Assembly (NCBI RefSeq): GCF_045679555.1
Contig: NC_092089.1
Coordinates: 7,236,506 to 7,300,505 of the forward strand
DNA length: 64,000 bases
From: Salvelinus alpinus
Lineage: Eukaryota > Chordata > Actinopteri > Salmoniformes > Salmonidae
Reading direction: 5' to 3'
Position 1 is the first letter of the stretch. Each line of letters begins with the position of its first letter. The translations under genes and the position numbers were made by a program. This document shows, piece by piece, positions 1 to 64,000 of this stretch. A model generated the notes under the pieces. That model ran no database searches, was not told the DNA's origin, and saw only the letters and a program-made list of their open reading frames with translations.

Positions 1-568
1 GGGTTTTAGACTGGGTAGAACATCCTGTGGTCTGTCTGTATTAATGGGGTTTTAGACTGGGTAGAACATCCTGTGGTCTGTCTGTATTAATGGGGTTTTA
101 GATTGGGTAGAACATCCTGTGGCCTGTCTGTATTAATGGGGTTTTAGATTGGGTAGAACATCCTGTGGCCTGTCTGTATTAATGGGGTTTTAGACTGGGT
201 AGAACATCCTGTGGTCTGTCTGTATTAATGGGGTTTTACACTGGGTAGAACATCCTGTGGTCTGTCTGTATTAATGGGGTTATAGACTGAGTAGAACATC
301 CTGTGGTCTGTCTGTATTAATGGGGTTTTAGACTGGGTAGAACATCCTGTGGTCTGTCTGTATTAATGGGGTTTTAGACTGGGTAGAACATCCTGTGGTC
401 TGTCTGTATTAATGGGGTTATAGACTGGGTAGAACATCCTGTGGTCTGTCTGTATTAATGGGGTTTTAGATTGGGTAGAACATCCTGTGGTCTGTCTGTA
501 TTAATGGGGTTTTAGATTGGGTAGAACATCCTGTGGTCTGTCTGTATTAATGGGGTTTTAGATTGGGC
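1..568. repeat. 46-bp minisatellite, about 12 copies
   Basis: Direct tandem copies of a 46-bp unit marked by 'gggtagaacatcctgtgg' and 'ctgtattaatggggtt'. Copies differ at a few sites (gactggg/gattggg). The array runs off the left edge, so its full length is unknown. Intergenic, downstream of CEP76. Confidence 0.95.
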
Positions 569-1013
569 ATCTGTATTTAACAACATGATGATAAAAATGA
601 AGATATATATATATATATAACAACAGGAGCAGGAAGTCCACACGAGACGGCCGATGAGCTGCTCGGCTCACAGCAGACAGTGTAGGGACCAATCAGAACA
701 ATTCTAATTCACAGCTCTGCAAAAACCCTAATTGGTTTGAAGTAAATCGATATGAGCTGGCAGCTACCCACAGTCCGCCAGGCTCCTTCTGCTATTAGCT
801 CATTGATTGGTCCGTACTAATTGAAGGTATGGCTATTACAGGGTGAAGTCAGTTTCCACAGCAGCAGAGTTCAGGATATAAATCAGAGGGAGTGTAGAAA
901 CGGAGCAGTCCCTGGTCTCTTTAGAGATCAACTTTCATTTATGACAAATCAAATGTAATCAGCTGGGTGATAGAACATCTACCTGGATGTCCACATGAAC
1001 CCAGAGAGGATAA
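569..1013. other. Unique intergenic sequence, no gene seen
   Basis: About 445 bp with a short (AT)n run near 607-619 and otherwise ordinary sequence. I see no exon-like open frame flanked by splice sites and no recognised repeat. It ends in a few copies of a 'ggataacagaga' motif (about 1008-1056) that leads into the next array. Confidence 0.6.
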
Positions 1014-1057
1014 CAGAGAGGGTAACAGAAAGGATAACAGAGAGGATAACAGAGAGG

Positions 1058-3863
1058 ATCCCCACTAAGATCTGTATTAACACCAGGCTAAATCCCCCTA
1101 AGATCTGTATTAACACCAGGCTAAATCCCCCCTAAGATCTTTATTAACACCAGGCTAAATCCCCCTAAGATCTGTATTAACACCTGGCTAAATCCCCCCC
1201 TAAGATCTGTATTAACACCAGGCTAAATCCCCCCTAAGATCTGTATTAACACCAGGCTAAATCCCCCCTAAGATCTGTATTAACACCAGGCTAAATCCCC
1301 CTAAGATCTGTATTAACACCAGGCTAAATCCCCCCTAAGATCTGTATTAACACCAGGCTAAATCCCCCCCTAAGATCTTTATTAACAACAGGCTAAATCC
1401 CCCTAAGATTGTATTAACACCAGGCTAAATCCCCCCTAAGATCTGTATTAACACCAGGCTAAATCCCCACTAAGATCTGTATTAACACCAGGCTAAATCC
1501 CCCCTAAGATCTGTATTAACACCAGGCTAAATCCCCCTAAGATCTGTATTAACACCAGGCTAAATCCCCCTAAGATCTGTATTAACACCAGGCTAAATCC
1601 CCCTAAGATCTGTATTAACACCAGGCTAAATCCCCCTAGGATCTGTATTAACACCAGGCTAAATCCCCCCCTAAGATCTGTATTAACACCGGGCTAAATC
1701 CCCCTAAGATCTGTATTAACACCAGGCTAAATCCCCCCCTAAGATCTGTATTAACACCAGGCTAAATCCCCCCTAAGATCTGTATTAACACCAGGCTAAA
1801 TCCCCACTAAGATCTGTATTAACACCAGGCTAAATCCCCACTAAGATCTGTATTAACACCAGGCTAAATCCCCCCCTAAGATCTGTATTAACACCAGGCT
1901 AAATCCCCCTAAGATCTGTATTAACACCAGGCTAAATCCCCCCTAAGATCTGTTTTAACACCAGGCTAAATCCCCCCTAAGATCTGTTTTAACACCAGGC
2001 TAAATCCCCCCTAAGATCTGTATTAACACCAGGCTAAATCCCCACTAAGGTCTGTATTAACACCAGGCTAAATCCCCCTAAGATCTGTATTAACACCATG
2101 CTAAATCCCCCCTAAGATCTGTATTAACACCAGGCTAAATCCCCATAAGATCTGTATTAACACCAGGCTAAATCCCCCCTAAGATCTGTATTAACACCAG
2201 GCTAAATCCTCCCTAAGATCTGTATTAACACCAGGCTAAATCCCCCTAAGATCTGTATTAACACCAGGCTAAATCCCCCTAAGATCTGTATTAACACCAG
2301 GCTAAATCCCCCCCTAGGATCTGTATTAACAACAGGCTAAATCCCCCTAAGATTGTATTAACACCAGGCTAAATCCCCCTAAGATCTGTATTAACACCAG
2401 GCTAAATCCCCCTAAGATATGTATTAACACCAGGCTAAATCCCCCTAAGATCTGTATTAACACCAGGCTAAATCCCCCCCTAAGATCTGTATTAACACCA
2501 GGCTAAATCCCCCTAAGATCTGTATTAACACCGGGCTAAATCCCCCTAAGATCTGTATTAACACCAGGCTAAATCCCCCCTAAGATCTGTATTAACACCA
2601 GGCTAAATCCCCCTAAGATCTGTATTAACACCAGGCTAAATCCCCCCTAAGATCTGTATTAACACCAGGCTAAATCCCCCCCTAAGATCTGTATTAACAC
2701 CAGGCTAAATCCCCCCTAAGATCTGTTTTAACACCAGGCTAAATCCCCCTAAGATCTGTATTAACACCGGGCTAAATCCCCCCCTAAGATCTGTATTAAC
2801 ACCAGGCTAAATCCCCCTAAGATCTGTATTAACACCAGGCTAAATCCCCCCTAAGATCTGTTTTAACACCAGGCTAAATCCCCCCTAAGATCTGTATTAA
2901 CACCAGGCTAAATCCCCACTAAGGTCTGTATTAACACCAGGCTAAATCCCCCTAAGATCTGTATTAACACCAGGCTAAATCCCCCCTAAGATCTGTATTA
3001 ACACCAGGCTAAATCCCCCTAAGATCTGTATTAACACCAGGCTAAATCCCCCTAAGATCTGTATTAACACCAGGCTAAATCCCCCCTAAGATCTGTTTTA
3101 ACACCAGGCTAAATCCCCCTAAGATCTGTATTAACACCGGGCTAAATCCCCCCCTAAGATCTGTATTAACACCAGGCTAAATCCCCCTAAGATCTGTATT
3201 AACACCAGGCTAAATCCCCCTAAGATCTGTATTAACACCAGGCTAAATCCCCCTAAGATTTGTATTAACACCGGGCTAAATCCCCCCCTAAGATCTGTAT
3301 TAACACCAGGCTAAATCCCCACTAAGATCTGTATTAACACCAGGCTAAATCCCCCCTAAGATCTATATTAACACCAGGCTAAATCCCCCTAAGATCTGTA
3401 TTAACACCAGGCTAAATCCCCCTAAGATCTGTATTAACACCAGGCTAAATCCCCCTAAGATCTGTATTAACACCAGGCTAAATCCCCCTAAGATCTGTAT
3501 TAACACCAGGCTAAATCCCCCCTAAGATCTGTATTAACACCAGGCTAAATCCCCCTAAGATCTGTATTAACACCAGGCTAAATCCCCCCTAAGATCTGTA
3601 TTAACACCAGGCTAAATCCCCCTAAGATCTGTATTAACACCAGGCTAAATCCCCCTAAGATCTGTATTAACACCAGGCTAAATCCCCCTAAGATCTGTAT
3701 TAACACCAGGCTAAATCCCCCTAAGATCTGTATTAACACCAGGCTAAATCCCCCCCTAAGATCTGTATTAACACCAGGCTAAATCCCCCTAAGATCTGTA
3801 TTAACACCAGGCTAAATCCCCCCTAAGATCTGTATTAACACCAGGCTAAATCCCCCCTAAGAT
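1058..3863. repeat. 34-36-bp minisatellite, about 80 copies
   Basis: Tandem copies marked by 'taagatctgtattaacacc' followed by 'aggctaaatcccc'. Unit length varies through a C-run of about 4-7 bases before 'taagat'. Point variants (gggcta, gttttaac) recur in blocks, which suggests duplication of several units at once. Intergenic. Confidence 0.95.
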
Positions 3864-3896
3864 TTGACCCTCTTCCAGCTTCATGCTTAGCCAATG

Positions 3897-4248
3897 AGAC
3901 TTAGCCAGCACTCATCACAGTTTAATTGAGTGCTGATAACAGCCAATAAGATAATGAAATAGTCATCACAGTTTAATTGAGGGCCGATAACAGCCAATAA
4001 GATAATGAAATAGTCATCACAGTTTAATTGAGGGCCGATAACAGCCAATAAGATAATGAAATAGTCACAGTTTAATTGAGGGCCGATAACAGCCAATAAG
4101 ATAATGAAATAGTCATGACAATTTAATTGAGGGCCGATAACAGCCAATAAGATAATGAAATAGTCATCACAGTTTAATTGAGGGCCGATAACAGCCAATA
4201 AGATAATGAAATCGTCATGACAGTTTAATTGAGGGCCAATAACAGCCA
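3897..4248. repeat. 51-bp minisatellite, about 6-7 copies
   Basis: Tandem copies marked by 'cagccaataagataatgaaa' and 'cagtttaattgagggccg'. It passes without a gap into the 22-bp array to its right. Confidence 0.92.
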
Positions 4249-7047
4249 ATAACCGGCTACCGGGAAGGACAGTACCGGCTACCGGGAAGGACAGTACCAG
4301 CTTCCGGGAAGGACAGTACCGGCTACCGGGAAGGACAGCACCGGCTACCGGGAAAGACAGCACCGGCTACTACTTGGGAAGGACAGTACCAGCTACCGGG
4401 AAGAACAGTACCGGCTACCGGGAAGGACAGCACCGGCTACCGGGAAGGACAGCACCGGCTACCGGGAAAGACAGCACCGGCTACTACTTGGGAAGGACAG
4501 TACCAGCTACCGGGAAGAACAGCACCGGCTACCGGGAAGGACAGCACCGGCTACCGGGAAGGACAGTACCGGCTACCGGGAAGGACAGTACCGGCTACTA
4601 CTTGGGAAGGACAGCACCGGCTACTACTTGGGAAGGACAGTACCGGCTACCGGGAAGAACAGTACCGGCTACCGGGAAGAACAGTACCGGCTACCACTTG
4701 GGAAGGACAGTACCGGCTACTACTTGGGAAGGACAGTACCGGCTACTACTGGGAAGGACAGTACCGGCACCTACTGGGAAGGACAGTACCAGCTACTGGG
4801 AAGGACAGTACCAGCTACTGGGAAGGACAGTACCAGCTACTGGGAAGGACAGTACCGGCTACTGGGAAGGACAGTACCGGCTACTGGGAAGGACAGTACC
4901 GGCTACTGGGAAGGACAGTACCGGCTACTGGGAAGGACAGTACCGGCTACTGGGAAGGACAGTACCGGCTACTGGGAAGGACAGTACCGGCTACTGGGAA
5001 GGACAGTACCGGCTACTGGGAAACCCAGTACCGGCTACTGGGAAGGACAGTACCGGCTACTGGGAAGGACAGGACCGGCTACTGGGAAGGACAGTACCAG
5101 CTACTGGGAAGGACAGTACCAGCTACTGGGAAGAACAGTACCGGCTACTGGGAAGGACAGTACCGGCTACTGGGAAGGACAGTACCGGCTACTGGGAAGG
5201 ACAGTACCGGCTACTGGGAAGGACAGTACCGGCTACTGGGAAGGACAGTACCGGCTACTGGGAAGGACAGTACCGGCTACTGGGAAGGACAGTACCGGCT
5301 ACTGGGAAACCCAGTACCGGCTACTGGGAAGGACAGTACCAGCTACTACTTGGGAAGCCCAGTACCAGCTACTGGGAAGAACAGTACCAGCTACTGGGAA
5401 GGACAGTACCGGCTACTGGGAAGAACAGTACCGGCTTTTGGGAAGGACAGTACCGGCTACTGGGAAACCCAGTACCGGCTACTGGGAAGGACAGTACCAG
5501 CTACTGGGAAGGACAGTACCAGCTACTGGGAAGGACAGTACCGGCTACTGGGAAGGACAGTACCGGCTACTGGGAAGGACAGTACCAGCTACTGGGAAGG
5601 ACAGTACCAGCTACTACTTGGGAAGGACAGTACCAGCTACTGGGAAGGACAGTACCAGCTACTGGGAAGGACAGTACCAGCTACTGGGAAGGACAGTACC
5701 AGCTACTACTTGGGAAGGACAGTACCAGCTACTACTTGGGAAGGACAGTACCAGCTACTACTTGGGAAGGACAGTACCAGCTACTGGGAAGGACAGTACC
5801 AGCTACCGGGAAGGACAGTACCAGCTACTGGGAAACCCAGTACCAGCTACTGGGAAGGACAGTACCAGCTACTGGGAAGGACAGTACCAGCTACTACTTG
5901 GGAAGGACAGTACCAGCTACTGGGAAGGACAGTACCAGCTACTGGGAAGGACAGTACCAGCTACTACTGGGAAGGACAGTACCAGCTACTACTGGGAAGG
6001 ACAGTACCAGCTACTACTTGGGAAGGTCAGTACCAGCTACTGGGAAGGACAGTACCAGCTACTGGGAAGGACAGTACCAGCTACTGGGAAGGACAGTACC
6101 AGCTACTGGGAAACCCAGTACCAGCTACTGGGAAGGACAGTACCAGCTACTACTTGGGAAGGACAGTACCAGCTACTACTTGGGAAGGTCAGTACCAGCT
6201 ACTGGGAAACCCAGTACCAGCTACTGGGAAGGACAGTACCAGCTACTGGGAAGGACAGTACCAGCTACTACTTGGGAAGGACAGTACAAGCTACTGGGAA
6301 GGACAGTACCAGCTACTGGGAAGGACAGTACCAGCTACTACTTGGGAAGGACAGTACCAGGTACTACTTGGGAAGGACAGTACCAGCTACTGGGAAGGAC
6401 AGTACCAGCTACTGGGAAGGACAGTACCAGCTACTGGGAAGGACAGTACCAGTTACTACTTGGGAAGGACAGTACCAGCTACTGGGAAGGACAGTACCAG
6501 CTACTGGGAAACACAGTACCAGCTACTGGGAAACACAGTACCAGCTACTGGGAAGGACAGTACCAGCTACTGGGAAGGACAGTACCAGCTACTTGGAAAC
6601 CCAGTACCAGCTACTGGGAAACCCAGTACCAGCTTACTGGGAAGGACAGTACCAGCTACTGGGAAGGACAGTACCAGCTACTACTGGGAAGGACAGTACC
6701 AGCTACTGGGAAGGACAGTACCAGCTACTGGGAAGGACAGTACCGGCTACTGGGAAGGACAGTACCAGCTACTACTGGGAAGGACAGTACCAGCTACTGG
6801 GAAGGACAGTACCGGCTACTGGGAAGGACAGTACCGGCTACTGGGAAGGACAGTACCGGCTACTGGGAAGGACAGTACCAGCTACCGGGAAGGACAGTAC
6901 CAGCTAATGGGATGGACAGTACCAGCTACTACTGGGAAGGACAGTACCAGCTAATGGGATGGACAGTACCAGCTACTGGGAAGGACAGTTCCAGCGACTG
7001 GGAAGGACAGTACCAGCTACTGGGAAGGACAGTACCGGCTACTGGGA
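4249..7047. repeat. 22-bp minisatellite, about 120 copies
   Basis: The basic unit is 'ctactgggaaggacagtacc' plus two bases (gg or ag). Longer variants carry an extra 'tact' or 'tactt'. Left copies mostly have ccgg and right copies ccag, so homogenisation is regional. The unit has no plus-strand stop in any frame, which creates three overlapping open frames of more than 500 codons made only of low-complexity repeats. These are not genes. Confidence 0.96.
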
Positions 7048-7287
7048 TGTCATAAGATCCCTCACTTATCTGTGGTTTGAATCCTAAAGTGCTTTAGCAA
7101 TACCATCAACTTAGTTCTAAAGTGTTTAACTGGTGTTTTATGAATCCTGTTGTTTGTCAGTGCAGTAGATGTGAATGTGAGGAGGATGAGAGATGTTCTC
7201 TAGACAGTAATTACACTGAACAGCATTACTGCTGGAGGAATGGAGCCTTCAGTTCAGTCAGGTCAACCGTCTCCGCTGGTCTTCACT

Positions 7288-7300
7288 CGCCACCTAGTGG
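7288..7300 (-). promoter_or_regulatory. CTCF-like motif, copy 1
   Basis: The minus strand reads CCACTAGGTGGCG, which fits the vertebrate CTCF core CCASYAGRKGGCR at every position. It sits in the first of two 63-bp tandem copies. Binding is inferred from the motif only; similar motifs also occur inside dispersed repeats. Confidence 0.45.
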
Positions 7301-7350
7301 TGGAACCACGCATTACACATCTACTGTTTATTACCTTCATGGTCTTCACT

Positions 7351-7363
7351 CGCCATCTAGTGG
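7351..7363 (-). promoter_or_regulatory. CTCF-like motif, copy 2
   Basis: The minus strand reads CCACTAGATGGCG, also a full fit to the CTCF core, exactly 63 bp from copy 1 and in the same orientation. The two copies differ by one core base, both allowed by the consensus. Confidence 0.45.
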
Positions 7364-7512
7364 CGGAACCACGCATTACACATCTACTGTTTATTACCTT
7401 CATGGTGAACTTAAACTCATTACACCTGGCTGACTAGATAACAGGAACAAGTTCTGATCAATCAAATTTAGTTCAATTACAATTCAGACTCACTCATTAA
7501 AAAAAAAGTTCT

Positions 7513-7522
7513 TTATTTATTT
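7513..7522 (-). terminator. cep76: CEP76 polyadenylation signal
   Basis: The minus strand has two overlapping AATAAA hexamers (plus-strand tttatttatt) about 370 bp after the CEP76 stop codon. They lie in an A/T-rich segment with no competing signal seen between them and the stop. Confidence 0.65.
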
Positions 7523-7611
7523 AGAAAAAAATATATGTAGCTATAAATACATTCTCATATTGTAAACAAAGTCTGTAAATAGACAATATAAAGATAAAAC
7601 ATTGTAGTGAC

Positions 7612-7785
7612 GGGGGGATCAATAGTTACATATCAGGATATGACATGTTATGATATGTTTGGACAATGGGGATCAATAGTTACATATCAGGATATGACAT
7701 GTTATGATATGATTGGACAATGGGGATCAATAGGTACATATCAGGATATGACATGTTATGATATGATTGGACAATGGGAATCACA
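7612..7785. repeat. 53-bp repeat in the CEP76 3' UTR, about 3.3 copies
   Basis: Tandem copies marked by 'tacatatcaggatatgacat' and 'gttatgatatgattggacaa'. They lie between the stop codon and the polyadenylation signal, so they would be transcribed in CEP76 mRNA. Confidence 0.9.
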
Positions 7786-7891
7786 ATAAAATCACAGTAT
7801 CGAACCGCAATACATACAGAATGGTGAGAATATGGCTTCAACTTGATGTTCCTCCAGCGCTGGGGGCGTGTCAAAGGTTAGGGGTCAGGGG

Positions 7892-8030
7892 TCAGAGTAC
7901 AGAACGATACTTGCAGGCGAACATCACCCAGACGGCACAGGCAGACTCAGGGTACGCAAACACCCGGACACGCACCGCCAGCCTCACGTGGTCCCCACGG
8001 CAACACACTATCTCATCGCAGAACGGAGAC
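7892..8030 (-). CDS. cep76: CEP76 exon 12 (last)
   Basis: Residues 618-663 and the stop. The acceptor is GGGCAG|GTCTCC; the first G completes the Arg codon split with exon 11. It encodes SPFCDEIVCCRGDHVRLAVR onward and ends in MFACKYRSVL. Confidence 0.95.
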
Positions 8031-11000
8031 CTGCCCAAACAACGACAGTCACACATCACTTCAGTATCCATGACAACACACACTTCTCCTGTCGTTCAGC
8101 TCTTCATTGATCTGATCAACTTGTAAAACTGTGAGGTGTTTATAGGCTGGACATATTCAGTGTTGCCGTGCGTTGCTATAGTTACCTGAGGCAGGTAGCG
8201 AAGGCTCGCCGTGTGTTGCGGTGCATTGCTATAGTTACCTGAGGCAGGTAGCGAAGGCTCGCCGTGTGTTGCGGTGCGTTGCTATAGTTACCTGAGGCAG
8301 GTAGCGAAGGCTCGCCGTGTGTTGCGGTGCATTGCTATAGTTACCTGAGGCAGGTAGCGAAGGCTCGCCGTGTGTTGCGGTGCATTGCTATAGTTACCTG
8401 AGGCAGGTAGCGAAGGCTCGACGTGTGTTGCGGTGCGTTGCTATAGTTACCTGAGGCAGGTAGCGAAGGCTCGACGTGTGTTGCGGTGCGTTGCTATAGT
8501 TACCTGAGGCAGGTAGCGAAGGCTCGCCGTGTGTTGCGGTGCATTGCTATAGTTACCTGAGGCAGGTAGCGAAGGCTCGACGTGTGTTGCGGTGCGTTGC
8601 TATAGTTACCTGAGGCAGGTTGCGAAGGCTCACCGTGTGTTGCGGTGCATTGCTATAGTTACCTGAGGCAGGTAGCGAAGGCTCGGCGTGCGTTGCGGTG
8701 CGTTGCTATAGTTACCTGAGGCAGGTAGCGAAGGCTCGGCGTGCGTTGCGGTGCAGGAAGTGGATAGGGAAACCTTTGAAGGTGTGTCCGTCCGGCACCG
8801 CCCTCCGCACAGCGTCCTGGAACTCCTCGTTACCGCAGGAAGTCCCCGTGCAGCGCTCCAGCTCGTACGCCGCCAGGGCGGAGGACAGGACGTAGGACAG
8901 GTGGTCATCCCACACTGTGGCCAGGCCCAGGTCCTGGAGGGACACACAGAGATCTACTATAATACAGGTCCTGGAGGAGACATAGAGATCTATTATAATA
9001 CAGGTCCTGGAGGAGACACAGAGATCTACTATAATACAGGTCCTGGAGGAGGGAGACACAGAGATCTACTATAATACAGGTCCTGGAGGAGACACAGAGA
9101 TCTACTATAATACAGGTCCTGGAAGAGACACAGAGATCTACAATAATACAGGTCCTGGAAGGAGACACAGAGATCTACTATAATACAGGTCCTGGAGGAG
9201 ACACAGAGATCTACTATAATACAGGTCCTGGAGGGAGACACAGAGATCTACTATAATACAGGTCCTGGAGGAGACACAGAGATCTACTATAATACAGGTC
9301 CTGGAAGAGACACAGAGATCTACTATAATACAGGTCCTGGAGGGAGACACAGAGATCTACTATAATACAGGTCCTGGAGGAGACACAGAGATCTACTATA
9401 ATACAGGTCCTGGAGGGACACAGAGATCTACTATAATACAGGTCCTGGAGGAGACACAGAGATCTACTATAATACAGGTCCTGGAAGAGACACAGAGATC
9501 TACTATAATACAGGTCCTGGAGGAGACACAGAGATCTACTATAATACAGGTCCTGGAGGAGACAAAGAGATCTACTATAATACAGGTCCTGGAGGAGACA
9601 CAGAGATCTACTATAATACAGGTCCTGGAGGAGACACAGAGATCTACTATAATACAGGTCCTGGAGGAGACACAGAGATCTACTATAATACAGGTCCTGG
9701 AGGAGACACAGAGATCTACTATAATACAGGTCCTGGAGGAGACACAGAGATCTACTATAATACAGGTCCTGGAGGAGACACAGAGATCTACTATAATACA
9801 GGTCCTGGAGGGAGACACAGAGATCTACTATAATACAGGTCCTGGAGGGAGACACAGAGATCTACTATAATACAGGTCCTGGAGGAGACACAGAGATCTA
9901 CTATAATACAGGTCCTGGAAGAGACACAGACATCTACTATAATACAGGTCCTGGAGGAGACACAGAGATCTACTATAATACAGGTCCTGGAGGAGACACA
10001 GAGATCTACTAAAATACAGGTCCTGGAGGAGACACAGAGATCTACTATAATACAGGTCCTGGAGGAGACACAGAGATCTACTATAATACAGGTCCTGGAG
10101 GAGACACAGAGATCTACTATAATACAGGTCCTGGAGGGACACACAGAGATCTACTATAATACAGGTCCTGGAGGGACACACAGAGATCTACTATAATACA
10201 GGTCCTGGAGGGACACACAGAGATCTACTATAATACAGGTCCTGGAGGAGACACAGAGATCTACTATAATACAGGTCCTGGAGGAGGGAGACACAGAGAT
10301 CTACTATAATACAGGTCCTGGAGGAGACACAGAGATCTACTATAATACAGGTCCTGGAGGAGACACAGAGATCTACTATAATACAGGTCCTGGAGGAGGG
10401 AGACACAGAGATCTACTATAATACAGGTCCTGGAGGAGGGAGACACAGAGATCTACTATAATACAGGTCCTGGAGGAGGGAGACACAGAGATCTACTGTA
10501 ATACAGGTCCTGGAGGAGACACAGAGATCTACTATAATACAGGTCCTGGAGGAGGGAGACACAGAGATCTACTATAATACAGGTCCTGGAGGAGACACAG
10601 AGATCTACTATAATACAGGTCCTGGAGGAGACACAGAGATCTACTATAATACAGGTCCTGGAGGAGACACAGAGATCTACTATAATACAGGTCCTGGAAG
10701 GACACAGAGATCTACAATAATACAGGTCCTGGAGGAGACACAGAGATCTACTATAATACAGGTCCTGGAGGAGACACAGAGATCTACTATAATACAGGTC
10801 CTGGAGGAGACACAGAGATCTACTATAATACAGGTCCTGGAGGAGACACAGAGATCTACTATAATACAGGTCCTGGAGGAGACACAGAGATCTACTATAA
10901 TACAGGTCCTGGAGGAGACACAGAGATCTACTATAATACAGGTCCTGGAAGGACACAGAGATCTACAATAATACAGGTCCTGGAGGAGACACAGAGATCT

Positions 11001-14000
11001 ACTATAATACAGGTCCTGGAGGAGACACAGAGATCTACTATAATACAGGTCCTGGAGGAGACACAGAGATCTACTATAATACAGGTCCTGGAGGAGACAC
11101 AGAGATCTACTATAATACAGGTCCTGGAGGAGACACAGAGATCTACTATAATACAGGTCCTGGAGGGACACAGAGATCTACTATAATACAGGTCCTGGAG
11201 GAGACACAGAGATCTACTATAATACAGGTCCTGGAAGAGACACAGAGATCTACTATAATACAGGTCCTGGAGGAGACACAGAGATCTACTATAATACAGG
11301 TCCTGGAGGAGACACAGAGATCTACTATAATACAGGTCCTGGAAGGACACAGAGATCTACAATAATACAGGTCCTGGAGGAGACACAGAGATCTACTATA
11401 ATACAGGTCCTGGAGGAGACACAGAGATCTACTATAATACAGGTCCTGGAGGAGACACAGAGATCTACTATAATACAGGTCCTGGAGGAGACACAGAGAT
11501 CTACTATAATACAGGTCCTGGAGGAGACACAGAGATCTACTATAATACAGGTCCTGGAGGAGACACAGAGATCTACTATAATACAGGTCCTGGAGGAGAC
11601 ACAGAGATCTACTATAATACAGGTCCTGGAGGAGACACAGAGATCTACTATAATACAGGTCCTGGAGGGACACAGAGATCTACTATAATACAGGTCCTGG
11701 AGGAGACACAGAGGTCTACTATAATACAGGTCCTGGAGGAGGGAGACACAGAGATCTACTATAATACAGGTCCTGGAGGAGGGAGACACAGAGATCTACT
11801 ATAATACAGGTCCTGGAGGAAGGAGACACAGAGATCTACTATAATACAGGTCCTGGAGGAGGGAGACACAGAGATCTACTATAATACAGGTCCTGGAGGA
11901 GACACAGAGATCTACTATAATACAGGTCCTGGAGGAGACACAGAGATCTACTATAATACAGGTCCTGGAGGTGGGAGACACAGAGATCTACTATAATACA
12001 GGTCCTGGAAGGAGACACAGAGATCTACTATAATACAGGTTCTGGAGGAGACACAGAGATTTACTATAATACAGGTCCTGGAGGAGACACAGAGATCTAC
12101 TATAATACAGGTCCTGGAAGGAGACACAGAGATCTACTATAATACAGGTCCTGGAGGAGACACAGAGATCTACTATAATACAGGTCCTGGAGGAGACACA
12201 GAGATCTACTATAATACAGGTCCTGGAAGGAGACACAGAGATCTACTATAATACAGGTCCTGGAGGAGACACAGAGATCTACTATAATACAGGTCCTGGA
12301 GGAGACACAGAGATCTACTATAATACAGGTCCTGGAGGAGACACAGAGATCTACTATAATACAGGTCCTGGAGGGAGACACAGAGATCTACTATAATACA
12401 GGTCCTGGAAGGAGACACAGAGATCTACTATAATACAGGTCCTGGAGGAGACACAGAGATCTACTATAATACAGGTCCTGGAGGAGACACAGAGATCTAC
12501 TATAATACAGGTCCTGGAAGGACACAGAGATCTACAATAATACAGGTCCTGGAGGAGACACAGAGATCTACTATAATACAGGTCCTGGAGGAGACACAGA
12601 GATCTACTATAATACAGGTCCTGGAGGAGACACAGAGATCTACTATAATACAGGTCCTGGAGGAGACACAGAGATCTACTATAATACAGGTCCTGGAGGA
12701 GACACAGAGATCTACTATAATACAGGTCCTGGAGGAGACACAGAGATCTACTATAATACAGGTCCTGGAGGAGACACAGAGATCTACTATAATACAGGTC
12801 CTGGAGGGAGACACAGAGATCTACTATAATACAGGTCCTGGAGGAGACACAGAGATCTACTATAATACAGGTCCTGGAGGAGACACAGAGATCTACTATA
12901 ATACAGGTCCTGGAGGAGACACAGAGATCTACTATAATACAGGTCCTGGAGGAGACACAGAGATCTACTATAATACAGGTCCTGGAAGGACACAGAGATC
13001 TACTATAATACAGGTCCTGGAGGAGACACAGAGATCTACTATAATACAGGTCCTGGAGGAGACACAGAGATCTATTATAATACAGGTCCTGGAGGAGACA
13101 CAGAGATCTACTATAATACAGGTCCTGGAGGAGACACAGAGATCTACTATAATACAGGTCCTGGAGGAGACACAGAGATCTACTATAATACAGGTCCTGG
13201 AGGAGACACAGAGATCTACTATAATACAGGTTCTGGAGGAGACACAGAGATCTACTATAATACAGGTCCTGGAAGGACACACAGAGATCTACTATAATAC
13301 AGGTCCTGGAGGAGACACAGAGATCTACTATAATACAGGACCTGGAGGAGACACAGAGATCTACTATAATACAGGTCCTGGAGGAGACATAGAGATCTAC
13401 TATAATACAGGTCCTGGAGGAGACACAGAGATCTACTATAATACAGGTCCTGGAGGAGACACAGAGATCTACTATAATACAGGTCCTGGAGGAGACACAG
13501 AGATCTACTATAATACAGGTCCTGGAGGAGACACAGAGATCTACTATAATACAGGTCCTGGAGGAGACACAGAGATCTACTATAATACAGGTCCTGGAGG
13601 AGACACAGAGATCTACTATAATACAGGTCCTGGAAGGACACAGAGATCTACAATAATACAGGTCCTGGAGGAGACACAGAGATCTACTATAATACAGGTC
13701 CTGGAGGAGACACAGAGATCTACTATAATACAGGTCCTGGAGGAGACACAGAGATCTACTATAATACAGGTCCTGGAGGAGACACAGAGATCTACTATAA
13801 TACAGGTCCTGGAGGAGACACAGAGATCTACTATAATACAGGTCCTGGAGGAGACACAGAGATCTACTATAATACAGGTCCTGGAGGAGACACAGAGATC
13901 TACTATAATACAGGTCCTGGAGGAGACACAGAGATCTACTATAATACAGGTCCTGGAGGAGACACAGAGATCTACTATAATACAGGTCCTGGAGGGAGAC

Positions 14001-17000
14001 ACAGAGATCTACTATAATACAGGTCCTGGAGGAGACACAGAGATCTACTATAATACAGGTCCTGGAGGAGACACAGAGATCTACTATAATACAGGTCCTG
14101 GAGGGAGACACAGAGATCTACTATAATACAGGTCCTGGAGGGAGACACAGAGATCTACTATAATACAGGTCCTGGAGGAGACACAGAGATCTACTATAAT
14201 ACAGGTCCTGGAGGAGACACAGAGATCTACTATAATACAGGTCCTGGAGGAGACACAGAGATCTACTATAATACAGGTCCTGGAGGAGACACAGAGATCT
14301 ACTATAATACAGGTCCTGGAAGGACACAGAGATCTACTATAATACAGGTCCTGGAGGAGACACAGAGATCTACTATAATACAGGTCCTGGAGGAGACACA
14401 GAGATCTACTATAATATCCTGTACTGTTAATATCCTGTACTCACACAGGGACCATGTTAATATCCTGTACTCACACAGGGACCATGTTAATATCCTGTAC
14501 TCACACAGAGACCATGTTAATATCCTGTACTCACACAGAGACCTTGTTAATATCCTGTACTGTAGATATACAACATGACTAGACACACAGAGACCATGTT
14601 AATATCCTGTACTGTAGATATACAACATGACTAGACACACAGGGACCATGTTAATATCCTGTACTGTAGATATACAACATGACTAGACACACAGGGACCA
14701 TGTTAATATCCTGTACTCACACAGGGACCATGTTAATATCCTGTACTGTAGATATACAACATGACTAGACACACAGGGACCATGTTAATATCCTGTACTG
14801 TAGATATACAACATGACTAGACACACAGGGACCATGTTAATATCCTGTACTCACACAGAGACCATGTTAATATCCTGTACTGTAGATATACAACATGACT
14901 AGACACACAGGGACCATGTTAATATCCTGTACTGTAGATATACAACATGACTAGACACACAGGGACCATGTTAATATCCTGTACTCACACAGAGACCATG
15001 TTAATATCCTGTACTGTAGATATACAACATGACTAGACACACAGGGACCATGTTAATATCCTGTACTCACACAGGGACCATGTTAATATCCTGTACTGTA
15101 GATATACAACATGACTAGACACACAGGGACCATGTTAATATCCTGTACTGTAGATATACAACATGACTAGACACACAGGAACCATGTTAATATCCTGTAC
15201 TGTAGATATACAACATGACTAGACACACAGGGACCATGTTAATATCCTGTACTGTAGATATACAACATGACTAGACACACAGGGACCATGTTAATATCCT
15301 GTACTGTAGATATACAACATGACTAGACACACAGGAACCATGTTAATATCATGTACTGTAGATATACAACATGACTAGACACACAGGGACCATGTTAATA
15401 TCCTGTACTCACACAGGGACCATGTTAATATCCTGTACTGTAGATATACAACATGACTAGACACACAGGGACCATGTTAATATCCTGTACTGTAGATATA
15501 CAACATGACTAGACACACAGGGACCATGTTAATATCCTGTACTGTAGATATACAACATGACTAGACACACAGGGACCATGTTAATATCATGTACTGTAGA
15601 TATACAACATGACTAGACACACAGGGACCATGTTAATATCCTGTACTCACACAGGGACCATGTTAATATCCTGTACTGTAGATATACAACATGACTAGAC
15701 ACACAGGGACCATGTTAATATCCTGTACTGTAGATATACAACATGACTAGACACACAGGGACCATGTTAATATCCTGTACTGTAGATATACAACATGACT
15801 AGACACACAGGGACCATGTTAATATCCTGTACTCACACAGGGACCATGTTAATATCCTGTACTGTAGATATACAACATGACTAGACACACAGGGACCATG
15901 TTAATATCCTGTACTCACACAGGGACCATGTTAATATCCTGTACTGTAGATATACAACATGACTAGACACACAGGGACCATGTTAATATCCTGTACTGTA
16001 GATATACAACATGACTAGACACACAGGGACCATGTTAATATCCTGTACTCACACAGGGACCATGTTAATATCCTGTACTGTAGATATACAACATGACTAG
16101 ACACACAGGGACCATGTTAATATCCTGTACTCACACAGAGACCATGTTAATATCCTGTACTGTAGAGACACAACATGACTAGACACACAGGGACCATGTA
16201 AATATCCTGTACTCACACAGGGACCATGTTAATATCCTGTACTCACACAGGGACCATGTTAATATCCTGTACTGTAGATATACAACATGACTAGACACAC
16301 AGGGACCATGTTAATATCCTGTACTCACACAGGGACCATGTTAATATCCTGTACTGTAGATATACAACATGACTAGACACACAGGGACCATGTTAATATC
16401 CTGTACTGTAGATATACAACATGACTAGACACACAGGGACCATGTTAATATCCTGTACTCACACAGGGACCATGTTAATATCCTGTACTGTAGATATACA
16501 ACATGACTAGACACACAGGGACCATGTTAATATCCTGTACTGTAGATATACAACATGACTAGACACACAGAGACCATGTTAATATCCTGTACTGTAGATA
16601 TACAACATGACTAGACACACAGGGACCATGTTAATATCCTGTACTGTAGATATACAACATGACTAGACACACAGGAACCATGTTAATATCCTGTACTCAC
16701 ACAGGGACCATGTTAATATCCTGTACTCACACAGAGGCCATGTTAATATCCTGTACTGTAGATATACAACATGACTAGACACACAGGGACCATGTTAATA
16801 TCCTGTACTCACACAGGGACCATGTTAATATCCTGTACTGTAGATATACAACATGACTAGACACACAGGGACCATGTTAATATCCTGTACTCACACAGAG
16901 ACCATGTTAATATCCTGTACTGTAGATATACAACATGACTAGACACACAGGGACCATGTTAATATCCTGTACTCACACAGGGACCATGTTAATATCCTGT

Positions 17001-20000
17001 ACTGTAGATATACAACATGACTAGACACACAGGGACCATGTTAATATCCTGTACTCACACAGAGACCATGTTAATATCCTGTACTGTAGATACACAACAT
17101 GACTAGACACACAGGGACCATGTTAATATCCTGTACTCACACAGGGACCATGTTAATATCCTGTACTGTAGATATACAACATGACTAGACACACAGGGAC
17201 CATGTTAATATCCTGTACTGTAGATATACAACATGACTAGACATACAGGGACCATGTTAATATCCTGTACTCACACAGGGACCATGTTAATATCCTGTAC
17301 TCACACAGAGGCCATGTTAATATCCTGTACTCACACAGAGGCCATGTTAATATCCTGTACTCACACAGGGACCATGTTAATATCCTGTACTCACACAGGG
17401 ACCATGTTAATATCCTGTACTCACACAGAGACCATGTTAATATCCTGTACTCACACAGGGACCATGTTAATATCCTGTACTCACACAGAGGCCATGTTAA
17501 TATCCTGTACTCACACAGAGGCCATGTTAATATCCTGTACTCACACAGGGACCATGTTAATATCCTGTACTCACACAGGGACCATGTTAATATCCTGTAC
17601 TCACACAGGGACCATGTTAATATCCTGTACTCACACAGAGGCCATGTTAATATCCTGTACTCACACAGGGACCATGTTAATATCCTGTACTCACACAGGG
17701 ACCATGTTAATATCCTGTACTGTAGAGACACAACATGGCTGACAGGTGTTACAGGTTAAACTGAGCCAACCCGTACGCTGTTTGTACTCTCACCTTCCTG
17801 TGTTCCACCACCAGGTACCTCAGCTCCAGTTCCAGCTGGTTGGAGGCAGCGCCGGGATCCAGGGAGGGGCCACAGAGAGGAGGTAGAGGGGGCAGAGAGG
17901 TGGTGCTGCCCGGGGAGCAGACTGAGTCAACAGCCTCCTCACTCATAGCCTTCCACTGGGACTGGTTGTGGAAGTCAAACACACAGAGTTCCACGGCGTC
18001 CGACGGCTGGCAGTTGGCCAGGAAGGCCCTGTGGTTGAACACACAGCCGATGGTCCTGTATGGATAGGAGGGGCGGGGCTGGGGGGCCAGGGGAGGGGCG
18101 TCTGGGTCAATGGCCTGGTGGAGGTACCTAAAAAAAAAAAAAAAAGTTGAACAGATAGAAATATATTGTGTAGAACAGACATGCCACTGACGTACAGACT
18201 AGAGTAAGGGATCATCACAGCTCTATACACAACATTGCTGCACCCTGGTGTTAGGATTGATGTTTATGCACTATAGCCTGCTACCATATTGTATGAATAT
18301 TGTTTTGTTACATCTGCATTGTCTGTCTGTGTGTGTGTGTATGTGTGAGCAACATAGAGTGACATGCTATAAAAGCTGTGGTCAATCTGGAGAGGGGAGG
18401 GGTGCATATCTCCAGGCCAACCAGGGAGGGTAGAACACTGGACAATACCATATAAGGAACTGTTTGAGTGTAGCATCTGGGGAGCGGAACAAGACAGATC
18501 TAATCTACCCAAAGACCAGATGCGGACACCTGCGAGCACCAAGGGACTGGGACCAGTCTGAGTGCCAGCGATAGGCTGAGCAAAGTTTAAACCACGCTCA
18601 GCCTCTACTGTGATAGGCCAACGGATGGCTGTCATAGTATATTAACTGTTGTTTGTGCACATTCCAGAGTTCCCTGTTCTACCCTGCGCGGTGATACAGC
18701 GAACCCGTATATACGAAAATTGCATTTGCCATTCATTACTTGCGTTAATTAAACATAATTAAAGAGAGTTAGCAGACCTTGCTTTTTATTTATCCTGATA
18801 GCGGATTCGATTAACGTACCACTTACCCTGGTGAAGGGGACTCAGTTAACCTATCGGAAACTCTCTGCCAGAGAGACAGAGCACAAACTGTTGCAGGTGT
18901 TTCTAAGCCCAGTTCACATCTAAAACACCTGATGTGTTGATGCAGTTGAAGAACAAAGTCTGTTTGATCTGAACACGTCTGGGTTTTAGGAACATCTCAT
19001 GTTGGCTGATGGAGATTCCAAAACGCAACATGTCAAATCTTAGCGGAAAACTCTCGACTCGCTTTAGCCAATCAGAGAATAGTGCGCTGACTTTCTGTGT
19101 TCAGCCAAGCAGACAGCGAGCTAGCTGTTTTGTTGCAGTAATAGCTAGCTGTTTTGCTGCAGTAATAGCTAGCTGTTTTGCTGCAGTAATAGCTAGCTGT
19201 TTTGCTGCAGTAATAGCTAGCTGTTTTGCTGCAGTAATAGCTAGCTGTTTTGCTGCAGTAATAGCTAGCTGTTTTGCTGCAGTAATAGCTAGCTGTTTTG
19301 TTGCAGTAATAGCTAGCTGTTTTGTTGCAGTAATAGCTAGCTGTTATGCTGCAGTAATAGCTAGCTGTTTTGCTGCAGTAATAACTAGCTGTTTTGTTGC
19401 AGTAATAACTAGCTGTTTTGCTGCAGTAATAACTAGCTGTTGTGCTGCAGTAATAACTAGCTGTTTTGCTGCAGTAATAACTAGCTGTTTTGCTGCAGTA
19501 ATAACTAGCTGTTTTGTTGCAGTAATAACTAGCTGTTTTGTTGCAGTAATAACTAGCTGTTTTGTTGCAGTAATAACTAGCTGTTTTGTTGCCGTAATAA
19601 CTAGCTGTTTTTCTGCAGTAATAACTAGCTGTTTTGTTGCAGTAATAACTAGCTGTTTTGTTGCAGTAATAACTAGCTGTTTTGTTGCAGTAATAACTAG
19701 CTGTTTTGCTGCAGTAATAACTAGCTGTTTTGTTGCCGTAATAACTAGCTGTTTTGTTGCCGTAATAACTAGCTGTTTTGTTGCAGTAATAACTAGCTGT
19801 TTTGTTGCAGTAATAACTAGCTGTTTTGCTGCAGTAATAACTAGCTGTTTTGTTGCCGTAATAACTAGCTGTTTTGTTGCCGTAATAACTAGCTGTTTTG
19901 TTGCAGTAATAACTAGCTGTTTTGTTGCAGTAATAACTAGCTGTTTTGCTGCAGTAATAACTAGCTGTTTTGTTGCAGTAATAACTAGCTGTTTTGCTGC

Positions 20001-23000
20001 AGTAATAACTAGCTGTTTTGTTGCCGTAATAACTAGCTGTTTTGTTGCCGTAATAACTAGCTGTTTTGTTGCAGTAATAACTAGCTGTTTTGTTGCAGTA
20101 ATAACTAGCTGTTTTGTTGCAGTAATAACTAGCTGTTTTGTTGCAGTAATAACTAGCTGTTTTGTTGCAGTAATAACTAGCTGTTTTGTTGCCGTAATAA
20201 CTAGCTGTTTTTCTGCAGTAATAACTAGCTGTTTTGTTGCAGTAATAACTAGCTGTTTTGTTGCAGTAATAACTAGCTGTTTTGTTGCAGTAATAACTAG
20301 CTGTTTTGTTGCAGTAATAACTAGCTGTTTTGCTGCAGTAATAACTAGCTGTTTTGTTGCCGTAATAACTAGCTGTTTTGTTGCCGTAATAACTAGCTGT
20401 TTTGTTGCAGTAATAACTAGCTGTTTTGTTGCAGTAATAACTAGCTGTTTTGTTGCAGTAATAGCTAGCTGTTTTGTTGCAGTAATAACTAGCTGTTTTG
20501 CTGCAGTAATAACTAGCTGTTTTGTTGCAGTAATAACTAGCTGTTTTGTTGCAGTAATAACTAGCTGTTTTGTTGCAGTAATAACTAGCTGTTTTGTTGC
20601 AGTAATAACTAGCTGTTTTGTTGCAGTAATAACTAGCTGTTTTGTTGCCGTAATAGCTAGCTGTTTTGTTGCAGTAATAACTAGCTGTTTTGTTGCAGTA
20701 ATAACTAGCTGTTTTGTTGCAGTAATAACTAGCTGTTTTGTTGCAGTAATAACTAGCTGTTTTGTTGCAGTAATAACTAGCTGTTTTGTTGCAGTAATAA
20801 CTAGCTGTTTTGTTGCAGTAATAGCTAGCTGTTTTGTTGCAGTAATAACTAGCTGTTGTGCTGCAGTAATAACTAGCTGTTTTGCTGCAGTAATAACTAG
20901 CTGTTTTTCTGCAGTAATAACTAGCTGTTTTGTTGCCGTAATAACTAGCTGTTTTGTTGCAGTAATAACTAGCTGTTTTGCTGCAGTAATAACTAGCTGT
21001 TTTGTTGCCGTAATAACTAGCTGTTTTGTTGCCGTAATAGCTAGCTGTTTTGTTGCAGTAATAGCTAGCTGTTTTGTTGCCGTAATAACTAGCTGTTTTG
21101 CTGCAGTAATAACTAGCTGTTTTGTTGCAGTAATAACTAGCTGTTTTGTTGCAGTAATAACTAGCTGTTTTGTTGCCGTAATAACTAGCTGTTTTGTTGC
21201 AGTAATAACTAGCTGTTTTGTTGCAGTAATAACTAGCTGTTTTGTTGCAGTAATAACTAGCTGTTTTGTTGCAGTAATAACTAGCTGTTTTGTTGCAGTA
21301 ATAACTAGCTGTTTTGTTGCAGTAATAGCTAGCTGTTTTGTTGCAGTAATAACTAGCTGTTTTGCTGCAGTAATAACTAGCTGTTTTGTTGCAGTAATAG
21401 CTAGCTGTTTTGTTGCAGTAATAACTAGCTGTTGTGCTGCAGTAATAACTAGCTGTTTTGCTGCAGTAATAACTAGCTGTTTTGCTGCAGTAATAACTAG
21501 CTGTTTTGTTGCAGTAATAACTAGCTGTTTTGTTGCCGTAATAACTAGCTGTTTTGTTGCAGTAATAACTAGCTGTTTTGCTGCAGTAATAGCTAGCTGT
21601 TTTGTTGCCGTAATAACTAGCTGTTTTGTTGCAGTAATAACTAGCTGTTTTGTTGCAGTAATAACTAGCTGTTTTGTTGCAGTAACAACTAGCTGTTTTG
21701 TTGCAGTAATAACTAGCTGTTTTGTTGCAGTAATAGCTAGCTGTTTTGTTGCAGTAATAACTAGCTGTTGTGCTGCAGTAATAACTAGCTGTTTTGCTGC
21801 AGTAATAACTAGCTGTTTTTCTGCAGTAATAACTAGCTGTTTTGTTGCCGTAATAACTAGCTGTTTTGTTGCAGTAATAACTAGCTGTTTTGCTGCAGTA
21901 ATAGCTAGCTGTTTTGCTGCAGTAATAACTAGCTGTTTTGCTGCAGTAATAACTAGCTGTTTTGTTGCCGTAATAACTAGCTGTTTTGTTGCAGTAATAG
22001 CTAGCTGTTTTGCTGCAGTAATAGCTAGCTGTTTTGCTGCAGTAATAGCTAGCTGTTTTGTTGCAGTAATAACTAGCTGTTTTGTTGCCGTAATAACTAG
22101 CTGTTTTGTTGCAGTAATAACTAGCTGTTTTGTTGCCGTAATAACTAGCTGTTTTGTTGCCGTAATAACTAGCTGTTTTGTTGCAGTAATAGCTAGCTGT
22201 TTTGCTGCAGTAATAGCTAGCTGTTTTGCTGCAGTAATAACTAGCTGTTTTGCTGCAGTAATAACTAGCTGTTTTGTTGCAGTAATAACTAGCTGTTTTG
22301 TTGCCGTAATAACTAGCTGTTTTGTTGCCGTAATAACTAGCTGTTTTGCTGCAGTAATAACTAGCTGTTTTGTTGCAGTAATAGCTAGCTGTTTTGCTGC
22401 AGTAATAACTAGCTGTTTTGCTGCAGTAATAACTAGCTGTTTTGTTGCCGTAATAACTAGCTGTTTTGTTGCAGTAATAGCTAGCTGTTTTGCTGCAGTA
22501 ATAGCTAGCTGTTTTGTTGCAGTAATAGCTAGCTGTTTTGTTGCAGTAATAACTAGCTGTTTTGTTGCAGTAATAACTAGCTGTTTTGTTGCAGTAATAA
22601 CTAGCTGTTTTGTTGCAGTAATAACTAGCTGTTTTGTTGCAGTAATAACTAGCTGTTTTGTTGCAGTAATAGCTAGCTGTTTTGTTGCAGTAATAACTAG
22701 CTGTTTTGTTGCAGTAATAACTAGCTGTTTTGTTGCCGTAATAACTAGCTGTTTTGTTGCAGTAATAACTAGCTGTTTTGTTGCAGTAATAACTAGCTGT
22801 TTTGTTGCCGTAATAACTAGCTGTTTTGTTGCCGTAATAACTAGCTGTTTTGCTGCAGTAATAACTAGCTGTTTTGCTGCAGTAATAACTAGCTGTTTTG
22901 CTGCAGTAATAGCTAGCTGTTTTGTTGCAGTAATAGCTAGCCTAGCTTGTTGATATTTCTCTGACCAGTTGCAAAGCGTGTAACTTTTCTGGTGAATGTA

Positions 23001-26000
23001 CTTCATGAAACTTGTTTGCTACAACACAGCAGTAAGCGCCTCAGACCGCTGGCCACTCGGACCGCTGGCCACTAGGGAGGCCCTGGGCTGGTCTTTTTGA
23101 TCTAAATGTCTCGTCTTCAATCAGCTACAACATTGTGAAACAGTCTGGTTCTGTCTCGTCTCACGTGGGCTGTTGTATCTGAACCAGGCTTCAGTCTCAC
23201 CTGTGTGCGGTCAGGCTCTCCCAGAAGGTGATGGTGCCGTCAGTGCCCCTGGTCATCACCCAGGTGTGTGCCAGGCCCTTGGGCTTAGTGCCAACACACA
23301 CGTAGGCATCCAGGCCGAAGCCCAGCAACAGACTGCACAGCAGGGTGGCATGGTCCTCACAGTCGCCCTGGAAACACACAACCAATCAGATCAGAGAGAT
23401 GTCACAATCGCCCTGGAAACACCAAAAACATCATGTCTCAGTTCCTAACTCTAACAGGGCTGGTCATCATGTCTCAGTTCCTAACTCTAACAGGGCTGGT
23501 CATCATGTCTCAGTTCCTAACTCTAACAGGGCTGGTCATCATGTCTCAGTTCCTAACTCTAACAGGGCTGGTCATCATGTCTCAGTTCCTAACTCTAACA
23601 GGGCTGGTCATCATGTCTCAGTTCCTAACTCTAACCTACAGGGCTGGTCATCATGTCTCAGTTCCTAACTCTAACAGGGCTGGTCATCATGTCTCAGTTC
23701 CTGACTCTAACAGGGCTGGTCATCATGTCTCAGTTCCTAACTCTAACCTACAGGGCTGGTCATCATGTCTCAGTTCCTAACTCTAACCTACAGGGCTGGT
23801 CATCATGTCTCAGTTCCTAACTCTAACAGGGCTGGTCATGATGTCTCAGTTCCTAACTCTAACAGGGCTGGTCATCATGTCTCAGTTCCTAACTCTAACA
23901 GGGCTGGTCATCATGTCTCAGTTCCTAACTCTAACAGGGCTGGTCATCATGTCTCAGTTCCTAACTCTAACAGGGCTGGTCATCATGTCTCAGTTCCTAA
24001 CTCTAACAGGACTGGTCATCATGTCTCAGTTCCTAACTCTAACCTACAGGGCTGGTCATCATGTCTCAGTTCCTAACTCTAACCTACAGGGCTGGTCATC
24101 ATGTCTCAGTTCCTAACTCTAACCTACAGGGCTGGTCATCATGTCTCAGTTCCTAACTCTAACAGGGCTGGTCATCATGTCTCAGTTCCTAACTCTAACA
24201 GGACTGGTCATCATGTCTCAGTTCCTAACTCTAACAGGGCTGGTCATCATGTCTCAGTTCCTAACTCTAACAGGGCTGGTCATCATGTCTCAGTTCCTAA
24301 CTCTAACAGGGCTGGTCATCATGTCTCAGTTCCTAACTCTAACCTACAGGACTGGTCATCATGTCTCAATTCCTAACTCTAACAGGGCTGGTCATCATGT
24401 CTCAGTTCCTAACTCTAACAGGGCTGGTCATCATGTCTCAGTTCCTAACTCTAACAGGGCTGGTCATCATGTCTCAGTTCCTAACTCTAACAGGACTGGT
24501 CATCATGTCTCAGTTCCTAACTCTAACAGGGCTGGTCATCATGTCTCAGTTCCTAACTCTAACAGGGCTGGTCATCATGTCTCAGTTCCTAACTCTAACA
24601 GGACTGGTCATCATGTCTCAGTTCCTAACTCTAACAGGGCTGGTCATCATGTCTCAGTTCCTAACTCTAACAGGGCTGGTCATCATGTCTCAGTTCCTAA
24701 CTCTAACAGGGCTGGTCATCATGTCTCAGTCCCTAACTCTAACAGGGCTGGTCATCATGTCTCAGTTCCTAACTCTAACAGGGCTGGTCATCATGTCTCA
24801 GTTCCTAACTCTAACAGGACTGGTCATCATGTCTCAGTTCCTAACTCTAACAGGACTGGTCATCATGTCTCAGTTCCTAACTCTAACAGGGCTGGTCATC
24901 ATGTCTCAGTTCCTAACTCTAACAGGGCTGGTCATCATGTCTCAGTTCCTAACTCTAACAGGACTGGTCATCATGTCTCAGTTCCTAACTCTAACAGGAC
25001 TGGTCATCATGTCTCAGTTCCTAACTCTAACAGGGCTGGTCATCATGTCTCAGTTCCTAACTCTAACAGGGCTGGTCATCATGTCTCAGTTCCTAACTCT
25101 AACAGGACTGGTCATCATGTCTCAGTTCCTAACTCTAACAGGACTGGTCATCATGTCTCAGTTCCTAACTCTAACAGGGCTGGTCATCATGTCTCAGTTC
25201 CTAACTCTAACCTACAGGGCTGGTCATCATGTCTCAGTTCCTAACTCTAACAGGGCTGGTCATCATGTCTCAGTTCCTAACTCTAACAGGGCTGGTCATC
25301 ATGTCTCAGTTCCTAACTCTAACAGGGCTGGTCATCATGTCTCAGTTCCTAACTCTAACAGGACTGGTCATCATGTCTCAGTTCCTAACTCTAACAGGAC
25401 TGGTCATCATGTCTCAGTTCCTAACTCTAACAGGGCTGGTCATCATGTCTCAGTTCCTAACTCTAACAGGGCTGGTCATCATGTCTCAGTTCCTAACTCT
25501 AACAGGGCTGGTCATCATGTCTCAGTTCCTAACTCTAACAGGACTGGTCATCATGTCTCAGTTCCTAACTCTAACAGGACTGGTCATCATGTCTCAGTTC
25601 CTAACTCTAACAGGACTGGTCATCATGTCTCAGTTCCTAACTCTAACAGGACTGGTCATCATGTCTCAGTTCCTAACTCTAACAGGGCTGGTCATCATGT
25701 CTCAGTTCCTAACTCTAACAGGGCTGGTCATCATGTCTCAGTTCCTAACTCTAACAGGGCTGGTCATCATGTCTCAGTTCCTAACTCTAACAGGGCTGGT
25801 CATCATGTCTCAGTTCCTAACTCTAACAGGGCTGGTCATCATGTCTCAGTTCCTAACTCTAACAGGACTGGTCATCATGTCTCAGTTCCTAACTCTAACA
25901 GGACTGGTCATCATGTCTCAGTTCCTAACTCTAACAGGGCTGGTCATCATGTCTCAGTTCCTAACTCTAACAGGGCTGGTCATCATGTCTCAGTTCCTAA

Positions 26001-29000
26001 CTCTAACAGGGCTGGTCATCATGTCTCAGTTCCTAACTCTAACAGGGCTGGTCATCATGTCTCAGTTCAGTAATGTGGACTGTACTGTAGAGGGAGGACT
26101 GATGTAATGTGGACTGTACTGTAGAGGGAGGACTGATGTAATGTGGACTGTACTGTAGAGGGAGGACTGATGTAATGTGGACTGTACTCTACTGTAGAGG
26201 GAGGACTGATGTAATGTGGACTCTACTGTAGAGGGAGGACTGATGTAATGTGTACTCTACTGTAGAGGGAGGACTGATGTAATGTGTACTCTACTGTAGA
26301 GGGAGGACTGATGTAATGTGGACTGTACTGTAGAGGGAGGACTGATAAAATGTGGACTGTACTGTAGAGGGAGGACTGATGTAATGTGGACTCTACTGTA
26401 GAGGGAGGACTGATGTAATGTGGACTCTACTGTAGAGGGAGGACTGATCCATGTTTCCTGGAAGGGTAAAGAAGGAGGACAGTCGTGCAGAGCTGGAGAC
26501 AGAGCAAGCAGGGACTGACCAAGCTAAATTAATTTCCCTGGAATGGAACCATCTGTGACAAAGACGACTTTGTGAGAGCTGTGTCTGCCATCGTAGAGGA
26601 GAGGAAGGGAGAGAGGAGAGAGGAGAGGAGGAAGAGAGGGGGAGGGGAGGATAGAAGAGGAGAGGATGGGAGAGAGGAGAGAGGAGGAAGAGAGGAGGAA
26701 GAGGGGAGGGGGAGAGGAGAGGATAGAAGAGAGGGGAGGGGGAGAGGGGAGAAGATGAGAGGAGGAGAGGGGGGAGAGGAGAGGATATAAGAGAGGGGAG
26801 GGGGAGAGGAGAGAAGAGAGGAGAGGGGAGGAGAGGGGGGAGAGGAGAGGATAGAAGAGAGGGGAGGGGGAGAGGGGAGAAGAGAGGGGAGGAGAGGGGG
26901 GAGAGGAGAGAAGAGAGGGGAGGGGGAGAGGGGAGAAGAGAGGGGAGGAGAGGAGAGGATAGAAGAGAGGGGAGGGGGGGAGGGGGAGAGGAGAGAAGAG
27001 AGGGGAGGAGAGGGGGGAGAGGAGAGGATAGAAGAGGAGACGAGGCATTTGTTCATTCTGCTGCACTGGGGAAATCCCAGAACCGTCCATCAGGATATAA
27101 ATACATCTTCTCATAATAGACAGTTTAACCGTTTCATAAATCAATTATTTTACAATTCCCCCACTGAGGATTAGAACACAGAGAGAGATGAGTTCTCAGA
27201 GGTTAAACACTTAATAGTATTACAGCTGTCTAAATGATTCAGGCTCTGTGTGTGTGTGTGTGTGGTGTGTGGTGTGTGGTGTGTGGTGTGTGGTGTGTGT
27301 GGTGTGTGGTGTGTGTGTGGTGTGTGTGTGTGTGGTGTGTGGTGTGTGGTGTGTGTGTGGTGTGTGTGTGTGTGGTGTGTGGTGTGTGGTGTGTGTGTGT
27401 GTGGTTCAGAACAGAGCCAGTCCTCACCTTGTTTCTACAGAGGAAGGCGAGAAGGGAGCACCACTGCTCCTGTTTGCCCCCTCCTCCCACCACGGGGGCT
27501 TTCTCCAGGCCCAGCATGCTAACGAAGCGGGCCGCCTGACGGGGACTCTCCAGGAGACGACCAGCACGCAGGACACGCACGTAGGAACACACCGGCCTGT
27601 TGACGCCGTTCTCATCCTGCAAGCAACACAGCAAAGTTCAAATACAGCCCAGCTAACACACAGCAAAGTTCAAATACAGCCCAGCTAACACACAGCAAAG
27701 TTCAAATACAGCCCAGCTAACACACAGCAAAGTTCAAATACAGCCCAGCTAACACACAGCAAAGTTCAAATACAGCCCAGCTAACACACAGCAAAGTTCA
27801 AATACAGCCCAGCTAACACACAGCAAAGTTCAAATACAGCCCAGCTAACACACAGCAAAGTTCAAATACAGCCCAGCTAACACACAGCAAAGTTCAAATA
27901 CAGCCCAGCTAACACACAGCAAAGTTCAAATACAGCCCAGCTAACACACAGCAAAGTTCAAATACAGCCCAGCTAACACACAGCAAAGTTCAAATACAGC
28001 CCAGCTAACACACAGCAAAGTTCAAATACAGCCCAGCTAACACACAGCAAAGTTCAAATACAGCCCAGCTAACACACAGCAAAGTTCAAATACAGCCCAG
28101 CTAACACACAGCAAAGTTCAAATACAGCCCAGCTAACACACAGCAAAGCTACCGCCCAGCACGGCTAACATGGCTAAAACCCGGCACGGCTAACACACTG
28201 GCCGGTTGACACCCAGCTCAGCTAACGCCCGGCACGGCTGCCGCCCGGCACTGCTAACACCCGGCACGCTAACACCCGGCACGGCTAACACCCGGCACGG
28301 CTAACACCCGGCACGGCTAACACCCAGCACAGCTAACACACTGGCCGGTTGACACCCAGCACAGCTAACACCCGGCACGGCTAACACCCGGCACGGCTAA
28401 CACCCGGCACGGCTAACACCCGGCACGGCTAACCCCCAGCACGGCTAACGCACTGGTCGGTTGACACCATTCTCAACACACACACCAATGTTTTTGAATA
28501 TTATTAAACACTAATACATCAGCATTATATTAAAACACAAGTATTACAACTAAAACATTGTGAGGAACCTGAGCAAAGATCTTGACCAGTTTGGACTGGT
28601 TTGTCTGTCTGATCTCTAGAAACTCTCTCCACCACTGTTTAGCGTAAACCAGAAACAGCCTCTCCTTCTCCGCCGTCTTCTGCCGCTCCAGGGATTGCTG
28701 CAGACAACAAACACCAGGAACAACCATTATCGACGGCTGCCTCTTAGGGAGGAACAACATCAGATGTCAGTGAATCGTAGCGTGACAACATGACAGAGCA
28801 TAGCAGCATTACGACCAGTCTCTGACCTGGGTGGTGATGATGTCAGGTGACAGGATCTCTGACAGAGGAGGGTACAGTTCAAGACTCATGTTGAGTACAC
28901 CAGCCGTCACCTTACACTCACTACCTGTTAGGATACAGAGACATACTGAACACCTGTTAGGACAGACCAGCTGTTACCTTACATTCACTACCTGTTAGGA

Positions 29001-32000
29001 CACAGAGACATACTGAACACCTGTTAGGACACAGAGACATACTGAACACCTGTTAGGACACAGAGACATACTGAACACCTGTTAGGACAGACCAGCTGTT
29101 ACCTTACATTCACTACCTGTTAGGACACAGAGACATACTGAACACCTGTTAGGACAGACCAGCTGTTACCTTACATTCACTACCTGTTAGGATACAGAGA
29201 CATACTGAACACCTGTTAGGACAGACCAGCTGTTACCTTACATTCACTACCTGTTAGGACACAGAGACATACTGAACACCTGTTAGGACAGACCAGCTGT
29301 TACCTTACATTCACTACCTGTTAGAATACAGAGGAGACATACTGAACACCTGTTAGGACAGACCAGCTGTTACCTTACATTCACTACCTGTTAGGATACA
29401 GAGACATACTGAACACCTGTTAGGACAGACCAGCTGTTACCTTACACTCACTACCTGTTAGGATACAGAGACATACTGAACACCTGTTAGGACAGACCAG
29501 CTGTTACCTTACACTCACTACCTGTTAGGATACAGAGACATACTGAACACCTGTTAGGACAGACCAGCTGTTACCTTACATTCACTACCTGTTAGAATAC
29601 AGAGGAGACATACTGAACACCTGTTAGGACAGACCAGCTGTTACCTTACATTCACTACCTGTTAGGATACAGAGACATACTGAACACCTGTTAGGACAGA
29701 CCAGCTGTTACCTTACATTCACTACCTGTTAGAATACAGAGGAGACATACTGAACACCTGTTAGGACAGACCAGCTGTTACCTTACATTCACTACCTGTT
29801 AGGATACAGAGACATACTGAACACCTGTTAGGACAGACCAGCTGTTACCTTACATTCACTACCTGTTAGGATACAGAGACATACTGAACACCTGTTAGGA
29901 CAGACCAGAAACACCTTACATTCACTACCGACAGTTGGAACAGAACAGAAACCCAGAACAGCAGACAGACCAGTCACTACCTTACATTCACTACCAGTTG
30001 GAACAGAACATAAACCCAGAACAGCAGACAGGATGTTTTCCCTCTCTTTAATCTTTAATTTCTATGTATTTAACTGGGTGTGTAAATCAGGCTAATTAAT
30101 AGAAAATGCAGGTTAATTATCCTTCAGAAAATTAAACCTCAAATAGTTTAACCCCCCAGTGTCCCTACCGACTCCAAGCAGCTCTACAGCAATGCTGGTC
30201 TTCCCAGAGGGAGAGGAGAGGACGGTCCTCCAGTCCAGGAAGTAAGAGGAGACCAGGGTGGTTTCGCTGGACGTGTCTCTCTTTATCAACACCAGGTGGA
30301 CCGGGTCACAGATAGACAACATCGTGGTGGAATCTGCCATCTTACTGCCATCGCCTGTAAGACACAGAGACAAAGGAAGGTCAGGAACAATAAGCCCCTC
30401 TTTCTGGTATTCTGGTATTACCCCCACTTTCTCATCAATTTCAATCTTGTCTCATCGCTGTAACTCCCCAACGGGCTCGGGAGACGAAGGTCGAGTCATG
30501 CGTCCTCTGAAACATGACCCGCCCGCCTAACCCAGAAGCCGCACCAATGTGTCGGAGTAAACACTGTTCAACTGACGACCGCAGTCAGCCTGCAGGCACC
30601 CGGCCCGCCACAAGGAGTCGCTAGAGTGGGATGAGCCAAGTATAGCCCCCCCCCGGCCAAACCCTCCCTAACCCAGACAACACTGGGCCAATTGTATGCC
30701 GCCCTATGGGACTCCCGATCACAGCCGGTTGTGATACAGCCCGGGATCGAACTCGGGTCTGTAGTGACACCTCTAGCACTCCTTGTGGCGACTCGTTGTG
30801 GCGATGCAGAGCCTTAGACCGCTGCGCCACTCAGGAGGCCCCGATACTTTTGTTGTTGTAGTGACAGGCTTATTGTTCCTGAGTAAACTCAATGCAGGCC
30901 TGTAAAACTAGCACTAAAATATACACCCACTATTGTACAATAAGGATCAATGAGAAGATAAATGAAAGGAGGCAATGTTGTTCCTATCCAAAGTAAACAC
31001 TTGTGGAACAACAGGCAGGTGAAGTAAACAGGACTACTAGTAAACAGGCCAACTAAAGTAAACAGGACTACTAGTAAACAAAACTACTAGTAAACAGGCC
31101 AACTAAAGTAAACAGGACTACTAGTAAACATAACTACTAGTAAACAGGACTACTAGTAAACATAACTACTAGTAAACAGGACTACTAGTAAACAGGACTA
31201 CTAGTAAACAGGACTACTAGTAAACAGGTCAACTAGTAAACAGGACAGCTAGTAAACATGACTACTAGTAAACAGGCCAACTATAGTAAACAGGACTACT
31301 AGTAAACAGGCCAGCTATAGTAAACAGGACTACTAGTAAACAGGTCAACTATAGTAAACAGAACTACTAGTAAACAGGTCAACTATAGTAAACAGGACTA
31401 CTAGTAAACAGGACTACTAGTAAACAGGTCAACTATAGTAAACAGGACTACTAGTAAACAGGTCAACTATAGTAAACAGGACTACTAGTAAACAGGTCAA
31501 CTATAGTAAACAGGACTACTAGTAAACAGGTCAACTATAGTAAACAGGACTACTAGTAAACAGGACTACTAGTAAACAGGTCAACTATAGTAAACAGGTC
31601 AACTATAGTAAACAGGACTACTAGTAAACAGGTCAACTATAGTAAACAGGACTACTAGTAAACAGGTCAACTATAGTAAACAGGACTACTAGTAAACAGG
31701 ACTACTAGTAAACAGGACTACTAGTAAACAGGACTACTAGTAAACAGGACTACTAGTAAACAGGACTACTAGTAAACAGGACTACTAGTAAACAGGTCAA
31801 CTATAGTAAACAGGACTACTAGTAAACAGGACTAGTAGTAAACAGGACTACTAGTAAACAGGACTACTAGTAAACAGGACTACTAGTAAACAGGACTACT
31901 AGTAAACAGGACTACTAGTAAACAGGTCAACTATAGTAAACAGGACTACTAGTAAACAGGACTACTAGTAAACAGGACTACTAGTAAACAGGTCAACTAT

Positions 32001-35000
32001 AGTAAACAGGACTACTAGTAAACAGGTCAACTATAGTAAACAGGACTACTAGTAAACAGGACTACTAGTAAACAGGACTACTAGTAAACAGAACTACTAG
32101 TAAACAGGTCAACTATAGTAAACAGGACTACTAGTAAACAGGACTACTAGTAAACAGGACTACTAGTAAACAGGTCAACTATAGTAAACAGGACTACTAG
32201 TAAACAGGACTACTAGTAAACAGGTCAACTATAGTAAACAGGACTACTAGTAAACAGGACTACTAGTAAACAGGACTACTAGTAAACAGGACTACTAGTA
32301 AACAGGACTACTAGTAAACAGGACTACTAGTAAACAGGACTACTAGTAAACAGGTCAACTATAGTAAACAGGACTACTAGTAAACAGGACTACTAGTAAA
32401 CAGGACTACTAGTAAACAGGTCAACTATAGTAAACAGGACTACTAGTAAACAGGTCAACTATAGTAAACAGGACTACTAGTAAACAGGACTACTAGTAAA
32501 CAGGACTACTAGTAAACAGAACTACTAGTAAACAGGTCAACTATAGTAAACAGGACTACTAGTAAACAGGACTACTAGTAAACAGGACTACTAGTAAACA
32601 GGTCAACTATAGTAAACAGGACTACTAGTAAACAGGTCAACTAGTAAACAGGTCAACTAATATCAGGAAGTCAGGAAGTAAACCAGTCTGTACCCAGTCC
32701 CTCTCTGTGTATCTCCAGCAGGAAGCCAGTTGTGTAATATCAGGCAGTCAGGAAGTAAACCAGTCTGTACCCAGTCCCTCTCTGTGTATCTCAAGCAGGA
32801 AGCCAGTCGTGTAATATCAGGAAGTCAGGAAGTAAACCAGTCTGTACCCAGTCCCTCTCTGTGTATCTCCAGCAGGAAGCCAGTTGTGTAATATCAGGCA
32901 GTCAGGAAGTAAACCAGTCTGTACCCAGTCCCTCTCTGTGTATCTCCAGCAGGAAGCCAGTTGTGTAATATCAGGAAGTCAGGAAGTAAACCAGTCTTTA
33001 CCCAGTCCCTCTCTGTGTATCTCCAGCAGGAAGCCAGTTGTGTAATATCAGGCAGTCAGGAAGTCAACCAGTCTGTACCCAGTCCCTCTCTGTGTATCTC
33101 CAGCAGGAAGCCAGTTGTGTAATATCAGGCAGTCAGGAAGTAAACCAGTCTGTACCCAGTCCCTCTCTGTGTATCTCCAGCAGGAAGCCAGTTGTGTAAT
33201 ATCAGGCAGTCAGGAAGTAAACCAGTCTGTACACAGTCCCTCTCTGTGTATCTCCAGCAGGAAGCCAGTTGTGTAATATCAGGCAGTCAGGAAGTAAACC
33301 AGTCTGTACCCAGTCCCTCTCTGTGTATCTCCAGCAGGAAGCCAGTTGTGTAATATCAGGCAGTCAGGAAGTAAACCAGTCTGTACCCAGTCCCTCTCTG
33401 TGTATCTCCAGCAGGAAGCCAGTTGTGTAATATCAGGAAGTCAGGAAGTAAACCAGTCTGTACCCAGTCCCTCTCTGTGTATCTCCAGCAGGAAGCCAGT
33501 TGTGTAATATCAGGCAGTCAGAAAGTAAACCAGTCTGTACCCAGTCCCTCTCTGTGTATCTCCAGCAGGAAGCCAGTTGTGTAATATCAGGCAGTCAGGA
33601 AGTAAACCAGTCTGTACACAGTCCCTCTCTGTGTATCTCCAGCAGGAAGCCAGTTGTGTAATATCAGGCAGTCAGGAAGTCAACCAGTCTGTACCCAGTC
33701 CCTCTCTGTGTATCTCCAGCAGGAAGCCAGTTGTGTAATATCAGGAAGTCAGGAAGTAAACCAGTCTGTACCCAGTCCCTCTCTGTGTATCTCCAGCAGG
33801 AAGCCAGTTGTGTAATATCAGGAAGTCAGGAAGTAAACCAGTCTGTACCCAGTCCCTCTCTGAGTATCTCCAGCAGGAAGCCAGTTGTGTAATATCAGGC
33901 AGTCAGGAAGTAAACCAGCCTGTACCCAGTCCCTCTCTGAGTATCTCCAGCAGGAAGCCAGTTGTGTAATATCAGGCAGTCAGGAAGTAAACCAGTCTGT
34001 ACCCAGTCCCTCTATGTGTATCTCCAGCAGGAAGCCAGTTGTGTAATATCAGGCAGTCAGGAAGTAAACCAGTCTGTACCCAGTCCCTCTCTGTGTATCT
34101 CCAGCAGGAAGCCAGTTGTGTAATATCAGGCAGTCAGGAAGTAAACCAGTCTGTACCCAGTCCCTCTCTGTGTATCTCCAGCAGGAAGCCAGTTGTGTAA
34201 TATCAGGCAGTCAGGAAGTAAACCAGTCTGTACCCAGTCCCTCTATGTGTATCTCCAGCAGGAAGCCAGTTGTGTAATATCAGGCAGTCAGGAAGTAAAC
34301 CAGTCTGTACCCAGTCCCTCTCTGTGTATCTCCAGCAGGAAGCCCTCCTGCAGGTCTGGCTCACAGGCACAGGGGACAGGCTTGGAGTGGAAGCGTTGGT
34401 TCCTGAAGTGCAGGTAGAGGGTGAAGGTGGAGCAGACCTGACCAGGTAGAGGCTCTGGCTCCTGGAGGTGCTCTAGAAAGGCCTTACCCCCCAGGACCTG
34501 GAGGTACAGGTACCTCCTCGCTGGGTCCATGTTGGCTGGGAGGACAGAAATACAAATCATTTGACACTGAACAGTAGTAAGGGAACTTTAGGTGCTACAA
34601 GAGACTGCTCGTTCAATCTGCCCGGTAACAGTTGTTCTTACTTTTCTTGAGCTTTGTCGGGTCCTTGTCAATAAAGTGAGTTGCAGGCTTTGGAGTGCTC
34701 TGGAGTCCTAACTCTGTGTCAGGCACTTCCTATCAAAACAGAGTCAACGTTAAGGTACGGAAGCCCAGAGAGGACATATGAACAAATACATAATACAAAC
34801 CCCTCATTATGTTGAGATCACATGTTATTTATGTCATGAACAATACAAACCCCTCATTATGTTGAGATCACATGTTATTTATGTCATGAACAATACAAAC
34901 CCCTCATTATGTTGAGATCACATCTTATTTATGTCATGAACACTACATAACAAAAGTTGTTTTGTTGAGATGACGAGAAAAACTATAAATTGGAGTGGAT

Positions 35001-38000
35001 CAGTGTTGATGATAGACTGACAGTCTGGCTGAGGCAGCAGAGCCCACGGTGGATAAGTATCGATGATAGACTGACAGTCTGGCTGAGGCAGCAGAGCCCA
35101 CAGTGGATCAGTGTTGATGATAGACTGGCAGTCTGGCTGAGGCAGTAGAGCCCACGGTGGATAAGTATCGATGATAGACTGGCAGTCTGGCTGAGGCAGC
35201 AGAGCCCACAGTGGATCAGTGTTGATGATAGACTGACAGTCTGGCTGAGGCAGCAGAGCCCACAGTGGATCAGTGTTGATGATAGACTGACAGTCAGAGC
35301 CCACAGTGGATCAGAGCCCACGGTGGATCAGTGTTGATGATAGACTGACAGTCTGGCTGAGGCAGCAGAGCCCACGGTGGATCAGTGTTGATGATAGACT
35401 GACAGTCAGAGCCCACAGTGGATCAGAGCCCAAGGTGGATCAGAGCCCACGGATGGATCAGAGCCCATGTTTTTGTTGACTGCCACACTAAGGGATGGTA
35501 CATTTCATGCTGACATCATGCTTTCATTTGTGTTTGGAGATCATCATCAGTTTCTACTTTAGAATGTTAACAAGATAAATGTCCCTTTAGAGCTAACGGG
35601 GCATCTATGCCCTTAACTATGCCTGACAGGCAGCCCTGTCTACCAGGCTGTGTGCCACCTCCGAGACCACACCCAATCGCATGCGAGCAACAACGCAGCT
35701 AACTTGGCTCGTCTGGTGAGTGAGTAAGCGAGCTAGCAAGGTAGTCTAGTTAGCTAGCTAGCTTGTTATCCGTGCTGGTTGTTAGCTTGCATAACTGATA
35801 TGTGTGTAATTGTAAGGGACACTGCATGTTTTATGGATAATATTTACATTTACAGAGTGGGTGAGCTTCATTCCTGACAGGCTGATCAGATTCAATAGCA
35901 GCCTCAGGATGCTGCCTTGTAGGCTGTTTCATGTGTAAGGCTCCTTGCAGACAGCATACTGACTTATCAGCCTCTGAGGCTGCTGTTGAATCTGATCTAG
36001 CTCTGAGGCTGCTGTTGAATCTGATCTAGCTCAGAGGCTGCTATAAAATCTGATCTAGCTCTGAGACTGCTGTTGAATCTGATCTAGCTCTGAGGCTGCT
36101 GTTGAATCTGATCTAGCTCTGAAGCTGCTATAGAATCTGATCTAGCTCTGAGGCTGCTGTTGAATCTGATCTAGCTCTGAGGCTGCTGTTGAATCTGATC
36201 TAGCTCTGAGGCTGCTGTTGAATCTGATCTAGCTCTGAGGCTGCTATTGAATCTGATCTAGCTCTGAGGCTGCTGTTGAATCTGATCTAGCTCTGAGGCG
36301 GCTATAGAATCTGATCTAGCTCTGAGGCTGCTATTGAATCTGATCTAGCTCTGAGGCTGCTGTTGAATCTGATCAGCCTGCCAGGAATAGAGCACAACTA
36401 CTCTGGATTCTATGCATCAACCTATAAAGCACTGTCAGCTAATCCGCCTGCAAGGAGCTTTACCTATGAAACAGCCTATAAGGCAGCATCCTGATTCATC
36501 AGCCTCTGAGGCTGAAATTGAATCTGATCAGCCTGTCAGTAATGGAGTTGATCCAGTGTACATTTTAATATTATCAACAAAACAAATATTGTTCATTATA
36601 ATTATACACATATCAGTTATGCAAGCTAACAACCAGCATAGACAACGTTCTAGTAAGACTACCTAGCTAACTAGCTTACAAGACTAGCCAAGTTAGCTGC
36701 GTTGTTCCTTGCATGCGATTGGCTGTGGTCTTGGGGGCGGCACACAGCTTGTCAGGCATTGTTCAGGGCTTAAATTCCCCAGGAGTGCATTGTGAACTGC
36801 TTGTCAGGCATTGTTCAGGGCTTAAATGCCCCAGGAGTGCATTGTGACCAGCTTGTCAGGCATTGTTCAGGGCTTAAATGCCCCAGGAGTGCATTGTGAT
36901 CAATACAGCCACAGGGCTCCTTGATGAGGTGGTTAATCCTGCATGGTGCATCTGAACAAATGAATGATGTGTGGTACTTTCAATTACCTCGTGGTCTCAA
37001 TTTAAACAACGTTTGTTATGTGGTGATCATCAGATAAGTCTTGATCTTGTGTATTCATGTCCTCTCTGGACTTCCGTAGAAAGTTCCATTCAACCTCTGA
37101 TAATAAATGTGTCGTCTGAACGGAAGACTTTCCCATTAACTCACCTTGGAGAAACGAAGATCCTTCATGACATCGTCTACGATTCCCCTGCGTTGCAGAG
37201 CCCGGAGGAAGTCCTCCTCAGAGAGAGAGCTCTGTCCAGGGTCCAGATCCTCTCTCACGGTCTCCGCCAACACATCTCTGATCTTCCCATGGATGTTCAT
37301 CTGACAAAACACACGTTACTACTAGTCACAGAATCTTAGAACAGAATGGTTCAAGCCCCCACTCCTGGCTGTTCTCGCTCAATGGCAACAGTGGGATAAT
37401 TCAACAGTCTCTCTTTAACTAGAAGTGTGTCCCTGTACATAGCTAGCTACAGTTGAAGTTGGGAAGTTTACATACACCTTAGCCAAATACATTTAAACTC
37501 AGTTTTTCACAATTCCTGACATTTAATCCTTGGAAAAATTATCTGTTTTAGGTCAGCTAGGATCACCACTTTATTTTAAGAATGTGAAATGTCAGAATAA
37601 TAGTAGAATGATTTATTTCAGCTTTTATTTCTTTCATCACATTCCCAGTGGGTCAGAAGTTTACATACACTCAATTATTATTTTGTAGCATTGCCTTTAA
37701 ATTGTTTAACTTGGGTCAAATGTTTCGGGTAGCCTTCCACAAGCTTCCCTCAATAAGTTGGGTGAATTTTGGTCCATTCCTCCTGACAGAGCTGGTGTAA
37801 CTGAGTCAGGATTGTAGGCCTCCTTGCTCGCAGATGCTTTTTCAGTTCTGCCCACTAATTTTCTATGAGCTTGAGGTCAGGGCTTTGTAATGGCCACTCA
37901 AATACCTTGACTTTGTTGTCCTTAAGCCGTTTTGCCACAACATTGATGTCGGTTAGATGTCCTAACCGACTTGCCTAAACTATAGTTTGTTAACAAGAAA

Positions 38001-38261
38001 TTTGTGGAGTGGTTAAAAAACGAGTTATAATGACTCCAACTGTATGTCTATTCATGTTTTAGCTCGTGTTCTCTATCAGTAAGAGAAACGTCGTGGTACC
38101 AATTCCAAGTAGCTAGCGCCATTGTATTGAACACATAAGCTATCAGATTGGTCATGAAAATGGATGTGTTTTGTTTAAATGCTTCGGTAACTAGCTACCT
38201 TGATCAGATGGTTGTGTATGATCTGCTTTAGTTCAGATGCTTTCTCCGGTGGCAGAGACAT
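7892..38261 (-). CDS. cep76: CEP76, centrosomal protein 76, 12 exons, 663 aa
   Basis: CEP76 is a centriolar protein that limits centriole over-duplication through CP110. The whole coding sequence can be read on the minus strand: exons 38199-38261, 37145-37300, 34642-34729, 34311-34535, 30169-30354, 28827-28924, 28569-28697, 27428-27616, 23201-23367, 17794-18127, 8716-8933 and 7892-8030. They sum to 1992 nt (663 codons plus stop), all junctions are GT-AG and all phases join. Human CEP76 is 659 aa and is recalled as closely alike throughout (start MSLPPEKASELKQ, end MFACKYRSVL). After an N-terminal helical part come a C2-type domain (about 100-270) and a transglutaminase-like fold (about 320-545), with C381 in GDCEDH, H412 in AHTWV and D421 as the expected triad. 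Introns are filled with minisatellites, several spanning splice sites. Confidence 0.95.
8150..8757. repeat. 53-bp array copying the CEP76 exon 11 end and donor, about 11 copies
   Basis: On the minus strand each unit holds about 37 nt of exon 11 (coding RNARRAFATCLR or a close variant) plus CTCAG|GTAACTATAGCAACGC. The copy contiguous with the rest of exon 11, ending at 8716, is the true exon end. The other ten lie downstream in intron 11 and keep the donor intact. Confidence 0.93.
8716..8933 (-). CDS. cep76: CEP76 exon 11
   Basis: Residues 546-617 plus two bases. It runs from DLGLATVWDDHLSY to RRAFATCLR. The acceptor is CCTCCAG|GACCTG and the donor CTCAG|GTAACT. Both splice sites have been amplified into neighbouring minisatellites; this exon alone holds the unique coding sequence between them. 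Confidence 0.95.
8931..14415. repeat. 36-37-bp array copying the CEP76 exon 11 acceptor, about 150 copies
   Basis: On the minus strand the unit reads CTCTGTGTCTCCTCCAG|GACCTG followed by TATTATAGTAGAT. It therefore contains a pyrimidine-rich tract, an AG and the first six bases of exon 11. It fills the exon-proximal 5.5 kb of intron 10. Lengths of 34, 36, 37, 39 and 40 bp come from indels next to the AG. Rare variants such as 'ctacaataa' recur at intervals (near 9139, 10712, 10966, 11359, 12533, 13649), which points to higher-order duplication. Open frames here (up to 585 codons) only reflect the 36-bp stop-free period. Confidence 0.95.
14416..17735. repeat. Composite 30-bp and 52-bp array in CEP76 intron 10
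   Basis: Two unit types alternate: a 30-bp form (ggaccatgttaatatcctgt then actcacaca) and a 52-bp form with the same start plus 'actgtagatatacaacatga' and 'ctagacacaca'. The 52-bp type dominates at 14540-17230; 17240-17720 is pure 30-bp. Both strands of the pure part are open because 30 is a multiple of three. No splice site of CEP76 is included. Confidence 0.93.
17794..18127 (-). CDS. cep76: CEP76 exon 10
   Basis: Residues 434-545. The acceptor is a run of 16 T then AG|GTACCTC; the G completes a split Arg codon. It encodes YLHQAIDPDAPPLAPQPRP, then YPYRTIGCVFNHRAFLANCQ and ends LVVEHRK with donor AAG|GTGAGA. It is slightly GC-rich and proline-rich. Confidence 0.94.
18128..19112. other. Non-minisatellite part of CEP76 intron 9
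   Basis: About 985 bp next to the exon 10 acceptor. It includes an unclassified interspersed repeat (see 18249-18830). The last 60-100 bp grade into the 24-bp array. No exon seen. Confidence 0.55.
18249..18830 (+). mobile_element. Possible solo LTR-like fossil, unclassified
   Basis: The segment begins TGTTAGGATTGATG, carries a TATA-like 'ctataaaagctg' and a later A/T-rich block with 'aattaaag', and is flanked on both sides by 'ccctgg(tg)', which could be a target duplication. No internal coding part is present. The family cannot be named from this sequence; an unrelated interspersed repeat is equally possible. Confidence 0.3.
19113..22942. repeat. 24-bp minisatellite, about 160 copies, in CEP76 intron 9
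   Basis: The unit 'ctagctgttttgttgcagta' plus 'ataa' is very regular at 24 bp. Variation is concentrated at three sites: gttg/gctg, cag/ccg and ataa/atag. Because the period is eight codons and neither strand has a stop in one frame, both strands are open for more than 1200 codons (FVAVITSC repeats on plus, TATKQLVI repeats on minus). Its intron position and absence of flanking coding signals argue against translation. Confidence 0.96.
23035..23090 (-). mobile_element. Short SINE-head remnant
   Basis: The segment 'cagaccgctggccactcgg' is duplicated once and followed by 'gggaggccc'. It resembles the tRNA-derived head (gaccgctgcgccactcaggaggccc) of the SINE at 30405-30842. Only about 50 bp remain. 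Confidence 0.35.
23201..23367 (-). CDS. cep76: CEP76 exon 9, transglutaminase-like core
   Basis: Residues 379-433 plus two bases. The acceptor is TTTCCAG|GGCGAC and the donor CACAG|GTGAGA. It holds GDCEDHATLLCSLLLG (C381) and AHTWVMTRGTDG (H412, D421), the expected Cys-His-Asp arrangement of this fold. A partial second copy of the exon start and acceptor ('cacaatcgccctggaaacac') lies about 40 bp upstream in the intron. Confidence 0.95.
23433..26067. repeat. 36-bp minisatellite, about 73 copies, in CEP76 intron 8
   Basis: The unit is 'catcatgtctcagttcctaa' then 'ctctaacagggctggt'. About eight copies are 40 bp through an extra 'ccta' (ctaacctacagggc), and ggg/gga variants occur. It begins just after a partial copy of the exon 9 acceptor. 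The 36-bp period gives long open frames (MSQFLTLTGLVI) that are not genes. Confidence 0.95.
26068..26448. repeat. 30-39-bp minisatellite, about 11 copies
   Basis: Tandem copies marked by 'actgtagagggaggactgat' and 'gtaatgtgga', directly continuing the previous array within CEP76 intron 8. Confidence 0.92.
26590..27040. repeat. Polypurine (G/A) tract, about 450 bp
   Basis: Almost pure purine on the plus strand, made of irregular copies of 'gagaggggaggaga' with occasional 'ggatagaagag'. On the CEP76 sense strand it is a long polypyrimidine tract inside intron 8. Tracts of this kind can adopt triplex (H-DNA) structure. Confidence 0.93.
27247..27404. repeat. GT-rich microsatellite
   Basis: About 158 bp of (GT)n interrupted by 'gtgtggtgtg'. 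It lies about 25 bp past the exon 8 donor in intron 8. Alternating purine-pyrimidine, so Z-DNA-prone. Confidence 0.93.
27428..27616 (-). CDS. cep76: CEP76 exon 8
   Basis: Residues 316-378. The acceptor is CTTGCAG|GATGAG and the donor AACAAG|GTGAGG. It encodes DENGVNRPVCSYVRVLRAGR and later APVVGGGGKQEQWCSLLAFL, ending CRNK. Phase 0 at both ends. Confidence 0.95.
27627..28146. repeat. 32-bp array beside the CEP76 exon 8 acceptor, about 16 copies
   Basis: The unit 'gcaaagttcaaatacagccc' plus 'agctaacacaca' repeats with no difference I can see between copies. It starts about 10 bp upstream of the exon 8 acceptor, sharing the 'cacagcaaagttc' stretch with it, but does not include the AG or exon. 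Confidence 0.95.
28150..28465. repeat. 16-bp minisatellite in CEP76 intron 7, about 20 copies
   Basis: Tandem 'cacccggcacggctaa' units with larger blocks that include 'cactggccggttgaca' three times (about 28196, 28339, 28450), so there is a higher-order level. CpG-rich relative to its surroundings. Confidence 0.88.
28569..28697 (-). CDS. cep76: CEP76 exon 7
   Basis: Residues 273-315, from QSLERQKTAEKERLFLVYAK to LVKIFAQ, a charged helical stretch. The acceptor is CTGCAG|CAATCC. The donor CAG|GTTCCT departs from the GTRAGT consensus after GT and is the weakest in the gene. Confidence 0.93.
28827..28924 (-). CDS. cep76: CEP76 exon 6
   Basis: Two bases plus residues 241-272: SECKVTAGVLNMSLELYPPL then SEILSPDIITTQ. 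The acceptor is CTAACAG|GTAGTGAG and the donor CCCAG|GTCAGA. The acceptor and first coding bases have been amplified upstream. Confidence 0.93.
28916..29930. repeat. 67-bp array copying the CEP76 exon 6 acceptor, about 14 copies
   Basis: On the minus strand each unit carries CCTAACAG|GTAGTGAATGTA and then AGGTAACAGCTGG, which is the acceptor and about the first 25 bases of exon 6 (GSECKVTAG). A second CTAACAG|GTGTTC lies within the same unit. A subset has 'agaatacagaggagacat' instead of 'aggatacagagacat'. The array fills most of intron 5. Confidence 0.93.
30169..30354 (-). CDS. cep76: CEP76 exon 5
   Basis: Residues 178-239 with split codons at both ends. It encodes DGSKMADSTTMLSICDPVHL then VLIKRDTSSETTLVSSYFLD, part of the C2-type domain. 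The acceptor is CTTACAG|GCGATG and the donor GTCG|GTAGGG. Confidence 0.95.
30405..30842 (-). mobile_element. tRNA-derived salmonid-type SINE
   Basis: In minus orientation the head reads GTGGCGCAGCGGTCTAAGGC (A-box region, 30811-30830) and GAGTTCGATCC (B box, 30744-30754). A body and a tail follow, with 'gaggacgcatgactcgacct' and 'gatgagacaagattgaaatt'. Length is about 440 bp. It lies in CEP76 intron 4 in the same orientation as the gene. I do not assign the exact named family. Confidence 0.85.
31010..32655. repeat. 16/18-bp minisatellite, about 100 copies, in CEP76 intron 4
   Basis: Two interleaved units, 'aggactactagtaaac' (16 bp) and 'aggtcaactatagtaaac' (18 bp), in patterns that repeat as blocks. 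The ACTAGT palindrome recurs in nearly every 16-bp unit. Confidence 0.94.
32662..34340. repeat. 77-bp array copying the CEP76 exon 4 end and donor, about 21 copies
   Basis: On the minus strand each unit holds about 34 nt of exon 4 (GGCTTCCTGCTGGAGATACA then CAGAGAGGGACTGG, coding GFLLEIHREGLG) followed by the true donor |GTACAGACTGG and intron sequence. The copy contiguous with exon 4, ending at 34311, is the real one. Unit length is constant and copies are close to identical. Confidence 0.94.
34311..34535 (-). CDS. cep76: CEP76 exon 4
   Basis: Residues 103-177 with split codons: TNMDPARRYLYLQVLGGKAF to EGFLLEIHREGLG. The acceptor is TCCCAG|CCAACATG and the donor CTGG|GTACAG. Start of the C2-type domain. 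Confidence 0.95.
34642..34729 (-). CDS. cep76: CEP76 exon 3
   Basis: Residues 74-102 plus one base: EVPDTELGLQSTPKPATHFI then DKDPTKLKK. The acceptor is TTGATAG|GAAGTG and the donor AAAA|GTAAGA. This is the least conserved exon, matching the human linker mainly at its end (LKKT). Confidence 0.9.
34790..34945. repeat. 56-bp repeat, about 2.7 copies, CEP76 intron 2
   Basis: Tandem copies marked by 'acaaacccctcattatgttg' and 'atttatgtcatgaacaatac'. Confidence 0.85.
34995..35470. repeat. 54-55-bp minisatellite, about 8 copies, CEP76 intron 2
   Basis: Copies marked by 'gatgatagactgacagtctg' and 'gctgaggcagcagagcccac'. The right end is more degenerate, with short 'ggatcagagcccac' repeats. Confidence 0.9.
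35965..36385. repeat. 29-bp minisatellite at the centre of the palindrome, about 14 copies
   Basis: The unit is 'tctgaggctgctgttgaatc' plus 'tgatctagc'. The same motif occurs once, singly, in each inverted arm ('gatcagattcaat...cagcctc'), so the array probably grew from element sequence. Confidence 0.9.
36739..36905. repeat. 62-bp repeat at the right end of the palindrome, about 3 copies
   Basis: Copies marked by 'gcttgtcaggcattgttcag' and 'ccccaggagtgcattgtgac'. The left arm has a single equivalent. Confidence 0.85.
37145..37300 (-). CDS. cep76: CEP76 exon 2
   Basis: Residues 22-73: MNIHGKIRDVLAETVREDLD to DDVMKDLRFSK. The acceptor is TTGTCAG|ATGAAC and the donor TCCAAG|GTGAGT. Phase 0 at both ends. 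Confidence 0.96.
37450..38042. mobile_element. Tc1/mariner element, internally deleted (Sleeping Beauty-like)
   Basis: 593 bp with inverted ends CAGTTGAAGTTGGGAAGTTT and, at the right, 'gactccaactg', inserted at TA (37448-37449 and 38043-38044). The ends match the salmonid Tc1 family from which Sleeping Beauty was derived. It is far shorter than the usual 1.6 kb: a stretch from the left part is joined to 'gatgtcctaaccgacttgcc' of the right end and most of the transposase is absent. It lies in CEP76 intron 1. Confidence 0.9.
38199..38261 (-). CDS. cep76: CEP76 exon 1 (start)
   Basis: Residues 1-21, MSLPPEKASELKQIIHNHLI then K. The donor is AAG|GTAGCT. The start ATG has GGAGATGTC context, and human CEP76 begins MSLPPEKASELKQ, which fixes the start. 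Confidence 0.96.
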
Positions 38262-38985
38262 CTCCGCAGACTTCCACCCGCGTTTCGCCTGTTTTACTAA
38301 ATGAACACTACACTGTAAGTGTGGTAAGAAGTGCTATATGTAAATGGGTTATTAGTTGTCTTATCTTATTTGCCTGAATAACACGAAGGATCGGAAAATC
38401 CATCTGCAAAAACTTCAATCCCAGACCTCCACAACAATAACTGTCAGTTTAAACTGTGTGGCGGAAAAGGAAGCGGGGATGTGTCCTCCTCAGTGCCTGA
38501 AGTGGTTAGTCTAATTAAAGTCTCAACTAAGGACAAAACCATTCCATTAAATAACAATAATCACACCAAGTATTAGATAAATCCATCACTTTGAAGACTG
38601 AGTCTTGTTTAACGTGTATTTGCTATATTTTCATTAAATATTTAACATTTCTATAAATCGTCAGCGATAAAATACTCGGTTATAGAAGGACCCACAAGGA
38701 CCAGTTTGTAGTTTGAGAACTGATTGTAGTTTTCTCAGAGATACTTTTCAGGAGATGTGAAACGCCCATTGTGTACGTTGTCCATGCGTCGTCGACGTGC
38801 CGCGCCGTGCAATGCCCGTAAAGGCGAAAACAACCGACTGAAAACGAGAGTTGAGGGGAGTGAATTCAGCGGAGGTGTTTCTGCAACTGATGAAAGTCGG
38901 ACACTAATATGGTTTTTCGACAGCAAGGCTCAGGTCGACATGGCGCTGTGGCCATTGTTTAGAAGTTAACATAGCTCCAACCCCC
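38262..38985. other. CEP76 upstream region and likely promoter
   Basis: About 720 bp upstream of the CEP76 start, with no minisatellite and a moderately CpG-rich patch around 38780-38830 ('gcgtcgtcgacgtgccgcgc'). An open frame of 70 codons at 38757-38969 on plus has no recognisable similarity. No TATA box is evident near the start. Confidence 0.4.
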
Positions 38986-39054
38986 ATATCACACACTCAC
39001 AAGCTGAAATAATGTGGGTACATTATACAATCAATCATTGAGAGAGCCTCAAAT

Positions 39055-39425
39055 ATCACATTTATTTGGATTTCTTCACTGTACATGAATCGTGGCAAAG
39101 TTGGTCCCTTACAAAAATGTACCATGGTAGTACAATGAAATAAAAAATACCATGGTAACGTTACTATTATGGTTTTTGGGGCACTACCATGGTAGGAAAA
39201 TACCATAGTACTGGTGCAAATACCATTGTATATTCCTGCCATGGTAGTGACCAAAAAAACATGAACGTGCCATGGTAGTTTTTTCATTGTACTACTATGG
39301 CAGGAAAATACCATGTATTTTGCTGCCATGGTAGTGACCATAAAACATTTTTACATGTTATTAGCTACCATGGTAAACATGAACCATGGTACTTCAATGA
39401 ATAAAACACCATGGTTTTGTACTAG
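39055..39425. repeat. CCATGG-rich short inverted repeat region
   Basis: About a dozen copies of 'taccatggta' or near variants, in both orientations, spaced 15-60 bp apart. The palindromic core suggests a MITE-like or simple inverted repeat origin. Two more copies occur near 42281 and 42301. Confidence 0.6.
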
Positions 39426-39584
39426 CAGCATGTAGTGAAACATGAAAGCATGGGAGTTGTATACAATGTATTATGATGGTCTGTGTCCCACCGTTTTTGG
39501 GGGTAAAGTGACCAAAAACGTAGTAATTTATGGTACTCACATAATGCAACATTGACTACTCGCTCTGCAAAGGCAAAGCGTAGG

Positions 39585-40645
39585 CCTAGTACCCTATTAA
39601 ACCCCTTTAACTCAGTGAAAACCCACAGCAGACAGGGTCTAGTAGTGTACCCTATTAACTCATAGTGAAAAACCACAGCAGACAGGGTCTAGTGGTGTAC
39701 CCTATTAACTCATAGTGAAAAACCCCAGCAGACAGGGTCTAGTAGTGTACCCTATTAACTCATAGTGAAAAACAACAGCAGACAGGGTCTAGTAGTGTAG
39801 TGTACCCTATTAACTCACAGTGAAAAACCCCAGCAGACAGGGTCTAGTAGTGTACCCTATTAACTCATAGTGAAAACCACAGCAGACAGGGTCTAGTGGT
39901 GTACCCTATTAACTCATAGTGAAAACCACAGCAGACAGGGTCTAGTGGTGTACCCTATTAACTCATAGTGAAAACCACAGCAGACAGGGTCTAGTAGTGT
40001 ACCCTATTAAACCCCTTTAACTCAGTGAAAACCCACAGCAGACAGGGTCTAGTAGTGTACCCTATTAACTCATAGTGAAAAACCCACAGCAGACAGGGTC
40101 TAGTGTACCCTATTAACTCACAGTGAAAACCACAGCAGACAGGGTCTAGTAGTGTAGTGTACCCTATTAACTCATAGTGAAAACCCACAGCAGACAGGGT
40201 CTAGTAGTGTAGTGTACCCTATTAACTCATAGTGAAAACCCACAGCAGACAGGGTCTAGTGGTGTAGTGTACCCTATTAAACCCCTTTAACTCAGTGAAA
40301 AACCCCAGCAGACAGGGTCTAGTGGTGTAGTGTACCCTATTAAACCCCTTTAACTCAGTGAAAAACCCCAGCAGACAGGGTCTAGTGGTGTAGTGTACCC
40401 TATTAAACCCCTTTAACTCAGTGAAAAACCCCAGCAGACAGGGTCTAGTGGTGTAGTGTACCCTATTAAACCCCTTTAACTCAGTGAAAAACCCCAGCAG
40501 ACAGGGTCTAGTGGTGTAGTGTACCCTATTAAACCCCTTTAACTCAGTGAAAACCCCCAGCAGACAGGGTCTAGTAGTGTACCCTATTAACTCATAGTGA
40601 AAAACCCCAGCAGACAGGGTCTAGTAGTGTACCCTATTAAACCTT
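39585..40645. repeat. 45-56-bp minisatellite, about 21 copies
   Basis: Tandem copies marked by 'cagcagacagggtctagtag' and 'tgtaccctattaa'. There are two alternative linkers, 'ctcatagtgaaaa' and 'acccctttaactcagtgaaa', and an optional extra 'tgtag'. Intergenic between CEP76 and PTPN2. Confidence 0.94.
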
Positions 40646-41330
40646 GGGACCTGGATAGGGTATGGTGAGAGGAATGAAGGGAGTCTGAAACCTTGAAGAT
40701 TTAAAATAGTTTATCAGGTGGTTCTCTCTTCAATGCAGTTTTCAGTTTTCTCTCTCTTATTCAACTGACTTGGATACTCAATTCTAAATAGCCAACATAC
40801 TCTAAACAATTTGTAAAAAAGTATACATCCTCATCTTATCTCAGAGACATTTTCATCATATACTTCTCAACATATCCCTAAAAACAGCAAGTTATGTGTT
40901 TCTGTGTGAACGACCGTTCGTTGGTCCTGTTGCCATGACACCCCCAGGCTAGCTTGACTGGAGCTAACTTTAGCCGACGTTAGTTTAATTAGTTCATCCG
41001 TTAGCATAGAAGCTATCAAAACGTCAAAAAATATACCATTACACTCTGCTTCTTGGTGTTTCATACCATATGCTTTATAACTTGCTCACCCTGAAAACGT
41101 TTAAAACATATTAGTTTATCTGGTGTTTGTCTCTCCGGTTGTCAGTTGTCTCTGTCATTCAGCTGACGAGGCAGGCTGGTGAGAGAGCCGCTGTAGAGAG
41201 AGAGTACCGGAAGAGACCACTAGAGCGACCGGCTCCCTCTGCCGGCCGAAACAAGCGCTACACCCCTGGACGATAAATACTGTAAATGATTAAAACATGC
41301 CAAAGATTAAGCTACCATATCTCTCAGATT
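40646..41330. other. Intergenic sequence, no gene seen
   Basis: About 680 bp of mostly unique sequence. The block 'agagcgaccggctccctctg' to 'cgctacacccctgg' (41225-41270) is GC-rich and may be part of a dispersed repeat. No splice-flanked exon recognised. Confidence 0.5.
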
Positions 41331-41635
41331 TCAGGTGAGAGGAGAGGAACGAGGGAAACAGGCGAGACAGATGGACATCTGTGGATTAGAGGGGGCTGAG
41401 AGGAGAGCAACGTGTGAAACAGGGGAGACAGATGGACATCTGTGGATTAGAGGGGGGTGAGAGGAGAGCAACGAGTGAAACAGGAGAGAGATGGACATCT
41501 GTGGATTAGAGGGGGGTGAGAGGAGAGCAACGAGTGAAACAGGAGAGAGATGGACATCTGTGGATTAGAGGGGGATGAGAGGAGAGCAACGTGTGAAACA
41601 GGAGAGAGATGGACATCTGTGGATTAGAGGAAGGA
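41331..41635. repeat. 59-bp minisatellite, about 5 copies
   Basis: Copies marked by 'gatggacatctgtggattag' and 'gtgagaggagagcaacg'. Confidence 0.92.
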
Positions 41636-41722
41636 GGGGTTGAGGTCTTGGAGGTGAGGACAGATTCTCTTAAGGCAGTAATAAATGTTTGTTATCCTGT
41701 TACCCTCTTTATTAGCTTCCTG

Positions 41723-42135
41723 TGGAGCCATAAACTGTAAGGAGGAGGAGTGTCTTAAGTAGGATGTATATAAACTGTAAGGAGGAGGAGTGTCTTAAGT
41801 AGGATGTATATAAACTGTAAGGAGGAGGAGTGTCTTAAGTAGGATGTATATAAACTGTAAGGAGGAGGAGTGTCTTAAGTAGGAGGTATATAAACTGTAA
41901 GGAGGAGGAGTGTCTTAAGTAGGATGTATATAAACTGTAAGGAGGAGGAGTGTCTTAAGTAGGAGGTATATAAACTGTAAGGAGGAGGAGTGTCTTAAGT
42001 AGGATGTATATAAACTGTAAGGAGGAGTGTCTTCAGTAGGAGGTATATAAACTGTAAGGAGGAGGAGTGTCTTCAGTAGGAGGTATATAAACTGTAAGGA
42101 GGAGGAGTGTCTTAAGTAGGAGGTATATAAACTGT
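41723..42135. repeat. 40-bp minisatellite, about 10 copies
   Basis: Copies marked by 'ataaactgtaaggaggagga' and 'gtgtcttaagtaggatgtat'. One copy lacks a 'gag' triplet. Confidence 0.94.
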
Positions 42136-43011
42136 GAAGATATACATTTTTTGCTGTCTGATTACAGCTGTACAGAACCTTTGGGAATTATTAAACTTGG
42201 TTAAAGCTTCTCTAGTGTCCGTGAGTTATTTACTCTGAAATATAAGAACCTAACAGTACATTTCCATGATTCAGACTATACCATGGTATCAGTGAAAGCA
42301 CCATGGTACATTTCTGTAAGGGGTTCCTGTTTCAGTCATGTCTTTCGGTCACATTCGCATGGGTCATACAAAAAAACACCTTAAATGATTGGTTGGTGAC
42401 AGATCCTCCCACAATGCAGGCGATGGCTGCAGGATGAAGTTGCTAAAGAGCAACTGCAGGAACTCTGCAGTCAAAACTCCATGACCTTTAAATCACATGC
42501 TTTTTTTGGGTCAATTTCATACATTTGACATGTAGTCAGCGAGTCACAACAGTGATCTGCTGGAACGCATCCAGTGGGAGTCCATTGGGCGCTAGCTCAA
42601 AAAGCCCAACATTAGCATTGAATTTCATGAAGAAGTACAACATTACAAATCTTTAATAATTAACTTATTCTCTGTAATATCGTTTAGCTTTAGAAAAGTC
42701 ACATTATGTTGGATACTATCGATGAAAACAGGCAGGTTTCTCCACTATTACTGCCAGGTAATAGTACTATCCCCCGTAGTACAAAAGTTCAACGATTCTA
42801 TTGGTCATCTTGTCCTTCTCTACGAGAAATACATTTTCTAAAAACAGACTCTGGTGCAGTTTTGGAAGCGTCAGATCACAAATGAATACAAGCACTGTAC
42901 ATTAGAAAAAACTTTTAAAAAGCAATGAGGCTGATGCAAAAAGAATCAGAATGTTTAGCTTAAAATGTTGATAAACTATTAGGGTATTTCTTCACATTAT
43001 AAAAACACAGC
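42136..43011. other. Intergenic sequence, no gene seen
   Basis: About 875 bp, AT-rich, with two 'accatggta' palindromes near 42281-42307 and no open frame of interest. This is where PSMG2 might be expected from mammalian synteny; none is visible. Confidence 0.5.
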
Positions 43012-43235
43012 AATGCCCACGAGGCAGGAGGCTAGATGCCCACGAGGCAGGAGGCTAGATGCCCACGAGGCAGGAGGCTTGATGCCCACGAGGCAGGAGG
43101 CTTGATGCCCACGAGGCAGGAGGCCCACGAGGCAGGAGGCTAGATGCCCACGGGGCAGGAGGCTTGATGCCCACGAGGCAGGAGGCTAGATGCCCACAAG
43201 GCAGAAGGCTTGATGCCCACAAGGCAGGATTATAA
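43012..43235. repeat. 23-bp minisatellite, about 10 copies
   Basis: The unit 'gatgcccacgaggcaggagg' plus 'cta' or 'ctt'. A shortened copy occurs near 43118. Confidence 0.92.
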
Positions 43236-43549
43236 AAGCACAAGGCAATAGGCTATATGCACAAATGTTCCAAAATAGCAATTAGTGGGAATACACTGTT
43301 CTCAAAAGTGCATCAGAAATGCAAGCGGTTTCATATGACAAAAATATCCTTCAGAAATGGTCACTAAATTCCAGGCCTGATTGCTGCGTTCACGTGCTTG
43401 TCGGAACTCAGGAAACGTTCGACTTGCTAACTGGTTGAACGTCGAACGTGCATATCTACAACCAGTTATCAAGTTGGACATTTTTAGAACGTGGCATCAT
43501 ACCCCGACTTTGAAAAGGGATTGCGTGGCGATTATCTTAGCATCTCTCA

Positions 43550-43915
43550 TTCCCATCTCCTACTTTCTCTAATATCTCTGGTTGTGATTCCCATCTCTAA
43601 TATCTCTGGTTGTGTGATTCCCATCTCCTCCTTTCTCTAATATCTCTGGTTGTGTGATTCCCATCACCTCCTTTCTCTAATATCTCTGTTTATGGGATTC
43701 CCATCTCCTCTTTTTTCTAATATCTCCTCCTTTCACTAATATATCTGGTTGTGGGATTCCTATCTCCTCCTTTCTCTAATATCTCTGGTTGTGGGATTCC
43801 TATCTCCTCCTTTCTCTAATATATCTGGTTGTGGGATTCCCATCTCCTCCTTTATCTAATATCTCTGGTTGTGGGATTCCTATCTCCTCCTTTCTCTAAT
43901 ATCTCTGGTTGTCAG
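43550..43915. repeat. 36-38-bp minisatellite, about 10 copies
   Basis: Pyrimidine-rich units marked by 'ctcctttctctaatatctct' and 'ggttgtgggattcc', moderately diverged. Confidence 0.9.
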
Positions 43916-43916
43916 A

Positions 43917-44147
43917 AAGTATTCACACCCGTTGACTTTTTCCACATTTTGTTGTTACAAAATGGGATTAACATTTATTTCATTGTTGTTGTTTATCAAA
44001 TATCTACACAAAATACTTGTAAAAAAAAAAGAATATTTGTAAAAAAAAAAATATATATATATATATGTTGATTGACAAAAAAAACTACATTTTAAATTCA
44101 GTCTGTAACAAAACAAAACATGGAAAAAGTCAAAGGGTGTATAGACA
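43917..44147. mobile_element. Short inverted-repeat DNA element (MITE)
   Basis: The left end 'acacccgttgactttttcca' and the right end 'tggaaaaagtcaaagggtgt' are inverted copies extending about 40 bp each ('cacattttgttgttac' against 'gtaacaaaacaaaacatg'). The middle is AT-rich with an (AT)n and A-runs. It is like a common salmonid DNA-transposon derivative; no coding part. Confidence 0.65.
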
Positions 44148-44812
44148 TGTACTGTCTGAAGGCCCTGTATATAAACATGTACTGTCTGAAGGCCCTGTGT
44201 ATTAACATGTACTGTCTGAAGGCCCTGTGTATTAACACGTACTGTCTGAAGGCCCTGTGTATTAACACGTACTGTCTGAAGGCCCTGTGTATTAACATGT
44301 ACTGTCTGGAGGCCCTGTGTATTAACATGTACTGTCTGAAGGCCCTGTGTATTAACATGTACTGTCTGAAGACCCTGTGTATTAACACGTACTGTCTGAA
44401 GGCCCTGTGTATAAACACGTACTGTCTGAAGGCCCTGTGTATTAACACGTACTGTCTGAAGGCCCTGTGTATTAACATGTACTGTCTGAAGGCCCTGTGT
44501 ATTAACATGTACTGTCTGAAGGCCCTGTGTATTAACATGTACTGTCTGAAGGCCCTGTGTATTAACATGTACTGTCTGGAGGCCCTGTGTATTAACATGT
44601 ACTGTCTGAAGGCCCTGTGTATTAACATGTACTGTCTGGAGGCCCTGTGTATTAACATGTACTGTCTGAAGGCCCTGTGTATTAACATGTACTGTCTGAA
44701 GGCCCTGTGTATTAACACGTACTGTCTGAAGGCCCTGTGTATTAACACGTACTGTCTGAAGGCCCTGTGTATTAACACGTACTGTCTGAAGGCCCTGTGT
44801 ATAAACACGTAT
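44148..44812. repeat. 30-bp minisatellite, about 22 copies
   Basis: The unit 'tgtactgtctgaaggccctg' plus 'tgtattaaca', with c/t at the fourth base from the end and aag/gag variants. It is open on both strands because 30 is a multiple of three. It starts directly at the right end of the MITE. Confidence 0.95.
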
Positions 44813-45086
44813 TAATTATTCCGCTGGATGGTCGGTGGGGATGGAACAGAATTACAAATCATTTGTAGACTGAAATTATGTTTTAGTCAAATATTATTTG
44901 TTTGGGCTTCTTGTGGTCAATTTGCAAACCTCGCTTACATTTGTATACAATCACATCTCTCCCCCTCTCCCTCTCCCTCTCCCTCTAAATAAACATGTGA
45001 TTTCAGTTCCCTCTAAGACCTGTGTAGAAGCATCACTGATTGAAAACAGATCAACTCATAAACATGCACGGTTAGAAAAAATACAT

Positions 45087-45092
45087 TTTATT
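45087..45092 (-). terminator. ptpn2: Candidate PTPN2 polyadenylation signal (distal)
   Basis: The minus strand has AATAAA within 'ttcaataaaatgtatttttt', a typical context, about 3.1 kb after the PTPN2 stop. A second AATAAA lies at 45988-45993. Which is used cannot be told. Confidence 0.4.
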
Positions 45093-45228
45093 GAACAAGT
45101 TCAGGATGTTTTTCAGAACATCAGTCGTGTTCTAACTGCAGCTCCACAGTGACACAAACCTCCCCTGAATCTCATAATCTCATGGGAAACAACAAACAAA
45201 TGGAATGTGATGGTCCACGCTGTTCTGA

Positions 45229-45492
45229 GGCGCCAGTATTTAACTGAGGCGCCAGTATTTACTGAGGCGCCAGTATGTACTGAGGCGCCAGTATGTACTG
45301 AGGCGCCAGTATGTACTGAGGCGCCAGTATGTACTGAGGCGCCAGTATGTACTGAGGCGCCAGTATGTACTGAGGCGCCAGTATGTACTGAGGCGCCAGT
45401 ATGTACTGAGGCGCCAGTATGTACTGAGGCGCCAGTATGTACTGAGGCGCCAGTATTTAACTGAGGCCCAGTATTTACTGAGGCCCAGTATT
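45229..45492. repeat. 18-bp minisatellite, about 14 copies
   Basis: The unit 'tgaggcgccagtatgtac' is very regular, with edge variants 'tatttac' and loss of 'cg'. GGCGCC palindromes make it CpG-rich. In the putative PTPN2 3' UTR. Confidence 0.95.
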
Positions 45493-45552
45493 CCCTGCCT
45501 AAACCCTAACCAATGGTGGAGGATCGTCCAGTGTATCACAATGTTTGAGTCA

Positions 45553-45840
45553 CAAATGGCACCCTTTTCCCTATACAGTGCACTACTATTGACCAGAGCC
45601 CTATGGCACCCTATTCCCTATATAGTGCACTACTTTAGACCAGAGCCCTATGGCACCCTATTCCCTATATAGTGCACTACGTTAGACCAGAGCCCTATGG
45701 CACCCTATTCCCTATATAGTGCACTACTTTAGACCAGAGCCCTATGGCACCCTATTCCCTATATAGTGCACTACTTTAGACCAGAGCCCTTTGCAAAAGT
45801 AGTGCACTATAAAGAGAATAGGGCACCTTTAAGAACGTAA
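45553..45840. mobile_element. Salmonid short inverted-repeat element, internally tandem
   Basis: About five copies of a 45-bp block with 'tatatagtgcactactttag' and 'accagagccctatggcaccc'. The outermost right part ('gtagtgcactataaagagaa') is inverted relative to the left, so the whole has inverted ends. It is a common dispersed repeat type in salmonids. Confidence 0.7.
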
Positions 45841-46530
45841 CCAACGAGTCATTCTATCACGAGGACTTCGTACCTAGGAGGACTCTAAGAAGACCACCTC
45901 ATCCTAGGTTAGTACATGCTAACAACACATTTGGTATGCGACTGTGGGCCACACAACCATACATTCTGATTTGAGTTATTCACACGGTTTATTTTTGATC
46001 AACAGTATTACAGGACAATGACCATTCAGGGTATATGAAGTCAACTCTGTCCTGCTGTCCTAAGAGCAAACAGCGTGCTCCATTCCCCTAGCACGTTACT
46101 ATGGAAACCCTGGGATTATCCTAAAAGGCACATTCAAGTATTGTGGTGGTGGGGGGGGGGGTTTAAAAGCAACAAACTAAAAGATATATCCACCATCATA
46201 TTGTCACCTAGCTTGCTTGCTTTCAACAACATTCATTTCCTTAACCTTGGGACTGGCACGTGCTTTGACCAAACCTGCTGCAACACACAGAGGAGTTTCT
46301 CTGTCCCTGCCGCAACAGAGACCAAGGCAACTGTTACACATCACTTCTCCTTACTGTCTGCTGGGCATCAGTCAGCCAGCCAGTCAGCCAGGTCAGTCAG
46401 TATCAGATGAATAATACTACAACTAAATAAAACAAACTCAGGTTACCAAAGCTTGTCATATCAGATATAACCTCAGAAGCAGACTTTGCACAAGCTCGCT
46501 AAGTGAGAAGTCCACCAGTAGAGATATCCT
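45841..46530. other. Putative PTPN2 3' UTR, mostly unique
   Basis: About 690 bp without a recognised gene. It contains a G10 run near 46149 and a candidate minus-strand AATAAA at 45988-45993. Open frames here are short and not convincing. Confidence 0.45.
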
Positions 46531-46532
46531 GA

Positions 46533-46877
46533 CTATGGATCAGCTGCCAGTAGAACGAACCCAGCCAGTGGGTCGGTAGGTAGAGACCAGACTAACGGAC
46601 CACGTGGAACCGGCTGTATGGATCAGCTGCCAGTAGAACAGAACCCAGCCAGTGGGTCGGTAGGTAGAGACCAGACTAACGGACCACGTGGAACCGGCTG
46701 TATGGATCAGCTGCCAGTAGAACAGAACCCAGCCAGTGGGTCGGTAGGTAGAGACCAGACTAACGGACCACGTGGAACCCGCTGTATGGATCAGCTGCCA
46801 GTAGAACAGAACCCAGCCAGTGGGTCGGTAGGTAGAGACCAGACTAACGGACCACGTGGAACCCGCTGTATGGATCC
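46533..46877. repeat. 84-bp minisatellite, about 4 copies
   Basis: Copies marked by 'atggatcagctgccagtaga' and 'gaccagactaacggaccacg', nearly identical. 84 bp is 28 codons, so both strands stay open for about 110 codons. Confidence 0.94.
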
Positions 46878-46978
46878 GGTCCACAACATCTCACCTTTTG
46901 TTCGGTTTCATATTTTAAAGAAAAGTGAATGAATTCATTCATGTTGAACCATATAGAGAGCACGTGACCCAAATAGTT

Positions 46979-47080
46979 CAGACCAAACTCTGCCCGGTCC
47001 GGGCCCTGCTGACACAACGGAAGAACCGTTCAGACCAAACTCTGCCCGGTCCGGGCCCTGCTGACACAACGGAGGAACCG
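46979..47080. repeat. 51-bp direct duplication
   Basis: Two copies of 'cagaccaaactctgcccggt' with 'ccgggccctgctgacacaac', nearly identical. Confidence 0.88.
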
Positions 47081-47384
47081 TGTCTGGTCTGGAACACGTC
47101 AAAGCACCATCAGCATTATGAGGAACCGAGTCTGTTGTTGGTTAGAGAACAGCTCTACTGTTGACCTCTGTGTTCCTGTTGCACTGTGAGCTCTATGAGA
47201 GGACCAACAAAAAAAAAGGTGAAACACAGCCTTTGAATTGCTTCATGTGAAATATGTACATCAATCAAATCAAAGAAACAATCTGACCTTTTAAAATGAA
47301 ATAAAAAAAGAATGAAAGAAAAGGAAAAAGGTCAAGAAGATTTTGTTGTTTTGTACTAAGCCTTTTGCACATGATGTCTGTTGC
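47081..47384. other. Putative PTPN2 3' UTR, nothing recognised
   Basis: About 300 bp, A-rich in its second half. No gene or known repeat seen. Confidence 0.4.
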
Positions 47385-47625
47385 TGCTGCATGGGGGGGG
47401 GGGGTCAGACAGTATATTCACCAGGAGCTGCTGCATAGGGGGGGGGGGGGGGTCAGACAGAATATTCACCAGGAGCTGCTGCATGGGGGGGGGGTCTCAA
47501 ACAGTATATTCACCAGGAGCTGCTGCATGGGGGGGGGGGGGGTCAGACAGTATATTCACCAGGTGCTGCTGCATGGGGGTGGGGGGGGGGGTCAGACAGT
47601 ATATTCACCAGGTGCTGCTAACTGG
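47385..47625. repeat. About 46-bp minisatellite with G9-G13 runs, about 5 copies
   Basis: Each unit has 'gctgctgcat' then a run of 9 to 13 G (one run interrupted by T), then 'tcagacagtatattcaccag'. The plus strand could form G-quadruplexes. Confidence 0.93.
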
Positions 47626-47987
47626 AGCACCAACAGCCTGAGAGAAGATGCTACCATGAAGATTTTTTAACAAGAACCAAAATATAAACACGGGACGGTT
47701 TGATCTAGTGCTCTGACCTTTTCCACCAGGGTTGAGCTCAACACCATTTCAATACCATTTCAATTCAGAAAGTAGAACAAAATTTTAAAAAAATTAAATC
47801 ATTGAAATAAAGCTTGAAGAGAATTGGTGTACTTCCTGAATTGACAGGAATCAAAATGGAATTGACCCCAACCTTGGTTTTGACCTGTAGAAATAAATAC
47901 CCCTGTTATGCACAAACAGACCATGAGAATGTACCTTACAGAGAGAGAGAGGGGTACCGTGTCCCAGGTACTGGTGCAACAAAGAAG
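47626..47987. other. Putative PTPN2 3' UTR, nothing recognised
   Basis: About 360 bp of AT-rich sequence without a recognised gene or repeat, ending where the duplicated C-terminal block begins. Confidence 0.4.
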
Positions 47988-48255
47988 AGAGGGAGGGGGT
48001 ATCACTGGGAGAAGAGCAAAAACCACCACTAGCCCCAAGGCCACGGCAGTTCAGACAGAGGGAGGGGGTATCACTGGGAGAAGAGCCAAACCACCACTAG
48101 CCCCAAGGCCACGGCAGTTCAGACAGAGGGAGGGGGTATCACTGGGAGAAGAGCCAAAACCACCACTAGCCCCAACGCCACGGCAGTTCAGACAGAGGGA
48201 GGGGGTATCACTGGGAGAAGAGCCAAACCACCACTAGCCCCAAGGCCACGGCAGC
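47988..48255. repeat. 67-bp array copying the PTPN2 C-terminal codons and stop, 4 copies
   Basis: On the minus strand each unit contains CTGCCGTGGCCTTGGGGCTA then GTGGTGGTTTGGCTCTTC and TCCCAGTGA, the last coding bases ([14 protein letters not shown]) and stop of PTPN2, plus about 25 bp of UTR. The first copy in sense direction is the real end; three more lie in the 3' UTR. Confidence 0.93.
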
Positions 48256-48397
48256 TCCAGCCCCCATGTTGAGCAGGATAGGCCTCCAGTACAGCCAGCG
48301 CTCTCTCTGCCTCTCTGTGTCCGTCAGTCTCTGTTTCATCAGGTGAAGCTTCTGGGTCGTGCTGGCGATACGCTCCTCCCTGCATCTCTTCCTCAGA
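48208..48397 (-). CDS. ptpn2: PTPN2 exon 9 (last), basic region and tail anchor
   Basis: Residues 536-598 and stop. The acceptor is TTCCAG|TCTGAGG. It encodes [20 protein letters not shown] then [20 protein letters not shown] and a hydrophobic C-terminus ending WLFSQ. The human long isoform has the same layout. Confidence 0.94.
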
Positions 48398-51300
48398 CTG
48401 GAATCAGATAATAACATGAGGGTTTCATTACATGGTTAGAGAGGTCTGGATGGGTCCTAATTGAAAGCCATCTAAACATGTCTGGAAGGGTCCTAATTGA
48501 AAGCCATCTAAACATGTCTGGAAGGGTCCTAATTGAAAGCCATCTAAACAGTCTGCCCGGCACTAAAGGCCCACAGCTTCAGCAGGAGGAGTTAAGCAGA
48601 CAGTAGAAAGAAGCAGGAGAGGGGAAGACACCTCGAGGTTTACTGACCATGGCACCTCCGCCAGGTCCTTCTCTGAGCTGTCTGGATCTGTCCTGTCTCC
48701 TGACGTCCGGTCCTCTCTGGACAACGCCACAGCCTCAGGCTCCACACAGGGCAGTGGCTGGCCGCGGGGCTTTTCTGAGGGACGACTGGGGGACGGGGGG
48801 GTGGGGGTGTCTAAAGGCCGTGGCGGGGGTAGAGTGGGGGCGTCTAAAGGCCGTGGCGGGGGTAGAGTGGGGGTGGGGGTGTCTAAAGGCCGTGGTGGGG
48901 GTAGAGTGGGGGCGTCTAAAGGCCGTGGCGGGGGTAGAGTGGGGGTGGGGGCGTCTAAAGGCCGTGGCGGGGGTAGAGTGGGGGTGGGGGCGTCTAAAGG
49001 CTGTGGCGGGGGTAGAGTGGGGGTGGGGGCGTCTAAAGGCCGTGGCGGGGGTAGAGTGGGGGCGTCTAAAGGCCGTGGTGGGGGTAGAGTGGGGGCGTGG
49101 GCGTCTAAAGGCCGTGGCGGGGGTAGAGTGGGGGTGTCTAAAGGCCGTGGTGGGGGTAGAGTGGGGGTGTCTAACGGCCGTGGTGGGGGTAGAGGGGGGG
49201 TGTCTAAAGGCTGTGGTGGGGGTAGAGTGGGGGTGTCTAAAGGCCGTGGTGGGGGTAGAGGGGGGGCGTGGGCGTCTAAAGGCCGTGGCGGGGGTAGAGT
49301 GGGGGTGTCTAAAGGCCGTGGTGGGGGTAGAGTGGGGGCGGGCGGTGATTCACACACTGTCGCTCTGTCCTCTCTGGACAGCTCGCTCCACTGGCTCTGT
49401 AGACAGACCAGTACTTAATGACCAACAGCTTCTAAGACAGGACAGTAGTTAATGACGAACAGCTCAGACAGACAGATAGAGCAGTCTCCCATGATGCTCT
49501 TGGATCCCTCTAGCTAGCTAGGTGTGTGGTTAGTGTTAGCTGTGTTACCTGTACAGAGCAGTCCCCCATGATGCTCTTGGCTCCCTCCAGCTAGCTAGGT
49601 GTGTGGTTAGTGTTAGCGGTGTTACCTGTGCAGAGCAGTCCCCCATGATGCTCTTGGCTCCCTCCAGCTAGCTAGGTGTGTGGTTAGGGTTAGCGGTGTT
49701 ACCTGTGCAGAGCAGTCACCCATGATGCTCTTGGCTCCCTCCAGCTAGCTAGGTGTGTGGCTAGTGTTAGCGGTGTTACCTGTACAGAGCAGTCCCCCAT
49801 GATGCTCTTGGCTCCCTCCAGGACAGCCCTGTAGGAGAAACGTAGCTGGTCAGGAGTCTGGATCAGACCCATCCGGTACTCCCTCATGTCCAGCAGAACC
49901 CTCTGGATGTCCACTGACGACGGGTCCTTCCTCTTGTCCATCTGGACGGGAGAGAGAGAGAGAATGACTTGACCTTCAACATCAGGGACAAGTGAAGACT
50001 GGCTGTTCTACATAATGCTGAACAGTGAATTTAGACTGGAGACATAGCCCATCTGTAAATAGCCCACCCAACTACCTCATCCCCATATTGTTATTTATTT
50101 TTTGCTCCTTTGCACCCCAGTATCTCTACTTGCACATTCATCTTCTGCACATCTATCACTCCAGTGTTAATTGCTAAATTGTAATTATTTCACCTTTATG
50201 GCCTATTTATTGCCTTACCTCCCTACTCTTACTACATTTGCACACACTGTATATAGACTTTTCTATTGTGTTATTTGACTGTACGTTTGTTTATGTGTAA
50301 CTCCGTGTTGTTGTTTGTGTCGCACTGCTTTGCTTTATCTTGGCCAGGTCGCAGTTGTAAATGAGAACTTGTTCTCAACTGGCCTACCTGGTTAAATAAA
50401 GGTGAAATAAAAATAAAATAAAATAAAATACAGTTTGACCAGGAGCTGATGTGAAACACCAAGTAGTGAAGCCTTGTCTGAGACAGAATCTCCTGTGTCT
50501 GTAGCGGGAACAAGCTGAATGTCCAAGTACAGCCCCTGAACAGGAGTAGGGCATTCAATTTCAATGTAAAAACAGGAAGTATTGATGTTACCAGGATGAG
50601 ACACGTGTCAACCAATGAGAAGGTCCCCGAGCGTCCAATCCCAGCGCTGCAGTGGACCACGGAGGGCCCGTGCTCCGTCCCCAATGAGCCAGACTCCCGC
50701 ACCTTGACCAGGAAGTTGAGGAAAGAGGCCGGGGATTCTGGGACGCCAAAGTCAGGCCAGGTGGTGTAGTGAAAGTGGTATATCTCTCTGGTTCCTCCTG
50801 TCTGGACAAAAGGCATGTGATTTTATTACAGTGACTGTGTTAACTTCCTCATGACACAGAGTCCGTGGAGAAGCAGAGCTCACCTCTGTGTTCCTCAGCT
50901 CCAACACTCGTATGATGTAGTAGGACTTGTCCTCTTCCTTCACGAGCGTCACAACGAACCCCGTGTCAGTGTAAGACAGCTGGTGTTCCTCAGCTGTAGG
51001 CCAGTACTGAGCACACTTCTCCTGTTGGGGGGGGGACAATACATCAGTCAGTCTGTCCCTCAGCTGTAGTACTGAGCACACTTCTCCTGTTGGGGGGGGA
51101 CAATACATCAGTCAGTCTGTCCCTCAGCTGTAGTACTGAGCACACTTCTCCTGTTGGGGGGGGACAATACATCAGTCAGTCTGTCCCCCAGTGGGACAAT
51201 ACATCAGTCAGTCTGTCCCTCAGCTGTAGTACTGAGGACACTTCTCCTGTTGGGGGGGGACAATACATCAGTCAGTCAGTCTGTCTCTCAGGGGGACAAT

Positions 51301-54300
51301 ACATCAGTCAGTCTGTCTCTCAGGGGGACAATACATTAGTGATTAGCCCAACCTGAACACCTGATGGGATGGCTAACTAGCTACTGCAGCTCCCTGGTCT
51401 ATCTGTGCATGATGATCACAGTACCCTGGACAGAGATACAATGAACCGCGGTGTGTTGGTCCACACTTGGTGTAGTGGCCTAGAGTGTGGTGGAAACCTA
51501 AAGCACAGGCTTGTCTGTCAGAGAGGGATGCCAACCCCTTCTCTAGGATTCTGTTCAGCATTATAACATGTACGCTACTTACAGATCCCTTCTCTAGGAT
51601 TCTGTTCAGCATTATAACATGTAGGCTACTTACAGACCCCTTCTCTACGATTCTGTTCAGCATTATAACATGTATGTAGGCTACTTACAGATCCCTTCTC
51701 TAGGATTCTGTTCAGCAGTATAACATGTAGGCTACTTACAGATCCCTTCTCTATGATTCTGTTCAGCATTATAACATGTAGGCTACTTACAGATCCCTTC
51801 TCTGGGATTCTGTTCAGCATTATAACATGTAGGCTACTTACAGATCCCTTCTCTAGGATTCTGTTCCGCATTATAACATGTAGGCTACTTACAGATCCCT
51901 TCTCTGGGATTCTGTTCTGCATTATAACATGTAGGCTACTTACAGATCCCTTCTCTAGGATTCTGTTCAGCATTATAACATGTAGGCTACTTACAGATCC
52001 CTTCTCTAGGATTCTGTTCAGCATTATAACATGTAGGCTACTTACAGATCCCTTCTCTAGGATTCTGTTCAGCATTATAACATGTAGGCTACTTACAGAT
52101 CCCTTCTCTAGGATTCTGTTCAGCATTATAACATGTATGTAGGCTACTTACAGATCCCTTCTCTATGATTCTGTTCAGCATTATAACATGTAGGCTACTT
52201 ACAGACCCCTTCTCTAGGATTCTGTTCAGCATTATAACATGTAGGCTTACAGATCCCTTCTCTAGGATTCTGTTCAGCATTATAACATGCAGGCTACTTA
52301 CAGATCCCTTCTCTAGGATTCTGTTCAGCATTATAACATGTAGGCTACTTACAGATCCCTTCTCTAGGATTCTGTTCTGCATTATAACATGTATGTAGGC
52401 TACTTACAGATTCCTTCTCTAGGATTCTGTTCTGCATTATAACATGTATGTAGGCTACTTACAGATTCCTTCTCTAGGATTCTGTTCAGCATTATAACAT
52501 TATGTAGGCTACTTACAATTTCCTTCTCTTGGATTCTGTTCCGCATTATAACATGTAGGCTTACAGATGCCTTCTCTAGGATTCTGTTCCGCATTATAAC
52601 ATGTAGGCTACTTACAGATCCCTTCTCTAGGATTCTGTTCAGCATTATAACATGTAGGCTACTTACAGATCCCTTCTCTAGGATTCTGTTCTGCATTATA
52701 ACATGTATGTAGGCTACTTACAGATCCCTTCTCTGGGATTCTGTTCAGCATTATAACATGTAGGCTACTTACAGATCCCTTCTCTAGGATTCTGTTCAGC
52801 AATATAACATGTAGGCTACTTACAGACCCCTTCTCTACGATTCTGTTCAGCATTATAACATGTATGTAGGCTACTTACAGATCCCTTCTCTAGGATTCTG
52901 TTCAGCATTATAACATGTAGGCTACTTACAGATCCCTTCTCTATGATTCTGTTCAGCATTATAACATGTAGGCTACTTACAGATCCCTTCTCTGGGATTC
53001 TGTTCAGCATTATAACATGTAGGCTACTTACAGATCCCTTCTCTAGGATTCTGTTCCGCATTATAACATGTAGGCTACTTACAGATCCCTTCTCTAGGAT
53101 TCTGTTCAGCATTATAACATGTAGGCTACTTACAGATCCCTTCTCTAGGATTCTGTTCAGCATTATAACATGTATGTAGGCTACTTACAGATCCCTTCTC
53201 TAGGATTCTGTTCAGCATTATAACATGTAGGCTACTTACAGATCCCTTCTCTAGGATTCTGTTCAGCATTATAACATGTAGGCTACTTACAGACCCCTTC
53301 TCTGGGATTCTGTTCAGCATTATAACATGTAGGCTACTTACAGACCCCTTCTCTAGGATTCTGTTCAGCATTATAACATGTATGTAGGCTACTTACAGAT
53401 CCCTTCTCTAGGATTCTGTTCAGCATTATAACATGTAGGCTACTTACAGACCCCTTCTCTAGGATTCTGTTCAGCATTATAACATGTAGGCTTACAGATC
53501 CCTTCTCTAGGATTCTGTTCAGCATTATAACATGTAGGCTACTTACAGATCCCTTCTCTAGGATTCTGTTCAGCATTATAACATGTAGGCTACTTACAGA
53601 TCCCTTCTCTAGGATTCTGTTCTGCATTATAACATGTATGTAGGCTACTTACAGATTCCTTCTCTAGGATTCTGTTCTGCATTATAACATGTATGTAGGC
53701 TACTTACAGATTCCTTCTCTAGGATTCTGTTCAGCATTATAACATTATGTAGGCTACTTACAATTTCCTTCTCTTGGATTCTGTTCCGCATTATAACATG
53801 TAGACTTACAGATGCCTTCTCTAGGATTCTGTTCCGCATTATAACATGTAGGCTACTTACAGATCCCTTCTCTAGGATTCTGTTCAGCATTATAACATGT
53901 AGGCTACTTACAGATCCCTTCTCTAGGATTCTGTTCTGCATTATAACATGTATGTAGGCTACTTACAGATCCCTTCTCTAGGATTCTGTTCCGCATTATA
54001 ACATGTATGTAGGCTACTTACAGATCCCTTCTCTAGGATTCTGTTCAGCATTATAACATGTAGGCTACTTACAGATCCCTTCTCTAGGATTCTGTTCAGC
54101 ATTATAACATGTAGGCTTACAGATGCCTTCTCTAGGATTCTGTTCCGCATTATAACATGTAGGCTACTTACAGATCCCTTCTCTAGGATTCTGTTCCGCA
54201 TTATAACATGTATGTAGGCTACTTACAGATCCCTTCTCTAGGATTCTGTTCAGCATTATAACATGTAGGCTACTTACAGATCCCTTCTCTAGGATTCTGT

Positions 54301-57300
54301 TCAGCATTATAACATGTATGTAGGCTACTTACAGATCCCTTCTCTAGGATTCTGTTCCGCATTATAACATGTATGTAGGCTACTTACAGATCCCTTCTCT
54401 AGGATTCTGTTCAGCATTATAACATGTAGGCTACTTACAGACCCCTTCTCTAGGATTCTGTTCAGCATTATAACATGTAGGCTTACAGATCCCTTCTCTA
54501 GGATTCTGTTCAGCATTATAACATGTATGTAGGCTACTTACAGATTCCTTTTCTAGGATTCTGTTCTGCATTATAACATTATGTAGGCTACTTACAGATC
54601 CCTTCTCTAGGATTCTGTTCAGCATTATAACATTATGTAGGCTACTTACAGATTCCTTCTCTAGGATTCTGTTCTGCATTATAACATTATGTTGGCTACT
54701 TACAGATCCCTTCTCTGGGATTCTGTTCAGCATTATAACATGTATGTAGGCTACTTACAGATCCCTTCTCTATGATTCTGTTCTGCATTATAACATGTAG
54801 TCTACTTACAGATCCCTTCTCTGGGATTCTGTTCAGCATTATAACATGTATGTAGGCTACTTACAGATCCCTTCTCTAGGATTCTGTTCCGCATTATAAC
54901 ATGTATGTAGGCTACTTACAGATTCCTTCTCTAGGATTCTGTTCCGCATTATAACATGTATGTAGGCTACTTACAGATTCCTTCTCTAGGATTCTGTTCC
55001 GCATTATAACATGTATGTAGGCTACTTACAGATTCCTTCTCTAGGATTCTGTTCCGCATTATAACATGTATGTAGACTACTTACAGATCCCTTCTCTACG
55101 ATTCTGTTCAGCATTATAACAGCTTTGGAGTTCTGCTCCCAGACCATCAACCAGAAGTGGCCGCAGGTGTTCTTCAGGGGGCCCTTTGGGAGAAAACACA
55201 ACACTGCCTCATCACCAACTGAAACACAGACCAACCCTCAAAATGTAGATCCACAAGTCTTAGTACATGTTTAGTGAAAACCTCATTTCAGTGATCAGTA
55301 CATAATGAATGGAAACGTCTGAGCTACTTGTATGTACTGACCTGAGACAGAATATAGGATCTTTGGGCTTCCTCCACCATGACTAAACTAATTGTATGTA
55401 CTGACCTGAGACAGAATATAGGATCTTTGAGCTTCCTCAAGCCATGACTAAACTACTTGTATGTACTGACCTGAGACAGAATATAGGATTTTTGGGCTTC
55501 GTCCACCATGACTAAACTACTTGTATGTACTCACCTGAGACAGAATATAGGATCTTTGGGCTTCCTCCGCCATGACTAAACTACTTGTATGTACTGACCT
55601 GAGACAGAATATAGGATCTTTGAGCTTCCTCCACCATGACTAAACTACTTGTATGTACTGACCTGAGACAGAATATAGGATCTTTGGGCTTCCTCCACCA
55701 TGACTAAACTACTTGTATGTACTGACCTGAGACAGAATATAGGATCTTTGAGCTTCCTCCACCATGACTAAACTACTTGTATGTACTGACCTGAGACAAA
55801 ATATAGGATCTTTGAGCTTCCTCCACCATGACTAAACTACTTGTATGTACTGACCTGAGACAGAATATAGGATCTTTGAGCTTCCTCCACAATGACTAAA
55901 CTTGCATTGATGTAGTCATTTTCAGATTTTTCAAGTTTAACGCGACTGTGATCATCTGAAACCAGAGACAAAAGATATTTAAAATGTGTAAATTAAAACT
56001 ATTGTGAATCGTCAAGGTGTAAACATTCATCACATTGATGACTAGTGTAGGGTACTTCATGAATGATAGTTGAACAGACAAAAATACTTACAGGGGCTGA
56101 CATCTCTATATCGGTTTCGATTCTGATTCTCTGGAAGTTTTGCCATCTTATATGAATAGTCGCTGGCTTGGTTTCGGATTTCCTGAGAAAGAACGAGAAC
56201 AAATACCAGCCAGTGACTGAATTTGATTGTCATTGATCAGGTCAGCTTGCTTCTGGGTAAACCTCTACTATAACTGTCTATAACATATATCCTGTCCCTA
56301 GACACTCTACTATAACCCTGTCTATAACATATATCCTGTCCCTAGACCCTCTACTATAACCCTGTCTATAACATATATCCTGTCCCTAGACCCTCTACTA
56401 TAACCCTGTCTATAACATATATCCTGTCCCCAGACCCTCTACTATAACCCTGTCTATAACATATATCCTGTCCCCAGACCATCTACTATAACCCTGTCTA
56501 TAACATATATCCTGTCCCCAGACCCTCTACTATAACTGTCTACAACCATATATCCTGTCCCTAGCCCAGACCCTCTACTATAACCCTGTCTATAACATAT
56601 ATCCTGTCCCTAGCCTAGACCCTCTACTATAACTGTCTACAACCATATATCCTGTCCCTAGCCCAGACCCTCTACTATAACCCTGTCTATAACCATATAT
56701 CCTGTCCCTAGCCTAGACACTCTACTATAACCCTGTCAATAACATATATCCTGTCCCTAGCCTAGACCATCTACTATAACATATATCCTGTCCCTAGCCC
56801 ATCTACTATATCTGTCTATAACCCTGTGTCCTATCCCTAGCCTAGAACCTCTATAACCCTGCTACTATAATACTAAAAGTAATATAATTGGCCTCAACAG
56901 GCCCAACACTGGATTTGACTACATTGTAATGGAATGCAGGCATTCGGATTATAGTCCTCATAATGAAACCAGCTACTGGGACACCGTTGTAATCAACTCA
57001 CATCCATGACTCTTCACATGTACATATCCATTTCACATGTTTGAAAATTAAATGTTGCCATTATTGATCAGAACATCAGAAATCAGCGATTCAGAAAGAT
57101 TTCGGGCTACATTCTAACAATTATGTGAATAATTCAACATATTTATATATATCTGGCTCATGTGGTTGTTAATTCTACATCACTATGAACATTTATGGGC
57201 ATAGTACAATTATATTTCATGCAGGTCCTGTGAAATTGTCCAATAAGACTCCATAGAGTTGTTGGGGCGGCCATATTGGGAAAAGGCTTCTGTGGGGTTA

Positions 57301-58928
57301 ATGGTGTGAATTCTGTGACGGCCCTGTAAATACAAATCCCTTTAAACACCTGTTCTAGCTGTGTGTGAATTCTGTGAAGGCCCTGTAAATACAAATCCCT
57401 TTAAACACCTGTTCTAGCTGTGTGTGAATTCTGTGACGGCCCTGTAAATACAAATCCCTTTAAACACCTGTTCTAGCTGTGTGTGAATTCTGTGACGGCC
57501 CTGTAAATACAAATCCCTTTAAACACCTGTTCTAGCTGTGTGTGAATTCTGTGACGGCCCTGTAAATACAAATCCCTTTAAACACCTGTTCTAGCTGTGT
57601 GTGAATTCTGTGACGGCCCTGTAAATACAAATCCCTTTAAACACCTGTTCTAGCTGTGTGTGAATTCTGTGACGGCCCTGTAAATACAAATCCCTTTAAA
57701 CACCTGTTCTAGCTGTGTGTGAATTCTGTGACGGCCCTGTAAATACAAATCCCTTTAAACACCTGTTCTAGCTGTGTGTGAATTCTGTGACGGCCCTGTA
57801 AATACAAATCCCTTTAAACACCTGTTCTAGCTGTGTGTGTGAGCAACTTGGTGATTCTATAACCAAAGTCACATTTCAAAAACATAGCTGCCCCATTACA
57901 ATGGCACCTTTATGGGCGATTTATAAACAATAGTTGTTGTTGGTGCTTTCAAAGTTGGTTACATTATATATGAAATTGGAAAGGTAATTTCATGACCTTT
58001 CAGAACCACTTGTCAGATAGGGTTTCCTTTTTTAAACCCATTTATACAAGTCATTCTGATATGTACACTAGAGGTCTGTTGACCGGAACATTCTGAAAAT
58101 ATGTCTGATGGATAACTGTGAATCTAAGCTTTCCAATTATATATATGATTAAAAGGTTATAAGTGAGCAATACCTTGTTGTCTACTGACATTGTTTGTCA
58201 TAGTAAAATCCCTATTGGAAAAATTAACGGGATAAAACAAACTGTGATAACACACAGAAAGCTACCGTTGCTACACTGCTATCACACATGTTTCAACTCT
58301 AGGGATATAAACCTTCAACAGAATCGTTGACCCAAGTGAGCTGACTGGCCCCCTGGCTCATGGACTACTAGCGTGCATGTAAATGCATGAAAAATAAATC
58401 AAACATGAACTATAACACTCTCATAATAACTAGAATTAGAAAACAGGACTGTGTGTTCCTTGTGGCCGAGAAGCTGGTTATATAGGTTGTTAACTTGTTC
58501 TAGACATCCACTTCACAGTAATCTGCCCAGTTTCCTAGACATGGCATTGGCAACACATGCGCACATATTATTTCAGGAAGTCTTTGCGACTTCTCAGAAA
58601 CAGGCTAGCCAGCTAATGTTGATGCACGTTTTCCGGAAGTCTGAGTCTTTTCCTGTAAAGCTTAGTTTATCTTTCAGGATGAACACCAATTTGACTAGTA
58701 TTATCCATTCAATATACCGTTAAAATTACATAGTTTGGGCTAGCTAGTATGATGGATAATGTGCATAATTGCTAGCTGGTAACCGGCAGATAGCTAGCCT
58801 ATTTAGTTAGCAACATAGCTAACGTTTGCTAGGTTAGCAACCAAAAATAACACATTGAATGACCAACTTACATTATAAAGGTTTTGCCACTGCCCAGACG
58901 AATCTATTTCCTCAAACTGTTGATCCAT
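48208..58928 (-). CDS. ptpn2: PTPN2 (TC-PTP type) tyrosine phosphatase, 9 exons, 598 aa
   Basis: Non-receptor protein tyrosine phosphatase that dampens JAK-STAT and receptor kinase signalling. Exons on the minus strand: 58872-58928, 56092-56182, 55855-55955, 55085-55183, 50884-51021, 50592-50801, 49780-49941, 48648-49396 and 48208-48397, together 1797 nt. All junctions are GT-AG and in phase. The catalytic domain is whole: pTyr loop [17 protein letters not shown] (Y44), WPDFGVP (D179), [10 protein letters not shown] (C213, R219) and QTPDQ (Q260, Q264). The tail has a basic stretch ([15 protein letters not shown]) and a hydrophobic end ([17 protein letters not shown]), like the ER-anchored long form of TC-PTP. 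Human PTPN2 is 415 aa; the extra length is a proline-rich repeat in exon 8. [11 protein letters not shown] in exon 7 recalls PTPN1, but the C-terminus and the CEP76/SEH1L neighbours favour PTPN2. Confidence 0.93.
48441..48553. repeat. 36-bp repeat, about 3 copies, PTPN2 intron 8
   Basis: Copies marked by 'gtctggaagggtcctaattg' and 'aaagccatctaaacat'. Confidence 0.9.
48648..49396 (-). CDS. ptpn2: PTPN2 exon 8, with in-frame proline-rich minisatellite
   Basis: Residues 287-535. The acceptor is CTACAG|AGCCAG and the donor CCATG|GTCAGT. It starts [20 protein letters not shown], aligned with human QKRWKELSKEDLSP. Then come about 15 copies of an 11-13-residue unit LPPPRPLD(TP/AP/APTP/AHAP), two with Q for R. 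The tail is [20 protein letters not shown] then [12 protein letters not shown]. The SREDR-coding block occurs on both sides of the array. The whole exon is one open frame, which supports its being coding. Confidence 0.85.
48795..49345. repeat. 33-39-bp coding minisatellite in PTPN2 exon 8, about 15 copies
   Basis: Plus-strand units 'gtctaaaggccgtggtgggg' plus 'gtagagtgggg' with optional 6-bp blocks ('gtgggg', 'gcgtgg'). All length changes are multiples of three, so the frame is kept, as expected under coding constraint. Confidence 0.95.
49475..49800. repeat. 77-bp array copying the PTPN2 exon 7 end and donor, about 5 copies
   Basis: On the minus strand each unit has GGAGGGAGCCAAGAGCATCA then TGGGGGACTGCTCTG(T/C)ACAG and the donor |GTAACACC. 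The exon-contiguous copy ends at 49780; three full decoys with intact GT and one truncated copy lie in intron 7. Confidence 0.93.
49780..49941 (-). CDS. ptpn2: PTPN2 exon 7
   Basis: Residues 233-286: [20 protein letters not shown] then [20 protein letters not shown] and [14 protein letters not shown]. The acceptor is GTCCAG|ATGGAC and the donor ACAG|GTAACA. It contains the Q-loop glutamines. Confidence 0.95.
50048..50432 (+). mobile_element. L2-like LINE 3' end, sense on plus
   Basis: 385 bp ending 'acctggttaaataaaggtga' and an (AAATA)n tail, with 'gtcgcagttgtaaatgagaa' before it. It matches, in opposite orientation, the tail of the longer copy at 59223-60386. It lies in PTPN2 intron 6, antisense to the gene. 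5'-truncated, no coding part. Confidence 0.85.
50592..50801 (-). CDS. ptpn2: PTPN2 exon 6, catalytic core
   Basis: Residues 163-232. It holds [20 protein letters not shown], with the WPD acid Asp179, and [20 protein letters not shown], with nucleophile Cys213 and Arg219. The acceptor is GTCCAG|ACAGGA and the donor ATCCTG|GTAACA. All catalytic residues are present. Confidence 0.97.
50884..51021 (-). CDS. ptpn2: PTPN2 exon 5
   Basis: Residues 117-162: [20 protein letters not shown] then [20 protein letters not shown] and ELRNTE. The acceptor is CAACAG|GAGAAG and the donor ACAGAG|GTGAGC. Confidence 0.95.
51010..51345. repeat. About 65-bp array copying the PTPN2 exon 5 acceptor, about 5 units
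   Basis: On the minus strand the full units read CCCCAACAG|GAGAAGTGTGC then TCAGTACTACAGCTGAGG. That is acceptor plus about 33 nt of exon 5 with a small internal change. Three such decoys lie upstream of the real acceptor (51022); further partial units ('gacaatacatcagtcagtct') lack the exon part. Runs of 7-9 G occur in each. Confidence 0.9.
51520..55112. repeat. 51/55-bp array copying the PTPN2 exon 4 end and donor, about 67 copies
   Basis: On the minus strand each unit contains ATAATGCTGAACAGAATCCT then AGAGAAGGGATCT|GTAAGTAG, i.e. codons for VIMLNRI(L/V)EKGS, the donor and some intron. Lengths are 51 bp, 55 bp (extra tgta) and 47 bp (loss of 'tact'). Two blocks about 1245 bp apart (near 52400-52700 and 53645-53945) share the same order of rare variants and encode the same 98-residue open frame, which shows a higher-order duplication. 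Confidence 0.95.
55085..55183 (-). CDS. ptpn2: PTPN2 exon 4
   Basis: Residues 84-116: [20 protein letters not shown] then [13 protein letters not shown]. The acceptor is CCAAAG|GGCCCC and the donor GGATCT|GTAAGT. Its last 33 or so coding bases are the seed of the array in intron 4. Confidence 0.95.
55325..55895. repeat. 64-bp array copying the PTPN2 exon 3 end and donor, about 9 copies
   Basis: On the minus strand each unit has AGTTTAGTCATGGTGGAGGA then AGCTCAAAGATCCTATATTC and TGTCTCAG|GTCAGTAC. The copy that continues into the rest of exon 3 (ending 55855) is real; about eight decoys follow in intron 3. Decoys read [15 protein letters not shown] against [15 protein letters not shown] in the exon. 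Confidence 0.94.
55855..55955 (-). CDS. ptpn2: PTPN2 exon 3
   Basis: Residues 50-83: (Y)[20 protein letters not shown] then [13 protein letters not shown]. The acceptor is TTTCAG|ATGATC and the donor TCTCAG|GTCAGT. Confidence 0.95.
56092..56182 (-). CDS. ptpn2: PTPN2 exon 2
   Basis: Residues 20-49 plus one base: [20 protein letters not shown] then [10 protein letters not shown], with the pTyr-loop Tyr44. The acceptor is TCTCAG|GAAATC and the donor CCCCT|GTAAGT. Confidence 0.95.
56265..56870. repeat. About 43-bp minisatellite, about 14 copies, PTPN2 intron 1
   Basis: Copies marked by 'ctctactataaccctgtcta' and 'taacatatatcctgtcccta', with optional 'gcccaga' or 'gcctaga'. It is more diverged than the other arrays. 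Confidence 0.92.
56871..57304. other. PTPN2 intron 1, unique, no gene seen
   Basis: About 430 bp of AT-rich sequence. No repeat or exon recognised. Confidence 0.5.
57305..57840. repeat. 60-bp minisatellite, about 9 nearly identical copies
   Basis: Copies marked by 'tgtgaattctgtgacggccc' and 'taaacacctgttctagctgt'. I see only one variant base (gaagg for gacgg in the second copy), so the array looks young or well homogenised. Confidence 0.95.
57841..58871. other. PTPN2 intron 1, 5' part, unique
   Basis: About 1 kb without arrays. An open frame of 90 codons on plus (58451-58723) shows no recognisable domain and probably is chance. 'gctagct' runs near 58740-58800. Confidence 0.5.
58872..58928 (-). 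CDS. ptpn2: PTPN2 exon 1 (start)
   Basis: Residues 1-19, [19 protein letters not shown]. The donor is AAT|GTAAGT. The start has context CAAAATGG. It resembles the PTPN1/PTPN2 N-terminus (xEFEExDxxxxWxxLY). Confidence 0.92.
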
Positions 58929-59070
58929 TTTGGTATTGCTATTTCTGTCTTGCGAAAATAGTCTGAATGTTATCGTTGTCAAAGGTGAGTTAGCTGGCTA
59001 GCCCCAACTGACAGCCATCTACGGCGGAGAGTCAGCCAACTGTGTGTGGGGGGGTATCTACGTCATCTAC
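58929..59070 (-). promoter_or_regulatory. ptpn2: Putative PTPN2 5' UTR and promoter
   Basis: Upstream of the start on the minus strand. If transcribed this far, a six-codon upstream reading frame (ATG at 59018, stop at 58998; MAVSWG) would precede the main start. No TATA box is seen. Extent is inferred. Confidence 0.3.
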
Positions 59071-59072
59071 GC

Positions 59073-59217
59073 CAGGGGTTCCCAAACTCGGTCCTGGGTG
59101 CCGGTTTTGGTTGTTGCTCTAACGCGACACAGCTGATTCAAATAATCAAAGCTTGATTATGAGTTGGTTATTTTAATCAGCCATAACGTACACCCAGGAC
59201 GGAGGTTGGGAAACCCC
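59073..59217. mobile_element. hAT-type MITE, about 145 bp
   Basis: The ends CAGGGGTTCCCAAACTCGGT and, inverted, GGGGTTTCCCAACCTCCGTC are typical of hAT-family ends (CAGGGG...CCCC). Both continue into TCCTGGG. There is no coding part. Confidence 0.75.
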
Positions 59218-59222
59218 AGACC

Positions 59223-60386
59223 CTTTTTTATTTAGTTTTTATTTCACCTTTATTTAACCAGGTAGGCTGGTTGAGAACATGTTCTCATTTACAGTTGCGA
59301 CCTGCCCAAGATAAAGCAAAGCAGTGCGACACAAACAATAACACAGAGTTACACATGGAATAAACAATAAACAAGCCAATAACATAATCAACAAGTCAAT
59401 GACAAAGTAGAAACAAAAGAAAGTCTATATACAGTGTGTGCAAAAGACACGAGGTGGTAAGGCAAAAAATAGGCCATAGGAGCGAATAATTACAATTTAG
59501 CAGATTAACACTGGAGTGATACATGAGCAGATGATGATGTGCAAGTAGAAATACTGGAGCAGAAAAGTAAATAAAAACAGTATGGGGATGAGGTAGGTAG
59601 ATTGGGTGCGCTATTTACGGATGGACTATGTAAAGCTGCAGCGATCGGTTAGCTGCTCAGATAGCTGATGTTTAAAGTTGGTAAGGGAAATAAAAGTCTC
59701 CAACTTCAGCGAATTTTGCAATTAGTTCCAGTCACTGGCAGCAGAGAACTGGAAGGAAAGGTGGCCAAATGAGGTGTTGGCTTTGGGGATGATCAGTGAG
59801 ATATACCTGCTGGAACGTGTGCTACGGGTGGGTGTTGTTATCGTGACCAGTGAACTGAGATAAGGCGGAGCTTTACCTAGCATAGACTTATAGATGACCT
59901 GGAGCCAGTGGGTCTGGCGACGAATATGCAGTGAGGGCCAGCTGACTAGAGCATACAGGTCGCAGTGGTGGGTGGTATAAGATGATTTGGTAACAAAACG
60001 GATGGCACTGTGATAGACTGCATCCAGTTTGCTGAGTAGAGTATTGGAAGCTATTTTGTAGATGACATCGCCGAAGTCGAGGATCGGTAGGATAGTCAGT
60101 TTTACTAGGGTAAGTTTGGCGGCGTGAGTGAAGGAGGCTTTGTTGCGAAATAGAAAGCCGATTCAAGATTTGATTTTGGATTGGAGATGTTTAATATGAG
60201 TCTGGAAGGAGAGTTTACAGTCTAACCAGACACCTAGGTATTTATAGTTGTCCACATATTCTAGGTCGGAACCGTCCAAGGTGGTGATGCTAATCGGGCG
60301 GGCGGGTGCGGGCAGCGAACGGTTGAAAAGCATGCATTTGGTTTTTACTAGCGTTTAAGAGCAGTTGGAGGCCATGGGAAGGAGTG
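59223..60386 (-). mobile_element. L2-like LINE, 3' part, minus orientation
   Basis: The tail at the left reads, on minus, CCTGGTTAAATAAAGGTGAA and an A-rich end. Further right the minus frames resemble the C-terminal part of the L2-type pol found in salmonids (LDAVYHSAIRF-like, HCDLY-like and WLQVIY-like stretches around 59890-60070), with frame breaks. It is 5'-truncated, ending near 60386 where a different LINE starts. Confidence 0.8.
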
Positions 60387-62760
60387 ATGAGGAGAACTAT
60401 CCGTCAGGCAAAGAGGTCATGTTGGCATCGGTTCTGTGACCCCATTGGAAGGGCGACACCTGTGGGAGAAGTGTGGGGGATGATTAAGAGGATGAGTGGG
60501 GTCAGAAGGGAGTGGGATTATCCAGTGTTGACGAGTGGGAAGGATGTGGCAGTAACAGGTGTGGAGAAGGCAGAGATGATGGCCAAAGTGTTTGTCTAAG
60601 TGCATTGCTCGGTAAATTTGTCAGAGGAGGGGGAGAGAGAGAACAAGAGAGGAGGAGCATCCTGGAGTGCTGGATAGGAGGGAGGATGTAAATGATGCGT
60701 TGAATGTGCCATGCCAGAGGTGAAAAGGGCAATAGGTAAGGCTGGGTTAACTTCACCTGGGAAAGATGAGGTGTGCTATGTAATGTTGGCCCATCTTAGT
60801 GATGAGGCTCTGGATAAGGTATTGGTGTTGAACAACAGAGTGTGGGAGGAGGGGAAACTACCAGGCAGTTGGAAGGAGGCAGTAGTGGTACCAATTTGGA
60901 AGCCAGGGAAGGACCCAACGAGGCCAACAAGCTATCGGCCAATAGCCTTAACATCACATGTATGTAAGATTATGGAGCGTATGATAACGGAAAGGCTAAC
61001 TTACTTCCTGGAGAGCAGGGGGTTAGTATCGCCACATCAGAGTGGATTCAGGAAGGGGAGGGGAACAATGGACCCAGTTCTCTGCTTAGAAGCAGAGGTC
61101 AGGAAGGCTCAGGTGAACAAGAAGACTGTTGTAGCTGTATTTTTTTGATGTGGAAGGAGGGGTTTGTTAATCAAGCTTAGGGGTAGGAGGAAGAACATAC
61201 AACTGGATAAAGGATTTCCTGTTTGGAAGGTCTATCCAGGTGAGGGTGGGGAAGTCCGGTACACCACAGGGCAGCGTGATTAGTCCTCTGTTGTTCTCAG
61301 TCACGATCAATGATGTTTACTCTCAGGTACAGACGGATATTGGGAGATGGTTATTTGCAGATGACGAGGCCTTATGGAAGAGAGGAATACTATGTAGTGG
61401 GGTGTTTCGTACGTCCCCAGTGGCTGCACAGGTGGAGATAGGGGGGGAAATGCCATTGCAGATTAGGAGACAGCAGCTGGCAATTCATTATTGGGTCAGA
61501 TTACAGGGATATGGGGTATCTCATCCTGCGAAAGGGATTTTACAGGCATGTTTGGGAACATGAGCGAAGACAGAACACGAGCTTTGGGTAGGTGGGTAAT
61601 ACCCAGGCAAAGGAGATGGGACTGTATGGAAGGGAGTTTAGTCCAACGGTAGCCATTCCTGTAAATCCACCATGGCTACTCTGTTGGAGAGACTACGGAA
61701 AGATAGGGAGGGTGATGATCCATCTGATTGGAGAGACTACAGAAAGATAGGGAGGGTGATGATCCATCTGATTGGAGAGACTACACAAAGATAGGGAGGG
61801 TGATGATCCATCTGATTGGAGAGACTACAGAAAGATAGGGAGGGTGATGATCCATCTGATTGGAGAGACTACGGAAAGATAGGGAGGGTGATGATCCATC
61901 TGATTGGAGAGACTACACAAAGATAGGGAGGGTGTTGATCCATCTGATTGGAGAGACTACAGAAAGATAGGGAGGGTGATGATCCATCTGATTGGAGAGA
62001 CTACAGAAAGATAGGGAGGGTGATGATCCATCTGATTGGAGAGACTACAGAAAGATAGGGAGGGTGATGATCCATCTGATTGGAGAGATTACACAAAGAT
62101 AGGGAGGGTGATGATCCATCTGATTGGAGAGACTACACAAAGATAGGGAGGGTGATGATCCATCTGATTGGAGAGACTACACAAAGATAGGGAGGGTGAT
62201 GATCCATCTGATTGGAGAGACTACAGAAAGATAGGGAGGGTGATGATCCATCTGATTGGAGAGACTACACAAAGATAAGGAGGGTGTTGATCCATCTGAT
62301 TGGAGAGACTACAGAAAGATAGGGAGGGTGTTGATCCATCTGATTGGAGAGACTACACAAAGATAGGGAGGGTGTTGATCCATCTGATTGGAGAGACTAC
62401 AGAAAGATAGGGAGGGTGTCGATCCATCTGATTGGTTTAAGAGAAGTCTGGATACTGTGTATCAGGATGTTGTGGCCATATACACAGATGGTTCAAAAGA
62501 TCCAAGGACAGGAAGTACTGGGTCAGCGTTTGTAGAGCAGGAATATGGGGTGAAAGTCAGGAAACGTATTACAGATCATCTGGCTGTATATACGGTGGAG
62601 ATGATGGCCGTACTGTTGGCCTGGCAGTGGGTGGAGGAAGGTATTTGCTCTGATTCATGTGCAGTGTTAAGGAGTCTCCAGTCCTTTATATCATGTATCA
62701 AACAAGACCTGATTCATGTGCAGTGTTAAGGAGTCTCCAGTCCTTTATATCACGTAGCAG
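60387..62760 (+). mobile_element. I/Nimb-type LINE fragment, RT and RNase H parts, broken
   Basis: On plus, 60711-61148 encodes a reverse transcriptase N-part (PGSWKEAVVVPIWKPGKDPT, SYRPIALTSHVCKIMERMIT, HQSGFRKGRGTMDPVL). After a frameshift at a T7 run (61139-61145) and a small loss around RT motif A comes motif B GTPQGSVISPLLF (61255-61293) and motif C FADD (61353-61364). An RNase H part follows at 62470-62690 (VAIYTDGSK, YTVEMMAVLLAWQW, CSDSCAVL). RT followed by RNase H in one frame is typical of the I group. The endonuclease is absent (5' truncation), and a 44-bp minisatellite replaces the region between RT and RNase H. Non-functional. Confidence 0.8.
61665..62435. repeat. 44-bp minisatellite inside the LINE, about 17 copies
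   Basis: Copies marked by 'gattggagagactacagaaa' and 'gatagggagggtgatgatcc'. Variants: cagaaa/cacaaa/cggaaa and gatgatc/gttgatc. The unit continues LINE sequence at both ends (SDWRDYRKIGR-like), so it grew from the element. Confidence 0.93.
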
Positions 62761-62800
62761 ACAAGACCTGATTCATGTGCAGTGTTAAGGAGTCTGTTAG
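62650..62800. repeat. 59-bp repeat, about 2.5 copies
   Basis: Copies marked by 'gattcatgtgcagtgttaag' and 'gagtctccagtcctttatat', at the end of the RNase H region. Confidence 0.88.
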
Positions 62801-62844
62801 GTAGTGTATACACTACCTGTACTGACTGTTACTTCTTGATTTTG

Positions 62845-62998
62845 ACCCCTCCTTTGTTCAGGGACACATTATTCCATTTCTGTTAGTCACATGTCTGTGG
62901 AACTTGTTCAGTTTATGTCTCAGTTGTTGAATCTTGTTATGTTGATACAAATATTTAAGTTTGCTGAAAAATAAACGTATTTTTTTGCTGAGTTTAGT
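62845..62998. mobile_element. Tc1-like DNA transposon end fragment
   Basis: The segment 'agggacacattattccattt' to 'tttttttgctgagtttag' resembles the terminal part of a common salmonid Tc1-like element (… aaaaataaacg … ttttttgctgagttta). Only one end is present; about 150 bp. Confidence 0.5.
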
Positions 62999-63281
62999 TG
63001 TATTGATGATAAGGTTTTTATGGTTTTAAATTAGTACTAAAGACTGGCACCTTTAACCAGTGAAGTTTCTTTAAGATTGTACATTAGTTTAGCGTAGCTA
63101 CACTCTCTTGATTGAATCTAGTAAATACAAATGTTTTTACTCCCCTTTGTGGTCACTATGTGAAGTGTGAACACTAGCAAGCTACTGGCGCCAAGACTGG
63201 GAGTCGCGGCCACATGACAGCAGCATCTGTTCTGAGAAGCGGAGGCTCAGTGGGGGAAATAACGAAGCTATTAAAATAAAC
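62999..63281 (+). promoter_or_regulatory. seh1l: SEH1L upstream region and 5' UTR
   Basis: Between the transposon remnants and the SEH1L start. It includes a short GC-rich patch 'ggagtcgcggccacatgaca' (63200-63219) and no TATA box. The transcription start cannot be fixed. Confidence 0.35.
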
Positions 63282-63392
63282 ATGTTTGTGGCTCGTAGCA
63301 TTGCAGCAGATCACAAAGATCTAATCCACGATGTTTCCTACGATTTTCACGGCCGGAGAATGGCAACTTGTTCAAGTGACCAAAGTGTCAAG
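63282..63392 (+). CDS. seh1l: SEH1L exon 1
   Basis: 37 codons covering the first WD40 blade. The donor is GTCAAG|GTAAAA, phase 0. Confidence 0.96.
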
Positions 63393-64000
63393 GTAAAAAA
63401 AACTAGTGAGCTAGCTAGCTAGTAGCAGGCTAGCTTGCTTGCTAACTCTTTACCTTATTGATATTGAACTAAACAGCTAATTCGGGAAACAAATTAACTG
63501 CAGCTAGCTAGTTTACTTGATTACTATTACCCATTTTTAGAGAAGTAATTCACTGACAATATTTGCAGTTTTAAAACAGTTAGCTAGCTAACGTTAACTA
63601 AGCTAGCCAGCTAGCTAACGTTAACTAAGCTAGCAAGCTAGATTGCAAGCCATGCAGCTAGCTTGCTATACTAGCTAGGATGTAAACAAAATGCCCAGAC
63701 TGTAACCAGAGCTTGCTTTAGTGAACCATTGTCAATGTTCTGCATCCTTCAGGTTTGGGACAAGAGTGAAAGTGGGGAGTGGCACTGCACTGCCAGCTGG
63801 AAGGCAAGTCTGTTTTATTTCTTACATGCCAAGATTTAAAAGTGTGTTTTAAAGTATTTGCTTTGAATTGTAGCTAGCTACTAGGCCTAGCTGTAGCTAG
63901 CTCCTCTCCCTTTTTGAAAGGACTTTCTTTGCTTATTCAATTCCGAAATGGGTCTGGAGAATGAAGGTTTGTTATTGACTGGTCTTTGCAGACACACAGC
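63282..64000 (+). CDS. seh1l: SEH1L nucleoporin/GATOR2 WD40 protein, 5' part (exons 1-3)
   Basis: SEH1 is a WD40 propeller of the Nup107-160 nuclear pore subcomplex and of the GATOR2 complex that controls mTORC1. Exon 1 (63282-63392) encodes [20 protein letters not shown] then [17 protein letters not shown]. Exon 2 (63753-63803) encodes [17 protein letters not shown]. Exon 3 starts at 63992 with THS and is cut by the window edge. The human protein is almost identical here. Intron 1 is GT-AG (AAG|GTAAAA, TTCAG|GTTTGG); intron 2 is GC-AG (AAG|GCAAGT, TTTGCAG|ACACAC). The ATG follows AAATAAAC and starts the conserved N-terminus. Confidence 0.96.
63753..63803 (+). CDS. seh1l: SEH1L exon 2
   Basis: 17 codons. 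The acceptor is TTCAG|GTTTGG. The donor is AAG|GCAAGT, a GC donor with otherwise perfect U1 match. Confidence 0.94.
63992..64000 (+). CDS. seh1l: SEH1L exon 3 start (cut by window edge)
   Basis: The acceptor GTCTTTGCAG is followed by ACACACAGC, coding THS, which continues the human SEH1 sequence (...ASWKTHSGSVW). Confidence 0.85.

Follow-up and report, generated by a model that had tools for sequence, protein, structure and literature searches.

Previously, minisatellites whose units span an exon-intron boundary have been described in amphioxus as 'mirages', with cases in Adh3, the globin genes BflGb6 and BflGb9, troponin C and PGBD5 (PMC3902484). According to excerpts of that report, the mirage unit carries an exon end together with the intron splice site, many (albeit not all) copies retain the AG or GT, and either boundary of an exon can be affected. 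Mirages display length instability, between haplotypes or somatically, with 6 and 3 units found in the two haplotypes of BflGb6; RT-PCR and length variation are on record for the amphioxus cases, and mirages reportedly leave regular mRNA splicing undisturbed (PMC3902484). For amphioxus, it was also proposed that such repeats can yield new introns. In the minisatellite of the human IFI6 (6-16) gene (Turri 1995), two downstream units are described as splice donors, leading to three mRNAs (PMC4526556), and internal tandem repeats at exon-intron boundaries have also been reported within human segmental duplications (PMC2812944). A fish case of a junction-spanning minisatellite was not found among the literature matches listed, judged by titles and the first lines of abstracts.

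Here, we analysed a 64,000-nucleotide window of the charr Salvelinus alpinus in which the initial annotation had identified minisatellites on exon-intron junctions of CEP76 and PTPN2, stating that no earlier description of this as a regional pattern was known. This overstates the novelty: as far as the excerpted reports go, the structure was already published as amphioxus mirages, as were minisatellite donors in IFI6 (PMC3902484, PMC4526556). The charr arrays share the mirage traits, with exon end and splice site combined in the unit at 18 of the 98 junctions of four neighbouring genes (8/38 in the two window genes), incomplete retention of the AG or GT (492/517 copies of the 18 arrays) and duplication of either boundary (10 donors and 8 acceptors). 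Whilst the amphioxus cases were described gene by gene, the charr locus comprises 18 cases in four adjacent genes with up to 151 copies, known from sequence alone. The likeness to IFI6 lies in a tandem unit with a splice donor; there the inner donors are used, whereas those of charr are putative donors. Minisatellites at exon-intron boundaries are likewise shared with the human segmental duplications, although the repeats described there are linked to the emergence of new introns and to alternative transcripts among recently formed paralogues (PMC2812944). The region offers a vertebrate setting for the amphioxus proposal on the origin of new introns from repeats, and shows the extent to which minisatellites can invade genes whose exons are still readable.

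Materials and methods

Tandem Repeats Finder (TRF) returned 99 rows for the window, which were merged by hand into 49 arrays after removal of nested and alternative-period rows; short two-copy rows at 23040, 44010, 46369 and 59366 were left out. A script merged the arrays in the flanks, and ten of them had their period assigned manually. Junctions were counted in four neighbouring genes (CEP76, PTPN2, SEH1L and CEP192). Arrays that stop short of a junction were scored as non-spanning (9 bp from the CEP76 exon 8 acceptor, 13 bp from the SEH1L exon 5 acceptor and 8-9 bp in CEP192), and the count excludes the partial copies of CEP76 exon 9 and of the CEP192 exon located at C4:7331699. CEP192 exons were located by eye and partly via array edges, which biases the count toward spanned junctions, whilst any missed CEP192 exons make the expected spanning count lower; these and transposon copies were scored as empty intron, which lowers the expectation.

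Results and discussion

Both window genes could be rebuilt on the minus strand. The 12 exons of CEP76 join into one open frame of 1992 nt (663 amino acids plus stop), and its product scores above threshold with four CEP76 Pfam models. The 9 exons of PTPN2 give one open frame of 1797 nt (598 amino acids plus stop): residues 1-305 match the Pfam model Y_phosphatase, and the best PDB matches for one exon are PTPN2 chains. All 19 introns exhibit GT-AG ends, affording 38 internal junctions. For SEH1L, the best PDB matches of exon 4 are SEH1. A second CEP76 copy was not found in a genome search with the CEP76 protein, the 11 matches listed (best candidates) all lying within the window.

Eight of the 38 junctions lie inside arrays whose unit holds the exon end and the authentic splice site, and these are exactly the eight named in the initial annotation (Table 1). 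Its claims of at least eight such units, of about a fifth of internal junctions and of one partial duplicate at CEP76 exon 9 are therefore borne out by the rebuilt genes and by TRF. The least secure of the eight is the CEP76 exon 11 acceptor, with only 6 exonic bp. In this array, 4 of the 151 copies match the authentic acceptor core. The arrays also run into the intron and leave the exon-contiguous copy intact, as had been described, but this is not a separate finding, since any tandem duplication crossing a junction would look the same.

Table 1. Features of the window (positions within the window).
Feature	Position	Strand	Evidence
CEP76 coding region, 12 exons	7892..38261	(-)	single open frame, GT-AG introns, Pfam
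53-bp array over CEP76 exon 11 donor, 39 exonic bp	8160..8754	(-)	TRF; GT kept in 11/11 copies
36-bp array, 151 copies, extending 6 bp beyond CEP76 exon 11 acceptor	8928..14416	(-)	TRF; AG kept in 151/151
Lone partial copy of CEP76 exon 9 acceptor, 45 bp upstream of real site	23398..23423 (approximate)	(-)	
67-bp array over CEP76 exon 6 acceptor, 26 exonic bp	28899..29929	(-)	TRF; AG kept in 15/15 copies
77-bp array over CEP76 exon 4 donor, 34 exonic bp	32658..34344	(-)	TRF; GT kept in 22/22 copies
68-bp array over PTPN2 stop codon, with successive stops 69, 68 and 69 bp apart	47988..48254	(-)	
PTPN2 coding region, 9 exons	48208..58928	(-)	single open frame, Y_phosphatase, PDB matches
Coding array wholly within PTPN2 exon 8, 14 delimited units, each 33 or 39 bp long	48797..49340	(-)	unit lengths, open frame
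77-bp array over PTPN2 exon 7 donor, 42 exonic bp	49478..49821	(-)	TRF; GT kept in 4/4 aligned copies
64-bp array over PTPN2 exon 5 acceptor, 19 exonic bp (TRF)	51003..51340	(-)	TRF; AG kept in 4/4 aligned copies
51-bp (TRF) array over PTPN2 exon 4 donor, 37 exonic bp	51536..55121	(-)	TRF; GT kept in 68/68 copies
64-bp array over PTPN2 exon 3 donor, 48 exonic bp	55324..55902	(-)	TRF; GT kept in 9/9 copies
SEH1L start; gene continues beyond window, junction arrays outside window	63282..64000	(+)	exon 4 PDB matches

The pattern is regional, as the initial annotation had proposed: the genes neighbouring CEP76 and PTPN2 show the same arrays, at 3 of the 14 junctions of SEH1L and 7 of the 46 found in CEP192. 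Tandem repeat makes up 72% of the surrounding 264 kb, compared to 5.6% in a non-random sample of 13 short sequences around myosin exons at other loci (38.8 kb in total), which served for repeat density only. Once arrays are removed, 12 of the 19 CEP76 and PTPN2 introns measure 80-200 bp, with medians of 157 bp in CEP76, 139 bp in PTPN2, 206 bp in SEH1L and 375 bp in CEP192. Because array-free introns are this short and the region is dense in repeats, long units often reach an exon; repeat density and very short introns hence explain much of the junction-spanning pattern.

How much remains beyond this depends on the null that is used. When the intron arrays (26 in all, 21-25 once period cut-offs are applied) were seeded at random on CEP76 and PTPN2 with their arrays collapsed, 3.3 to 6.1 spanning arrays were expected, with P(>=8) of 0.011 to 0.22: the excess in these two genes alone is modest at most. 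Over all four genes, the 18 spanning arrays compare to 12.7 expected under a per-intron null (P 0.049), 10.3 when an overlap of at least 6 bp was demanded (P 0.0046) and about 9.2 under a coverage null (P 0.0044), and in SEH1L and CEP192 taken alone, 10 are observed where 6.6 (P 0.09) or 5.2 (P 0.019) would be expected. Every null leaves a 1.3- to 2.4-fold excess (P 0.22 to 0.004). Of the earlier statement that chance placement would 'rarely' yield this many junction hits, the modest excess thus stands, but 'rarely' was too strong given that 9-13 of the 18 are expected.

The best explanation is probably a combination of a repeat-saturated region, short introns, array growth as part of the intron and the purging of duplications that pull exon and splice signals apart. 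Segments of some 35-110 bp would be tandemly duplicated at many sites of the minisatellite-saturated region, in introns that were presumably mostly short before array growth; the regional repeat growth itself may perhaps stem from higher recombination toward salmonid chromosome ends. Where a duplicated segment crossed an exon end, the tandem form would keep one intact exon and splice site and leave the extra copies intronic; with the outermost, exon-contiguous site staying in use, the array would act as intron and expand like others, so that spanning arrays would be near-neutral. Duplications that move an exon away from nearby intronic splice signals would in turn tend to vanish, with units containing a whole splice site escaping this purging and forming a modest surplus, whilst wholly exonic duplications would survive only if the reading frame is kept. 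The residual excess fits such selection against arrays separating exons from their splice signals. Arrays wholly inside exons number 4, compared to 23.3 expected at the intron rate, and all four have a period divisible by 3, as opposed to 52 of 145 arrays overall. Wholly exonic arrays are depleted and exon ends are not, which supports the suggestion of the initial annotation that junction duplications are tolerated.

A second suggestion had been that junction sequence itself promotes tandem duplication, such that seeding across exon ends would occur at about 1.5 to 2.3 times the level elsewhere or in flanking intron, for example if the AG/GT core served as microhomology or if events linked with transcription and splicing played a part. 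If true, boundary-spanning minisatellites would arise as side effects of transcription or of splicing-related sequence, and not by chance. In favour of this, the 18 spanning arrays exceed the 9.2 to 12.7 predicted by three nulls, and the direction is the same in SEH1L and CEP192, which lay outside the original finding; however, the transposon copies and missed CEP192 exons counted as empty intron lower the expectation. In order to compare exon ends with intron, array edges were counted per 50 bp. For all arrays the rate is flat, with 18/98 on the exon side and 36/240 in intron (Fisher P 0.51; 0.42 in a second comparison) and 11/80, 11/69, 7/54, 7/37, 5/24 and 1/19 in successive 50-bp intron bins, which speaks against promotion. 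This flatness is partly an artefact, since a short unit is unable to cover the full 50 bp on the exon side (the mean reach is 74%) and so dilutes the rate. A matched test leaves a 1.7- to 2.3-fold difference: once shorter units are excluded and intron blocked by other arrays is allowed for, the rate of array edges on the exon side exceeds that in intron by a factor of 1.70 (units of 30 bp or more, P 0.075), 1.93 (40 bp or more, P 0.047) or 2.26 (51 bp or more, P 0.039). These values supersede P 0.045 and 0.007, obtained for the cut-offs of 30 and 51 when blocking is ignored. They are in favour of promotion, but the bins for units of at least 51 bp show where the difference arises: long units are scarce within the first 50 intron bp (1/80, followed by 4/69, 4/54 and 4/37), and the exon-side rate of 12/98 is attained by 150-199 bp (4/37). 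The difference is thus a dip next to the exon, a pattern that fits purging as well as attraction to junctions. Furthermore, the position of the junction within the unit is not clustered, with no departure from uniform (KS P 0.17). Taken together, we regard promotion by junction sequence as unlikely, though deserving of serious attention.

We deem it highly improbable that the arrays are kept by selection as their inner copies serve as alternative splice sites for protein or regulatory variants. Such use would accord with the 492 of 517 copies that keep the dinucleotide and the 275 that keep the whole core (18 authentic copies included in both), with the two downstream units acting as donors in human IFI6 (PMC4526556) and with the 66% of intron-creating human repeats that, in the excerpts of that report, also have a repeat-retaining transcript (PMC2812944). 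In 13 of the 18 arrays the core shows stronger conservation than the remainder of the unit, in 4 weaker and in 1 equal; this is not taken as evidence, as the copies share ancestry and mismatches are inflated at the ends of alignments. However, junction units show no bias for multiples of three (4/18 by first copy, 6/18 by TRF period), and joining the exon to the first inner unit remains in frame and stop-free in just 2 of the 18 arrays. Routine use of inner sites would hence harm most of the 18 products.

That misassembly made the arrays or their copy numbers is scarcely credible: long arrays are difficult to assemble and the 20 flank stretches include three with 100 N and one with 5000 N, but the window is free of any N, copies within its eight junction-spanning arrays diverge (92-98% matches) and each exon-contiguous copy is joined to unique exon sequence, even if copy numbers may still be wrong.

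The region represents a natural test of how splice sites are chosen: each of the 18 exon ends adjoins 1 to 150 copies of its own site, many of these neighbouring copies having an identical core. At the PTPN2 exon 4 donor, the array holds 68 copies, the first one of 55 bp, and 60 of the 68 share an identical 9-nt donor core.

Gene models and tandem arrays of the window

The exons of CEP76 and PTPN2 were rebuilt and joined, giving 12 and 9 exons respectively, with one open frame for each gene and GT-AG ends in 19 of 19 introns. The CEP76 product passes the Pfam cut-offs for CEP76_N, CEP76-C2, the CEP76 peptidase-like domain and CEP76_C; in the PTPN2 product, residues 1 to 305 match Y_phosphatase, and the best solved-structure matches of one PTPN2 exon are PTPN2 chains. 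The rebuilt genes have the same 38 internal junctions as counted in the initial annotation, and the 8 that lie inside an array are those that it had named: the exon 4 donor, exon 6 acceptor, exon 11 acceptor and exon 11 donor of CEP76, together with the exon 3 donor, exon 4 donor, exon 5 acceptor and exon 7 donor of PTPN2. The exonic share of these spanning arrays is 6 to 48 bp, the CEP76 exon 11 acceptor being the weakest case with 6 exonic bases; CEP76 exon 9 has a single partial copy 45 bp upstream. At CEP76 exon 8, an array stops 9 bp short of the acceptor and a TG-rich repeat begins 22 bp past the donor, with neither junction crossed.

Tandem Repeats Finder (TRF) returned 99 rows in the window, which were merged by hand into 49 arrays covering 42,063 of 64,000 bases. 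Intron sequence is mostly array: 23,092 of 28,378 bp in CEP76 and 5,910 of 8,924 bp in PTPN2. The array-free length is 80 to 200 bp in 12 of the 19 introns.

Junction arrays in the neighbouring genes

Taking in 100 kb on either side of the window (264 kb in total), we found that 72% of the sequence is tandem repeat; its share per 10 kb of flank is 0.21 to 1.00, with the minimum in a half-N stretch. A small, non-random sample of 13 short myosin-exon stretches from elsewhere (38.8 kb) contains 5.6%. SEH1L begins inside the window, and past its start, outside the window, lies CEP192, four open frames of which match Cep192 domains 3, 3, 4 and 5. In SEH1L, 3 of 14 junctions are spanned (8 exons found): the exon 5 donor, the exon 7 acceptor and the exon 7 donor. 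In case of CEP192 the figure is 7 of 46 (24 exons found), a fraction that may be biased upward because its exons were selected by visual inspection of open frames and splice signals, in some cases because an array edge lay there. The observation is thus borne out and proves broader than first described, with 18 of 98 junctions spanned across the four genes. SEH1L intron 2 apparently opens with GC rather than GT (AG|GCAAGT).

Expectation under random placement

The claim that random placement would rarely hit junctions so often is, in this strong form, not supported. With the CEP76 and PTPN2 arrays collapsed to one unit and the intron arrays seeded randomly (26 in number, or 21 to 25 after period cut-offs), 3.3 to 6.1 spanning arrays are expected against 8 observed; across two models, each with two overlap thresholds and four period cut-offs, P(≥8) lies between 0.011 and 0.22, all P values in this study being uncorrected for the many variants tried in a region selected for its striking look. 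Two further nulls expect too few, because transposon copies and unfound exons are treated as empty intron: per-intron seeding in the four genes gives 12.7 against 18 observed (P = 0.049), or 10.3 with at least 6 bp of overlap (P = 0.0046), and for SEH1L and CEP192 alone 6.6 (P = 0.09) or 5.2 (P = 0.019) against 10, while in the coverage null units cover 9.4% of collapsed intron (P = 0.0044 for 18/98). Edge crossing is frequent for units of 50 to 77 bp because the array-free introns are so short.

For all arrays, edges fall on the exon side at 18/98 junctions, all less than 50 bp from the junction, and on the intron side at 11/80, 11/69, 7/54, 7/37, 5/24 and 1/19 in successive 50-bp bins from 0-49 bp. 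In the four genes the exon rate did not differ from that of the first intron bin (Fisher P = 0.42) or of intron 0-199 bp (36/240; P = 0.51). Fifty bp of exon is beyond the reach of short units, the mean reach of 73 intron arrays being 74% of it. Edges were therefore also compared for long units, with other arrays counted as blocking: exon against intron edges were 18/98 and 26/240 for units of at least 30 bp (ratio 1.70, P = 0.075), 15/98 and 19/240 at ≥40 bp (1.93, P = 0.047), and 12/98 and 13/240 at ≥51 bp (2.26, P = 0.039). Promotion of tandem duplication by junction sequence, the alternative, would also give such an exon-side excess. At ≥51 bp the intron bins of CEP76, PTPN2, SEH1L and CEP192 are 1/80, 4/69, 4/54 and 4/37 of the junctions at risk: few edges adjoin the exon in the first 50 bp, and the exon-side rate is approached by 150-199 bp.

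In our reading, repeat density and short introns explain over half of the spanning arrays. The remainder is a modest surplus, which can be explained by purging of arrays that separate an exon from its nearby intronic splice signals, and for which promotion at junctions could also account. We regard dense repeats, short introns, use of the outermost site and purging beside exons as together the probable explanation, and promotion as unlikely; the long-unit comparison weakens the former somewhat and strengthens the latter.

Coding constraint and decoy splice sites

The 10.9 kb of coding sequence annotated as exon contains 4 wholly exonic arrays (one in PTPN2 exon 8, three in CEP192) against about 23 expected at the intron rate, and the period is divisible by three in 4 of 4, against 52 of 145 arrays with a period of at least 9. 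Junction units have no such preference (remainders 0/1/2: 4/10/4 by first copy, 6/8/4 by TRF period), and if the exon were extended by the first inner unit, the reading frame would be maintained and stop-free for 2 of 18 arrays. The array over the PTPN2 stop codon follows the same logic at a different type of boundary: the protein ends in the first copy and the remaining copies lie beyond the stop. Taken together, these observations suggest that copies past the outermost splice site, or past the stop, escape coding constraint; the outermost site would therefore be the one used.

The 18 junction arrays comprise 517 aligned copies, the 18 exon-contiguous ones included, of which 492 retain the splice dinucleotide (GT or AG) and 275 the complete core. 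For the PTPN2 exon 4 donor, GT is present in 68/68 copies and an identical nine-base core in 60/68; at the CEP76 exon 11 acceptor, AG is present in 151/151 and the authentic core is matched in 4/151. The remaining interest lies in the density: many natural cases of splice-site competition in four adjacent genes of one vertebrate region.

Genes, arrays and other features (plain numbers, window positions, C4:7236506-7300505, C4 being the 103.7 Mb contig in an assembly of 2.37 Gb; L-numbers, flank stretches followed by the position within them)
Feature	Position	Strand	Details
CEP76	38261 to 7892	-	
PTPN2	58928 to 48208	-	
Array before CEP76 exon 8 acceptor	27626-28148	-	
TG-rich repeat after CEP76 exon 8 donor	27247-27405	-	
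Coding array, PTPN2 exon 8	48797-49340	-	14 delimited units, 33 or 39 bp (11 or 13 proline-rich residues)
Array over PTPN2 stop codon	47988-48254	-	unit ~68 bp; stop-to-stop 69, 68, 69
RVT_1 fragment	60696-61148	+	
44-bp array	61680-62435		
SEH1L intron 2 start	63804-63809	+	
SEH1L/CEP192 junction array	L009:4738-7050		
SEH1L/CEP192 junction array	L009:7576-8425		
SEH1L/CEP192 junction array	L009:8528-8811		
SEH1L/CEP192 junction array	L014:1297-2174		
SEH1L/CEP192 junction array	L014:8396 to L015:1059		
SEH1L/CEP192 junction array	L015:5581-5760		
SEH1L/CEP192 junction array	L016:5134-6250		
SEH1L/CEP192 junction array	L016:6345-7735		
SEH1L/CEP192 junction array	L017:5662-6945		
SEH1L/CEP192 junction array	L018:3777-4091		
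Arrays in CEP192 coding exons	L014:4756-5022, L014:5370-5429, L014:5435-5516		periods 51, 30, 39 bp; frame stays open

Comparison with known systems

The structure seen in these fish genes is already named in the literature: the available parts of two amphioxus papers describe, for Adh3, globins, troponin C and PGBD5, mirages, minisatellite-like duplications of intron-exon boundaries, which affect both boundaries, leave normal splicing unaffected, vary in length between haplotypes and are somatically unstable at Adh3, and for which an intron-gain model was put forward (PMC3087553, PMC3902484). From the parts available of the human studies, a minisatellite supplies extra splice donors in IFI6 (PMC4526556; cited in PMC2572611), and exon-intron boundary repeats in segmental duplications accompany alternative transcripts and new introns (PMC2812944). 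Recombination and break hot spots in salmonids increase toward chromosome ends, according to the portion available of PMC11703093.

Three 10-kb stretches upstream of the window are wholly tandem repeat: L022 and L028 both consist of a single TRF row, L021 of two. Within the window, a reverse-transcriptase fragment (RVT_1) of a retroelement lies near a 44-bp array.
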